The notes under the pieces: generated by a model
Database searches by the model: none
What the model was told of the DNA's origin: nothing
Seen by the model: only the letters and a program-made list of their open reading frames with translations
Position numbers and translations under genes: made by a program
Assembly: GCF_964204865.1 (NCBI RefSeq)
Contig: NC_135250.1
Span: 19,521,395-19,585,394 of the forward strand
From: Styela clava
Taxonomy: Eukaryota > Chordata > Ascidiacea > Stolidobranchia > Styelidae
Reading direction: 5' to 3'
Length of the DNA stretch: 64,000 bases
In this document: piece after piece, positions 1 through 64,000 of the stretch
Layout of the letters: the number at the start of each line of letters is the position of its first letter
Position numbering within the stretch: position 1 is the stretch's first letter

Positions 1-290
1 AAGTCAAATATCTAATATGGTGGCTGTAATAGTAGTAGCAAAATGTTTCCTCCGAAATTACCATTGGTTGAAGGTATTTAATTTAAATACGATATGTCTG
101 TTTAAGAGGAGAAACAAACCGTTATATATGATATTACCATTGATTGAAAGTTTATAACTTAGACTTTTCACTCATCGATTCATACTTTTTAGACAAATAG
201 TCAAATTAACTGGTTTAATTGAACAGAGTTTGAACTGTTAGTAATATTTCAATTTTTTCGTAAATTTTATTAAAATTAGAGATTTCCCAC

Positions 291-340
291 AAAACAGAGG
301 AACGCTCCACGATTGTGCGTGTCATCCTTGCGCAGGGGCC

Positions 341-371
<31 letters not shown>

Positions 372-397
372 TTCTTATGTACACTCGAAAGTAGTAC
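291..397 (-). ncRNA. U6: U6 snRNA copy 1, class A
   Basis: Full 107 nt with both catalytic motifs and the six-pair telestem. Differs from the class consensus at U23A and A91G. Confidence 0.85.
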
Positions 398-730
398 ACT
401 CCACACACTCCCAGTGGTCGTATATGTACGTAGTAACTAGAAGTCAAATATCTATTATAGTGGCTGTAATAGTAGTAGCAAAATGTTTCCTCCGAAATGA
501 CCATTGGTTGAAGGTATTTAATTTAAACACGATATGTCTGTTCAAGAGGAGAAACAAACCGGTATATATGATATTACCATCGATTGAAAGTTTATAATTT
601 GGGCTTTTTACTCATCAATTCATACTTTTTGGACAAATATTCGAATTCACTGGTGTAATTAAACAGAGATTGAACTCTTAGTAATATTCCACTTTTTTCC
701 TGAAATTGAGTGAAATTAGAGATTTCCCAC

Positions 731-837
731 AAAATAGAGGAACGCTTCACGATTGTGCATGCCATCCTTGCCCAGGGGCCATGCTAATCTTCCCTGTATC
801 GTTCCATTTTTTCCATAAGTACACTCGAAAGTAGTAC
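731..837 (-). pseudogene. U6 copy 2, class B (ACAGGGA)
   Basis: Full length with normal 5' stem-loop, but A45G breaks the ACAGAGA box that pairs with the 5' splice site. Also C66G, A76G and C79U. Confidence 0.75.
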
Positions 838-1170
838 ACTCCACACACTCCCAGTGGTCGTATATGTACGTAGTTATTAGAAGTCAAATATCTATTATGG
901 TGGCTGTAATAGTAGTAGCAAAATGTTTCTTCCGAAATTACCATTGGTTGAAGGTATTTAATTTAAATACGATATGTCTGTTTAAGAGGAGAAACAAACC
1001 GTTATATATGATATTACCATCGATTGAAAGTTTATAACTTGGGCTTTTTACTCATCAATTCATACTTTTTGGACAAATAGTCGAATTAACTGGTTTAATT
1101 GAACATAGATTGAACTCTTAGTAATATTCCACTTTTTTCCTGAAATTGAGTGAAATTAGAGATTTCCCAC

Positions 1171-1245
1171 AAAACAGAGGAACGCTTCACGATTGTGCGT
1201 GTCATCCTTGCGCAGGGGCCATGCTAATCTTCTCTGTATCGCTCA
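1171..1245 (-). pseudogene. U6 copy 3, truncated
   Basis: The 3' two-thirds are present up to the telestem arm (G36 type). The 5' stem-loop, TATA-like and PSE-like parts are missing: the sequence runs from TATCGCTCA through a short repeat of TCGCTCA straight into spacer. The unit is 157 bp short. Cannot be a functional U6. Confidence 0.85.
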
Positions 1246-1453
1246 TCGCTCAAAATATGTCTGTATAAGAGAAGAAACAAACCGTTATATATGATATTAC
1301 CATAGATTGAAAGTTTATAACTTGGAATTTTCACTCATCGATTCATACTTTTTAGACAAATAGTCAAATTAACTGGTTTAATTGAACAGAGATTGAACTG
1401 TTAGTAATATTCCACTTTTTTCGTAAAATTTATTAAAATTAAAGATTTCCCAC

Positions 1454-1503
1454 AAAATAGAGGAACGCTTCACGATTGTGCGTGTCATCCTTGCGCAGGG
1501 GCC

Positions 1504-1534
<31 letters not shown>

Positions 1535-1560
1535 TTCATATGTACACTCGAAAGTAGTAC
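1454..1560 (-). ncRNA. U6: U6 snRNA copy 4, class A
   Basis: No difference from the class A consensus seen. Promoter spacing is normal. The spacer beyond its promoter carries the minisatellite insert at 1706-1725. Confidence 0.9.
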
Positions 1561-1705
1561 ACTTCACACACTCCCAGTGATCGTATATGTACGTAGTAAT
1601 TTGAAGTCAAATGTCTATTATGGTGGCTGTAATAGTAGTAGCTGAATGTTTCCTCCGAAATTACCATTGGTTGAAGGTATTTAATTTAAATACGATATGT
1701 CTGTT

Positions 1706-1725
1706 TAACCCTGCTAAAACGCTTA
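1706..1725 (-). repeat. Minisatellite fragment inserted in a U6 spacer
   Basis: Twenty bases here match the reverse complement of the 51-bp minisatellite exactly (its TAAGCGTTTTAGCAGGGTTA part). They replace the usual GTTTAAGAGGAG of the U6 spacer, and this unit is 458 bp, 18 bp longer than normal. The inserted bases and their right flank form a 7-bp inverted repeat, CCTGCTA at 1710-1716 and TAGCAGG at 1724-1730. Confidence 0.85.
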
Positions 1726-1911
1726 GCAGGAGAAACAAACCGTTATATAAAATAATACCATCGATTGAAAGTTTATAACTTGGAATTTTCACTCATCGAT
1801 TCATACTTTTTAGACAAATAGTCAAATTAACTGGTTTAATTGAACAGAGATTGAACTGTTAGTAATATTCCACTTTTTTCCTGAAATTTAGTGAAATTAG
1901 AGATTTCCCAC

Positions 1912-2018
1912 AAAACAGAGGAACGCTTCACGATTATGCGTGTCATCCTTGCGCAGGGGCCATGCTAATCTTCTCTGTATCGCTCAAATATTTTCATATG
2001 TACACTCGAAAGTAGTAC
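1912..2018 (-). ncRNA. U6: U6 snRNA copy 5, class H
   Basis: Both catalytic motifs intact; G36 gives a G-U pair with U96. C83U and a changed base in the A-tract. PSE-like element is the CCACC form, unlike most class H copies. Confidence 0.8.
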
Positions 2019-2177
2019 ACTCCACACACTTCCAGTGGTCGTATATGTACGTAGTAATTAGAAGTCAAATATCTATTATGGTGGCTGTAATAGTAGTAGC
2101 TAAATGTTTCCTCCGAAATTACCATTGGTTGAAGATATTTAATTTAAATACGATATGTCTGTTTAAGAGGAGAAACA

Positions 2178-2395
2178 AACCGTTATATAAAATAATACCA
2201 TCGATTTAAAGTTTATAACTTGGAATTTTCACTCATCGATTCATACTTTTTAGACAAATAGTCAAATTAACTGGTTTAATTGAACAAACCGTTATATATG
2301 ATATTACCATTGATGGAAAGTTTATAACTTAGACTTTTCACTCATCGATTCATACTTTTCAGACAAATAGTCAAATTAACTGGTTTAATAGAACA
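2178..2395. repeat. Local 109-bp tandem duplication in a U6 spacer
   Basis: The spacer segment starting AACCGTTATAT and ending TTGAACA appears twice in a row, at 2178-2286 and 2287-2395. The gap between the neighbouring U6 copies is 549 bp, exactly 440 plus 109. The two halves differ by several substitutions, so the event is old or joined two different subtypes. Confidence 0.85.
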
Positions 2396-2460
2396 GAGTT
2401 TGAACTGTTAATAATATTTCACTTTTTTCCTAAAATTTATTAAAATTAGAGATTTCCCAA

Positions 2461-2510
2461 AAAATAGAGGAACGCTTCACGATTGTGCGTGTCATCCTTG
2501 CGCAGGGGCC

Positions 2511-2541
<31 letters not shown>

Positions 2542-2567
2542 TTCATATGTACACTCGAAAGTAGTAC
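2461..2567 (-). ncRNA. U6: U6 snRNA copy 6, class A
   Basis: Matches the class A consensus with a six-T stop. It follows the 109-bp spacer duplication. Confidence 0.9.
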
Positions 2568-2904
2568 ACTACACACACTCCCAGTGGTCGTATATGTACG
2601 TAGTAATTGGAAGTCAAATATCTATTATGGTGGCTGTAATAGTAGTAGCAAAATGTTTCCTTCGAAATGACCATTGGTTGAAGGTATTTAATTTAAATAC
2701 GATATGTCTGTTTAAGAGGAGAAATAAACCGGTATATATGATATTACCATCGATTGGAAGTTTATAATTTGGGCGTTTTACTCATCAATTCATAATACTT
2801 TTTGGACAAATAGTCATTCGACACTGGTGTAATTAAACAGAGATTGAACTGTTAGTAATATTCCACTTTTTTCCTGAAATTGAGTGAAATTAGAGATTTC
2901 CCAC

Positions 2905-3011
2905 AAAAAAGAGGAACGCTTCACGATTGTGCGTGCCATCCTTGCCCAGGGGCCATGCTAATCTTCCCTGTATCGTTCCATTTTTTTCTTAAGTACACTC
3001 GAAAGTAGTAC
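2905..3011 (-). pseudogene. U6 copy 7, class B (ACAGGGA)
   Basis: A45G, C66G and A76G in a full-length copy with intact AGC and 5' stem-loop. Confidence 0.75.
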
Positions 3012-3344
3012 ACTCCACACACTCCCAGTGGTCGTATATGTACGTAGTAATTAGAAGTCAAATATCTATTATGGTGGCTGTAATAGTAGTAGCAAAATGT
3101 TTCCTCCGAAATGACCATTGGTTGAAGGTTTTAATTTAAATACGATATGTCTGTTTAAGAGGAGAAATAAACCGGTATATATGATATTACCATCGATTGA
3201 AAGTTTATAATTTGGGCGTTTTACTCATCAATTCATACTTTTTGGACAAATAGTCATTCGACACTGGTGTAAATAAACAGAGATTGAACTCTTAGTAATA
3301 TTCCACTTTTTTCCTGAAATTGAGTGAAATTAGAGATTTCCCAC

Positions 3345-3451
3345 AAAACAGAGGAACGCTTCACGATTGTGCGTGTCATCCTTGCGCAGGGGCCATGCTA
3401 ATCTTCTCTGTATCGTTCCATTTTTTTCATAAGTACACTCGGAAGTAGTAC
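3345..3451 (-). ncRNA. U6: U6 snRNA copy 8, class A
   Basis: Catalytic motifs intact. 5' region is class B-like (A20U, U31A) and the UUCG cap is changed to UCCG, so it looks like a recombinant of classes A and B. Confidence 0.8.
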
Positions 3452-3783
3452 AATCCACACACTCCCAGTGGTCGTATATGTACGTAGTAATTAGAAGTCA
3501 TATATCTATTATGGTGGCTGTAATAGTAGTAGCAAAATGTTTCCTCCGAAATGACCATTGGTTGAAGGTATTTAGTTCAAATACGATATGTCTGTTTAAG
3601 AGGAGAAACAAACCGTTATATATGATATTACCATTGATTGAAAGTTTATACCTAGACTTTTCACTCATCGATTCATACTTCTCAGACAAATAGTCAAATT
3701 AACTGGTTTAATAGAACAGAGTTTGAACTGTTAATAATATTTCACTTTTTTCGTAAAATTTATTAAAATTAGAGATTTCCCAA

Positions 3784-3833
3784 AAAATAGAGGAACGCTT
3801 CACGATTGCGCGTGTCATCCTTGCGCATGGGCC

Positions 3834-3864
<31 letters not shown>

Positions 3865-3890
3865 TTCATATGTACACTCGAAAGTAGTAC
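3784..3890 (-). ncRNA. U6: U6 snRNA copy 9, class A
   Basis: Both motifs intact; C63A in the internal stem-loop and A82G. C63A probably weakens that stem. Confidence 0.75.
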
Positions 3891-4223
3891 ACTACACACA
3901 CTCCCAGTGGTCGTATATGTACGTAGTAATTAGAAGTCAAATATCTATTATGGTGGCTGTAATAGTAGTAGCAAAATATTTCCTCCGAAATGACCATTGG
4001 TTTAAGGTATTTAATTTAAATACGATATGTCTGTTTAAGAGGAGAAACAAACCGTTATATATGATATTACCATCGATTGAAAGTTTATAACGTGGAATTT
4101 TCACTCATCGATTCATATTTTTTAGACAAATAGTCAAATTAACTGGTTTAATTGAACAGAGATTGAACTGTTAGTAATATTCCACTTTTTTCCTGAAATT
4201 GAGTGCAATTAGAGATTTCCCAC

Positions 4224-4330
4224 AAAAAAGAGGAACGCTTCACGATTGTGCGTGCCATCCTTGCCCAGGGGCCATGCTAATCTTCCCTGTATCGTTCCAT
4301 TTTTTTCTTAAGTACACTCGAAAGTAGTAC
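4224..4330 (-). pseudogene. U6 copy 10, class B (ACAGGGA)
   Basis: A45G, C66G, A76G; otherwise full length. Confidence 0.75.
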
Positions 4331-4664
4331 ACTCCACACACTCCCAGTGGTCGTATATGTACGAAGTAATTAGAAGTCAAATATCTATTATGGTGGCTGT
4401 AATAGTAGTAGCAAAATGTTTCCTCCGAAATGACCATTGGTTCAAGGTATTTAATTTAAATACGATATGTCTGTTTAAGAGGAGAAACAAACCGGTATAT
4501 ATGATATTACCATCGATTGAAAGTTTATAATTTGGGCTTTTTACTCATCAACTCATACTTTTTGGACAAATAGTCATTCGACACTGGTGTAATTAAACAG
4601 AGATTGAACTCTTAGTAATATTCCACTTTTTTCCTGAAATTGATTGAAATTAGAGATTTCCCAC

Positions 4665-4771
4665 AAAATAGAGGAACGCTTCACGATTGTGCGTGCCATC
4701 CTCGCCCAGGGGCCATGCTAATCTTCCCTGTATCGTTCCATTCTTTTCATAAGTACACTGGAAAGTAGTAC
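4665..4771 (-). pseudogene. U6 copy 11, class B (ACAGGGA)
   Basis: A45G, C66G, A76G, plus changes in the internal loop and in the UUCG cap (CACTGGAAAG on the plus strand). Confidence 0.75.
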
Positions 4772-5105
4772 ACTCTACACACTCCCAGTGGTCGTATATG
4801 TACGTAGTAATTAGAAGTCAATTATCTATTATGGTGGCTGTAATAGTAGTAGCAAAATATATCCTCCGAAATGACCATTGGTTGAAGGTATTTAATTTAA
4901 ATACGATATGTCTGTTTAAGAGGAGAAACAAACCGTTATATATGATATTACCATCGATTGAAAGTTTATAACTTGGAATTTTCACTCATCGATTCATACT
5001 TTTCAGACAAATAGTCAAATTAACTGGTTTAATTGAACAGAGATTGAACTGTTAGTAATATTCCACACTTTTCCTGAAATTGAGTGAAATTAGAGATTTC
5101 CCACA

Positions 5106-5212
5106 AAAAAAGAGGAACGCTTCACGATTGTGCGTGTCATCCTTGCGCAGGGGACATGCTAATCTTGTCTGTATCGCTCAAATTTTTTCATATGTACACT
5201 CGAAAGTAGTAC
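5106..5212 (-). pseudogene. U6 copy 12, class K (ACAGACA)
   Basis: G46C in the ACAGAGA box; G36 with U96 and G59U otherwise as class C*. First of three K copies in this stretch. Confidence 0.75.
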
Positions 5213-5546
5213 ACTCCACACGCTCCCAGTGGTCGTATATGTACGTAGTAATTAGAAGTCAAATATCTACTATGATGGCTGTAATAGTAGTAGCAAAATG
5301 TTTCCACCGAAATTACCATTGGTTGAAGGTATTTAATTTAAATACGATATGTCTGTTTAAGAGGAGAAACAAACCGGTATATATGATATTACCATCGATT
5401 GAAAGTTTATAATTTGGGCTTTTTACTCATCAATTCATACTTTTTGGACAAATAGTCATTCGACACTGGTGTAATTAAACAGAGATTGAACTCTTAGTAA
5501 TATTCCACTTTTTTCTTGAAATTGATTGAAATTAGAGATTTCCCAC

Positions 5547-5653
5547 AAAATAGAGGAACGCTTCACGATTGTGCGTGCCATCCTTGCCCAGGGGCCATGC
5601 TAATCTTCCCTGTATCGTTCCATTTTTTTCATAAGTACACTCGAAAGTAGTAC
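5547..5653 (-). pseudogene. U6 copy 13, class B (ACAGGGA)
   Basis: A45G, C66G, A76G; 5' stem-loop intact. Confidence 0.75.
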
Positions 5654-5986
5654 ACTCCACACACTCCCAGTGGTCGTATATGTACGTAGTAATTAGAAGT
5701 CCAATATCTATTATGGTGGCTGTAATAGTAGTAGCAAAATGTTTCCTCCGAAATTACCATTGGTTGAAGGTATTTAATTTAAATACGATATGTCTGTTTA
5801 AGAGGAGAAACAAACCGTTATATATGATATTACCATCGATTGAAAGTTTATAACTTGGATTTTTCACTCATCGATTCATACTTTTTAGAGAAATAGTCAA
5901 ATTAACTGGTTTAATTGAACAGAGATTGAACTGTTAGTAATATTCCACTTTTTTCCTGAAATTGAGTGAAATTAGAGATTTCCTAC

Positions 5987-6092
5987 AAAAAATAGGAACG
6001 CTTCACGATTGTGCGTGTCATCCTTGCGCAGGGGACATGCTAATCTTCTCTGTATCGCTCAAATTTTTCATATGTACACTCGAAAGTAGTAC
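5987..6092 (-). ncRNA. U6: U6 snRNA copy 14, class C*
   Basis: 106 nt: one base fewer in the A-tract. ACAGAGA and AGC intact, G36 with U96, G59U. Confidence 0.75.
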
Positions 6093-6424
6093 ACTCCACA
6101 CACTCCCAGTGGTCGTATATGTACGTAGTAATTAGAAGTCCAATATCTACTATGATGGCTGTAATAGTAGTAGCAAAATGTTTCCACCGAAATTACCATT
6201 GGTTGAAGGTATTTAATTTAAATACGATATGTCTGTTTAAAAGGAGAAAAAACCGTAATATGTAATATTACCATTGATTGAAAGTTTATAACTTAGACTT
6301 TTCACTCATCGATTCATACTTTTTAGACAAATAGTCAAATTAACTGGTTTAATTGAACAGAGATTGAACTGTTAATAATATTTCACTTTTTTCGTAAAAT
6401 TTATTAAAATTAGAGATTTCCCAA

Positions 6425-6531
6425 AAAATAGAGGAACGCTTCACGATTGTGCGTGTCATCCTTGCGCAGGGGACATGCTAATCTTGTCTGTATCGCTCAA
6501 ATTTTTTCATATGTACACTCGAAAGTAGTAC
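6425..6531 (-). pseudogene. U6 copy 15, class K (ACAGACA)
   Basis: G46C on a C*-type background. Its promoter reads TATATA-rich (CGTATATATACG) where others have CGTACATATACG. Confidence 0.75.
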
Positions 6532-6864
6532 ACTCCACACACTCCCAGTGGTCGTATATATACGTAGTAATTAGAAGTCAAATATCTACTATGATGGCTG
6601 TAATAGTAGTAGCAAAATGTTTCCACCGAAATTACCATTGGTTGAAGGTATTTAATTTAAATAGGATATGTCTGTTTAAGAGGAGAAAAAAACCGTAATA
6701 TATAATATTACCATTGATTGAAAGTTTATAACTTAGACTTTTCACTCATCGATTCATACTTTTTAGACAAATAGTCAAATTAACTGGTTTAATTGAACAG
6801 AGTTTGAACTGTTAATAATATTTCACTTTTTTCGTAAAATTTATTGAAATTAGAGATTTCCCAA

Positions 6865-6914
6865 AAAATAGAGGAATGCTTCACGATTGTGCGTGTCATC
6901 CTTGCGCAGGGGCC

Positions 6915-6945
<31 letters not shown>

Positions 6946-6971
6946 TTCATATGTACACTCGAAAGTAGTAC
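6865..6971 (-). ncRNA. U6: U6 snRNA copy 16, class A
   Basis: Catalytic motifs intact; G95A opens one telestem pair (C37 with A95). Confidence 0.8.
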
Positions 6972-7304
6972 ACTTCACATACTCCCAGTGGTCGTATATG
7001 TACGTAGTAATTAGAAGTCAAATATCTATTATGGTGGCTGTAATAGTAGTAGCAAAATATTTCCTCCGAAATGACCATTGATTGAAGGTATTTAATTTAA
7101 ATACGATATGTCTGTTTAAGAGGAGAAACAAACCGTTATATATGATATTACCATCGATTGAAAGTTTATAACTTGGAATTTTCACTCATCGATTCATACT
7201 TTTTAGAGAAATAGTCAAATTACCTGGTTTAATTGAACAGAGATTGAACTGTTAGTAATATTCCACTTTTTTCCTGAAATTGAGTGAAATTAGAGATTTC
7301 CCAC

Positions 7305-7411
7305 AAAAAATAGGAACGCATCACGATTGTGCGTGTCATCCTTGCGCAGGGGACATGCTAATCTTGTCTGTATCGCTCAAATTTTTTTATATGTACACTC
7401 GAAAGTAGTAC
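7305..7411 (-). pseudogene. U6 copy 17, class K (ACAGACA)
   Basis: G46C, near-identical to copy 15, 880 bp away, with which it alternates with class A copies. Confidence 0.75.
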
Positions 7412-7744
7412 ACTCCACACACTCCCAGTGGTCGTATATATACGTAGTAATTAGAAGTCAAATATCTACTATGATGGCTGTAATAGTAGTAGCAAAATGT
7501 TTCCACCGAAATTACCATTGGTTGAAGGTATTTAATTTAAATACGATATGTCTGTTTAAGAGGAGAAAAAAACCGTAATATATAATATTATCATTGATTG
7601 AAAGTTTATAACTTAGACTTTTCACTCATCGATTCATACTTTCTAGACAAATAGTCAAATTAACTGGTTTAATTGAACAGAGTTTGAACTGTTAATAATA
7701 TTTCACTTTTTTCGTAAAATTTATTAAAATTAAAGATTTCCCAA

Positions 7745-7794
7745 AAAATAGAGGAATGCTTCACGATTGTGCGTGTCATCCTTGCGCAGGGGCC

Positions 7795-7825
<31 letters not shown>

Positions 7826-7851
7826 TTCATATGTACACTCGAAAGTAGTAC
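7745..7851 (-). ncRNA. U6: U6 snRNA copy 18, class A
   Basis: As copy 16, with the same private G95A; the pair of units 15-16 and 17-18 is a two-unit duplication of 880 bp. Confidence 0.8.
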
Positions 7852-8184
7852 ACTTCACATACTCCCAGTGGTCGTATATGTACGTAGTAATTAGAAGTCA
7901 AATATCTATTATGGTGGCTGTAATAGTAGTAGAAAAATATTTCCTCCGAAATGACCATTGGTTTAAGGTATTTAATTTAAATACGATATGTCTGTTTAAG
8001 AGGAGAAACAAACCGTTATATATGATATTACCATCGATTGAAAGTTTATAACTTGGAATTTTCACTCATCGATTCATACTTTTTGGAGAAATAGTCAAAT
8101 TAACTGGTTTAATTGAACAGAGATTGAACTGTTAGTAATATTCCACTTTTTTCCTGAAATTTAGTGAAATTAGAGATTTCCCAC

Positions 8185-8291
8185 AAAAAAGAGGAGCGCT
8201 TCACGATTGTGCGTGTCATCCTTGCGCAGGGGACATGCTAATCTTCTCTGTATCGCTCAATTTTTTTCATATGTACACTCGAAAGTAGTAC
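8185..8291 (-). ncRNA. U6: U6 snRNA copy 19, class C
   Basis: G36-C96 telestem pair and G59U; both catalytic motifs intact. First class C copy in the window. Confidence 0.8.
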
Positions 8292-8624
8292 ACTCCACAC
8301 ACTCCGAGTGGTCGTATATGTACGTAGTAATTAGAAGTCAAATATCTATTATGTTGGCTGTATAAGTAGTAGCAAAATGTTTTCTCCGAAATTACCATTG
8401 GTTGAAGGTATTTAATTTAAATAAGATATGTCTGTTTAAGAGGAGAAACAAACCGTTATATATGATATTACCATTGATTGAAAGTTTATAACTTAGACTT
8501 TTCACTCATCGATTCATACTTTTTAGACAAATAGTCAAATTTACTGGTTTAATAGAACAGAGTTTGAACTGTTAATAATATTTCAATTTTTTCGTAAAAT
8601 TTATTAAAATTAGAGATTTCCCAA

Positions 8625-8731
8625 AAAATAGAGGAACGCTTCACGATTGTGCGTGTCATCCTTGCGCAGGGGCCAGGCTAATCTTCTCTGTATCGTTCCA
8701 ATTTTTTCATATGTACACTCGAAAGTAGTAC
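8625..8731 (-). ncRNA. U6: U6 snRNA copy 20, class P
   Basis: Class A with A56C directly after the AGC triad (AGCCUGG). Effect on function unknown. Confidence 0.75.
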
Positions 8732-9064
8732 ACTACACACACTCCCAGTGGTCGTATATGTACGTAGTAATTAGAAGTCAAATATCTATTATGGTGGCTG
8801 TAATAGTAGTAGCAAAATATTTCCTCCGAAATGACCATTGGTTTAAGGTATTTAATTTAAATACGATATGTCTGTTTAAGAGGAGAAACAAACCGTTATG
8901 TATGATATTACCATCGATTGAAAGTTTATAACTTGGAATTTTCTCTCATCGATTCATACTTTCTAGAAAAATAGTCAAATTAACTGGTTTAATTGAACAG
9001 AGATTGAACTGTTAGTAATATTCCACTTTTTTCCTGAAATTGAGTGAAATTAGAGATTTCCCAC

Positions 9065-9171
9065 AAAAAAGAGGAGCGCTTCACGATTGTGCGTGTCATC
9101 CTTGCGCAGGGGACATGCTAATCTTCTCTGTATCGCTCAATTTTTTTCATATGTACACTCGAAAGTAGTAC
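9065..9171 (-). ncRNA. U6: U6 snRNA copy 21, class C
   Basis: Class C consensus with G36-C96 and six-T stop. Confidence 0.8.
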
Positions 9172-9504
9172 ACTCCACACACTCCGAGTGGTCGTATATG
9201 TACGTAGTAATTAAAAGTCAAATATCTATTATGGTGGCTGTAATAGTAGTAGCAAAATGTTTCCACCGAAATTACCATTGGTTGAAGGTATTTAATTTAA
9301 ATACGATATGTCTGTTTAAGAAGAGAAACAAACCGTAATATATAATATTACCATTGATTGAAAGTTTATAACTTAGACTTTTCACTCATCGATTCATACT
9401 TTTCAGACAAATAGTCAAATTAACTGGTTTAATTGAACAGAGTTTGAACTGTTAATAATATTTCACTTTTTTCGTAAAATTTAATAAAATTAGAGATTTT
9501 CCAA

Positions 9505-9554
9505 AAAATAGAGGAACGCTTCACGATTGTGCATATCATCCTTGCGCAGGGGCC

Positions 9555-9585
<31 letters not shown>

Positions 9586-9611
9586 TTCATATGTACACTC
9601 GAAAGTAGTAC
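9505..9611 (-). ncRNA. U6: U6 snRNA copy 22, class A
   Basis: Motifs intact; C77U and C79U on the 3' side of the internal stem-loop. Confidence 0.8.
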
Positions 9612-9944
9612 ACTTCACATACTCCAAGTGGTCGTATATGTACGTAGTAATTAGAAGTTAAATATCTATTATGGTGGCTGTAATAGTAGTAGCAAAATGT
9701 TTCCTCCGAAATGACCATTGGTTGAAGGTATTTAATTTAAATACGATATGTCTGTTTAAGAGGAGAAACAAACCGGTATATATGATATTACCATCGATTG
9801 AAAGTTTATATTTTGGGCTTTTTACTCATCAATTCATACTTTTTGGACAAATAGTCGAATTCACTGCTGTAATTAAACAGAGATTGAACTTTTAGTAATA
9901 TTCCACTTTTTTCCTGAAATTGAGTGAAATTAGAGATTTCCCAC

Positions 9945-10051
9945 AAAATAGAGGAACGCTTCACGATTGTGCGTGCCATCCTTACCCAGGGGCCATTCTA
10001 ATCTTCCATGTATCGTTCCATTTTTTTCATAAGTACACTCGAAATTAGTAC
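9945..10051 (-). pseudogene. U6 copy 23, class D (ACAUGGA, AGA)
   Basis: G44U, A45G and C55A damage both catalytic motifs; C66G, C68U and A76G in the internal stem-loop; 5' stem mispaired (CUAAUUUCG). Confidence 0.8.
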
Positions 10052-10384
10052 ACTCCACACACTCCCAGTAGTCGTATATGTACGTAGTAATTAGAAGTCA
10101 AATATCTATTATGATGGCTGTAATAGTAGTAGCAAAATGTTTTCTCCGAAATTACCATTGGTTGAAGGTATTTAATTTAAATAAGATATGTCTGTTTAAG
10201 AGGAGAAACAAACCGTTATATATGATATTACCATTGATTGAAAGTTTATAACTTAGACTTTTCACTTATCGATTCATACTTTTTAGACAAATAGTCAAAT
10301 TAACTGGTTTAATAGAACAGAGTTTGAACTGTTAATAATATTTCACTTTTTTCGTAAAATTTATTAAAATTAGAGATTTCCCAA

Positions 10385-10434
10385 AAAATAGAGGAACGCT
10401 TCACGATTGTGCGTGTTATCCTTGGGCAAGGGCC

Positions 10435-10465
<31 letters not shown>

Positions 10466-10491
10466 TTCATTTGTACACTCGAAAGTAGTAC
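10385..10491 (-). ncRNA. U6: U6 snRNA copy 24, class A variant
   Basis: ACAGAGA and AGC intact, but C63U, G67C and G75A rearrange the internal stem-loop, so function is doubtful. Confidence 0.65.
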
Positions 10492-10824
10492 ACTACACAC
10501 ACTCCCAGTGGTCGTATGTGTACGTAGTAATTAGAAGTCAAATATCTATTACGGTGGCTGTAATAGTAGTAGCAAAACGTTTCCTTCGAAATTACCTTTG
10601 GTTGAAGGTATTTAATTTAAATACGTTATGTCTGTTTAAGAGGAGAAACAAACCGTTATATATGATATTACCATTGATTGAAAGTTTATAACTTGGAATT
10701 TTCACTCATCGATTCATACTTTTTAGACAAATAGTCAAATTAACTGGTTTAATTGAACAGAGATTGAACTGTTAGTAATATCCCACTTTTTTCCTGAAAT
10801 TTAGTGAAATTAGAGATTTCCCAC

Positions 10825-10931
10825 AAAAAAGAGGAGCGCTTCACGATTGTGCGTGTCATCCTTGCGCAGGGGACATGCTAATCTTCTCTGTATCGCTCAA
10901 TTTTTTTCATATGTACACTCGAAAGTAGTAC
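10825..10931 (-). ncRNA. U6: U6 snRNA copy 25, class C
   Basis: Class C consensus. Its upstream region reads TATTATGTTGG on the plus strand, a changed PSE-like element shared with copies 19 and 43. Confidence 0.8.
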
Positions 10932-11264
10932 ACTCCACACACTCCGAGTGGTCGTATATGTACGTAGTAATTAGAAGTCAAATATCTATTATGTTGGCTG
11001 TATAAGTAGTAGCAAAATGTTTTCTCCGAAATTACCATTGGTTGAAGGTATTCAATTTAAATAAGATATGTCTGTTTAAGAGGAGAAACAAACCGTTATA
11101 TATGATATTACCATTGATTGAAAGTTTATAACTTAGACTTTTCACTCATCGATTCATACTTTTTAGACAAATAGTCAAATTTACTGGTTTAATAGAACAG
11201 AGTTTGAACTGTTAATAATATTCCAATTTTTTCGTAAAATTTATTAAAATTAGAGATTTCCCAA

Positions 11265-11371
11265 AAAATAGAGGAACGCTTCACGATTGTGCGTGTCATC
11301 CTTGCGCAGGGGCCAGGCTAATCTTCTCTGTATCGTTCCAATTTTTTCATATGTACACTCGAAAGTAGTAC
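11265..11371 (-). ncRNA. U6: U6 snRNA copy 26, class P
   Basis: A56C; rest of the transcript canonical. Its spacer switches to the class C type, a recombinant unit. Confidence 0.75.
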
Positions 11372-11704
11372 ACTACACACACTCCCAGTGGTCGTATATG
11401 TATGTAGTAATTAGAAGTCAAATATCTATTATGGTGGCTGTAATAGTAGTAGCAAAATATTTCCACCGAAATTACCATTGGTTGAAGGTATTTAATTTAA
11501 ATACGATATGTCTGTTTAAGAAGAGAAACAAACCGTAATATATAATATTACCATTGATTGAAAGTTTATAACTTAGACTTTTCACTCATCGATTCATACT
11601 TTTCAGACAAATAGTCAAATTAACTGGTTTAATTGAACAGAGTTTGAACTGTTAATAATATTTCACTTTTTTCGTAAAATTTAATAAAATTAGAGATTTT
11701 CCAA

Positions 11705-11754
11705 AAAATAGAGGAACGCTTCACGATTGTGCATGTCATCCTTGCGCAGGGGCC

Positions 11755-11785
<31 letters not shown>

Positions 11786-11811
11786 TTCATATGTACACTC
11801 GAAAGTAGTAC
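11705..11811 (-). ncRNA. U6: U6 snRNA copy 27, class A
   Basis: Single difference C79U; motifs and telestem intact. Confidence 0.85.
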
Positions 11812-12144
11812 ACTTCACACACTCCAAGTTGTCGTATATGTACGTAGTAATTAGAAGTTAAATATCTATTATGGTGGCTGTAATAGTAGTAGCAAAATGT
11901 TTCCTCCGAAATGACCATTGGTTGAAGGTATTTAATTTAAATACGATATGTCTGTTTAAGAGGAGAAACAAACCGGTATATATGATATTACCATCGATTG
12001 AAAGTTTATATTTTGGGCTTTTTACTCATCAATTCATACTTTTTGGACAAATAGTCGAATTCACTGCTGTAATTAAACAGAGATTGAACTTTTAGTAATA
12101 TTCCACTTTTTTCCTGAAATTGAGTGAAATTAGAGATTTCCCAC

Positions 12145-12251
12145 AAAATAGAGGAACGCTTCACGATTGTGCGTGCCATCCTTACCCAGGGGCCATTCTA
12201 ATCTTCCATGTATCGTTCCATTTTTTTCATAAGTACACTCGAAATTAGTAC
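12145..12251 (-). pseudogene. U6 copy 28, class D (ACAUGGA, AGA)
   Basis: Same set of changes as copy 23, 2200 bp (five units) upstream. Confidence 0.8.
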
Positions 12252-12565
12252 ACTCCACACACTCCCAGTAGTCGTATATGTACGTAGTAATTAGAAGTCA
12301 AATATCTATTATGATGGCTGTAATAGTAGTAGCAAAATGTTTTCTCCGAAATTACCATTGGTTGAAGGTATTTAATTTAAATAGGATATGTCTGTTTAAG
12401 AGGAGAAACAAACCGTTATATATGATATTACCATTGATTGAAAGTTTATAACTTAGACTTTTCACTCATCGATTCATACTTTTTAGACAAATAGTCAAAT
12501 TAACTGGTTTAATAGAACAGAGTTTGAACTGTTAATAATATTTCACTTTTTTCGTTTTTCCCCAA

Positions 12566-12672
12566 AAAATAGAGGAACGCTTCACGATTGTGCGTGTCAT
12601 CCTTGCGCAGGGGCCAGGCTAATCTTCTCTGTATCGTTCCAATTTTTTCATATGTACACTCGAAAGTAGTAC
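12566..12672 (-). ncRNA. U6: U6 snRNA copy 29, class P
   Basis: A56C, otherwise canonical. The region downstream of its terminator has lost about 19 bp (plus strand TTCGTTTTTCCCC near 12551). Confidence 0.75.
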
Positions 12673-13005
12673 ATTACACACACTCCCAGTGGTCGTATAT
12701 GTACGTAGTAATTAGAAGTCAAATATCTATTATGGTGGCTGTAATAGTAGTAGCAAAATATTTCCTCCGAAATGACCATTGGTTTAAGGTATTTAATTTA
12801 AATACGATATGTCTGTTTAAGAGGAGAAACAAACCGTTATGTATGATATTACCATCGATTGAAAGTTTATAACTTGGAATTTTCTCTCATCGATTCATAC
12901 TTTCTAGACAAATAGTCAAATTAACTGGTTTAATTGAATAGAGATTGAACTGTTAGTAATATTCCACTTCTTTCCTGAAATTGAGTGAAATTAGAGATTT
13001 CCCAC

Positions 13006-13112
13006 AAAAAAGAGGAGCGCTTCACGATTGTGCGTGTCATCTTTGCGCAGGGGACATGCTAATCTTCTCTGTATCGCTCAATTTTTTTCATATGTACACT
13101 CGAAAGTAGTAC
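13006..13112 (-). ncRNA. U6: U6 snRNA copy 30, class C
   Basis: G36-C96, G59U; one extra change, G72A, in the internal stem-loop (CATCTTTGCG on the plus strand). Confidence 0.8.
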
Positions 13113-13445
13113 ACTCCACACACTCCGAGTGGTCGTATATGTACGTAGTAATTAAAAGTCAAATATCTATTATGGTGGCTGTAATAGTAGTAGCAAAATG
13201 TTTCCACCGAAATTACCATTGGTTGAAGGTATTTAATTTAAATACGATATGTCTGTTTAAGAAGAGAAACAAACCGTAATATATAATATTACAATTGATT
13301 GAAAGTTCATAACTTAGACTTTTCACTCATCGATTCATACTTTTCAGACAAATAGTCAAATTAACTGGTTTAATTGAACAGAGTTTGAACTGTTAATAAT
13401 ATTTCACTTTTTTCGTAAAATTTAATAAAATTAGAGATTTTCCAA

Positions 13446-13495
13446 AAAATAGAGGAACGCTTCACGATTGTGCGTGTCATTCTTGCGCAGGGGCC

Positions 13496-13526
<31 letters not shown>

Positions 13527-13552
13527 TTCATATGTACACTCGAAAGTAGTAC
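13446..13552 (-). ncRNA. U6: U6 snRNA copy 31, class A
   Basis: Motifs intact; G72A only. Confidence 0.85.
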
Positions 13553-13885
13553 ACTTCACATACTCCAAGTGGTCGTATATGTACGTAGTAATTAGAAGTT
13601 AAATATCTATTATGGTGGCTGTAATAGTAGTAGCAAAATGTTTCCTCCGAAATGACCATTGGTTGAAGGTATTTAATTTAAATACGATATGTCTGTTTAA
13701 GAGGAGAAACAAACCGGTATATATGATATTACCATCGATTGAAAGTTTATATTTTGGGCTTTTTACTCATCAATTCATACTTTTTGGACAAATAGTCGAA
13801 TTCACTGCTGTAATTAAACAGAGATTGAACTTTTAGTAATATTCCACTTTTTTCCTGAAATTGAGTGAAATTAGAGATTTCCCAC

Positions 13886-13992
13886 AAAATAGAGGAACGC
13901 TTCACGATTGTGCGTGCCATCCTTACCCAGGGGCCATTCTAATCTTCCATGTATCGTTCCATTTTTTTCATAAGTACACTCGAAATTAGTAC
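13886..13992 (-). pseudogene. U6 copy 32, class D (ACAUGGA, AGA)
   Basis: Both catalytic motifs mutated; matches copies 23, 28 and 50. Confidence 0.8.
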
Positions 13993-14325
13993 ACTCCACA
14001 CACTCCCAGTAGTCGTATATGTACGTAGAAATTAGAAGTCAAATATCTATTATGGTGGCTGTAATAGTAGTAGCAAAATGTTACCTCCGAAATGACCATT
14101 GGTTGAAGGTATTTAATTTAAATACGATATGTCTGTTTAAGAGGAGAAACAAACCGTTATATATGATATTACCATCGCTTGAAAGTTTATAACTTGGAAT
14201 TTTCACTCATCGATTCATACTTTTTAGAGAAATAGTCAAATTAACTGGTTTAATTGAACAGAGATTGAACTGTTAGTAATATTCCACTTTTTTCGTAAAA
14301 TTTATTAAAATTAGAGATTTCCCAC

Positions 14326-14375
14326 AAAATAGAGGAACGCTTCACGATTGTGCGTGTCATCCTTGCGCAGGGGCC

Positions 14376-14406
<31 letters not shown>

Positions 14407-14432
14407 TTCATATGTACACTCGAAAGTAGTAC
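14326..14432 (-). ncRNA. U6: U6 snRNA copy 33, class A
   Basis: Exact class A consensus, used here as the reference copy. From GGAACG (33) to CACGCA (82) it agrees with animal U6 as I know it. 5' stem-loop: GUAC, bulged U, ACU, UUCG cap, AGU, GUAC, the same 19-nt plan as human U6 with different pairs. Ends in four T. Confidence 0.92.
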
Positions 14433-14455
14433 ACTACACACACTCCCAGTGGTCG

Positions 14456-14463
14456 TATATGTA
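14456..14463 (-). promoter_or_regulatory. TATA-like box of a U6 unit (representative)
   Basis: On the minus strand this reads TACATATA and lies 24 to 31 bp upstream of the 107-nt U6 at 14326-14432. RNA polymerase III U6 promoters carry a TATA box at about -25 to -30. The same element is found at the same distance in almost every unit I inspected, including units with broken U6. Confidence 0.7.
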
Positions 14464-14479
14464 CGTAGTAATTAGAAGT

Positions 14480-14498
14480 CAAATATCTATTATGGTGG
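14480..14498 (-). promoter_or_regulatory. PSE-like element of a U6 unit (representative)
   Basis: Minus-strand CCACCATAATAGATATTTG lies 48 to 66 bp upstream of the U6 start, leaving 16 bp to the TATA-like box. Position and spacing match a proximal sequence element, the site bound by SNAPc. The ACC-TAA-core vaguely resembles the vertebrate PSE, but the animal group is unknown, so the base match is weak evidence; conservation and spacing carry the call. Most class H units carry CCATC in place of CCACC here. Confidence 0.5.
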
Positions 14499-14765
14499 CT
14501 GTAATAGTAGTAGCAAAATATTTCCTCCGAAATGACCATTGGTATAAGGTATTTAATTTAAATACGATATGTCTGTTTAAGAGGAGAAACAAACCGTTAT
14601 ATATGATATTACCATCGATTGAAAGTTTATAACTTGGAATTTTCACTCATCGATTCATACTCTTTAGACAAATAGTCAAATTAACTGGTTTAATTGAACA
14701 GAGATTGAACTGTTCGTAATATTCCACTTTTTTCCTGAAATTGAGTGAAATTAGAGATTTCCCAC

Positions 14766-14872
14766 AAAAAAGAGAAACGCTTCACGACTGTGCGTGTCAT
14801 CCTTTCGCAGGGGACATGCTAATCTTCTCTGTATCGCTCAAATTTTTTCATATGTACACTCGAAAGTAGTAC
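14766..14872 (-). ncRNA. U6: U6 snRNA copy 34, class E
   Basis: Motifs intact; G36 with U96, G59U, C68A and C98U, so the telestem is weakened at two places. Confidence 0.7.
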
Positions 14873-15205
14873 ACTCCACACACTCCCAGTGGTCGTATAT
14901 GTACGTAGTAATTAGAAGTCAAATATCTATTATGGTGGCTGTAATAATAGTAGCCAAATGTTTCCTCCGAAATGACCATTGGTTGAAGGTATTTAATTTA
15001 AATACGATATGTCTGTTTAAGAGGAGAAACAAACCGGTATTTATGATATTACCATCGATTGAAAGTTTATAATTTGGGCTTATTACTCATCAATTCCTAC
15101 TTTTTGGACGAATACTCGAATTCACTGGTGTAATTATACAGAGATTTAACTCTTAGTAATATTCCACTTTTTTCCTGAAATTGAGTGAAATTAGAGATTT
15201 CCCAC

Positions 15206-15312
15206 AAAATAGAGGAACGCTTCACGATTGTGCGTGTCATCCTTGCCCTGGGGCCATGCTAATCTTCCCTGTACTGTTCCATTTTTTCCATAAGTACACT
15301 CGAAAGTAGTAC
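15206..15312 (-). pseudogene. U6 copy 35, class B2 (ACAGGGA)
   Basis: A45G, plus G38A and A39G just upstream of the box and U64A, C66G in the internal stem-loop. Confidence 0.75.
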
Positions 15313-15645
15313 ACTACACACACTCCCAGTGGTCGTATATGTACGTAGTAATTTGAAGTCAGATATCTATTATGGTGGCTGTACTAGTAGTAGCAAAATA
15401 TTTCCTCCGAAATGACCATTGGTTGAAGGTATTTTATTTAAATACGATATGTCTGTTTAAGAGGAGAAACAAACCGTTATATATGATATTACCATCGATT
15501 GAAAGTTTATAACTTGGAATTTTCACTCATCGATTCATACTTTTTAGACAAATAGTCAAATTAACTGGTTTAATAGAACAGAGATTGAACTGTTAGTAAT
15601 ATTCCACTTTTTTCCTGAAATTGAGTGAAATTAGGGATTTCTCAC

Positions 15646-15752
15646 AAAACAGAGGAACGCTTCACGATTGTGCGTGTCATCCTTGCGCAGGGGCCATGCT
15701 AATCTTCTCTGTATCGCTCAAATTTTTTCATATGTACACTCGAAAGTAGTAC
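15646..15752 (-). ncRNA. U6: U6 snRNA copy 36, class H
   Basis: Motifs intact, G36-U96 wobble. TATA-like box reads CGTATATATACG and the PSE-like element CCATC. Confidence 0.8.
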
Positions 15753-16085
15753 ACTCCACACACTCCCAGTGGTCGTATATATACGTAGTAATTAGAAGTC
15801 AAATATCTATTATGATGGCTGTAATAGTAGTAGCAAAATGTTACCTCCGAAATGACCATTGGTTGAAGGTATTTAATTTAAATACGATATGTCTGTTTAA
15901 GAGGAGAAACAAACCGTTATATATGATATTACCATCGCTTGAAAGTTTATAACTTGGAATTTTCACTCATCGATTCATACTTTTTAGAGAAATAGTCAAA
16001 TTAACTGGTTTAATTGAACAGAGATTGAACTGTTAGTAATATTCCACTTTTTTCGTAAAATTTATTAAAATTAGAGATTTCCCAC

Positions 16086-16135
16086 AAAATAGAGGAACGC
16101 TTCACGATTGTGCGTGTCATCCTTGCGCAGGGGCC

Positions 16136-16166
<31 letters not shown>

Positions 16167-16192
16167 TTCATATGTACACTCGAAAGTAGTAC
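16086..16192 (-). ncRNA. U6: U6 snRNA copy 37, class A
   Basis: Identical in sequence to copy 33. Confidence 0.9.
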
Positions 16193-16525
16193 ACTACACA
16201 CACTCCCAGTGGTCGTATATGTACGTAGTAATTAGAAGTCAAATATCTATTATGGTGGCTGTAATAGTAGTAGCAAAATATTTCCTCCGAAATGACCATT
16301 GGTATAAGGTATTTAATTTAAATACGATATGTCTGTTTAAGAGGAGAAACAAACCGTTATATATGATATTACCATCGATTGAAAGTTTATAACTTGGAAT
16401 TTTCACTCATCGATTCATACTCTTTAGACAAATAGTCAAATTAACTGGTTTAATTGAACAGAGATTGAACTGTTCGTAATATTCCACTTTTTTCCTGAAA
16501 TTGAGTGAAATTAGAGATTTCCCAC

Positions 16526-16632
16526 AAAAAAGAGAAACGCTTCACGACTGTGCGTGTCATCCTTTCGCAGGGGACATGCTAATCTTCTCTGTATCGCTCA
16601 AATTTTTTCATATGTACACTCGAAAGTAGTAC
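16526..16632 (-). ncRNA. U6: U6 snRNA copy 38, class E
   Basis: Block duplicate of copy 34 with the same C68A and C98U. Confidence 0.7.
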
Positions 16633-16965
16633 ACTCCACACACTCCCAGTGGTCGTATATGTACGTAGTAATTAGAAGTCAAATATCTATTATGGTGGCT
16701 GTAATAATAGTAGCCAAATGTTTCCTCCGAAATGACCATTGGTTGAAGGTATTTAATTTAAATACGATATGTCTGTTTAAGAGGAGAAACAAACCGGTAT
16801 TTATGATATTACCATCGATTGAAAGTTTATAATTTGGGCTTATTACTCATCAATTCCTACTTTTTGGACGAATACTCGAATTCACTGGTGTAATTATACA
16901 GAGATTTAACTCTTAGTAATATTCCACTTTTTTCCTGAAATTGAGTGAAATTAGAGATTTCCCAC

Positions 16966-17072
16966 AAAATAGAGGAACGCTTCACGATTGTGCGTGTCAT
17001 CCTTGCCCTGGGGCCATGCTAATCTTCCCTGTACTGTTCCATTTTTTCCATAAGTACACTCGAAAGTAGTAC
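16966..17072 (-). pseudogene. U6 copy 39, class B2 (ACAGGGA)
   Basis: Block duplicate of copy 35. Confidence 0.75.
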
Positions 17073-17405
17073 ACTACACACACTCCCAGTGGTCGTATAT
17101 GTACGTAGTAATTTGAAGTCAGATATCTATTATGGTGGCTGTACTAGTAGTAGCAAAATATTTCCTCCGAAATGACCATTGGTTGAAGGTATTTTATTTA
17201 AATACGATATGTCTGTTTAAGAGGAGAAACAAACCGTTATATATGATATTACCATCGATTGAAAGTTTATAACTTGGAATTTTCACTCATCGATTCATAC
17301 TTTTTAGACAAATAGTCAAATTAACTGGTTTAATAGACCAGAGATTGAACTGTTAGTAATATTCCACTTTTTTCCTGAAATTGAGTGAAATTAGGGATTT
17401 CTCAC

Positions 17406-17512
17406 AAAACAGAGGAACGCTTCACGATTGTGCGTGTCATCCTTGCGCAGGGGCCATGCTAATCTTCTCTGTATCGCTCAAATTTTTTCATATGTACACT
17501 CGAAAGTAGTAC
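17406..17512 (-). ncRNA. U6: U6 snRNA copy 40, class H
   Basis: Class H consensus with a normal CATATA box, unlike its block partner copy 36. Confidence 0.8.
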
Positions 17513-17845
17513 ACTCCACACACTCCCAGTGGTCGTATATGTACGTAGTAATTAGAAGTCAAATATCTATTATGATGGCTGTAATAGTAGTAGCAAAATG
17601 TTTTCTCCGAAATTACCATTGGCTGAAGGTATTTAATTTAAATAAGATATGTCTGTTTAAGAGGAGAAACAAACCGTTATATATGATATTACCATTGATT
17701 GAAAGTTTATAACTTAGACTTTTCACTCATCGATTCATACTTTTTAGACAAATAGTCAAATTAAATGGTTTAATAGAACAGAGTTTGAACTGTTAATAAT
17801 ATTTCACTTTTTTCGTAAAATTTATTAAAATTAGAGATTTCCCAA

Positions 17846-17952
17846 AAAATAGAGGAACGCTTCACGATTGTGCGTGTCATCCTTGCGTAGGGGCCATGCT
17901 AATCTTTTCTGTATCGTTCCAATTTTTTCATATGTACACTCGAAAGTAGTAC
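17846..17952 (-). pseudogene. U6 copy 41, class L (ACAGAAA)
   Basis: G46A in the ACAGAGA box; C66 region also changed (CTTGCGTAGG on the plus strand). AGC intact. Confidence 0.7.
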
Positions 17953-18286
17953 ACTACACACACTCCCAGTGGTCGTATATGTACGTAGTAATTAGAAGTC
18001 AGATATCTATTATGGTGGCTGTACTAGTAGTAGCAAAATATTTCCTCCGAAATGACCATTGGTTTAAGGTATTTAATTTGAATACGATATGTCTGTTTAA
18101 GAGGAGAAACAAACCGTTATATATGATATTACCATCGATTGAAAGTTTTTAACTTGGAATTTTCACTCATCGATTCATACTTTTTAGACAAATAGTCAAA
18201 TTAACTGGTTTAATTGAACAGAGATTGAACTGTTAGTAATATTCCACTTTTTTCCTGAAATTGAGTGAAATTAGAGATTTCTCACA

Positions 18287-18393
18287 AAAAAAGAGGAGCG
18301 CTTCACGATTGTGCGTGTCATCCTTTCGCAGAGGACATGCTAATCTTCTCTGTATCGCTCAATTTTTTTCATATGTACACTCGAAAGTAGTAC
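18287..18393 (-). ncRNA. U6: U6 snRNA copy 42, class E2
   Basis: C68A and C62U in the internal stem-loop with the class C G36-C96 pair; motifs intact; seven-T stop. Confidence 0.7.
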
Positions 18394-18726
18394 ACTCCAC
18401 ACACTCCGAGTGGTCGTATATGTACGTAGTAATTAGAAGTCAAATATCTATTATGGTGGCTGTAACAGTAGTAGCAAAATGTTTCCACCGAAATTACCAT
18501 TGGTTGAAGGTATTTAATTTAAATACGATATGTCTGTTTAAGAGGTGAAACAAACCGTAATATATAATATCACCATTGATTGATAGTTTATAACTTAGAC
18601 TTTTCACTCATCGATTCATACTTTTTAGACAAATAGTCAAATTAACTGGTTTAATTGAACAGAGATTGAACTGTTAGTAATATCCCACTTTTTTCCTGAA
18701 ATTTAGTGAAATTAGAGATTTCCCAC

Positions 18727-18833
18727 AAAAAAGAGGAGCGCTTCACGATTGTGCGTGTCATCCTTGCGCAGGGGACATGCTAATCTTCTCTGTATCGCTC
18801 AATTTTTTTCATATGTACACTCGAAAGTAGTAC
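18727..18833 (-). ncRNA. U6: U6 snRNA copy 43, class C
   Basis: Class C consensus; altered PSE-like element as in copies 19 and 25. Confidence 0.8.
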
Positions 18834-19166
18834 ACTCCACACACTCCGAGTGGTCGTATATGTACGTAGTAATTAGAAGTCAAATATCTATTATGTTGGC
18901 TGTATAAGTAGTAGCAAAATGTTTTCTCCGAAATTACCATTGGTTGAAGGTATTTAATTTAAATAAGATATGTCTGTTTAAGAGGAGAAACAAACCGTTA
19001 TATATGATATTACCATTGATTGAAAGTTTATAACTTGGAATTTTCACTCATCGATTCATACTTTTTAGACAAATAGTCAAATTAACTGGTTTAATTGAAC
19101 AGAGATTGAACTGTTCGTAATATTCCACTTTTTTCCTGAAATTGAGTGAAATTAGAGATTTCCCAT

Positions 19167-19273
19167 AAAAAAGAGAAACGCTTCACGACTGTGCGTGTCA
19201 TCCTTTCGCAGGGGACATGCTAATCTTCTCTGTATCGCTCAAATTTTTTCATATGTACACTCGAAAGTAGTAC
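19167..19273 (-). ncRNA. U6: U6 snRNA copy 44, class E
   Basis: As copy 34, with TTTTATGGG after the stop instead of TTTTGTGGG. Confidence 0.7.
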
Positions 19274-19606
19274 ACTCCACACACTCCCAGTGGTCGTATA
19301 TGTACGTAGTAATTAGAAGTCAAATATCTATTATGGTGGCTGTAATAATAGTAGCAAAATGTTTCCTCCGAAATGACCATTGGTTGAAGGTATTTAATTT
19401 AAATACGATATGTCTGTTCAAGAGGAGAAACAAACCGGTATTTATGATATTACCATCGATTGAAAGTTTATAATTTGGGCTTTTTACTCTTCAATTCCTA
19501 CTTTTTGGACGAATACTCGAATTCACTCGTGTAATTATACAGAGATTTAACTCTTAGTAATATTCCACTTTTTTCCTGAAATTGAGTGAAATTAGAGATT
19601 TCCCAC

Positions 19607-19713
19607 AAAATAGAGGAACGCTTCACGATTGTGCGTGTCATCCTTGCCCTGGGGCCATGCTAATCTTCCCTGTACTGTTCCATTTTTTCCATAAGTACAC
19701 TCGAAAGTAGTAC
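19607..19713 (-). pseudogene. U6 copy 45, class B2 (ACAGGGA)
   Basis: A45G with the B2 set of changes. Confidence 0.75.
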
Positions 19714-20046
19714 ACTACACACACTCCCAGTGGTCGTATATGTACGTAGTAATTAGAAGTCAGATATCTATTATGGTGGCTGTACTAGTAGTAGCAAAAT
19801 ATTTCCTCCGAAATGACCATTGGTTGAAGGTATTTTATTTAAATACGATATGTCTGTTTAAGAGGAGAAACAAACCGTTATATATGATATTACCATCGCT
19901 TGAAAGTTTATAACTTGGAATTTTCACTCATCGATTCATACTTTTTAGAGAAATAGTCAAATTACCTGGTTTAATTGAACAGAGATTGAACTGTTAGTAA
20001 TATTCCACTTTTTTCCTGAAATTGAGTGAAATTAGGGATTTCTCAC

Positions 20047-20153
20047 AAAACAGAGGAACGCTTCACGATTGTGCGTGTCATCCTTGCGCAGGGGCCATGC
20101 TAATCTTCTCTGTATCGCTCAAATTTTTTCATATGTACACTCGAAAGTAGTAC
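20047..20153 (-). ncRNA. U6: U6 snRNA copy 46, class H
   Basis: Motifs intact; one change just upstream of the start (ACACCCCACAC on the plus strand). Confidence 0.8.
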
Positions 20154-20486
20154 ACCCCACACACTCCCAGTGGTCGTATATGTACGTAGTAATTAGACGT
20201 CAAATATCTATTATGATGGCTGTAATAGTAGTAGCAAAATGTTTTCTCCGAAATTACCATTGGCTGAAGGTATTTAATTTAAATAAGATATGTCTGTTTA
20301 AGAGGAGAAACAAACCGTTATATATGATATTACCATTGATTGAAAGTTTATAACTTAGACTTTTCACTCATCGATTCATACTTTTTAGACAAATAGTCAA
20401 ATTAACTGGTTTAATAGAACAGAGTTTGAACTGTTAATAATATTTCACTTTTTTCGTAAAATTTATTAAAATTAGAGATTTCCCAA

Positions 20487-20593
20487 AAAATAGAGGAACG
20501 CTTCACGATTGTGCGTGTCATCCTTGCGCAGGGGCCAGGCTAATCTTCTCTGTATCGTTCCAATTTTTTCATATGTACACTCGAAAGTAGTAC
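20487..20593 (-). ncRNA. U6: U6 snRNA copy 47, class P
   Basis: A56C; opens a block that repeats the P-C-A-D-A-E-B2-H order seen from 12566, 7921 bp upstream. Confidence 0.75.
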
Positions 20594-20926
20594 ACTACAC
20601 AAACTCCCAGTGGTCGTATATGTACGTAGTAATTAGAAGTCAAATATCTATTATGGTGGCTGTAATAGTAGTAGCAAAATATTTCCTCCGAAATGACCAT
20701 TGGTTTAAGGTATTTAATTTAAATACGATATGTCTGTTTAAGAGGAGAAACAAACCGTTATGTATGATATTACCATCGATTGAAAGTTTATAACTTGGAA
20801 TTTTCTCTCATCGATTCATACTTTCTAGACAAATAGTCAAATTAACTGGTTTAATTGAATAGAGATTGAACTGTTAGTAATATTCCACTTTTTTCCTGAA
20901 ATTGAGTGAAATTAGAGATTTCCCAC

Positions 20927-21033
20927 AAAAAAGAGGAGCGCTTCACGATTGTGCGTGTCATCTTTGCGCAGGGGACATGCTAATCTTCTCTGTATCGCTC
21001 AATTTTTTTCATATGTACACTCGAAAGTAGTAC
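20927..21033 (-). ncRNA. U6: U6 snRNA copy 48, class C
   Basis: Shares G72A with copy 30, confirming the block relationship. Confidence 0.8.
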
Positions 21034-21366
21034 ACTCCACACACTCCGAGTGGTCGTATATGTACGTAGTAATTAAAAGTCAAATATCTATTATGGTGGC
21101 TGTAATAGTAGTAGCAAAATGTTTCCACCGAAATTACCATTGGTTGAAGGTATTTAATTTAAATACGATATGTCTGTTTAAGAAGAGAAACAAACCGTAA
21201 TATATAATATTACAATTGATTGAAAGTTTATAACTTAGACTTTTCACTCATCGATTCATACTTTTCAGACAAATAGTCAAATTAACTGGTTTAATTGAAC
21301 AGAGTTTGAACTGTTAATAATATTTCACTTTTTTCGTAAAATTTAATAAAATTAGAGATTTTCCAA

Positions 21367-21416
21367 AAAATAGAGGAACGCTTCACGATTGTGCGTGTCA
21401 TACTTGCGCAGGGGCC

Positions 21417-21447
<31 letters not shown>

Positions 21448-21473
21448 TTCATATGTACACTCGAAAGTAGTAC
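21367..21473 (-). ncRNA. U6: U6 snRNA copy 49, class A
   Basis: Motifs intact; G72U where its block partner copy 31 has G72A. Confidence 0.8.
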
Positions 21474-21806
21474 ACTTCACATACTCCAAGTGGTCGTATA
21501 TGTACGTAGTAATTAGAAGTTAAATATCTATTATGGTGGCTGTAATAGTAGTAGCAAAATGTTTCCTCCGAAATGACCATTGGTTGAAGGTATTTAATTT
21601 AAATACGATATGTCTGTTTAAGAGGAGAAACAAACCGGTATATATGATATTACCATCGATTGAAAGTTTATATTTTGGGCTTTTTACTCATCAATTCATA
21701 CTTTTTGGACAAATAGTCGAATTCACTGCTGTAATTAAACAGAGATTGAACTTTTAGTAATATTCCACTTTTTTCCTGAAATTGAGTGAAATTAGAGATT
21801 TCCCAC

Positions 21807-21913
21807 AAAATAGAGGAACGCTTCACGATTGTGCGTGCCATCCTTACCCAGGGGCCATTCTAATCTTCCATGTATCGTTCCATTTTTTTCATAAGTACAC
21901 TCGAAATTAGTAC
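21807..21913 (-). pseudogene. U6 copy 50, class D (ACAUGGA, AGA)
   Basis: Both catalytic motifs mutated, as copy 32. Confidence 0.8.
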
Positions 21914-22246
21914 ACTCCACACACTCCCAGTAGTCGTATATGTACGTAGAAATTAGAAGTCAAATATCTATTATGGTGGCTGTAATAGTAGTAGCAAAAT
22001 GTTACCTCCGAAATGACCATTGGTTGAAGGTATTTAATTTAAATACGATATGTCTGTTTAAGAGGAGAAACAAACCGTTATATATGATATTACCATCGCT
22101 TGAAAGTTTATAACTTGGAATTTTCACTCATCGATTCATACTTTTTAGAGAAATAGTCAAATTAACTGGTTTAATTGAACAGAGATTGAACTGTTAGTAA
22201 TATTCCACTTTTTTCGTAAAATTTATTAAAATTAGAGATTTCCCAC

Positions 22247-22296
22247 AAAATAGAGGAACGCTTCACGATTGTGCGTGTCATCCTTGCGCAGGGGCC

Positions 22297-22327
<31 letters not shown>

Positions 22328-22353
22328 TTCATATGTACACTCGAAAGTAGTAC
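22247..22353 (-). ncRNA. U6: U6 snRNA copy 51, class A
   Basis: Class A consensus; PSE-like element has one change (CTATTTTGGTGG on the plus strand). Confidence 0.88.
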
Positions 22354-22686
22354 ACTACACACACTCCCAGTGGTCGTATATGTACGTAGTAATTAGAAGT
22401 CAAATATCTATTTTGGTGGCTGTAATAGTAGTAGCAAAATATTTCCTCCGAAATGACCATTGGTATAAGGTATTTAATTTAAATACGATATGTCTGTTTA
22501 AGAGGAGAAACAAACCGTTATATATGATATTACCATCGATTGAAAGTTTATAACTTGGAATTTTCACTCATCGATTCATACTTTTTAGAGAAATAGTCAA
22601 ATTAACTGGTTTAATTGAACAGAGATTGAACTGTTAGTAATATTCCACTTTTTTCGTAAAATTTATTAAAATTAGAGATTTCCCAC

Positions 22687-22793
22687 AAAATAGAGAAACG
22701 CTTCACGACTGTGCGTGTCATCCTTTCGCAGGGGACATGCTAATCTTCTCTGTATCGCTCAAATTTTTTCATATGTACACTCGAAAGTAGTAC
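22687..22793 (-). ncRNA. U6: U6 snRNA copy 52, class E
   Basis: C68A, C98U, G36 with U96; its downstream spacer is the class A type, so a crossover lies near its 3' end. Confidence 0.7.
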
Positions 22794-23127
22794 ACTCCAC
22801 ACACTCCCAGTGGTCGTATATGTACGTAGTAATTAGAAGTCAAATATCTATTATGGTGGCTGTAATAATAGTAGCAAAATGTTTTACTCCGAAATGACCA
22901 TTGGTTGAAGGTATTTAATTTAAATACGATATGTCTGTTTAAGAGGAGAAACAAACCGGTATTTATGATATTACCATCGATTGAAAGTTTATAATTTGGG
23001 CTTTTTACTCATCAATTCCTACTTTTTGGACGAATACTCGAATTCACTGGTGTAATTATACAGAGATTTAACTCTTAGTAATATTCCACTTTTTTCCTGA
23101 AATTGAGTGAAATTAGAGATTTCCCAC

Positions 23128-23234
23128 AAAATAGAGGAACGCTTCACGATTGTGCGTGTCATCCTTGCCCTGGGGCCATGCTAATCTTCCCTGTACTGTT
23201 CCATTTTTTCCATAAGTACACTCGAAAGTAGTAC
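23128..23234 (-). pseudogene. U6 copy 53, class B2 (ACAGGGA)
   Basis: A45G with G38A and A39G. Confidence 0.75.
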
Positions 23235-23567
23235 ACTACACACACTCCCAGTGGTCGTATATGTACGTAGTAATTAGAAGTCAGATATCTATTATGGTGG
23301 CTGTACTAGTAGTAGCAAAATATTTCCTCCGAAATGACCATTGGTTGAAGGTATTTTATTTAAATACGATATGTCTGTTTAAGAGGAGAAACAAACCGTT
23401 ATATATGATATTACCATCGATTGAAAGTTTATAACTTGGAATTTTCACTCATCGATTCATACTTTTTAGACAAATAGTCAAATTAACTGGTTTAATAGAA
23501 CAGAGATTGAACTGTTAGTAATATTCCACTTTTTTCCTGAAATTGAGTGAAATTAGGGATTTCTCAC

Positions 23568-23674
23568 AAAACAGAGGAACGCTTCACGATTGTGCGTGTC
23601 ATCCTTGCGCAGGGGCCATGCTAATCTTCTCTGTATCGCTCAAATTTTTTCATATGTACACTCGAAAGTAGTAC
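23568..23674 (-). ncRNA. U6: U6 snRNA copy 54, class H
   Basis: Class H consensus. Confidence 0.8.
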
Positions 23675-24007
23675 ACTCCACACACTACCAGTGGTCGTAT
23701 ATGTACGTAGTAATTAGAAGTCAAATATCTATTATGATGGCTGTAATAGTAGTAGCAAAATGTTTTCTCCGAAATTACCATTGGCTGAAGGTATTCAATT
23801 TAAATAAGATATGTCTGTTTAAGAGGAGAAACAAACCGTTATATATGATATTACCATTGATTGAAAGTTTATAACTTAGACTTTTCACTCATCGATTCAT
23901 ACTTTTTAGACAAATAGTCAAATTAACTGGTTTAATAGAACAGAGTTTGAACTGTTAATAATATTTCACTTTTTTCGTAAAATTTATTAAAATTAGAGAT
24001 TTCCCAA

Positions 24008-24114
24008 AAAATAGAGGAACGCTTCACGATTGTGCGTGTCATCCTTGCGTAGGGGCCATGCTAATCTTTTCTGTATCGTTCCAATTTTTTCATATGTACA
24101 CTCGAAAGTAGTAC
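24008..24114 (-). pseudogene. U6 copy 55, class L (ACAGAAA)
   Basis: G46A as in copy 41. A 4-bp duplication (GTAAGTAA near 24150) lengthens its promoter between the TATA-like and PSE-like elements. Confidence 0.7.
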
Positions 24115-24452
24115 ACTACACACACTCCCAGTGGTCGTATATGTACGTAGTAAGTAATTAGAAGTCAGATATCTATTATGGTGGCTGTACTAGTAGTAGC
24201 AAAATATTTCCTCCGAAATGACCATTGGTTCAAGGTATTTAATTTGAATACGATATGTCTGTTTAAGAGGAGAAACAAACCGTTATATATGATATTACCA
24301 TCGATTGAAAGTTTATAACTTGGAATTTTCACTCATCGATTCATACTTTTTAGACAAATAGTCAATTTAACTGGTTTAATTGAACAGAGATTGAACTGTT
24401 AGTAATATTCCACTTTTTTCCTGAAATTGAGTGAAATTAGAGATTTCTCACA

Positions 24453-24559
24453 AAAAAAGAGGAGCGCTTCACGATTGTGCGTGTCATCCTTTCGCAGAGG
24501 ACATGCTAATCTTCTCTGTATCGCTCAATTTTTTTCATATGTACACTCGAAAGTAGTAC
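24453..24559 (-). ncRNA. U6: U6 snRNA copy 56, class E2
   Basis: As copy 42, with C62U, C68A and G36-C96. Confidence 0.7.
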
Positions 24560-24892
24560 ACTCCACACACTCCGAGTGGTCGTATATGTACGTAGTAATT
24601 AGAAGTCAAATATCTATTATGGTGGCTGTAATAGTAGTAGCAAAATGTTTCCACCGAAATTACCATTGGTTGAAGGTATTTAATTTAAATACGATATGTC
24701 TGTTTAAGAGGTGAAACAAACCGTAATATATAATATCACCATTGATTGATAGTTTATAACTTAGACTTTTCACTCATCGATTCACACTTTTTAGACAAAT
24801 AGTCAAATTAACTGGTTTAATTGAACAGAGTTTGAACTGTTAATAATATTTCACTTTTTTCGTAAAATTTATTAAAATTAGAGATTTCCCAA

Positions 24893-24946
24893 AAAATAGA
24901 GGAACGCTTCACGATTGTGTGTGTGTGTCATCCTTGCGCAGGGGCC

Positions 24947-24977
<31 letters not shown>

Positions 24978-25003
24978 TTCATATGTACACTCGAAAGTAG
25001 TAC
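24893..25003 (-). pseudogene. U6 copy 57, class A with CA-repeat expansion
   Basis: 111 nt: ACACAC expanded by 4 nt at transcript positions 77-82. ACAGAGA and AGC are intact, but the PSE-like element upstream is partly deleted (25044-25072). I count its motifs as intact yet judge it an unlikely functional gene. Confidence 0.6.
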
Positions 25004-25043
25004 ACTTCACATACTCCCAGTGGTCGTATATGTACGTAGTAAT

Positions 25044-25072
25044 TAGAAGTTAAATATCTAGTAATAGTAGTA
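25044..25072 (-). promoter_or_regulatory. U6 promoter with PSE-like element partly deleted
   Basis: Upstream of the U6 copy at 24893-25003 the PSE-like sequence stops at AGATATTT, and the CAGCCACCATAA part found in other units is missing. The spacing to the next copy is correspondingly short, so the deletion is real within this sequence. The TATA-like box is kept. This copy also has a changed transcript, so it is probably a poor or silent gene. Confidence 0.6.
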
Positions 25073-25325
25073 GCAAAATGTTTCCTCCGAAATGACCATT
25101 GGTTGAAGGTATTTAATTTAAATACGATATGTCTGTTTAAGAGGAGAAACAAATCGTTATATATGATATTACCATCGATTGAAAGTTTATAATTTGGGAT
25201 TTTTACTCATCAATTCATACTTTTTGGACAAATAGTCGAATTCACTGGTGTAATTAAACAGAGATTGAACTTTTAGTAATATTCCACTTTTTTCCTGAAA
25301 TTGAGTGAAATTAAAGATTTCCCAC

Positions 25326-25432
25326 AAAATAGAGGAACGCTTCACGATTGTGCGTGCCATCCTTACCCAGGGGCCATTCTAATCTTCCATGTATCGTTCC
25401 ATTTTTTTCATAAGTACACTCGAAAGTAGTAC
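25326..25432 (-). pseudogene. U6 copy 58, class D (ACAUGGA, AGA)
   Basis: Both motifs mutated, but the 5' stem-loop is the intact consensus form, unlike most class D copies. Confidence 0.78.
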
Positions 25433-25765
25433 ACTCAACACACTCCCAGTGGTCGTATATGTACGTAGAAATTAGAAGTCAAATATCTATTATGGTGGCT
25501 GTAATAGTAGTAGCAAAATGTTTCCTCCGAAATGACCATTGGTTGAAGGTATATAATTTAAATACGATATGTCTGTTTAAGAGGAGAAACAAACCGTTAT
25601 ATATGATATTACCATCGATTGAAAGTTTATAACTTGGAATTTTCACTCATCGATTCATACTTTTTAGACAAATAGTCAAATTAACTGGTTTAATAGAACA
25701 GAGTTTGAACTGTTAATAATATTTCAATTTTTTCGTAAAGTTCATTAAAATTAGAGATTTCCCAA

Positions 25766-25872
25766 AAAATAGAGGAACGCTTCACGATTGTGCGTGTCAT
25801 CCTTGCGCAGGGGCCAGGCTAATCTTCTCTGTGTCGTTCCAATTTTTTCATATGTACACTCGAAAGTAGTAC
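25766..25872 (-). ncRNA. U6: U6 snRNA copy 59, class P
   Basis: A56C and U40C, directly before the ACAGAGA box. Confidence 0.7.
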
Positions 25873-26205
25873 ACTACACACACTCCCAGTGGTCGTATAT
25901 GTACGTAGTAATTAGAAGTCAAATATCTATTATGGTGGCTGTAATAGTAGTAGCAAAATGTTTCCACCGAAATTACCATTGGTTGAAGGTATTTAATTTA
26001 AATACGATATGTCTGTTTAAGAGGAGAAACAAACCGTAATATATAATATTACCATTGATTGAAAGTTTATAACTTAGACTTTTCACTCATCGATTCATAC
26101 TTTTTAGACAAATAGTCAAATTAACTGGTTTAATTGAACAGAGTTTGAACTGTTAATAATATTTCACTTTTTTCGTAAAATTTAATAAAATTAGAGATTT
26201 TCCAA

Positions 26206-26312
26206 AAAATAGAGGAACGCTTCACGATTGTGCGTGTCATCCTCGCGCAGGGGCCATGCTAATCTTCTATGTATCGTTCCAATTTTTTCATATGTACACT
26301 CGAAAGTAGTAC
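26206..26312 (-). pseudogene. U6 copy 60, class F (ACAUAGA)
   Basis: G44U in the box; AGC and telestem intact. A70G. Confidence 0.75.
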
Positions 26313-26645
26313 ACTTCACATACTCCCAGTGGTCGTATATGTACGTAGTAATTAGAAGTTAAATATCTATTATGGTGGCTGTAATAGTAGTAGCAAAATG
26401 TTTCGTCCGAAATGACCATTGGTTGAAGGTATTTAATTTAAATACGATATGTCTGTTTAAGAGGAGAAACAAACCGGTATATATGATATTACCATCGATT
26501 GAAAGTTTATAATTTGGGCTTTTTACTCATCAATTCATACTTTTTGGACAAATAGTCGAATTCACTGGTGTAATTAAACAGAGATTGAACTTTTCGTAAT
26601 ATTCCACTTTTTTCCTGAAATTGAGTGAAATTAGAGATTTCCCAC

Positions 26646-26752
26646 AAAATAGAGGAACGCTTCACGATTGTGCGTGCCATCCTTACCCAGGGGCCATTCT
26701 AATCTTCCATGTATCGTTCCATTTTTTTTATAAGTACACTCAAAATTAGTAC
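26646..26752 (-). pseudogene. U6 copy 61, class D (ACAUGGA, AGA)
   Basis: Both motifs mutated; loop cap changed to UUUG and A-tract altered. Confidence 0.8.
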
Positions 26753-27085
26753 ACTCCACACACTCCCAGTAGTCGTATATGTACGTAGAAATTAGAAGTC
26801 AAATATCTATTATGGTGGCTGTAATAGTAGTAGCAAAATGTTTCCTCCGAAATTACCATTGGTTGAAGGTATTTAATTTAAATACGATATGTCTGTATAA
26901 GAGGAGAAACAAACCGTTATATATGATATTACCATCGATTGAAAGTTTATAACTTGGAATTTTCACTCATCGATTCATACTTTTTAGAGAAATAGTCAAA
27001 TTAACTGGTTTAATTGAACAGAGATTGAACTGTTAGTAATATTCCACTTTTTTCGTAAAATTTATTAAAATTAGAGATTTCCCAC

Positions 27086-27135
27086 AAAATAGAGGAACGC
27101 TTCACGATTGTGCGTGTCATCCTTGCGCAGGGGCC

Positions 27136-27166
<31 letters not shown>

Positions 27167-27192
27167 TTCATATGTACACTCGAAAGTAGTAC
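27086..27192 (-). ncRNA. U6: U6 snRNA copy 62, class A
   Basis: Exact class A consensus. Confidence 0.9.
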
Positions 27193-27525
27193 ACTACACA
27201 CACTCCCAGTGGTCGTATATGTACGTAGTAATTAGAAGTCAAATATCTATTATGGTGGCTGTAATAGTAGTAGCAAAATATTTCCTCCGAAATGACCATT
27301 GGTATAAGGTATTTAATTTAAATACGATATGTCTGTTTAAGAGGAGAAACAAACCGTTATATATGATATTACCATCGATTGAAAGTTTATAACTTGGAAT
27401 TTTCTCTCATCGATTCATACTTTCTAGATAAATAGTCAAATTAACTGGTTTAATTGAACAGAGATTGAACTGTTCGTAATATTCCACTTTTTTCCTGAAA
27501 TTGAGTGAAATTAGAGATTTCCCAC

Positions 27526-27632
27526 AAAAAAGAGGAGCGCTTCACGATTGTGCGTGTCATCCTTGCGCAGGGGACATGCTAATCTTCTCTGTATCGCCCA
27601 ATTTTTTTCATATGTACACTCGAAAGTAGTAC
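27526..27632 (-). ncRNA. U6: U6 snRNA copy 63, class C
   Basis: G36-C96 kept; A35G makes the next telestem pair G-U. Confidence 0.78.
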
Positions 27633-27965
27633 ACTCCACACACTCCGAGTGGTCGTATATGTACGTAGTAATTAGAAGTCGAATATCTATTATGGTGGCT
27701 GTAATAGTAGTAGCAAAATGTTTCCACCGAAATTACCATTGGTTGAAGGTATTTAATTTAAATACGATATGTCTGTTTAAGAGGAGAAACAAACCGTAAT
27801 ATATAATATTACCATTGATTGAAAGTTTATAACTTAGACTTTTCACTCATCGATTCATACTTTTTAGACAAATAGTCAAATTAACTGGTTTAATTGAACA
27901 GAGTTTGAACTGTTAATAATATTTCACTTTTTTCGTAAAATTTAATAAAATTAGAGATTTTCCAA

Positions 27966-28072
27966 AAAATAGAGGAACGCTTCACGATTGTGCGTGTCAT
28001 CCTTGCGCAGGGGCCATGCTAATCTTCTATGTATCGTTCCAATTTTTTCATATGTACACTCGAAAGTAGTAC
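27966..28072 (-). pseudogene. U6 copy 64, class F (ACAUAGA)
   Basis: G44U only; otherwise canonical. Confidence 0.75.
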
Positions 28073-28405
28073 ACTTCACATACTCCCAGTGGTCGTATAT
28101 GTACGTAGTAATTAGAAGTTAAATATCTATTATGGTGGCTGTAATAGTAGTAGCAAAATGTTTCCTCCGAAATGACCATTGGTTGAAGGTATTTAATTTA
28201 AATACGATATGTCTGTTTAAGAGGAGAAACAAACCGGTATATATGATATTACCATCGATTGGAAGTTTATAATTTGGGCTTTTTACTCATCAATTCATAC
28301 TTTTTGGACAAATAGTCGAATTCACTGGTGTAATTAAACAGAGATTGAACTTTTCGTAATATTCCACTTTTTTCCTGAAATTGAGTGAAATTAGAGATTT
28401 CCCAC

Positions 28406-28512
28406 AAAATAGAGGAACGCTTCACGATTGTGCGTGCCATCCTTACCCAGGGGCCATTCTAATCTTCCATGTATCGTTCCATTTTTTTTATAAGTACACT
28501 CAAAATCAGTAC
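28406..28512 (-). pseudogene. U6 copy 65, class D (ACAUGGA, AGA)
   Basis: Both motifs mutated; 5' stem further changed (plus strand CAAAATCAGTAC). Confidence 0.8.
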
Positions 28513-28845
28513 ACTCCACACACTCCCAGTAATCGTATATGTACGTAGAAATTAGAAGTCAAATATCTATTATGGTGGCTGTAATAGTAGTAGCAAAATG
28601 TTTCATCCGAAATTACCATTGGTTGAAGGTATTTAATTTAAATACGATATGTCTGTTTAAGAGGAGAAACAAACCGTTATATATGATATTACCATCGATT
28701 GAAAGTTTATAACTTGGAATTTTCACTCATCGATTCATACTTTTTAGAGAAATAGTCAAATTAACTGGTTTAATTGAACAGAGATTGAACTGTTAGTAAT
28801 ATTCCACTTTTTTCGTAAAATTTATTAAAATTAGAGATTTCCCAC

Positions 28846-28952
28846 AAAATAGAGGAACGCTTCACGATTGTGCGTGTCATCCTTGCGCAGGGGCCATGTT
28901 AATCTTCTCTGTATCGTTCCAATTTTTTCATATGTACACTCGAAAGTAGTAC
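28846..28952 (-). pseudogene. U6 copy 66, class A with AGC to AAC
   Basis: G54A in the catalytic triad on an otherwise canonical transcript; a recent single hit. Confidence 0.7.
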
Positions 28953-29285
28953 ACTACACACACTCCCAGTGGTCGTATATGTACGTAGTAATTAGAAGTC
29001 AAATATCTATTATGGTGGCTGTAATAGTAGTAGCAAAATATTTCCTCCGAAATGACCATTGGTATAAGGTATTTAATTTAAATACGATATGTCTGTTTAA
29101 GAGGAGAAACAAACCGTTATATATGATATTACCATCGATTGAAAGTTTATAACTTGGAATTTTCACTCATCGATTCATACTTTTTAGAGAAATAGTCAAA
29201 TTAACTGGTTTAATTGAACAGAGATTGAACTGTTAGTATTATTCCACTTTTTTCGTCAAATTTATTAAAATTAGAGATTTCCCAC

Positions 29286-29392
29286 AAAATAGAGGAACGC
29301 TTCACGATTGTGCGTGTCATCCTTGCGCAGGGGCCTTGCTAATCTTCTCTGTATCGTTCCAATTTTTTCATATGTACACTCGAAAGAAGTAC
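29286..29392 (-). ncRNA. U6: U6 snRNA copy 67, class A variant
   Basis: Motifs intact; U57A after the triad and A6U in the 5' stem. Promoter also has changes near the TATA-like box (GGTCTTATATG on the plus strand). Confidence 0.7.
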
Positions 29393-29725
29393 ACTACACA
29401 CACTCCCAGTGGTCTTATATGTACGAAGAAATTAGAAGTCAAATATCTTTTATGGTGGCTGTAATAGTAGTAGCAAAATGTTTCCTCCGAAATGACCATT
29501 GGTTTAAGGTATTTAATTTGAATACGATATGTCTGTTTAAGAGGAGAAACAAACCGTTATATATGATATTACCATCGATTGAAAGTTTATAACTTGGAAT
29601 TTTCACTCATCGATTCATACTTTTTAGACAAATAGTCAAATTAACTGGTTTAATTGAACAGAGATTGAACTGTTAGTAATATTCCACTTTTTTCCTGAAA
29701 TTTAGTGAAATTAGAGATTTCCCAC

Positions 29726-29832
29726 AAAAAAGAGGAGCGCTTCACGATTGTGCGTGTCATCCTTGCGCAGGGGACATGCTAATCTTCTCTGTATCGCTCA
29801 ATTTTTTTCATATGTACACTCGAAAGTAGTAC
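29726..29832 (-). ncRNA. U6: U6 snRNA copy 68, class C
   Basis: Class C consensus. Confidence 0.8.
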
Positions 29833-30165
29833 ACTCCACAAACTCCGAGTGGTCGTATATGTACGTAGTAATTAGAAGTCAAATATCTATTATGTTGGCT
29901 GTAATAGTAGTAGCAAAATGTTTTCTCCGAAATTACCATTGGTTGAAGGTATTTAATTTAAATAAGATATGTCTGTTTAAGAGGAGATACAAACCGTTAT
30001 ATATGATATTACCATTGATTGAAAGTTTATATCTTAGACTTTTCACTCATCGATTCATACTTTTTAGACCAATAGTCAAATTAACTGGTTTAATAGAACA
30101 GAGTTCGAACTGTTAATAATATTTCAATTTTTTCGTAAAATTTATTAAAATTAGAGATTTCCCAA

Positions 30166-30272
30166 AAAATAGAGGAAAACTTCACGATTGTGCGTGTCAT
30201 CCTTGCGCAGGGGCCAGGCTAATCTTCTCTGTGTCGTTCCAATTTTTTCATATGTACACTCGAAAGTAGTAC
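30166..30272 (-). ncRNA. U6: U6 snRNA copy 69, class P variant
   Basis: A56C and U40C; C94U and G95U open the base of the telestem. Confidence 0.65.
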
Positions 30273-30605
30273 ACTACACACACTCCCAGTGGTCGTATAT
30301 GTACGTAGTAATTAGAAGTCAAATATCTATTATGGTGGCTGTAATAGTAGTAGCAAAATATTTCCTCCGAAATGACCATTGGTTTAAGGTATTTAATTTA
30401 AATACGATATGTCGGTTTAAGAGGAGAAACAAACCGTTATATATGATATTACCATCGATTGAAAGTATATAACTTGGAATTTTCTCTCATCGATTCATAC
30501 TTTCTAGACAAATATTCAAATTAACTGGTTTAATTGAACAGAGATTGAACTGTTAGTAATATTCCACTTTTTTCCTGAAATTTAGTGAAATTAGAGATTT
30601 CCCAC

Positions 30606-30712
30606 ACAAAAGAGGAGCGCTTCACGATTGTGCGTGTCATCCTTGCGCAGGGGACATGCTAATCTTCTCTGTATCGCTCAATTTTTTTCATATGTACACT
30701 CGAAAGTAGTAC
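30606..30712 (-). ncRNA. U6: U6 snRNA copy 70, class C
   Basis: Class C; T run cut to four by a G (TTTTGTGTGGG). PSE-like and TATA-like elements normal. Confidence 0.8.
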
Positions 30713-31045
30713 ACTCCACACACTCCGAGTGGTCGTATATGTACGTAGTAATTAGAAGTCAAATATCTATTATGGTGGCTGTAATAGTAGTAGCAAAATC
30801 TTTCCACCGAAATTACCATTGGTTGAAGGTATTTAATTTAAATACGATATGTCTGTTTAAGAGGAGAAACAAACCGTAATATATAATATTACCATTGATT
30901 AAAAGTTTATAACTTAGACTTTTCACTCATCGATTCATACTTTTTAGACAAATAGTCAAATTAACTGGTTTAATTGAACAGAGTTTGAACTGTTAATAAT
31001 ATTTCACTTTTTTCGTAAAATTTAATAAAATTAGAGATTTTCCAA

Positions 31046-31152
31046 AAAATAGAGGAACGCTTCACGATTGTGCGTGTCATCCTTGCGCAGGGGCCATGCT
31101 AATCTTCTATGTATCGTTCCAATTTTTTCATATGTACACTCGAAAGTAGTAC
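31046..31152 (-). pseudogene. U6 copy 71, class F (ACAUAGA)
   Basis: G44U only. Confidence 0.75.
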
Positions 31153-31485
31153 ACTTCACATACTCCCAGTTGTCGTATATGTACGTAGTAATTAGAAGTT
31201 AAATATCTATTATGGTGGCTGTAATAGTAGTAGCAAAATGTTTCCTCCGAAATGACCATTGGTTGAAGGTATTTAATTTAAATACGATATGTCTGTTTAA
31301 GAGGAGAAACAAACCGGTATATATGATATTACCATCGATTGAAAGTTTATAATTTGGGCTTTTTACTCATCAATTCATACTTTTTGGACAAATAGTCGAA
31401 TTCACTGGTGTAATTAAACAGAGATTGAACTTTTCGTAATATTCCACTTTTTTCCTGAAATTGAGTGAAATTAGAGATTTCCCAC

Positions 31486-31592
31486 AAAATAGAGGAACGC
31501 TTCACGATTGTGCGTGCCATCCTTACCCAGGGGCCATTCTAATCTTCCATGTATCGTTCCATTTTTTTCATAAGTACACTCAAAATTAGTAC
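31486..31592 (-). pseudogene. U6 copy 72, class D (ACAUGGA, AGA)
   Basis: Both motifs mutated; UUUG loop cap. Confidence 0.8.
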
Positions 31593-31925
31593 ACTCCACA
31601 CACTCCCAGTAGTCGTATATGTACGTAGAAATTAGAAGTCAAATATCTATTATGGTGGCTGTAATAGTAGTAGCAAAATGTTTCCTCCGAAATTACCATT
31701 GGTTGAAGGTATTTAATTTAAATACGATATGTCTGTTTAAGAGGAGAAACAAACCGTTATATATGATATTACCATCGATTGAAAGTTTATAACTTGGAAT
31801 TTTCACTCATCGATTCATACTTTTTAGAGAAATAGTCAAATTAACTGGTTTAATTGAACAGAGATTGAACTGTTAGTAATATTCCACTTTTTTCGTAAAA
31901 TTTATTAAAATTAGAGATTTCCCAC

Positions 31926-31975
31926 AAAATAGAGGAACGCTTCACGATTGTGCGTTTCATCCTTGCGCAGGGGCC

Positions 31976-32006
<31 letters not shown>

Positions 32007-32032
32007 TTCATATGTACACTCGAAAGTAGTAC
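31926..32032 (-). ncRNA. U6: U6 snRNA copy 73, class A
   Basis: Single change C77A; motifs intact. Confidence 0.83.
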
Positions 32033-32365
32033 ACTACACACACTCCCAGTGGTCGTATATGTACGTAGTAATTAGAAGTCAAATATCTATTATGGTGGCT
32101 GTAATAGTAGTAGCAAAATATTTCCTCCGAAATGACCATTGGTATAAGGTATTTAATTTAAATACGATATGTCTGTTTAAGAGGAGAAACAAACCGTTAT
32201 ATATGATATTACCATCGATTGAAAGTTTATAACTTGGAATTTTCACTCATCGATTCATACTTTTTAGAGAAATAGTCAAATTAACTGGTTTAATTGAACA
32301 GAGATTGAACTGTTAGTATTATTCCACTTTTTTCGTCAAATTTATTAAAATTAGAGATTTCCCAC

Positions 32366-32415
32366 AAAATAGAGGAACGCTTCACGATTGTGCGTGTCAT
32401 CCTTGCGCAGGGGCC

Positions 32416-32446
<31 letters not shown>

Positions 32447-32472
32447 TTCATATGTACACTCGAAAGTAGTAC
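32366..32472 (-). ncRNA. U6: U6 snRNA copy 74, class A
   Basis: Exact class A consensus. Confidence 0.9.
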
Positions 32473-32805
32473 ACTACACACACTCCCAGTGGTCGTATAT
32501 GTACGTAGTAATTAGAAGTCAAATATCTATTATGGTGGCTGTAGTAGTAGTAGCAAAATATTTCCTCCGAAATGACCATTGGTTGAAGGTATTTTATTTA
32601 AATACGATATGTCTGTTTAAGAGGAGAAACAAACCGTTATATATGATATTACCATCGATTGAAAGTTTATAACTTGGAATTTTCACTCATCGATTCATAC
32701 TTTTTAGACAAATAGTCAAATTAACTGGTTTAATTGAACAGAGATTGAACTGTTAGTAATATTCCACTTTTTTCCTGAAATTGAGTGAAATTAGAGATTT
32801 CTCAC

Positions 32806-32912
32806 AAAACAGAGGAACGCTTCACGATTGTGCGTGTCATCCTTGCGCAGGGGCCATGCTAATCTTCTCTGTATCGCTCAAATTTTTTCATATGTACACT
32901 CGAAAGTAGTAC
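32806..32912 (-). ncRNA. U6: U6 snRNA copy 75, class H
   Basis: Class H consensus with CCATC PSE-like form. Confidence 0.8.
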
Positions 32913-33245
32913 ACTCCACGCACTCCCAGTGGTCGTATATGTACGTAGTAATTAGAAGTCAAATATCTATTATGATGGCTGTAATAGTAGTAGCAAAATG
33001 TTTTCTCCGAAATTACCATTGGTTGGAGGTATTTAATTTAAATAAGATATGTCTGTTTAAGAGGAGAAACAAACCGTTATATATGATATTACCATTGATT
33101 GAAAGTTTATAACTTAGACTTTTCACTCATCGATTCATACTTTTTAGACAAATAGTCAAATTAACTGGTTTAATAGAACAGAGTTTGAACTGTAAATAAT
33201 ATTTCACTTTTTTCGTAAAATTTATTAAAATTAGAGATTTCCCAA

Positions 33246-33352
33246 AAAATAGAGGAACGCTTCACGATTGTGCGTGTCATCCTTGCGCAGGGGCCATGCT
33301 AATCTTCTCTGTATTGTTCCAATTTTTTCATATGTTTACTCGAAAGTAGTAC
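33246..33352 (-). ncRNA. U6: U6 snRNA copy 76, class A variant
   Basis: Motifs intact; G38A (GGAACAAUACAG), and G16A, U17A unpair the 5' stem base. Confidence 0.7.
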
Positions 33353-33686
33353 ACTACACACACTCCCAGTGGTCGTATATGTACGTAGTAATTAGAAGTC
33401 AAATATCTATTATGGTGGCTGTAATAGTAGTAGCAAAATATTTCTCCCGAAATGACCATTGGTTTAAGGTATTTAATTTGAATACGATATGTCTGTTTAA
33501 GAGGAGAAACAAACCGTTATATATGATATTACCATCGATTGAAAGTTTATAACTTGGAATTTTCACTCATCGATTCATACTTTTTAGACAAATAGTCAAA
33601 TTAACTGGTTTAATTGAACATTGATTGAACTGTTAGTAATATTCCACTTTTTTCCTGAAATTGAGTGAAATTAGAGATTTCTCACA

Positions 33687-33793
33687 AAAAAAGAGGAGCG
33701 CTTCACGATTGTGCGTGTCATCCTTGCGCAGGGGACATGCTAATCTTCTCTGTATCGCTCAATTTTTTTCATATGTACACTCGAAGGTAGTAC
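33687..33793 (-). ncRNA. U6: U6 snRNA copy 77, class C
   Basis: G36-C96; U8C at the closing pair of the UUCG loop. Confidence 0.78.
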
Positions 33794-34126
33794 ACTCCAC
33801 ACACTCCGAGTGGTCGTATATGTACGTAGTAATTAGAAGTCAAATATCTATTATGGTGGCTGTAATAGTAGTAGCAAAATGTTTCCACCGAAATTACCAT
33901 TGGTTGAAGGTATTTAATTTAAATACGATATGTCTGTTTAAGAGGAGAAACAAACCGTTATATATGATATTACCATCGATTGAAAGTTTATAACTTGGAA
34001 TTTTCACTCATCGATTCATACTTTTTAGAGAAATAGTCAAATTAACTGGTTTAATTGAACAGAGATTGAACTGTTAGTAATATTCCACTTTTTTCGTAAA
34101 ATTTATTAAAATTAGAGATTTCCCAC

Positions 34127-34233
34127 AAAATAGAGGAACGCTTCACGATTGTGCGTGTCATCCTTGGGCAGGGGCCATGCTAATATTTTCTGTATCGTTC
34201 CAATTTTTTCATATGTACACTCGAAAATAGTAC
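34127..34233 (-). pseudogene. U6 copy 78, class L (ACAGAAA)
   Basis: G46A, a second change four bases downstream (AAAAUAUUAG) and G67C. Confidence 0.72.
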
Positions 34234-34566
34234 ACTACACACACTCCCAGTGGTCGTATATGTACGTAGTAATTAGAAGTCAAATATCTATTATGGTGGC
34301 TGTAATAGTAGTAGCAAAATATTTCCTCCGAAATGACCATTGGTATAAGGTATTTAATTTAAATACGATATGTCTGTTTAAGAGGAGAAACAAACCGTTA
34401 TATATGATATTACCATCGATTGAAAGTTTATAACTTGGAATTTTCACTCATCGATTCATACTTTTTAGAGAAATAGTCAAATTAACTGGTTTAATTGAAC
34501 CGAGATTGAACTGTTAGTATTATTCCACTTTTTTCGTCAAATTTATTAAAATTAGAGATTTCCCAC

Positions 34567-34673
34567 AAAATAGAGGAACGCTTCACGATTGTGCGTGTCA
34601 TCCTTGCGCAGGGGCCATTCTAATCTTCTCTGTATCGTTCCAATTTTTTCATATGTACACTCGAAAGTAGTAC
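34567..34673 (-). pseudogene. U6 copy 79, class A with AGC to AGA
   Basis: C55A alone breaks the triad; ACAGAGA intact. Confidence 0.7.
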
Positions 34674-35006
34674 ACTACACACACTCCCAGTGGTCGTATA
34701 TGTACGTAGTAATTAGAAGTCAAATATCTATTATGGTGGCTGTAATAGTAGTAGCAAAATATTTCCTCCGAAATGACCATTGGTTTAAGGTATTTAATTT
34801 AAATACGATATGTCTGTTTAAGAGGAGAAACAAACCGTTATATATGATATTACCATCGATTGAAAGTATATAACTTGGAATTTTCTCTCATCGATTCATA
34901 CTTTCTAGACAAATAGTCAAATTAACTGGTTTAATTGAACAGAGATTGAACTGTTAGTAATATTCCACTTTTTTCCTGAAATTTAGTGAAATTAGAGATT
35001 TCCCAC

Positions 35007-35113
35007 ACAAAAGAGGAGCGCTTCACGATTGTGCGTGTCATCCTTGCGCAGGGGACATGCTAATCTTCTCTGTATCGCTCAATTTTTTTCATATGTACAC
35101 TCGAAAGTAGTAC
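35007..35113 (-). ncRNA. U6: U6 snRNA copy 80, class C
   Basis: Near-identical to copy 70, 4401 bp (ten units) upstream, including the interrupted T run. Confidence 0.8.
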
Positions 35114-35446
35114 ACTCCACACACTCCGAGTGGTCGTATATGTACGTAGTAATTAGAAGTCAAATATCTATTATGGTGGCTGTAATAGTAGTAGCAAAAT
35201 CTTTCCACCGAAATTACCATTGGTTGAAGGTATTTAATTTAAATACGATATGTCTGTATAAGAGGAGAAACAAACCGTAATATATAATATTACCATTGAT
35301 TAAAAGTTTATAACTTAGACTTTTCACTCATCGATTCATACTTTTTAGACAAATAGTCAAATTAACTGGTTTAATTGAACATAGTTTGAACTGTTAATAA
35401 TATTTCACTTTTTTCGTAAAATTTAATAAAATTAGAGATTTTCCAA

Positions 35447-35553
35447 AAAATAGAGGAACGCTTCACGATTGTGCGTGTCATCCTTGCGCAGGGGCCATGC
35501 TAATCTTCTATGTATCGTTCCAATTTTTTCATATGTACACTCGAAAGTAGTAC
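35447..35553 (-). pseudogene. U6 copy 81, class F (ACAUAGA)
   Basis: G44U; otherwise canonical. Confidence 0.75.
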
Positions 35554-35886
35554 ACTTCACATACTCCCACTGGTCGTATATGTACGTAGTAATTAGAAGT
35601 TAAATATCTATAATGGTGGCTGTAATAGTAGTAGCAAAATGTTTCCTCCGAAATGACCATTGGTTGAAGGTATTTAATTTAAATACGATATGTCTGTTTA
35701 GGAGGAGAAACAAACCGGTATATATGATATTACCATCGATTGAAAGTTTATAATTTGGGCTTTTTACTCATCAATTCATACTTTTTGGACAAATAGTCGA
35801 ATTCACTGGTGTAATTAAACAGAGATTGAACTTTTCGTGATATTCCACTTTTTTCCTGAAATTGAGTGAAATCAGAGATTTCCCAC

Positions 35887-35993
35887 AAAATAGAGGAACG
35901 CTTCACGATTGTGCGTGCCATCCTTACCCAGGGGCCATTCTAATCTTCCATGTATCGTTCCATTTTTTTCATAAGTAAGCTCAAAATTAGTAC
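35887..35993 (-). pseudogene. U6 copy 82, class D (ACAUGGA, AGA)
   Basis: Both motifs mutated; 5' stem broken further (plus strand AAGTAAGCTCAAAA). Confidence 0.8.
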
Positions 35994-36326
35994 ACTCCAC
36001 ACACTCCCAGTAGTCGTATATGTACGTAGAAATTAGAAGTCAAATATCTATTATGGTGGCTGTAATAGTAGTAGCAAAATGTTTCCTCCGAAATTACCAT
36101 TGGTTGAAGGTATTTAATTTAAATACGATATGTCTGTTTAAGAGGAGAAACAAACCGTTATATATGATATTACCATCGATTGAAAGTTTATAACTTGGAA
36201 TTTTCACTCATCGATTCATACTTTTTAGAAAAATAGTCAAATTAACTGGTTTAATTGAACAGAGATTGAACTGTTAGTAATATTCCACTTTTTTCGTAAA
36301 ATTTATTAAAATTAGAGATTTCCTAC

Positions 36327-36376
36327 AAAATAGAGGAACGCTTCACGATTGTGCGTTTCATCCTTGCGCAGGGGCC

Positions 36377-36407
<31 letters not shown>

Positions 36408-36421
36408 TTCGAAAGTAGTAC
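36327..36421 (-). pseudogene. U6 copy 83, 5' stem-loop deleted
   Basis: 95 nt: a 12-bp deletion removes the 3' arm of the 5' stem-loop, joining the A-tract to CGAAAGTAGTAC. Catalytic motifs intact; C77A. Lacking the 5' stem-loop it is probably unstable. Confidence 0.75.
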
Positions 36422-36754
36422 ACTACACACACTCCCAGTGGTCGTATATGTACGTAGTAATTAGAAGTCAAATATCTATTATGATGGCTGTAATAGTAGT
36501 AGCAAAATGTTTTCTCCGAAATTACCATTGGTTGGAGGTATTTAATTTAAATAAGATATGTCTGTTTAAGAGGAGAAACAAACCGTTATATATGATATTA
36601 CCATTGATTGAAAGTTTATAACTTAGACTTTTCACTCATCGATTCATACTTTTTAGACAAATAGTCAAATTAACTGGTTTAATAGAACAGAGTTTGAACT
36701 GTTAATAATATTTCACTTTTTTCGTAAAATTTATTAAAATTAGAGATTTCCCAA

Positions 36755-36804
36755 AAAATAGAGGAACGCTTCACGATTGTGCGTGTCATCCTTGCGCAGG
36801 GGCC

Positions 36805-36835
<31 letters not shown>

Positions 36836-36861
36836 TCCATATGTTTACTCGAAAATAGTAC
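36755..36861 (-). ncRNA. U6: U6 snRNA copy 84, class A variant
   Basis: Motifs intact; G16A, U17A, C7U weaken the 5' stem; A25G. Confidence 0.7.
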
Positions 36862-37195
36862 ACTACACACACTCCCAGTGGTCGTATATGTACGTAGTAA
36901 TTAGAAGTCAAATATCTATTATGGTGGCTGTAATAGTAGTAGCAAAATATTTCTCCCGAAATGACCATTGGTTTAAGGTATTTAATTTGAATACGATATG
37001 TCTGTTTAAGAGGAGAAACAAACCGTTATATATGATATTACCATCGATTGAAAGTTTATAACTTGGAATTTTCACTCATCGGTTCATACTTTTTAGACAA
37101 ATAGTCAAATTAACTGGTTTAATTGAACAGAGATTGAACTGTTAGTAATATTCCACTTTTTTCCTGAAATTGAGTGAAATTAGAGATTTCTCACA

Positions 37196-37302
37196 AAAAA
37201 AGAGGAGCGCTTCACGATTGTGCGTGTCATCCTTGCGCAGGGGACATGCTAATCTTCTCTGTATCGCTCAATTTTTTTCATATGTACACTCGAAGGTACT
37301 AC
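37196..37302 (-). ncRNA. U6: U6 snRNA copy 85, class C
   Basis: G36-C96; C4G and U8C unpair two positions of the 5' stem. Confidence 0.75.
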
Positions 37303-37635
37303 ACTCCACACACTCCGAGTGGTCGTATATGTACGTAGTAATTAGAAGTCAAATATCTATTATGGTGGCTGTAATAGTAGTAGCAAAATGTTTCCACCGA
37401 AATTACCATTGGTTGAAGGTATTTAATTTAAATACGATATGTCTGTTTAAGAGGAGAAACAAACCGTTATATATGATATTACCATCGATTGAAAGTTTAT
37501 AACTTGGAATTTTCACTCATCGATTCATACTTTTTAGAGAAATAGTCAAATTAACTGGTTTAATTGAACAGAGATTGAACTGTTAGTAATATTCCACTTT
37601 TTTCGTAAAATTTATTAAAATTAGAGATTTCCCAC

Positions 37636-37685
37636 AAAATAGAGGAACGCTTCACGATTGTGCGTGTCATCCTTGCGCAGGGGCC

Positions 37686-37716
<31 letters not shown>

Positions 37717-37742
37717 TTCATATGTACACTCGAAAGTAGTAC
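37636..37742 (-). ncRNA. U6: U6 snRNA copy 86, class A
   Basis: Exact class A consensus. Confidence 0.9.
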
Positions 37743-38075
37743 ACTACACACACTCCCAGTGGTCGTATATGTACGTAGTAATTAGAAGTCAAATATCTAT
37801 TATGGTGGCTGTAATAGTAGTAGCAAAATATTTCCTCCGAAATGACCATTGGTATAAGGTATTTAATTTAAATACGATATGTCTGTTTAAGAGGAGAAAC
37901 AAACTGTTATATATGATATTACCATCGATTGAAAGTTTATAACTTGGAATTTTCACTCATCGATTCATACTTTTTAGAGAAATCGTCAAATTAACTGGTT
38001 TAATTGAACAGAGATTAAACTGTTAGTATTATTCCACTTTTTTCGTCAAATTTATTAAAATTAGAGATTTCCCAC

Positions 38076-38125
38076 AAAATAGAGGAACGCTTCGCGATTG
38101 TGCGTGTCATCCTTGCGCAGGGGCC

Positions 38126-38156
<31 letters not shown>

Positions 38157-38182
38157 TTCATATGTACACTCGAAAGTAGTAC
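38076..38182 (-). ncRNA. U6: U6 snRNA copy 87, class A
   Basis: Single change U89C. Confidence 0.87.
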
Positions 38183-38515
38183 ACTACACACACTCCCAGT
38201 GGTCGTATATGTACGTAGTAATTAGAAGTCAAATATCTATTATGGTGGCTGTACTAGTAGTAGCAAAATATTTCCTCCGAAATGACCATTGGTTGAAGGT
38301 ATTTTATTTAAATACGATATGTCTGTTTAAGAGGAGAAACAAACCGTTATATATGATATTACCATCGATTGAAAGTTTATAACTTGGAATTTTCACTCAT
38401 CGATTCATACTTTTTAGACAAATAGTCAAATTAACTGGTTTAATTGAACAGAGATTGAACTGTTAGTAATATTCCACTTTTTTCCTGAAATTGAGTGAAA
38501 TTAGAGATTTCTCAC

Positions 38516-38622
38516 AAAACGGAGGAACGCTTCACGATTGTGCGTGTCATCCTTGCGCAGGGGCCATGCTAATCTTCTCTGTATCGCTCAAATTTTTTCA
38601 TATGTACACTCGAAAGTAGTAC
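38516..38622 (-). ncRNA. U6: U6 snRNA copy 88, class H
   Basis: Class H; 3' tail reads CCTCCG before the T run instead of CCTCTG. Confidence 0.8.
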
Positions 38623-38955
38623 ACTCCACACACTCCCAGTGGTCGTATATGTACGTAGTAATTAGAAGTCAAATATCTATTATGATGGCTGTAATAGTAG
38701 TAGCAAAATGTTTTCTCCGAAATTACCATTGGTTGGAGGTATTTAATTTAAATAAGATATGTCTGTTTAAGAGGAGAAACAAACCGTTATATATGATATT
38801 ACCATTGATTGAAAGTTTATAACTTAGACTTTTCACTCATCGATTCATACTTTTTAGACAAATAGTCAAATTAACTGGTTTAATAGATCAGAGTTTGAAC
38901 TGTTAATAATATTTCACTTTTTTCGTAAAATTTATTAAAATTAGAGATTTCCCAC

Positions 38956-39062
38956 AAAATAGAGGAACGCTTCACGATTGTGCGTGTCATCCTTGCGCAG
39001 GGGACATGCTAATCTTCTCTGTATCGCTCATTTTTTTTCATATGTACACACGAAGGTAGTAC
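38956..39062 (-). ncRNA. U6: U6 snRNA copy 89, class C*
   Basis: Motifs intact; G36 with U96, G59U; U8C and A13U at the loop-closing pair and a longer A-tract. Confidence 0.72.
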
Positions 39063-39395
39063 ACTCCACACACTCCCAGTGGTCGTATATGTACGTAGTA
39101 ATTAGAAGTCAAATATCTATTATGGTGGCTGTAATAGTAGTAGCAAAATGTTTCCACCGAAATTACCATTGGTTGAAGGTATTTAATTTAAATACGATAT
39201 GTCTGTTTAAGAGGAGAAACAAACCGTAATATATAATATTACCATTGATTAAAAGTTTATAACTTAGACTTTTCACTCATCGATTCATACTTTTTAGACA
39301 AATAGTCAAATTAACTGGTTTAATTGAACAGAGTTTGAACTGTTAATAGTATTTCACTTTTTTCGTAAAATTTAATAAAATTAGAGATTTTCCAA

Positions 39396-39502
39396 AAAAT
39401 AGAGGAACGCTTCACGATTGTGCGTGTCATCCTTGCGCAGGGGCCATGCTAATCTTCTATGTATCGTTCCAATTTTTTCATATGTACACTCGAAAGTAGT
39501 AC
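39396..39502 (-). pseudogene. U6 copy 90, class F (ACAUAGA)
   Basis: G44U only; block partner of copy 81. Confidence 0.75.
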
Positions 39503-39835
39503 ACTTCACATACTCCCACTGGTCGTATATGTACGTAGTAATTAGAAGTTAAATATCTATAATGGTGGCTGTAATAGTAGTAGCAAAATGTTTCCTCCGA
39601 AATGACCATTGGTTGAAGGTATTTAATTTAAATACGATATGTCTGTTTAGGAGGAGAAACAAACCGGTATATATGATATTACCATCGATTGAAAGTTTAT
39701 AATTTGGGCTTTTTACTCATCAATTCATACTTTTTGGACAAATAGTCGAATTCACTGGTGTAATTAAACAGAGATTGAACTTTTCGTGATATTCCACTTT
39801 TTTCCTGAAATTGAGTGAAATCAGAGATTTCCCAC

Positions 39836-39942
39836 AAAATAGAGGAACGCTTCACGATTGTGCGTGCCATCCTTACCCAGGGGCCATTCTAATCTTCCAT
39901 GTATCGTTCCATTTTTTTCATAAGTACACTCAAAATTAGTAC
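39836..39942 (-). pseudogene. U6 copy 91, class D (ACAUGGA, AGA)
   Basis: Both motifs mutated; UUUG loop cap. Confidence 0.8.
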
Positions 39943-40275
39943 ACTCCACACACTCCCAGTAGTCGTATATGTACGTAGAAATTAGAAGTCAAATATCTAT
40001 TATGGTGGCTGTAATAGTAGTAGCAAAATGTTTCCTCCGAAATTACCATTGGTTGAAGGTATTTAATTTAAATACGATATGTCTGTTTAAGAGGAGAAAC
40101 AAACCGTTATATATGATATTACCATCGATTGAAAGTTTATAACTTGGAATTTTCACTCATCGATTCATACTTTTTAGAAAAATAGTCAAATTAACTGGTT
40201 TAATTGAACAGAGATTGAACTGTTAGTAATATTCCACTTTTTTCGTAAAATTTATTAAAATTAGAGATTTCCCAC

Positions 40276-40325
40276 AAAATAGAGGAACGCTTCACGATTG
40301 TGCGTTTCATCCTTGCGCAGGGGCC

Positions 40326-40356
<31 letters not shown>

Positions 40357-40382
40357 TTCATATGTACACTCGAAAGTAGTAC
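40276..40382 (-). ncRNA. U6: U6 snRNA copy 92, class A
   Basis: Single change C77A, shared with copies 73 and 83. Confidence 0.83.
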
Positions 40383-40715
40383 ACTACACACACTCCCAGT
40401 GGTCGTATATGTACGTAGTAATTAGAAGTCAAATATCTATTATGGTGGCTGTAATAGTAGTAGCAAAATATTTCCTCCGAAATGACCATTGGTATAAGGT
40501 ATTTAATTTAAATACGATATGTCTGTTTAAGAGGAGAAACAAACCGTTATATATGATATTACCATCGATTGAAAGTTTATAACTTGGAATTTTCACTCAT
40601 CGATTCATACTTTTTAGACAAATAGTCAAATTAACTGGTTTAATTGAACAGAGATTGAACTGTTAATAATATTCCACTTTTTTCCTGAAATTGAGTGAAA
40701 TTAGAGATTTCTCAC

Positions 40716-40823
40716 AAAACAGAGGAACGCTTCACGATTGTGCGTGTCATCCTTGCGCAGGGGCCATGCTAATCTTCTCTGTATCGCTCAAATTTTTTCA
40801 TATGTACACTCGAAAAGTAGTAC
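40716..40823 (-). ncRNA. U6: U6 snRNA copy 93, class H
   Basis: 108 nt: one extra T in the 5' loop (CUUUUCGAG). Motifs intact. Confidence 0.75.
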
Positions 40824-41156
40824 ACTCCACACACTCCCAGTGGTCGTATATGTACGTAGTAATTAGAAGTCAAATATCTATTATGATGGCTGTAATAGTA
40901 GTAGCAAAATGTTTTCTCCGAAATTACCATTGGTTGGAGGTATTTAATTTAAATAAGATATGTCTGTTTAAGAGGAGAAACAAACCGTTATATATGATAT
41001 TACCATTGATTGAAAGTTTATAACTTAGACTTTTCACTCATCGATTCATACTTTTTAGACAAATAGTCAAATTAACTGGTTTAATAGAACAGAGTTTGAA
41101 CTGTTAATAATATTTCACTTTTTTCGTAAAATTTATTAAAATTAGAGATTTCCCAA

Positions 41157-41206
41157 AAAATAGAGGAACGCTTCACGATTGTGCGTGTCATCCTTGCGCA
41201 GGGGCC

Positions 41207-41237
<31 letters not shown>

Positions 41238-41263
41238 TTCATATGTTTACTCGAAAATAGTAC
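41157..41263 (-). ncRNA. U6: U6 snRNA copy 94, class A variant
   Basis: Motifs intact; G16A, U17A, C7U in the 5' stem as in copy 84. Confidence 0.72.
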
Positions 41264-41597
41264 ACTACACACACTCCCAGTGGTCGTATATGTACGTAGT
41301 AATTAGAAGTCAAATATCTATTATGGTGGCTGTAATAGTAGTAGCAAAATATTTCTCCCGAAATGACCATTGGTTTAAGGTATTTAATTTGAATACGATA
41401 TGTCTGTTTAAGAGGAGAAACAAACCGTTATATATGATATTACCATCGATTGAAAGTTTATAACTTGGAATTTTCACTCATCGATTCATACTTTTTAGAC
41501 AAATAGTCAAATTAACTGGTTTAATTGAACAGAGATTGAACTGTTAGTAATATTCCACTTTTTTCCTGAAATTGAGTGAAATTAGAGATTTCTCACA

Positions 41598-41704
41598 AAA
41601 AAAGAGGAGCGCTTCACGATTGTGCGTGTCATCCTTGCGCAGGGGACATGCTAATCTTCTCTGTATCGCTCAATTTTTTTCATATGTACACTCGAAGGTA
41701 CTAC
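41598..41704 (-). ncRNA. U6: U6 snRNA copy 95, class C
   Basis: As copy 85 (C4G, U8C); opens the first nine-unit block. Confidence 0.75.
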
Positions 41705-42037
41705 ACTCCACACACTCCGAGTGGTCGTATATGTACGTAGTAATTAGAAGTCAAATATCTATTATGGTGGCTGTAATAGTAGTAGCAAAATGTTTCCACC
41801 GAAATTACCATTGGTTGAAGGTATTTAATTTAAATACGATATGTCTGTTTAAGAGGAGAAACAAACCGTTATATATGATATTACCATTGATTGAAAGTTT
41901 ATAACTTGGAATTTTCACTCATCGATTCATACTTTTTAGAGAAATAGTCAAATTAACTGGTTTAATTGAACAGAGATTGAACTGTTAGTAATATTCCACT
42001 TTTTTCGTAAAATTTATTAAAATTAGAGATTTCCCAC

Positions 42038-42087
42038 AAAATAGAGGAACGCTTCACGATTGTGCGTGTCATCCTTGCGCAGGGGCC

Positions 42088-42118
<31 letters not shown>

Positions 42119-42144
42119 TTCATATGTACACTCGAAAGTAGTAC
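42038..42144 (-). ncRNA. U6: U6 snRNA copy 96, class A
   Basis: Exact class A consensus. Confidence 0.9.
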
Positions 42145-42477
42145 ACTACACACACTCCCAGTGGTCGTATATGTACGTAGTAATTAGAAGTCAAATATCT
42201 ATTATGGTGGCTGTAATAGTAGTAGCAAAATATTTCCTCCGAAATGACCATTGGTATAAGGTATTTAATTTAAATACGATATGTCTGTTTAAGAGGAGAA
42301 ACAAACTGTTATATATGATATTACCATCGATTGAAAGTTTATAACTTGGAATTTTCACTCATCGATTCATACTTTTTAGAGAAATCGTCAAATTAACTGG
42401 TTTAATTGAACAGAGATTAAACTGTTAGTATTATTCCACTTTTTTCGTCAAATTTATTAAAATTAGAGATTTCCCAC

Positions 42478-42527
42478 AAAATAGAGGAACGCTTCACGAT
42501 TGTGCGTGTCATCCTTGCGCAGGGGCC

Positions 42528-42558
<31 letters not shown>

Positions 42559-42584
42559 TTCATATGTACACTCGAAAGTAGTAC
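42478..42584 (-). ncRNA. U6: U6 snRNA copy 97, class A
   Basis: Exact class A consensus. Confidence 0.9.
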
Positions 42585-42917
42585 ACTACACACACTCCCA
42601 GTGGTCGTATATGTACGTAGTAATTAGAAGTCAAATATCTATTATGGTGGCTGTACTAGTAGTAGCAAAATATTTCCTCCGAAATGACCATTGGTTGAAG
42701 GTATTTTATTTAAATACGATATGTCTGTTTAAGAGGAGAAACAAACCGTTATATATGATATTACCATCGATTGAAAGTTTATAACTTGGAATTTTCACTC
42801 ATCGATTCATACTTTTTAGACAAATAGTCAAATTAACTGGTTTAATTGAACAGAGATTGAACTGTTAGTAATATTCCACTTTTTTCCTGAAATTGAGTGA
42901 AATTAGAGATTTCTCAC

Positions 42918-43024
42918 AAAACGGAGGAACGCTTCACGATTGTGCGTGTCATCCTTGCGCAGGGGCCATGCTAATCTTCTCTGTATCGCTCAAATTTTTT
43001 CATATGTACACTCGAAAGTAGTAC
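42918..43024 (-). ncRNA. U6: U6 snRNA copy 98, class H
   Basis: As copy 88. Confidence 0.8.
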
Positions 43025-43357
43025 ACTCCACACACTCCCAGTGGTCGTATATGTACGTAGTAATTAGAAGTCAAATATCTATTATGATGGCTGTAATAGT
43101 AGTAGCAAAATGTTTTCTCCGAAATTACCATTGGTTGGAGGTATTTAATTTAAATAAGATATGTCTGTTTAAGAGGAGAAACAAACCGTTATATATGATA
43201 TTACCATTGATTGAAAGTTTATAACTTAGACTTTTCACTCATCGATTCATACTTTTTAGACAAATAGTCAAATTAACTGGTTTAATAGATCAGAGTTTGA
43301 ACTGTTAATAATATTTCACTTTTTTCGTAAAATTTATTAAAATTAGAGATTTCCCAC

Positions 43358-43464
43358 AAAATAGAGGAACGCTTCACGATTGTGCGTGTCATCCTTGCGC
43401 AGGGGACATGCTAATCTTCTCTGTATCGCTCAATTTTTTTCCTATGTACACACGAAGGTAGTAC
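43358..43464 (-). ncRNA. U6: U6 snRNA copy 99, class C*
   Basis: U8C, A13U and a changed linker base (CCTATG on the plus strand); motifs intact. Confidence 0.72.
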
Positions 43465-43797
43465 ACTCCACACACTCCGAGTGGTCGTATATGTACGTAG
43501 TAATTAGAAGTCAAATATCTATTATGGTGGCTGTAATAGTAGTAGCAAAATGTTTCCACCGAAATTACCATTGGTTGAAGGTATTTAATTTAAATACGAT
43601 ATGTCTGTTTAAGAGGAGAAACAAACCGTTATATATGATATTACCATCGATTGAAATTTTATAACTTGGAATTTTCACTCATCGATTCATACTTTTTAGA
43701 GAAATAGTCAAATTAACTGGTTTAATTGAACAGAGATTGAACTGTTAGTATTATTCCACTTTTTTCGTCAAATTTATTAAAATTAGAGATTTCCCAC

Positions 43798-43846
43798 AAA
43801 ATAGAGGAACGCTTCACGATTGTGCGTGTCACTCTGCGCAGGGGCC

Positions 43847-43877
<31 letters not shown>

Positions 43878-43903
43878 TTCATATGTACACTCGAAAGTAG
43901 TAC
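43798..43903 (-). ncRNA. U6: U6 snRNA copy 100, class A with 1-nt deletion
   Basis: 106 nt: the internal stem-loop loses one base (GCGCAGAGUGAC for GCGCAAGGAUGAC). ACAGAGA and AGC intact, but the stem is disturbed. Marker for the nine-unit block. Confidence 0.65.
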
Positions 43904-44236
43904 ACTACGCACACTCCCAGTGGTCGTATATGTACGTAGTAATTAGAAGTCAAATATCTATTATGGTGGCTGTACTAGTAGTAGCAAAATATTTCCTCCG
44001 AAATGACCATTGGTTGAAGGTATTTTATTTAAATACGATATGTCTGTTTAAGAGGAGAAACAAACCGTTATATATGATATTACCATCGATTGAAAGTTTA
44101 TAACTTGGAATTTTCACTCATCGATTCATACTTTTTAGACAAATAGTCAAGTTAACTGGTTTAATTGAACAGAGATTGAACTGTTAGTATTATTCCACTT
44201 TTTTCGTCAAATTTATTAAAATTAGAGATTTCCCAC

Positions 44237-44286
44237 AAAATAGAGGAACGCTTCACGATTGTGCGTGTCATCCTTGCGCAGGGGCC

Positions 44287-44317
<31 letters not shown>

Positions 44318-44343
44318 TTCATAAGTACACTCGAAAGTAGTAC
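44237..44343 (-). ncRNA. U6: U6 snRNA copy 101, class A
   Basis: Single change A20U after the 5' stem-loop. Confidence 0.85.
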
Positions 44344-44676
44344 ACTACACACACTCCCAGTGGTCGTATATGTACGTAGTAATTAGAAGTCAAATATCTA
44401 TTATGGTGGCTGTACTAGTAGTAGCAAAATATTTCCTCCGTAATGACCATTGGTTGAAGGTATTTTATTTAAATACGATATGTCTGTTTAAGAGGAGAAA
44501 CAAACCGTTATATAAGATATTACCATCGATTGAAAGTTTATAACTTGGAATTTTCACTCATCGATTCATACTTTTTAGACAAATAGTCAAATTAACTGGT
44601 TTAATTGAACAGAGATTGAACTGTTAGTAATATTCCACTTTTTTCCTGAAATTGAGTGAAATTAGAGATTTCTCAC

Positions 44677-44783
44677 AAAACAGAGGAACGCTTCACGATT
44701 GTGCGTGTCATCCTTGCGCAGGGGCCATGCTAATCTTCTCTGTATCGCTCAAATTTTTTCATATGTACACTCGAAAGTAGTAC
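44677..44783 (-). ncRNA. U6: U6 snRNA copy 102, class H
   Basis: Class H consensus. Confidence 0.8.
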
Positions 44784-45118
44784 ACTCCACACACTCCCAG
44801 TGGTCGTATATGTACGTAGTAATTAGAAGTCAAATATCTATTATGATGGCTGTAATAGTAGTTGCAAAATGTTTTCTCCGAAATTACCATAGGTTGAAGG
44901 TATTTAGTTTAAATAAGATATGTCTGTTTAAGAGGAGAAACAAACCGTTATATATGATATTACCATTGATTGAAAGTTTATAACTTAGACTTTTCACTCA
45001 TCGATTCATACTTTTTAGACAAATATTCAAATTAACTGGTTTAATAGAACAGAGTTTGAACTGTTAATAATATTTCACTTTTTTCGTAAAATTTATTAAA
45101 GTTAGAGAGATTTCCCAA

Positions 45119-45168
45119 AAAATAGAGGAACGCTTCACGATTGTGCGTGTCATCCTTGCGCAGGGGCC

Positions 45169-45199
<31 letters not shown>

Positions 45200-45225
45200 T
45201 TCATATGTACACTCGAAAGTAGTAC
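45119..45225 (-). ncRNA. U6: U6 snRNA copy 103, class A
   Basis: Class A consensus with six-T stop; a 2-bp repeat (GAGAGATTT) lies just downstream. Confidence 0.9.
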
Positions 45226-45559
45226 ACTACACACACTCCCAGTGGTCGTATATGTACGTAGTAATTAGAAGTCAAATATCTATTATGGTGGCTGTAATAG
45301 TAGTAGCAAAATATTTCTCTCGAAATGACCATTGGTTTAAGGTATTTAATTTGAATACGATATGTCTGTTTAAGAGGAGAAACAAACCGTTATATATGAT
45401 ATTAACATCGATTGAAAGTTTATAACTTGGATTTTTCACTCATCGATTCATACTTTTTAGACAAATAGTCAAATTAACTGGTTTAATTGAACAGAGATTG
45501 AACTGTTAGTAATATTCCACTTTTTTCCTGAAATTGAGTGAAATTAGAGATTTCTCACA

Positions 45560-45666
45560 AAAAAAGAGGAGCGCTTCACGATTGTGCGTGTCATCCTTGC
45601 GCAGGGGACATGCTAATCTTCTCTGTATCGCTCAATTTTTTTCATATGTACACTCGAAGGTACTAC
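45560..45666 (-). ncRNA. U6: U6 snRNA copy 104, class C
   Basis: As copy 95. Confidence 0.75.
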
Positions 45667-45999
45667 ACTCCACACACTCCGAGTGGTCGTATATGTACGT
45701 AGTAATTAGAAGTCAAATATCTATTATGGTGGCTGTAATAGTAGTAGCAAAATGTTTCCACCGAAATTACCATTGGTTGAAGGTATTTAATTTAAATACG
45801 ATATGTCTGTTTAAGAGGAGAAACAAACCGTTATATATGATATTACCATTGATTGAAAGTTTATAACTTGGAATTTTCACTCATCGATTCATACTTTTTA
45901 GAGAAATAGTCAAATTAACTGGTTTAATTGAACAGAGATTGAACTGTTAGTAATATTCCACTTTTTTCGTAAAATTTATTAAAATTAGAGATTTCCCAC

Positions 46000-46049
46000 A
46001 AAATAGAGGAACGCTTCACGATTGTGCGTGTCATCCTTGCGCAGGGGCC

Positions 46050-46080
<31 letters not shown>

Positions 46081-46106
46081 TTCATATGTACACTCGAAAG
46101 TAGTAC
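46000..46106 (-). ncRNA. U6: U6 snRNA copy 105, class A
   Basis: Exact class A consensus. Confidence 0.9.
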
Positions 46107-46439
46107 ACTACACACACTCCCAGTGGTCGTATATGTACGTAGTAATTAGAAGTCAAATATCTATTATGGTGGCTGTAATAGTAGTAGCAAAATATTTCCT
46201 CCGAAATGACCATTGGTATAAGGTATTTAATTTAAATACGATATGTCTGTTTAAGAGGAGAAACAAACTGTTATATATGATATTACCATCGATTGAAAGT
46301 TTATAACTTGGAATTTTCACTCATCGATTCATACTTTTTAGAGAAATCGTCAAATTAACTGGTTTAATTGAACAGAGATTAAACTGTTAGTATTATTCCA
46401 CTTTTTTCGTCAAATTTATTAAAATTAGAGATTTCCCAC

Positions 46440-46489
46440 AAAATAGAGGAACGCTTCACGATTGTGCGTGTCATCCTTGCGCAGGGGCC

Positions 46490-46520
<31 letters not shown>

Positions 46521-46546
46521 TTCATATGTACACTCGAAAGTAGTAC
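46440..46546 (-). ncRNA. U6: U6 snRNA copy 106, class A
   Basis: Exact class A consensus. Confidence 0.9.
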
Positions 46547-46879
46547 ACTACACACACTCCCAGTGGTCGTATATGTACGTAGTAATTAGAAGTCAAATAT
46601 CTATTATGGTGGCTGTACTAGTAGTAGCAAAATATTTCCTCCGAAATGACCATTGGTTGAAGGTATTTTATTTAAATACGATATGTCTGTTTAAGAGGAG
46701 AAACAAACCGTTATATATGATATTACCATCGATTGAAAGTTTATAACTTGGAATTTTCACTCATCGATTCATACTTTTTAGACAAATAGTCAAATTAACT
46801 GGTTTAATTGAACAGAGATTGAACTGTTAGTAATATTCCACTTTTTTCCTGAAATTGAGTGAAATTAGAGATTTCTCAC

Positions 46880-46986
46880 AAAACGGAGGAACGCTTCACG
46901 ATTGTGCGTGTCATCCTTGCGCAGGGGCCATGCTAATCTTCTCTGTATCGCTCAAATTTTTTCATATGTACACTCGAAAGTAGTAC
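46880..46986 (-). ncRNA. U6: U6 snRNA copy 107, class H
   Basis: As copy 98. Confidence 0.8.
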
Positions 46987-47319
46987 ACTCCACACACTCC
47001 CAGTGGTCGTATATGTACGTAGTAATTAGAAGTCAAATATCTATTATGATGGCTGTAATAGTAGTAGCAAAATGTTTTCTCCGAAATTACCATTGGTTGG
47101 AGGTATTTAATTTAAATAAGATATGTCTGTTTAAGAGGAGAAACAAACCGTTATATATGATATTACCATTGATTGAAAGTTTATAACTTAGACTTTTCAC
47201 TCATCGATTCATACTTTTTAGACAAATAGTCAAATTAACTGGTTTAATAGATCAGAGTTTGAACTGTTAATAATATTTCACTTTTTTCGTAAAATTTATT
47301 AAAATTAGAGATTTCCCAC

Positions 47320-47426
47320 AAAATAGAGGAACGCTTCACGATTGTGCGTGTCATCCTTGCGCAGGGGACATGCTAATCTTCTCTGTATCGCTCAATTTTT
47401 TTCATATGTACACACGAAGGTAGTAC
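47320..47426 (-). ncRNA. U6: U6 snRNA copy 108, class C*
   Basis: U8C and A13U; linker normal, unlike block partner copy 99. Confidence 0.73.
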
Positions 47427-47759
47427 ACTCCACACACTCCGAGTGGTCGTATATGTACGTAGTAATTAGAAGTCAAATATCTATTATGGTGGCTGTAATA
47501 GTAGTAGCAAAATGTTTCCACCGAAATTACCATTGGTTGAAGGTATTTAATTTAAATACGATATGTCTGTTTAAGAGGAGAAACAAACCGTTATATATGA
47601 TATTACCATCGATTGAAATTTTATAACTTGGAATTTTCACTCATCGATTCATACTTTTTAGAGAAATAGTCAAATTAACTGGTTTAATTGAACAGAGATT
47701 GAACTGTTAGTATTATTCCACTTTTTTCGTCAAATTTATTAAAATTAGAGATTTCCCAC

Positions 47760-47808
47760 AAAATAGAGGAACGCTTCACGATTGTGCGTGTCACTCTGCG
47801 CAGGGGCC

Positions 47809-47839
<31 letters not shown>

Positions 47840-47865
47840 TTCATATGTACATTCGAAAGTAGTAC
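47760..47865 (-). ncRNA. U6: U6 snRNA copy 109, class A with 1-nt deletion
   Basis: Same internal stem-loop deletion as copy 100, plus G14A in the 5' stem. Confidence 0.65.
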
Positions 47866-48198
47866 ACTACGCACACTCCCAGTGGTCGTATATGTACGTA
47901 GTAATTAGAAGTCAAATATCTATTATGGTGGCTGTACTAGTAGTAGCAAAATATTTCCTCCGAAATGACCATTGGTTGAAGGTATTTTATTTAAATACGA
48001 TATGTCTGTTTAAGAGGAGAAACAAACCGTTATATATGATATTACCATCGATTGAAAGTTTATAACTTGGAATTTTCACTCATCGATTCATACTTTTTAG
48101 ACAAATAGTCAAGTTAACTGGTTTAATTGAACAGAGATTGAACTGTTAGTATTATTCCACTTTTTTCGTCAAATTTATTAAAATTAGAGATTTCCCAC

Positions 48199-48248
48199 AA
48201 AATAGAGGAACGCTTCACGATTGTGCGTGTCATCCTTGCGCAGGGGCC

Positions 48249-48279
<31 letters not shown>

Positions 48280-48305
48280 TTCATAAGTACACTCGAAAGT
48301 AGTAC
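48199..48305 (-). ncRNA. U6: U6 snRNA copy 110, class A
   Basis: A20U only. Confidence 0.85.
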
Positions 48306-48638
48306 ACTACACACACTCCCAGTGGTCGTATATGTACGTAGTAATTAGAAGTCAAATATCTATTATGGTGGCTGTACTAGTAGTAGCAAAATATTTCCTC
48401 CGTAATGACCATTGGTTGAAGGTATTTTATTTAAATACGATATGTCTGTTTAAGAGGAGAAACAAACCGTTATATAAGATATTACCATCGATTGAAAGTT
48501 TATAACTTGGAATTTTCACTCATCGATTCATACTTTTTAGACAAATAGTCAAATTAACTGGTTTAATTGAACAGAGATTGAACTGTTAGTAATATTCCAC
48601 TTTTTTCCTGAAATTGAGTGAAATTAGAGATTTCTCAC

Positions 48639-48745
48639 AAAACAGAGGAACGCTTCACGATTGTGCGTGTCATCCTTGCGCAGGGGCCATGCTAATCTTC
48701 TCTGTATCGCTCAAATTTTTTCATATGTACACTCGAAAGTAGTAC
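48639..48745 (-). ncRNA. U6: U6 snRNA copy 111, class H
   Basis: Class H consensus. Confidence 0.8.
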
Positions 48746-49080
48746 ACTCCACACACTCCCAGTGGTCGTATATGTACGTAGTAATTAGAAGTCAAATATC
48801 TATTATGATGGCTGTAATAGTAGTTGCAAAATGTTTTCTCCGAAATTACCATAGGTTGAAGGTATTTAGTTTAAATAAGATATGTCTGTTTAAGAGGAGA
48901 AACAAACCGTTATATATGATATTACCATTGATTGAAAGTTTATAACTTAGACTTTTCACTCATCGATTCATACTTTTTAGACAAATATTCAAATTAACTG
49001 GTTTAATAGAACAGAGTTTGAACTGTTAATAATATTTCACTTTTTTCGTAAAATTTATTAAAGTTAGAGAGATTTCCCAA

Positions 49081-49130
49081 AAAATAGAGGAACGCTTCAC
49101 GATTGTGCGTGTCATCCTTGCGCAGGGGCC

Positions 49131-49161
<31 letters not shown>

Positions 49162-49187
49162 TTCATATGTACACTCGAAAGTAGTAC
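49081..49187 (-). ncRNA. U6: U6 snRNA copy 112, class A
   Basis: Class A consensus, as copy 103. Confidence 0.9.
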
Positions 49188-49521
49188 ACTACACACACTC
49201 CCAGTGGTCGTATATGTACGTAGTAATTAGAAGTCAAATATCTATTATGGTGGCTGTAATAGTAGTAGCAAAATATTTCTCTCGAAATGACCATTGGTTT
49301 AAGGTATTTAATTTGAATACGATATGTCTGTTTAAGAGGAGAAACAAACCGTTATATATGATATTAACATCGATTGAAAGTTTATAACTTGGATTTTTCA
49401 CTCATCGATTCATACTTTTTAGACAAATAGTCAAATTAACTGGTTTAATTGAACAGAGATTGAACTGTTAGTAATATTCCACTTTTTTCCTGAAATTGAG
49501 TGAAATTAGAGATTTCTCACA

Positions 49522-49628
49522 AAAAAAGAGGAGCGCTTCACGATTGTGCGTGTCATCCTTGCGCAGGGGACATGTTAATCTTCTCTGTATCGCTCAATTT
49601 TTTTCATATGTACACTCGAAGGTAGTAC
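49522..49628 (-). pseudogene. U6 copy 113, class C with AGC to AAC
   Basis: G54A breaks the triad; G36-C96 and ACAGAGA intact; U8C. Confidence 0.7.
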
Positions 49629-49961
49629 ACACCACACACTCCGAGTGGTCGTATATGTACGTAGTAATTAGTAGTCAAATATCTATTATGGTGGCTGTAA
49701 TAGTAGTAGCAAAATGTTTCCACCGAAATTACCATTGGTTGAAGGTATTTAATTTAAATACGATATGTCTGTTTAAGAGGAGAAACAAACCGTTATATAT
49801 GATATTACCATCGATTGAAATTTTATAACTTGGAATTTTCACTCATCGATTCATACTTTTTAGAGAAATAGTCAAATTAACTGGTTTAATTGAACAGAGA
49901 TTGAACTGTTAGTATTATTCCACTTTTTTCGTCAAATTTATTAAAATTAGAGATTTCCCAC

Positions 49962-50011
49962 AAAATAGAGGAACGCTTCACGATTGTGCGTGTCATCCTT
50001 GCGCAGGGGCC

Positions 50012-50042
<31 letters not shown>

Positions 50043-50068
50043 TTCATATGTACACTCGAAAGTAATAC
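49962..50068 (-). ncRNA. U6: U6 snRNA copy 114, class A
   Basis: C4U (pairs G-U in the 5' stem); motifs intact. Confidence 0.83.
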
Positions 50069-50401
50069 ACTACACACACTCCCAGTGTTCGTATATGTAC
50101 GTAGTAATTAGAAGTCAAATATCTATTATGGTGGCTGTACTAGTAGTAGCAAAATATTTCCTCCGAAATGACCATTGGTTGAAGGTATTTTATTTAAATA
50201 CGATATGTCTGTTTAAGAGGAGAAACAAACCGTTATATATGATATTACCATCGATTGAAAGTTTATAACTTGGAATTTTCAATCATCGATTCAAACTTTT
50301 TAGACAAATAGTCAAATTAACTGGTTTAATTGAACAGAGATTGAACTGTTAGTAATATTCCACTTTTTTCCTGAAATTGAGTGAAATTAGAGATTTCTCA
50401 C

Positions 50402-50515
50402 AAAACAGAGGAACGCTTCACGATTGTGCGTGTCATCCTTGCGCAGGGGCCATGCTAATCTTCTCTGTATCGCTCAAATTTTTTCATATGTACACTGTAC
50501 ACTCGAAAGTAGTAC
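50402..50515 (-). ncRNA. U6: U6 snRNA copy 115, class H with 7-bp duplication
   Basis: 114 nt: TACACTG is duplicated at the 3' arm of the 5' stem-loop (plus strand ACACTGTACACTCG). Motifs intact; the stem-loop can still form with the extra bases as linker. Confidence 0.65.
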
Positions 50516-50848
50516 ACTCCACACACTCCCAGTGGTCGTATATGTACGTAGTAATTAGAAGTCAAATATCTATTATGATGGCTGTAATAGTAGTAGCAAA
50601 ATGTTTTCTCCGAAATTACCATTGGTTGAAGGTATTTAATTTAAATAAGATATGTCTGTTTAAGAGGAGAAACAAACCGTTATATATGATATTACCATTG
50701 ATTGAAAGATTATAACTTAGACTTTTCACTCATCGATTCATACTTTTTAGACAAATAGTCAAATTAACTGGTTTAATTGAACAGAGATTGAACTGTTAGT
50801 AATATTCCACTTTTTTCGTCAAATTTATTAAAATTAGAGATTTCCCAC

Positions 50849-50955
50849 AAAATAGAGGAACGCTTCACGATTGTGCGTGTCATCCTTGCGCAGGGGCCAT
50901 GCTAATCTTCTCTGTATCGTTCCAATCTTTTCATATGTACACTCGAAAGTAGTAC
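50849..50955 (-). ncRNA. U6: U6 snRNA copy 116, class A
   Basis: A29G in the A-tract only. Confidence 0.85.
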
Positions 50956-51288
50956 ACTACACACACTCCCAGTGGTCGTATATGTACGTAGTAATTAGAA
51001 GTCAAATATCTATTATGGTGGCTGTACTAGTAGTAGCAAAATATTTCCTCCGAAATGACCATTGGTTGAAGGTATTTTATTTAAATACGATATGTCTGTT
51101 TAAGAGGAGAAACAAACCGTTATATATGATATTACCATCGCTTGAAAGTTTATAACTTGGAATTTTCACTCATCGATTCATACTTTTTAGACAAATAGTC
51201 AAATTAACTGGTTTAATTTAACAGAGATTGAACTGTTAGTAATATTCCACTTTTTTCGTAAAATTTATTAAAATAAGAGATTTCCCAC

Positions 51289-51338
51289 AAAATATAGAAA
51301 CGCTTCACGATTGTGCGTGTCATCCTTGCGCAGGGGCC

Positions 51339-51369
<31 letters not shown>

Positions 51370-51395
51370 TTCATATGTACACTCGAAAGTAGTAC
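51289..51395 (-). ncRNA. U6: U6 snRNA copy 117, class A
   Basis: C98U and a changed tail before the T run (CTATATTTT); motifs intact. Confidence 0.78.
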
Positions 51396-51728
51396 ACTAC
51401 ACACACTCCCAGTGGTCGTATATGTACGTAGTAATTAGAAGTCAAATATCTATTATGGTGGCTGTACTAGTAGTAGCAAAATATTTCCTCCGTAATGACC
51501 ATTGGTTGAAGGTATTTTATTTAAATACGATATGTCTGTTTAAGAGGAGAAACAAACCGTTATATATGATATTACCATCGATTGAAATTTTATAACTTGG
51601 AATTTTCACTCATCGATTCATACTTTTTAGAGAAATAGTCAAATTAACTGGTTTAATTGAACAGAGATTGAACTGTTAGTATTATTCCACTTTTTTCGTC
51701 AAATTTATTAAAATTAGAGATTTCCCAC

Positions 51729-51777
51729 AAAATAGAGGAACGCTTCACGATTGTGCGTGTCACTCTGCGCAGGGGCC

Positions 51778-51808
<31 letters not shown>

Positions 51809-51834
51809 TTCATATGTACATTCGAAAGTAGTAC
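51729..51834 (-). ncRNA. U6: U6 snRNA copy 118, class A with 1-nt deletion
   Basis: Same changes as copy 109 (1-nt loss in the internal stem-loop, G14A). Confidence 0.65.
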
Positions 51835-52167
51835 ACTACGCACACTCCCAGTGGTCGTATATGTACGTAGTAATTAGAAGTCAAATATCTATTATGGTGG
51901 CTGTACTAGTAGTAGCAAAATATTTCCTCCGAAATGACCATTGGTTGAAGGTATTTTATTTAAATACGATATGTCTGTTTAAGAGGAGAAACAAACCGTT
52001 ATATATGATATTACCATCGATTGAAAGTTTATAACTTGGAATTTTCACTCATCGATTCATACTTTTTAGACAAATAGTCAAGTTAACTGGTTTAATTGAA
52101 CAGAGATTGAACTGTTAGTATTATTCCACTTTTTTCGTCAAATTTATTAAAATTAGAGATTTCCCAC

Positions 52168-52217
52168 AAAATAGAGGAACGCTTCACGATTGTGCGTGTC
52201 ATCCTTGCGCAGGGGCC

Positions 52218-52248
<31 letters not shown>

Positions 52249-52274
52249 TTCATAAGTACACTCGAAAGTAGTAC
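52168..52274 (-). ncRNA. U6: U6 snRNA copy 119, class A
   Basis: A20U only. Confidence 0.85.
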
Positions 52275-52607
52275 ACTACACACACTCCCAGTGGTCGTAT
52301 ATGTACGTAGTAATTAGAAGTCAAATATCTATTATGGTGGCTGTACTAGTAGTAGCAAAATATTTCCTCCGTAATGACCATTGGTTGAAGGTATTTTATT
52401 TAAATACGATATGTCTGTTTAAGAGGAGAAACAAACCGTTATATAAGATATTACCATCGATTGAAAGTTTATAACTTGGAATTTTCACTCATCGATTCAT
52501 ACTTTTTAGACAAATAGTCAAATTAACTGGTTTAATTGAACAGAGATTGAACTGTTAGTAATATTCCACTTTTTTCCTGAAATTGAGTGAAATTAGAGAT
52601 TTCTCAC

Positions 52608-52714
52608 AAAACAGAGGAACGCTTCACGATTGTGCGTGTCATCCTTGCGCAGGGGCCATGCTAATCTTCTCTGTATCGCTCAAATTTTTTCATATGTACA
52701 CTCGAAAGTAGTAC
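52608..52714 (-). ncRNA. U6: U6 snRNA copy 120, class H
   Basis: Class H consensus. Confidence 0.8.
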
Positions 52715-53049
52715 ACTCCACACACTCCCAGTGGTCGTATATGTACGTAGTAATTAGAAGTCAAATATCTATTATGATGGCTGTAATAGTAGTTGCAAAA
52801 TGTTTTCTCCGAAATTACCATAGGTTGAAGGTATTTAGTTTAAATAAGATATGTCTGTTTAAGAGGAGAAACAAACCGTTATATATGATATTACCATTGA
52901 TTGAAAGTTTATAACTTAGACTTTTCACTCATCGATTCATACTTTTTAGACAAATATTCAAATTAACTGGTTTAATAGAACAGAGTTTGAACTGTTAATA
53001 ATATTTCACTTTTTTCGTAAAATTTATTAAAGTTAGAGAGATTTCCCAA

Positions 53050-53099
53050 AAAATAGAGGAACGCTTCACGATTGTGCGTGTCATCCTTGCGCAGGGGCC

Positions 53100-53130
<31 letters not shown>

Positions 53131-53156
53131 TTCATATGTACACTCGAAAGTAGTAC
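53050..53156 (-). ncRNA. U6: U6 snRNA copy 121, class A
   Basis: Class A consensus, as copies 103 and 112. Confidence 0.9.
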
Positions 53157-53490
53157 ACTACACACACTCCCAGTGGTCGTATATGTACGTAGTAATTAGA
53201 AGTCAAATATCTATTATGGTGGCTGTAATAGTAGTAGCAAAATATTTCTCTCGAAATGACCATTGGTTTAAGGTATTTAATTTGAATACGATATGTCTGT
53301 TTAAGAGGAGAAACAAACCGTTATATATGATATTAACATCGATTGAAAGTTTATAACTTGGATTTTTCACTCATCGATTCATACTTTTTAGACAAATAGT
53401 CAAATTAACTGGTTTAATTGAACAGAGATTGAACTGTTAGTAATATTCCACTTTTTTCCTGAAATTGAGTGAAATTAGAGATTTCTCACA

Positions 53491-53597
53491 AAAAAAGAGG
53501 AGCGCTTCACGATTGTGCGTGTCATCCTTGCGCAGGGGACATGTTAATCTTCTCTGTATCGCTCAATTTTTTTCATATGTACACTCGAAGGTAGTAC
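53491..53597 (-). pseudogene. U6 copy 122, class C with AGC to AAC
   Basis: G54A and U8C as copy 113, 3969 bp upstream. Confidence 0.7.
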
Positions 53598-53930
53598 ACA
53601 CCACACACTCCGAGTGGTCGTATATGTACGTAGTAATTAGTAGTCAAATATCTATTATGGTGGCTGTAATAGTAGTAGCAAAATGTTTCCACCGAAATTA
53701 CCATTGGTTGAAGGTATTTAATTTAAATACGATATGTCTGTTTAAGAGGAGAAACAAACCGTTATATATGATATTACCATCGATTGAAATTTTATAACTT
53801 GGAATTTTCACTCATCGATTCATACTTTTTAGAGAAATAGTCAAATTAACTGGTTTAATTGAACAGAGATTGAACTGTTAGTATTATTCCACTTTTTTCG
53901 TCAAATTTATTAAAATTAGAGATTTCCCAC

Positions 53931-53980
53931 AAAATAGAGGAACGCTTCACGATTGTGCGTGTCATCCTTGCGCAGGGGCC

Positions 53981-54011
<31 letters not shown>

Positions 54012-54037
54012 TTCATATGTACACTCGAAAGTAATAC
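53931..54037 (-). ncRNA. U6: U6 snRNA copy 123, class A
   Basis: C4U, as copy 114. Confidence 0.83.
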
Positions 54038-54370
54038 ACTACACACACTCCCAGTGTTCGTATATGTACGTAGTAATTAGAAGTCAAATATCTATTATGG
54101 TGGCTGTACTAGTAGTAGCAAAATATTTCCTCCGAAATGACCATTGGTTGAAGGTATTTTATTTAAATACGATATGTCTGTTTAAGAGGAGAAACAAACC
54201 GTTATATATGATATTACCATCGATTGAAAGTTTATAACTTGGAATTTTCAATCATCGATTCAAACTTTTTAGACAAATAGTCAAATTAACTGGTTTAATT
54301 GAACAGAGATTGAACTGTTAGTAATATTCCACTTTTTTCCTGAAATTGAGTGAAATTAGAGATTTCTCAC

Positions 54371-54484
54371 AAAACAGAGGAACGCTTCACGATTGTGCGT
54401 GTCATCCTTGCGCAGGGGCCATGCTAATCTTCTCTGTATCGCTCAAATTTTTTCATATGTACACTGTACACTCGAAAGTAGTAC
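54371..54484 (-). ncRNA. U6: U6 snRNA copy 124, class H with 7-bp duplication
   Basis: Same 7-bp duplication as copy 115. Confidence 0.65.
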
Positions 54485-54817
54485 ACTCCACACACTCCCA
54501 GTGGTCGTATATGTACGTAGTAATTAGAAGTCAAATATCTATTATGATGGCTGTAATAGTAGTAGCAAAATGTTTTCTCCGAAATTACCATTGGTTGAAG
54601 GTATTTAATTTAAATAAGATATGTCTGTTTAAGAGGAGAAACAAACCGTTATATATGATATTACCATTGATTGAAAGATTATAACTTAGACTTTTCACTC
54701 ATCGATTCATACTTTTTAGACAAATAGTCAAATTAACTGGTTTAATAGAACAGAGTTTGAACTGTTAATAATATTTCACTTTTTTCGTAAAATGTATTAA
54801 AATTAGAGATTTCCCAA

Positions 54818-54867
54818 AAAATAGAGGAACGCTTCACGATTGTGCGTGTCATCCTTGCGCAGGGGCC

Positions 54868-54898
<31 letters not shown>

Positions 54899-54924
54899 TT
54901 CATATGTACACTCGAAAGTAGTAC
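54818..54924 (-). ncRNA. U6: U6 snRNA copy 125, class A
   Basis: Class A consensus; from here the nine-unit block similarity ends. Confidence 0.88.
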
Positions 54925-55258
54925 ACTACGCACACTCCCAGTGGTCGTATATGTACGTAGTAATTAGAAGTCAAATATCTATTATGGTGGCTGTAATAGT
55001 AGTAGCAAAATATTTCTCCCGAAATGACCATTGGTTTAAGGTATTTAATTTGAATACGATATGTCTGTTTAAGAGGAGAAACAAACCGTTATATATGATA
55101 TTACCATCGATTGAAAGTTTATAACTTGGAATTTTCACTCATCGATTCATACTTTTTAGACAAATAGTCAAATTAACTGGTTTAATTGAACAGAGATTGA
55201 ACTGTTAGTAATATTCCACTTTTTTCCTGAAATTGAGTGAAATTAGAGATTTCTCACA

Positions 55259-55365
55259 AAAAAGGAGGAGCGCTTCACGATTGTGCTTGTCCTCCTTGCG
55301 CAGGGGACATGCTAATCTTCTCTGTATCGCTCAATTTTTTTCATATGTACACTCGAAAGTAGTAC
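55259..55365 (-). ncRNA. U6: U6 snRNA copy 126, class C
   Basis: G36-C96; U74G and C79A in the internal stem-loop; motifs intact. Confidence 0.72.
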
Positions 55366-55698
55366 ACTCCACACACTCCGAGTGGTCGTATATGTACGTA
55401 GTAATTAGAAGTCAAATATCTATTATGGTGGCTGTAATAGTAGTAGCAAAATGTTTCCACCGAAATTACCATTGGTTGAAGGTATTTAATTTAAATACGA
55501 TATGTCTGTTTAAGAGGTGAAACAAACCGTAATATATAATATCACCATTGATTGATAGTTTATAACTTAGACTTTTCACTCATCGATTCATACTTTTTAG
55601 ACAAATAGTCAAATTAACTGGTTTAATTGAACAGAGTTTGAACTGTTAATAATATTTCACTTTTTTCGTAAAATTTATTAAAATTAGAGATTTCCCAA

Positions 55699-55748
55699 AA
55701 AATAGAGGAACGCTTCACGATTGTGCGTGTCATCCTTGCGCAGGGGCC

Positions 55749-55779
<31 letters not shown>

Positions 55780-55805
55780 TTCATATGTACACTCGAAAGT
55801 AGTAC
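55699..55805 (-). ncRNA. U6: U6 snRNA copy 127, class A
   Basis: Class A consensus with six-T stop. Confidence 0.88.
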
Positions 55806-56138
55806 ACTTCACATACTCTCAGTGGTCGTATATGTACGTAGTAATTAGAAGTTAAATATCTATTATGGTGGCTGTAATAGTAGTAGCAAAATGTTTCCTC
55901 CGAAATGACCATTGGTTGAAGGTATTTAATTTAAATACGATATGTCTGTTTAAGAGGAGAAACAAACCGGTATATATGATATTACCATCGATTGAAAGTT
56001 TATAATTTGGGCTTTTTACTCATCAATTCATACTTTTTGGACAAATAGTCGAATTCACTGGTGTAATTGAACAGAGATTGAACTGTTAGTAATATTCCAC
56101 TTTTTTCCTGAAATTGAGTGAAATTAAAGATTTCCCAC

Positions 56139-56245
56139 AAAATAGAGGAACGCTTCACGATTGTGCGTGCCATCCTTACCCAGGGGCCATTCTAATCTTC
56201 CATGTATCGTTCCATTTTTTTCATAAGTACACTCGAAAGTAGTAC
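56139..56245 (-). pseudogene. U6 copy 128, class D (ACAUGGA, AGA)
   Basis: Both motifs mutated; 5' stem-loop intact as in copy 58, about 30.8 kb away. Confidence 0.78.
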
Positions 56246-56578
56246 ACTCAACACACTCCCAGTGGTCGTATATGTACGTAGAAATTAGAAGTCAAATATC
56301 TATTATGGTGGCTGTAATAGTAGTAGCAAAATGTTTCCCCCGAAATTACCATTGGTTGAAGGTATTTAATTTAAATACGATATGTCTGTTTAAGAGGAGA
56401 AACAAACCGTTATATATGATATTACCATCGATTGAAAGTTTATAACTTGGAATTTTCACTCATCGATTCATACTTTTTAGAGAAATAGTCAAATTAACTG
56501 GTTTAATTGAACAGAGATTGAACTGTTAGTAATATTCCACTTTTTTCGTAAAATTTATTAAAATTAGAGATTTCCCAC

Positions 56579-56628
56579 AAAATAGAGGAACGCTTCACGA
56601 TTGTGCGTGTCATCCTTGCGCAGGGGCC

Positions 56629-56659
<31 letters not shown>

Positions 56660-56686
56660 TGTCATATGTACACTCGAAAGTAGTAC
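56579..56686 (-). ncRNA. U6: U6 snRNA copy 129, class A, last before the junction
   Basis: 108 nt: one extra base in the A-tract linker. Motifs and telestem intact and promoter complete. Positions 56687-56950 behind it are its promoter and a spacer cut short by the minisatellite. Confidence 0.82.
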
Positions 56687-58445
56687 ACTACACACACTCC
56701 CAGTGGTCGTATATGTACGTAGTAATTAGAAGTCAAATATCTATTATGGTGGCTGTAATAGTAGTAGCAAAATATTTCCTCCGAAATGACCATTGGTTAA
56801 AGGTATTTAATTTAAATACGATATGTCTGTTTAAGAGGAGAAACAAACCGGTATATATGATATTACCATCGATTGAAAGTTTTTAATTTGGGCTTTATTC
56901 TCATCAATTCATACTTTTTAGACAAATAGTCAAATTCACTGATGTAATTAAGCGTTTTAGCAGGGTTATTGGTGTTTTTTGACGGGTTTTCACTGTTTTT
57001 AAGCGTTTTAACAGGGTTATTGGTGTTTTTTGACGGTTTTTCACTGTTTTTAAGCGTATTGGCAGGGTTATTGGTGTTTTTTGACGGTTTTTCACTGTTT
57101 TTAAGCGTTTTAGCAGGGTTATTGGTGTTTTTCGACGGTTTTTCACGGTTTTTAAGCGTTTTAGCAGGGTTATTGGTGTTTTTTGACGGTTTTTCACTGT
57201 TTTTAAGCGTTTTAGCAGGGTTATTGTTGTTTTTGACGGTTTTTCACTGTTTTTAAGCGTTTTAGCAGGGTTATTGGTGTTTTTTGACGGTTTTTCATTG
57301 TTTTTAAGCGTTTTAGCAGGGTTATTGGTGTTTTTTGACGGTTTTTCACTGTTTTTAAGCGTTTTAGCAGGGTTATTGGTGTTTTTTGACGGTTTTTCAC
57401 TGTTTTTAAGCGTTTTAGCAGGGTTATTGGTGTTTTTTGACGGTTTTTCACTGTTTTAAAGCGTTTTAGCAGTGTTATTGGTGTTTTTTGACGGTTTTTC
57501 ACTGTTTTTAAGCGTTTTAGCAGGGTTATTGGTGTTTTTTGACGGTTTTTCACTGTTTTTAAGCGTTTTAGCAGGGTCATTGGTGTTTTTTGACGCTTTT
57601 TCACTGTTTTTAAGCGTTTTAGCAAGGTCATTGGTTGTTTTTGACGGTTTTTCACTGTTTTTAAGCGTTTTAGCAGGGTTATTGGTGTTTTTTGACGGTT
57701 TTTCACTGTTTTTAAGCGTTTTAGCAGGGTAATTATTGTTTCTTGACGGTTTTTCACTGTTTTTAAGCGTTTTAGCAGGGTTATTGGTGTTTTTTGACGG
57801 TTTTTCACTGTTTTTAGGCGTATTAGCAGGGTTATTGGTGTTTTTTGACGGTTTTTCACTGTTTTTAAGCGTTTTAGCAGGGTTATTGGTGTTTTTTGAC
57901 GGGTTTTCACTGTTTTTAAGCGTTTTAGCAGGGTTATTGGTGTTTTTTGACGGTTTTTCACTGTTTTTAAGCGTTTTAGCAGGGTTATTGGTGTTTTTTG
58001 ACGGTTTTTCACTGTTTTTAAGCGTTTTAGCAGGGTTATTGGTGTTTTTTGACGGTTTTTCACTGTTTTTAAGCGTTTTAGCAGGGTTATTGGTGTTTTT
58101 TGGCGGTTTTTCACTGTTTTTAAGCGTTTTAGCAAGGTTATTGGTGTTTTTTGGCGGTTTTTCACTGTTTTTAAGCGTTTTAGCAGGGTTATTGGTGTTT
58201 TTTGACAGTTTTTCACTGTTTTTAAGCGTTTTAGCAGGGTTATTGGTGTTTTTTGACGGTTTTTCACTGTTTTTAAGCGTTTTAGCAGGGTTATTGGTGT
58301 TTTTTGATGGTTTTTCACTGTTTTTAAGCGTTTTAGCAGGGATATTGGTGTTTTTTGACTGTTTTTCACTGTTTTTAAGCGTTTTAGCAGGGATATTGGT
58401 GTTTTTTGACGGTTTTTCACTGTTTTTAAGCGTTTTAGCAGGGTT

Positions 58446-60074
58446 ATTGTTTTTTTTGACGGTTTTTCACTGTTTTTAAGCATTTTAGCAGGGTTATTGG
58501 TGTTTTTCGACGGTTTTTTACTGTTTTTAAGTGTTTTAGCAGGGTTATTGATGTTTTTTGACGGTTTTTCACTGTTTTTAAGCGTTTTAGCAGGGTTATT
58601 GGTGTTTTGACGGTTTTTCACTGTTTTTAAGCGTTTTAGCAGGGTTATTGGTGTTTTTTGACGGTTTTCCACTCTTTTTAAGCGTTTTAGCAGGGTTATT
58701 GGTGTTTTTTGAAGGTTTTTCACTGTTTTTAAGCGTTTTAGCAGGGTTATTGGTGTTTTTTGACGGTTTTTCACTGTTTTTAAGCGTTTTAGCAGGGTTA
58801 TTGGTGTTTTTTGACGGTTTTTCACTGTTTTTAAGCGTTTTAGCAGGGATATTGGTGTTTTTCGACTGTTTTCCACTGTTTTTAAGCGTTTTAGCAGGGT
58901 TATTGGTGTTTTTTGACGGTTTTTCACTGTTTTTAAGCGTTTTAGCAGGGTTATTGGTGTTTTTTGACGGTTTTTCACTGTTTTAAAGCGTTTTAGCAGG
59001 GTTATTGGTGTTTTTTGACGGTTTTTCACTGTTTTTAAGCGTTTTAGCAGGGTTATTGGTGTTTTTTGACGGTTTTTCACTGTTTTTAAGCGTTTTAGCA
59101 GGGTCATTGGTGTTTTTTGACGCTTTTTCACTGTTTTTAAGCGTTTTAGCAGGGTCATTGGTGGTTTTTGACGGTTTTTCACTGTTTTTAAGCGTTTTAG
59201 CAGGGTTATTGGTGTTTTTTGACGGTTTTTCACTGTTTTTAAGCCTTTTAGCAGGGTAATTAGTGTTTCTTGACGGTTTTTCACTGTTTTTAAGCGTTTT
59301 AGCAGGGTTATTGGTGTTTTTTGACGGTTTTTCACTGTTTTTAAGCGTATTAGCAGGGTTATTGGTGTTTTTTGACGGTTTTTCACTGTTTTTAAGCGTT
59401 TTAGCAGGGTTATTGGTGTTTTTTGACGGGTTTTCACTGTTTTTAAGCGTTTTAGCAGGGTTATTGTTGTTTTTTGACGGTTTTTCATTGTTTTTAAGCG
59501 TTTTGGCAGGGTTATTGGTGTTTTTTGACGGTTTTTCACTGTTTTTAAGCGTTTTAGCAGGGTTATTGGTGTTTTTTGACGGTTTTTCACTGTTTTTAAG
59601 CGTTTTAGCAGGGTTATTGCTGTTTTTTGACGGTTTTTCACTGTTTTTAAGCGTTTTAGCAGGGTTATTGGTGTTTTTTGACGGTTTTTCACTGTTTTTA
59701 AGCGTTTTAGCAGGGTTATTGGTGTTTTTTGGCGGTTTTTCACTGTTTTTAAGCGTTTTAGCAAGGTTATTGGTGTTTTTTGACGGTTTTTCACTGTTTT
59801 TAAGCGTTTTAGCAGGGTTATTGGTGTTTTTTGACAGTTTTTCACTGTTTTTAAGCGTTTTAGCAGGGTTATTGGTGTTTTTTGACGGTTTTTCACTGTT
59901 TTTAAGCGTTTTAGCAGGGTTATTGGTGTTTTTTGATGGTTTTTCACTGTTTTTAAGCGTTTTAGCAGGGATATTGGTGTTTTTTGACTGTTTTTCACTG
60001 TTTTTAAGCGTTTTAGCAGGGATATTGGTGTTTTTTGACGGTTTTTCACTGTTTTTAAGCGTTTTAGCAGGGTT
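58446..60074. repeat. Higher-order repeat block of the minisatellite, first copy
   Basis: Rare unit variants recur at a spacing of 1629 bp: a long T run after TTATTG at 58446 and 60075, a shortened GGTGTTTTGACGG unit near 58607 and 60236, and a TAA-interrupted unit near 59256 and 60885. This equals 32 units minus 3 bp and shows block-wise amplification of about 1.6 kb. The previous block is about 102 bp (two units) shorter between matching markers. Confidence 0.8.
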
Positions 60075-61651
60075 ATTGTTTTTTTTGACGGTTTTTCACT
60101 GTTTTTAAGCATTTTAGCAGGGTTATTGGTGTTTTTCGACGGTTTTTTACTGTTTTTAAGCGTTTTAGCAGGGTTATTGATGTTTTTTGACGGTTTTTCA
60201 CTGTTTTTAAGCGTTTTAGCAGGGTTATTGGTGTTTTGACGGTTTTTCACTGTTTTTAAGCGTTTTAGCAGGGTTATTGGTGTTTTTTGACGGTTTTCCA
60301 CTCTTTTTAAGCGTTTTAGCAGGGTTATTGGTGTTTTTTGAAGGTTTTTCACTGTTTTTAAGCGTTTTAGCAGGGTTATTGGTGTTTTTTGACGGTTTTT
60401 CACTGTTTTTAAGCGTTTTAGCAGGGTTATTGGTGTTTTTTGACGGTTTTTCACTGTTTTTAAGCGTTTTAGCAGGGATATTGGTGTTTTTCGACTGTTT
60501 TCCACTGTTTTTAAGCGTTTTAGCAGGGTTATTGGTGTTTTTTGACGGTTTTTCACTGTTTTTAAGCGTTTTAGCAGGGTTGTTGGTGTTTTTTGACGGT
60601 TTTTCACTGTTTTAAAGCGTTTTAGCAGGGTTATTGGTGTTTTTTGACGGTTTTTCACTGTTTTTAAGCGTTTTAGCAGGGTTATTGGTGTTTTTTGACG
60701 GTTTTTCACTGTTTTTAAGCGTTTTAGCAGGGTCATTGGTGTTTTTTGACGCTTTTTCACTGTTTTTAAGCGTTTTAGCAGGGTCATTGGTGGTTTTTGA
60801 CGGTTTTTCACTGTTTTTAAGCGTTTTAGCAGGGTTATTGGTGTTTTTTGACGGTTTTTCACTGTTTTTAAGCCTTTTAGCAGGGTAATTAGTGTTTCTT
60901 GACGGTTTTTCACTGTTTTTAAGCGTTTTAGCAGGGTTATTGGTGTTTTTTGACGGTTTTTCACTGTTTTTAAGCGTATTAGCAGGGTTATTGGTGTTTT
61001 TTGACGGTTTTTCACTGTTTTTAAGCGTTTTAGCAGGGTTATTGGTGTTTTTTGACGGGTTTTCACTGTTTTTAAGCGTTTTAGCAGGGTTATTGTTGTT
61101 TTTTGACGGTTTTTCATTGTTTTTAAGCGTTTTGGCAGGGTTATTGGTGTTTTTTGACGGTTTTTCACTGTTTTTAAGCGTTTTAGCAGGGTTATTGGTG
61201 TTTTTTGACGGTTTTTCACTGTTTTTATGCGTTTTAGCAGGGTTATTGCTGTTTTTTGACGGTTTTTCACTGTTTTTAAGCGTTTTAGCAGGGTTATTGG
61301 TGTTTTTTGACGGTTTTTCACTGTTTTTAAGCGTTTTAGCAGGGTTATTGGTGTTTTTTGACAGTTTTTCACTGTTTTTAAACGTTTTAGCAGGGTTATT
61401 GGTGTTTTTTGACGGTTTTCACTGTTTTTAAGCGTTTTAGCAGGGTTATTGGTGTTTTTTGATGGTTTTTCACTGTTTTTAAGCGTTTTAGCAGGGTTAT
61501 TGGTGTTTTTTGACTGTTTTTCACTGTTTTTAAGCGTTTTAGCAGGGTTATTGGTGTTTTTGGACGGTTTTTCACTGTTTTTAAGCGTTTTAGCAGGGAT
61601 ATTGGTGTTTTTTGACTGTTTTTCACTGTTTTTAAGCGTTTTAGCAGGGTT
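60075..61651. repeat. Higher-order repeat block of the minisatellite, second copy
   Basis: Near-identical continuation of the preceding block up to about 61.3 kb. It then departs: the next long T-run marker comes after 1577 bp instead of 1629 bp, so at least one unit was lost and a few bases changed. To the right the units are more shuffled and carry more indels. Confidence 0.7.
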
Positions 61652-64000
61652 ATTGTTTTTTTTGACGGTTTTTCACTGTTTTTCAGCATTTTAGCAGGGT
61701 TATTGGTGTTTTTTGACGGTTTTTTACTGTTTTTAAGCGTTTTAGCAGGGTTATTGGTGTTTTTTGACTGTTTTTCACTGTTTTTAAGCGTTTTAGCAGG
61801 GTTATTGGTGTTTTTGACGGTTTTTCACTTTTTCTAAGCGTTTTAGCAGGGTTATTGGTGTTTTTTGACGGTTTTCCACTCTTTTTAAGCGTTTTAGCAG
61901 GGTTATTGGTGTTTTTTGAAGGTTTTTCACTGTTTTTAAGCGTTTTAGCAGGGTTATTGGTGTTTTTTGACGGTTTTTCACTGTTTTTAAGCGTTTTAGC
62001 AGGGTTATTGGTGTTTTTTGACGGTTTTTCACTGTTTTTAAGCGTTTTAGCAGGTTATTGGTGTTTTTTGACGGTTTTTCACTGTTTTTAAGCGTTTTAG
62101 CAGGGTTATTGGTGTTTTTTGACTGTTTTCCACTGTTTTTAAGCGTTTTAGCAGGGTTATTGGTGTTTTTTGACGGTTTTTCACTGTTTTTAAGCGTTTC
62201 AGCGGGGTCATTGGTGTTTTTTGACGGTTTTTCACTGTTTTTAAGCGTTTTAGCAGGGTCATTGGTGTTTTTTGACGGTTTTTTCACTGTTTTTAAGCGT
62301 TTTAGCAGGGTTATTGGTGTTTTTTGACGGTTTTTTACTGTTTTTAAGCGTTTTAGCAGGGTTATTGGTATTTTTTGACGTTTTTCACTGTTTTTAAGCG
62401 TTTTAGCAGGGTTATTGGTTTTTTTTTGACGGTTTTTCACTGTTTTTAAGCGTTTTAGCACGTATATTGGTGTTTTTTGACTGTTTTTCACTGTTTTTAA
62501 GCGTTTTAGCAGGGTTATTGGTGTTTTTTGACGGTTTTTCACTGTTTTTAAGCGTTTTAGCAGGATTATTGGTGTTTTTTGACGGTTTTTCACTGTTTTT
62601 AAGCGTTTTAGCAGGGTTATTGGTGTTTTTTGACGGTTTTTCACTGTTTTTAAGCGTTTAGCAGGGTTATTGGTGTTTTTGACGGTTTTTCACTGTTTTT
62701 AAGCGTTTTAGCAGTGTTATTGGTGTTTTTGACGGTTTTTCACTGTTTTTAAGCGTTTTAGCAGGGTTATTGGTGTTTTTTGACGGTTTTCCACTCTTTT
62801 TAAGCGTTTTAGCAGGGTTATTGGTGTTTTTTGAAGGTGTTTCACTGTTTTTAAGCGTTTTAGCAGGGTTATTGGTGTTTTTTGACGGTTTTTCACTGTT
62901 TTTAAGCGTTTTAGCAGGGTTCTTGGTGTTTTTTGACGGTTTTTCACTGTTTTTAAGCGTTTTAGCAGGGTTATTGGTGTTTTTCGACGGTTTTTCACTG
63001 TTTTTAAGCGTTTTAGCAGGGATATTGGTGTTTTTTGACTGTTTTCCACTGTTTTTAAGCGTTTTAGCAGGGTTATTGGTGTTTTTTGACGGTTTTTCAC
63101 TGTTTTCAAGCGTTTTAGCGGGGTCATTGGTGTTTTTTGACGGTTTTTCACTGTTTTTAAGCGTTTTAGCAGGGTCATTGGTGTTGTTTGACGGTTTTTT
63201 CACTGTTTTTAAGCGTTTTAGCAGGGTTATTGGTGTTTTTTGACGGTTTGTTACTGTTTTTAAGCGTTTTAGCAGGGTTATTGGTATTTTTTGACGATTT
63301 CACTGTTTTTAAGCGTTTTAGCAGGGTTATTGGTGTTTTTTGACGGTTTTTCACTGTTTTTAAGCGTTTTAGCAGGTATATTGGTGTTTTTTGACTGTTT
63401 TTCACTATTATTAAGCGTTTTAGCAGGGTTATTGGTGTTTTTTGACGGTTTTTCACTGTTTTTAAGCGTTTTAGCAGGATTATTGGTGTTTTTTGACGGT
63501 TTTTCACTGTTTTTAAGCGTTTTAGCAGGGTTATTGGTGTTTTTTGACGGTTTTTCACTGTTTTTAAGCGTTTTAGCAGGGTTATTGTTGTTTTTTGACG
63601 GTTTTTCACTGTTTTTAAGCGTATTAGCAGGGTTATTGGTGTTTTTTGACGGTTTTTCACTGCTTTTAAGCGTTTTAGCAGGGTTATTGGTGTTTTTTGA
63701 CGGTTTTTCACTGTTTTTAAGCGTTTTAGCAGGGTTATTGGTGTTTTTTGACGGTTTTTCACTGTTTTTAAGAGTTTTAGCAGGATTATTGGTGTTTTTT
63801 GACGGTTTTTCACTGTTTTTAAGCATTTTAGCAGGGTCATTGGTGTTTTTTGACGGTTTTCCACTGTTTTTAAGCGTTTAGCAGGGTTATTGGTGTTTTT
63901 TGACGGTTTTTCACTGTTTTTAGGCGTTTTAGCAGTGTTATTGGTGTTTTTGACGGTTTTTCATTGTTTTTAAGCGTTTTAGCAGGGCTATTGGTGTTTT

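Follow-up and report, generated by a model that had tools for sequence, protein, structure and literature searches.

The window, that is the whole stretch of 64,000 nucleotides of Styela clava DNA that was analysed, holds a tandem array of units of about 440 bp, each with a U6 gene, and next to it a satellite of short period.

1..56948, minus strand: tandem array of ~440-bp units (129 cmscan matches, unit alignment with a 440-bp majority sequence, TRF)
1171..2461, minus strand: rearranged stretch close to where the window begins, at low coordinates (spacings of 283, 458 and 549 bp)
1706..1725, minus strand: 20-bp inverted piece of the 51-bp satellite within a U6 unit (k-mer match)
56948..64000, plus strand: 51-bp satellite, adjoining the U6 array and running to the window end (TRF: 138.6 copies, 95% matches)

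A covariance model search of the whole window (cmscan with Rfam RF00026, at the gathering score) gave 129 matches, on the minus strand throughout, the first at 291-397 and the last at 56579-56686. All 129 cover model positions 1-105, and with that the full model, and they score 77.1-106.4 bits against a gathering cut-off of 44. The original prediction, which had proposed this search as a check, had counted 129 U6 copies head to tail at a spacing of about 440 bp, most of them exactly 107 nt. The count proved to be exact, the gene length is 107 nt in 112 of the 129 copies, and the distance from one U6 to the next is 440 bp in 97 and 441 bp in 13 of 128 cases (median 440, extremes 283 and 549). 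With a fuzzy anchor scan the count was 126, three short of the cmscan list that superseded it. TRF independently gave a 440-bp array at 2283-56949, preceded by rows at 1-1241, 972-1524 and 2174-2395. In the rearranged patch, the U6 at 1171-1282 has a non-matching 5' part and a 109-bp duplication lies at 2174-2395. Window base 1 falls within a unit and the low-coordinate end of the array lies beyond the window, and at the high-coordinate end the array breaks off in the middle of a spacer, at 56948. Being a long head-to-tail array of similar units that are homogenised in blocks, it behaves like a satellite as well as being a set of U6 genes.

The 51-bp satellite has a higher-order lag of 1629 bp, and contains long open frames, which we attribute to a period that is a multiple of three; a forward reading of 300 residues (X at stops) had no match in PDB. 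No RNA genes other than U6 were found in the window at the Rfam gathering score, one 4-kb stretch searched at E up to 1 gave U6 alone, and no tRNA was found. Three exact DNA patterns had no relatives among viral contigs, and neither had an exact pattern from the 51-bp satellite among genome contigs. An exact DNA pattern of the 42-nt U6 core matched once, in a contig of a bacterial MAG; the U6 on that contig differs in its 3' part and is probably a eukaryotic contaminant.

The U6 unit, its intact and its broken copies

Read in the direction of the gene, the unit is a 333-bp spacer followed by a 107-nt U6 gene. The 5' end of the predicted RNA is GUACUACUUUCGAGUGUAC, and its 3' part resembles that of animal U6. 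Three copies can serve as examples:

54818..54924, minus strand: the modal U6 gene of 107 nt, its core exact (a sequence that 17 of 129 copies have)
39836..39942, minus strand: broken copy, with ACAGAGA changed to ACATGGA and AGC to AGA (80.2 bits)
8185..8291, minus strand: member of the variant U6 class, whose long-range stem has 36G-96C and whose internal stem-loop has 59U

The modal gene scores 106 bits. Its core, which runs from ACAGAGA to the internal stem-loop inclusive, is exact; its 5' stem-loop has 7 bp, a single bulge and UUCG as the loop; and positions 33-38 pair with 94-99 in a long-range stem of six pairs. The 17 identical copies are scattered from 1454 to 55699. Folding energy gives no support, as the modal gene does not lie below its shuffles (z-scores of 0.24, -0.79 and 0.04). 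Upstream of the gene, at -29 to -24, where a U6 TATA box is expected, 121 of the 129 copies have CATATA (124 in aligned columns). PSE-like stretches lie at about -70 to -30, a string named for its position being found with at most one mismatch in 122 copies (125 in aligned columns), and TTTT stands at the 3' end of every copy. Strings that could be the TATA-like and PSE-like elements of the prediction are thus present in most copies and an oligo-T stop in all, with the PSE named by position alone.

Intact and broken genes are mixed in the array. A complete 7-bp 5' stem-loop is possible in 103 of the 129 copies, ACAGAGA is present in 98, and the stretch from ACAGAGA through AGC in 87. The exact 42-nt core occurs in 49 copies, or in 65 if the U variant at position 59 is allowed, and is missing from 80. 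All sequence checks are passed by 28 copies when applied strictly, and a relaxed set holds 51 of the 129. One cluster of 11 units has the exact core in none of them, and its majority sequence carries both ACATGGA and AGA.

Pair 36-96 is A-U in 83 copies, G-U in 27, G-C in 19 and A-C in none. The class with 36G, 96C and 59U keeps this pair and gains a pair between 59 and 76, and the 36G classes lose the pair 33-99, a pair that is broken in 19 out of the 56 distinct sequences. The test of the pairs used the copies with a length of 107 nt, 112 in number with 56 distinct sequences, and the other 17 of the 129 were excluded for their length. Only one of 20 pairs was altered on both sides, a level that 481 of 500 shuffles reached. 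Paired cells made up 92.6% against 91.9% in the shuffles, and further pair types numbered 11 against 11.9. Cells with changes on both sides were 8 against 2.7 in shuffles that ignore shared descent, and shared descent can explain this excess.

Block duplication and exchange between units

The array grew by copying of multi-unit blocks, of which a block of nine units is the clearest.

36327..54469, minus strand: region of the three longest runs of recently copied blocks (6-12 units each, lag 9 or 10, 3.96-4.4 kb, 99.6-99.8% identical)

Mean identity is 93.7% over all pairs of units and 92.9% between neighbours (lag 1), and the best of lags 1-29 is lag 9, with 94.6%. Runs of at least three units at 98% identity or more and a fixed lag number 35, at many different lags. 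The longest, 12 consecutive units at lag 9 (3.96 kb), is 99.58% identical, and exact 600-mers recur most often at distances of 3969 and 3962 bp. The units also exchange sequence with each other. For the 64 variable sites that are common, r2 is 0.26 at less than 40 nt but 0.05-0.09 at more than 240 nt, and the share of pairs with all four gametes rises with distance from 0.23 to 0.63-0.79; linkage therefore decays within the unit in the manner that such exchange produces. Satellites and rDNA evolve by unequal crossing-over and conversion, and we read the mechanism here as the same two processes.

The quarters of the array differ in age. Mean nearest-neighbour identity is 98.1% in the first quarter of the array and 99.5% in the last, and the exact core is found, from the first quarter to the last, in 8 of 32, 8 of 32, 10 of 32 and 23 of 33 units. 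The youngest quarter is consequently mostly intact and the oldest mostly not (right against left half, P 0.004). Having a 99% twin did not make an exact core significantly more frequent (35 of 83 units with such a twin, 14 of 46 without one, P 0.26).

Selection and the standing of the array

From a tree that ignores conversion and comprises the distinct units, 110 in all, we inferred 1.49 changes per site in the gene, 1.31 in the distal spacer, 1.11 in the 70 bp upstream of the gene and 1.48 in the 42-nt core, and non-CpG changes were 1.34 per site in the core and 1.26 in the spacer. The gene changes about as often as the spacer, and no selection is therefore seen on single copies. Pairwise diversity was highest in the distal spacer (0.069), followed by the gene (0.061) and the 70 bp upstream (0.042). 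Of the 117 singletons, 28 lie in the gene, where 28.5 are expected by length, and 65 in the distal spacer; the other 24 lie in the 70 bp upstream, at a higher density (0.34 per site) than the distal spacer shows (0.25). In none of the four clusters that have more than five units was a singleton test significant; core diversity was below that of the spacer in two (0.028 against 0.046, and 0 against 0.030 in the broken class) and above it in the other two (0.057 against 0.039, and 0.043 against 0.039). In those recent block pairs that were compared, differences are slightly more frequent in the gene (13 of 2661 sites) than in the spacer (25 of 8325). Purifying selection on single gene copies was accordingly not detected among these copies of one array, where redundancy can hide it.

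Nor are the promoter-like strings specially kept: the TATA-like string is equalled in retention by 46 of 435 six-base windows, and the PSE-like one by 47 of 420 windows. The slowest window of 20 nt, which lies at -41, does not stand out (P 0.78). There are weak signs that working copies matter. In aligned columns 18 units have the modal gene, and 9 of 227 overlapping spacer windows do as well; the stretch from -65 to -22, picked after the profile had been seen, has 39 inferred changes against 58 expected (P 0.04); and the pairing of 36 with 96 is kept.

The reading that we favour, with moderate confidence, is a tandem cluster of U6 genes with satellite-like turnover, of which the intact minority is probably transcribed. 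The founder of the array would have been a working U6 gene, and transcription of those copies that are intact would be by RNA polymerase III, with the TATA-like, and PSE-like, elements at 24-70 bp upstream as its promoter. Redundancy across dozens of copies may let single broken copies be tolerated, and selection, if there is any, would act on the number of intact copies and not on each copy. The prediction of U6 genes that are at the same time a satellite, intact mixed with broken, fits the data, and it is the satellite half that has been strengthened, by the block duplications, the exchange between units and a rate in the gene that is not detectably below that of the spacer.

Because redundancy hides selection on single copies, sequence alone cannot separate a live cluster from a dead satellite, and the absence of detectable constraint in the gene is also what a dead satellite is expected to show. 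A U6 gene may have been trapped in a tandem repeat and amplified without being used, while the U6 of the cell comes from a separate locus, and we regard this, the chief rival of the favoured reading, as a real possibility, if not a likely one. Gene and spacer mutate alike, the level at which the modal core is kept (49 of 129 units) is matched by 31% of 292 overlapping spacer windows, the exact core is missing from most copies, the broken class of 11 units has itself been amplified, and the array adjoins another satellite, all of which an unused repeat would explain. The 17 identical genes with an exact core, spread over the array, and the majority of exact cores in the youngest quarter speak against it, but neither is decisive.

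Whether the cluster is live or dead, its copy number or block structure could have been inflated by mis-assembly, and near-identical blocks of 3.96 kb are typical points of failure for an assembler. We consider this unlikely, as 110 of the 129 units are distinct in aligned columns and the near-identical runs stand at many lags instead of being one perfect copy. A bolder version of the favoured reading, which we think improbable, is that the array is the main U6 source of the genome, kept as a satellite in which selection acts on the intact total only and the copies drift, and that a second isoform amplified along with it (36G-96C and 59U, the long-range stem being paired anew and the internal stem-loop tighter) is used in the germ line or early embryo. 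That selection keeps the variant as a distinct isoform class of a developmentally special array, e.g. an oocyte or maternal one, has a precedent in the maternal U1 and U6 genes of a repeat-rich region of zebrafish chromosome 4 (PMC11075544) and agrees with the kept 36-96 pair and the gained 59-76 pair, but is likewise improbable, given that the pair changed on both sides is matched by the shuffles, that further pair types are fewer than in these, that descent can account for the excess of both-side cells, and that the 36G classes lose pair 33-99.

U6 is the catalytic RNA of the spliceosome and the most conserved of its RNAs. Dozens of intact genes amid broken ones, with no detectable constraint on the single copy, make this array a clean case for asking how the family of an essential RNA gene is kept up, and whether it is kept working by copy-number turnover rather than by selection copy by copy. 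The array also supplies class-diagnostic positions (20, 33, 36, 44, 45, 55, 59, 66, 96 and 103 of the 107-nt gene) that can be scored with ordinary small-RNA reads.

Comparison with known arrays and satellites

Animal U6 arrays are of a known kind, and Xenopus has tandem U6 genes. The case for calling the array unusual is weaker than stated, since U6 arrays are on record in several animals (PMC3706591) and a region rich in U1 and U6 genes in zebrafish (PMC11075544). Kojima and Jurka 2013 (PMC3706591) describe U6 arrays in salmon, medaka, stickleback, Daphnia, oyster and Capitella, and the likeness to ours is that many U6 genes stand together in an array. The Styela clava array has a 440-bp unit, higher-order blocks and most of its copies off the exact core. 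Arrays of fish, Daphnia, oyster and Capitella also carry Dada transposons, at GCGCAA or GCGAAA (PMC3706591), whereas the largest spacing between neighbours here is 549 bp and there is therefore no room for an insertion of that size. A sea squirt draft genome is given as having 83 U6 loci (PMC5006418) and U6 is listed among the tandem multigene families of morabine grasshoppers (PMC7754599); passages of a paper on mosquito ncRNA (PMC4300560) contain nothing about U6 arrays. In the open-licence literature, we found no report of a 440-bp unit, nine-unit blocks or equal rates of gene and spacer for a U6 array, nor, in titles and the openings of abstracts, any publication on a U6-derived satellite, which does not prove that there is none.

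Zebrafish chromosome 4 has large numbers of maternal-type U1 and U6 genes (PMC11075544), and resembles our locus in the abundance of U6 genes in a repeat-rich region. The zebrafish genes are however interspersed with protein-coding genes and reported to be transcribed in oocytes, whereas those of Styela clava form a tandem array. The frog satellite PcP190 is 5S rDNA-like and reported to be transcribed (PMC11675491), and is likewise an RNA polymerase III gene sequence within a tandem satellite unit that has a spacer-like part. It combines a highly conserved 5S-like part with a hypervariable one, whereas in Styela clava gene and spacer vary alike and genes with an exact core remain. In its divergent neighbours (92.9% at lag 1) and near-identical multi-unit blocks, the array is finally like the higher-order repeats of the alpha-satellite type, a likeness of repeat structure in which the monomer is here the unit of a U6 gene.

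Irregular spacing and a satellite fragment in the U6 array

1171-2461: three consecutive irregular U6 spacings (283, 458 and 549 bp)
1706-1730: inverted 20-bp fragment of the 51-bp satellite, held in a U6 unit

Within 1171-2461 there is a 109-bp duplication, as well as one U6 whose 5' part is without a match, and this stretch is a rearranged patch of the array. At 1706-1730 the satellite fragment is lengthened into the short palindrome CCTGCTAA...TTAGCAGG, and the presence of such a fragment inside a U6 unit shows an earlier contact between the two repeats.

Higher-order structure and open frames of the 51-bp satellite

56948-64000, plus strand: 51-bp satellite with a 1629-bp higher-order repeat (about 32 monomers)
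57221-61672, minus strand: stop-free frame in the satellite

Exact 100-mers of the satellite form 1243 pairs at a lag of 1629 bp. Since its 51-bp period is divisible by three, the satellite contains long frames free of stops, of which the minus strand has one of 1483 aa, the maximum; the minus-strand reading of 57221-61672 contains a frame shift inside the repeat, and is for that reason probably not coding. The protein search of the satellite covered one 300-residue forward reading only, with X at stops, and gave no PDB match.

U6 core in a bacterial assembly

The U6 core (an exact 42-nt stretch, ACAGAGA through the internal stem-loop) has a match at 2281-2370 in contig JAIYDP010000129.1; this contig is assigned to a Verrucomicrobiaceae MAG, where it is likely eukaryotic contamination.
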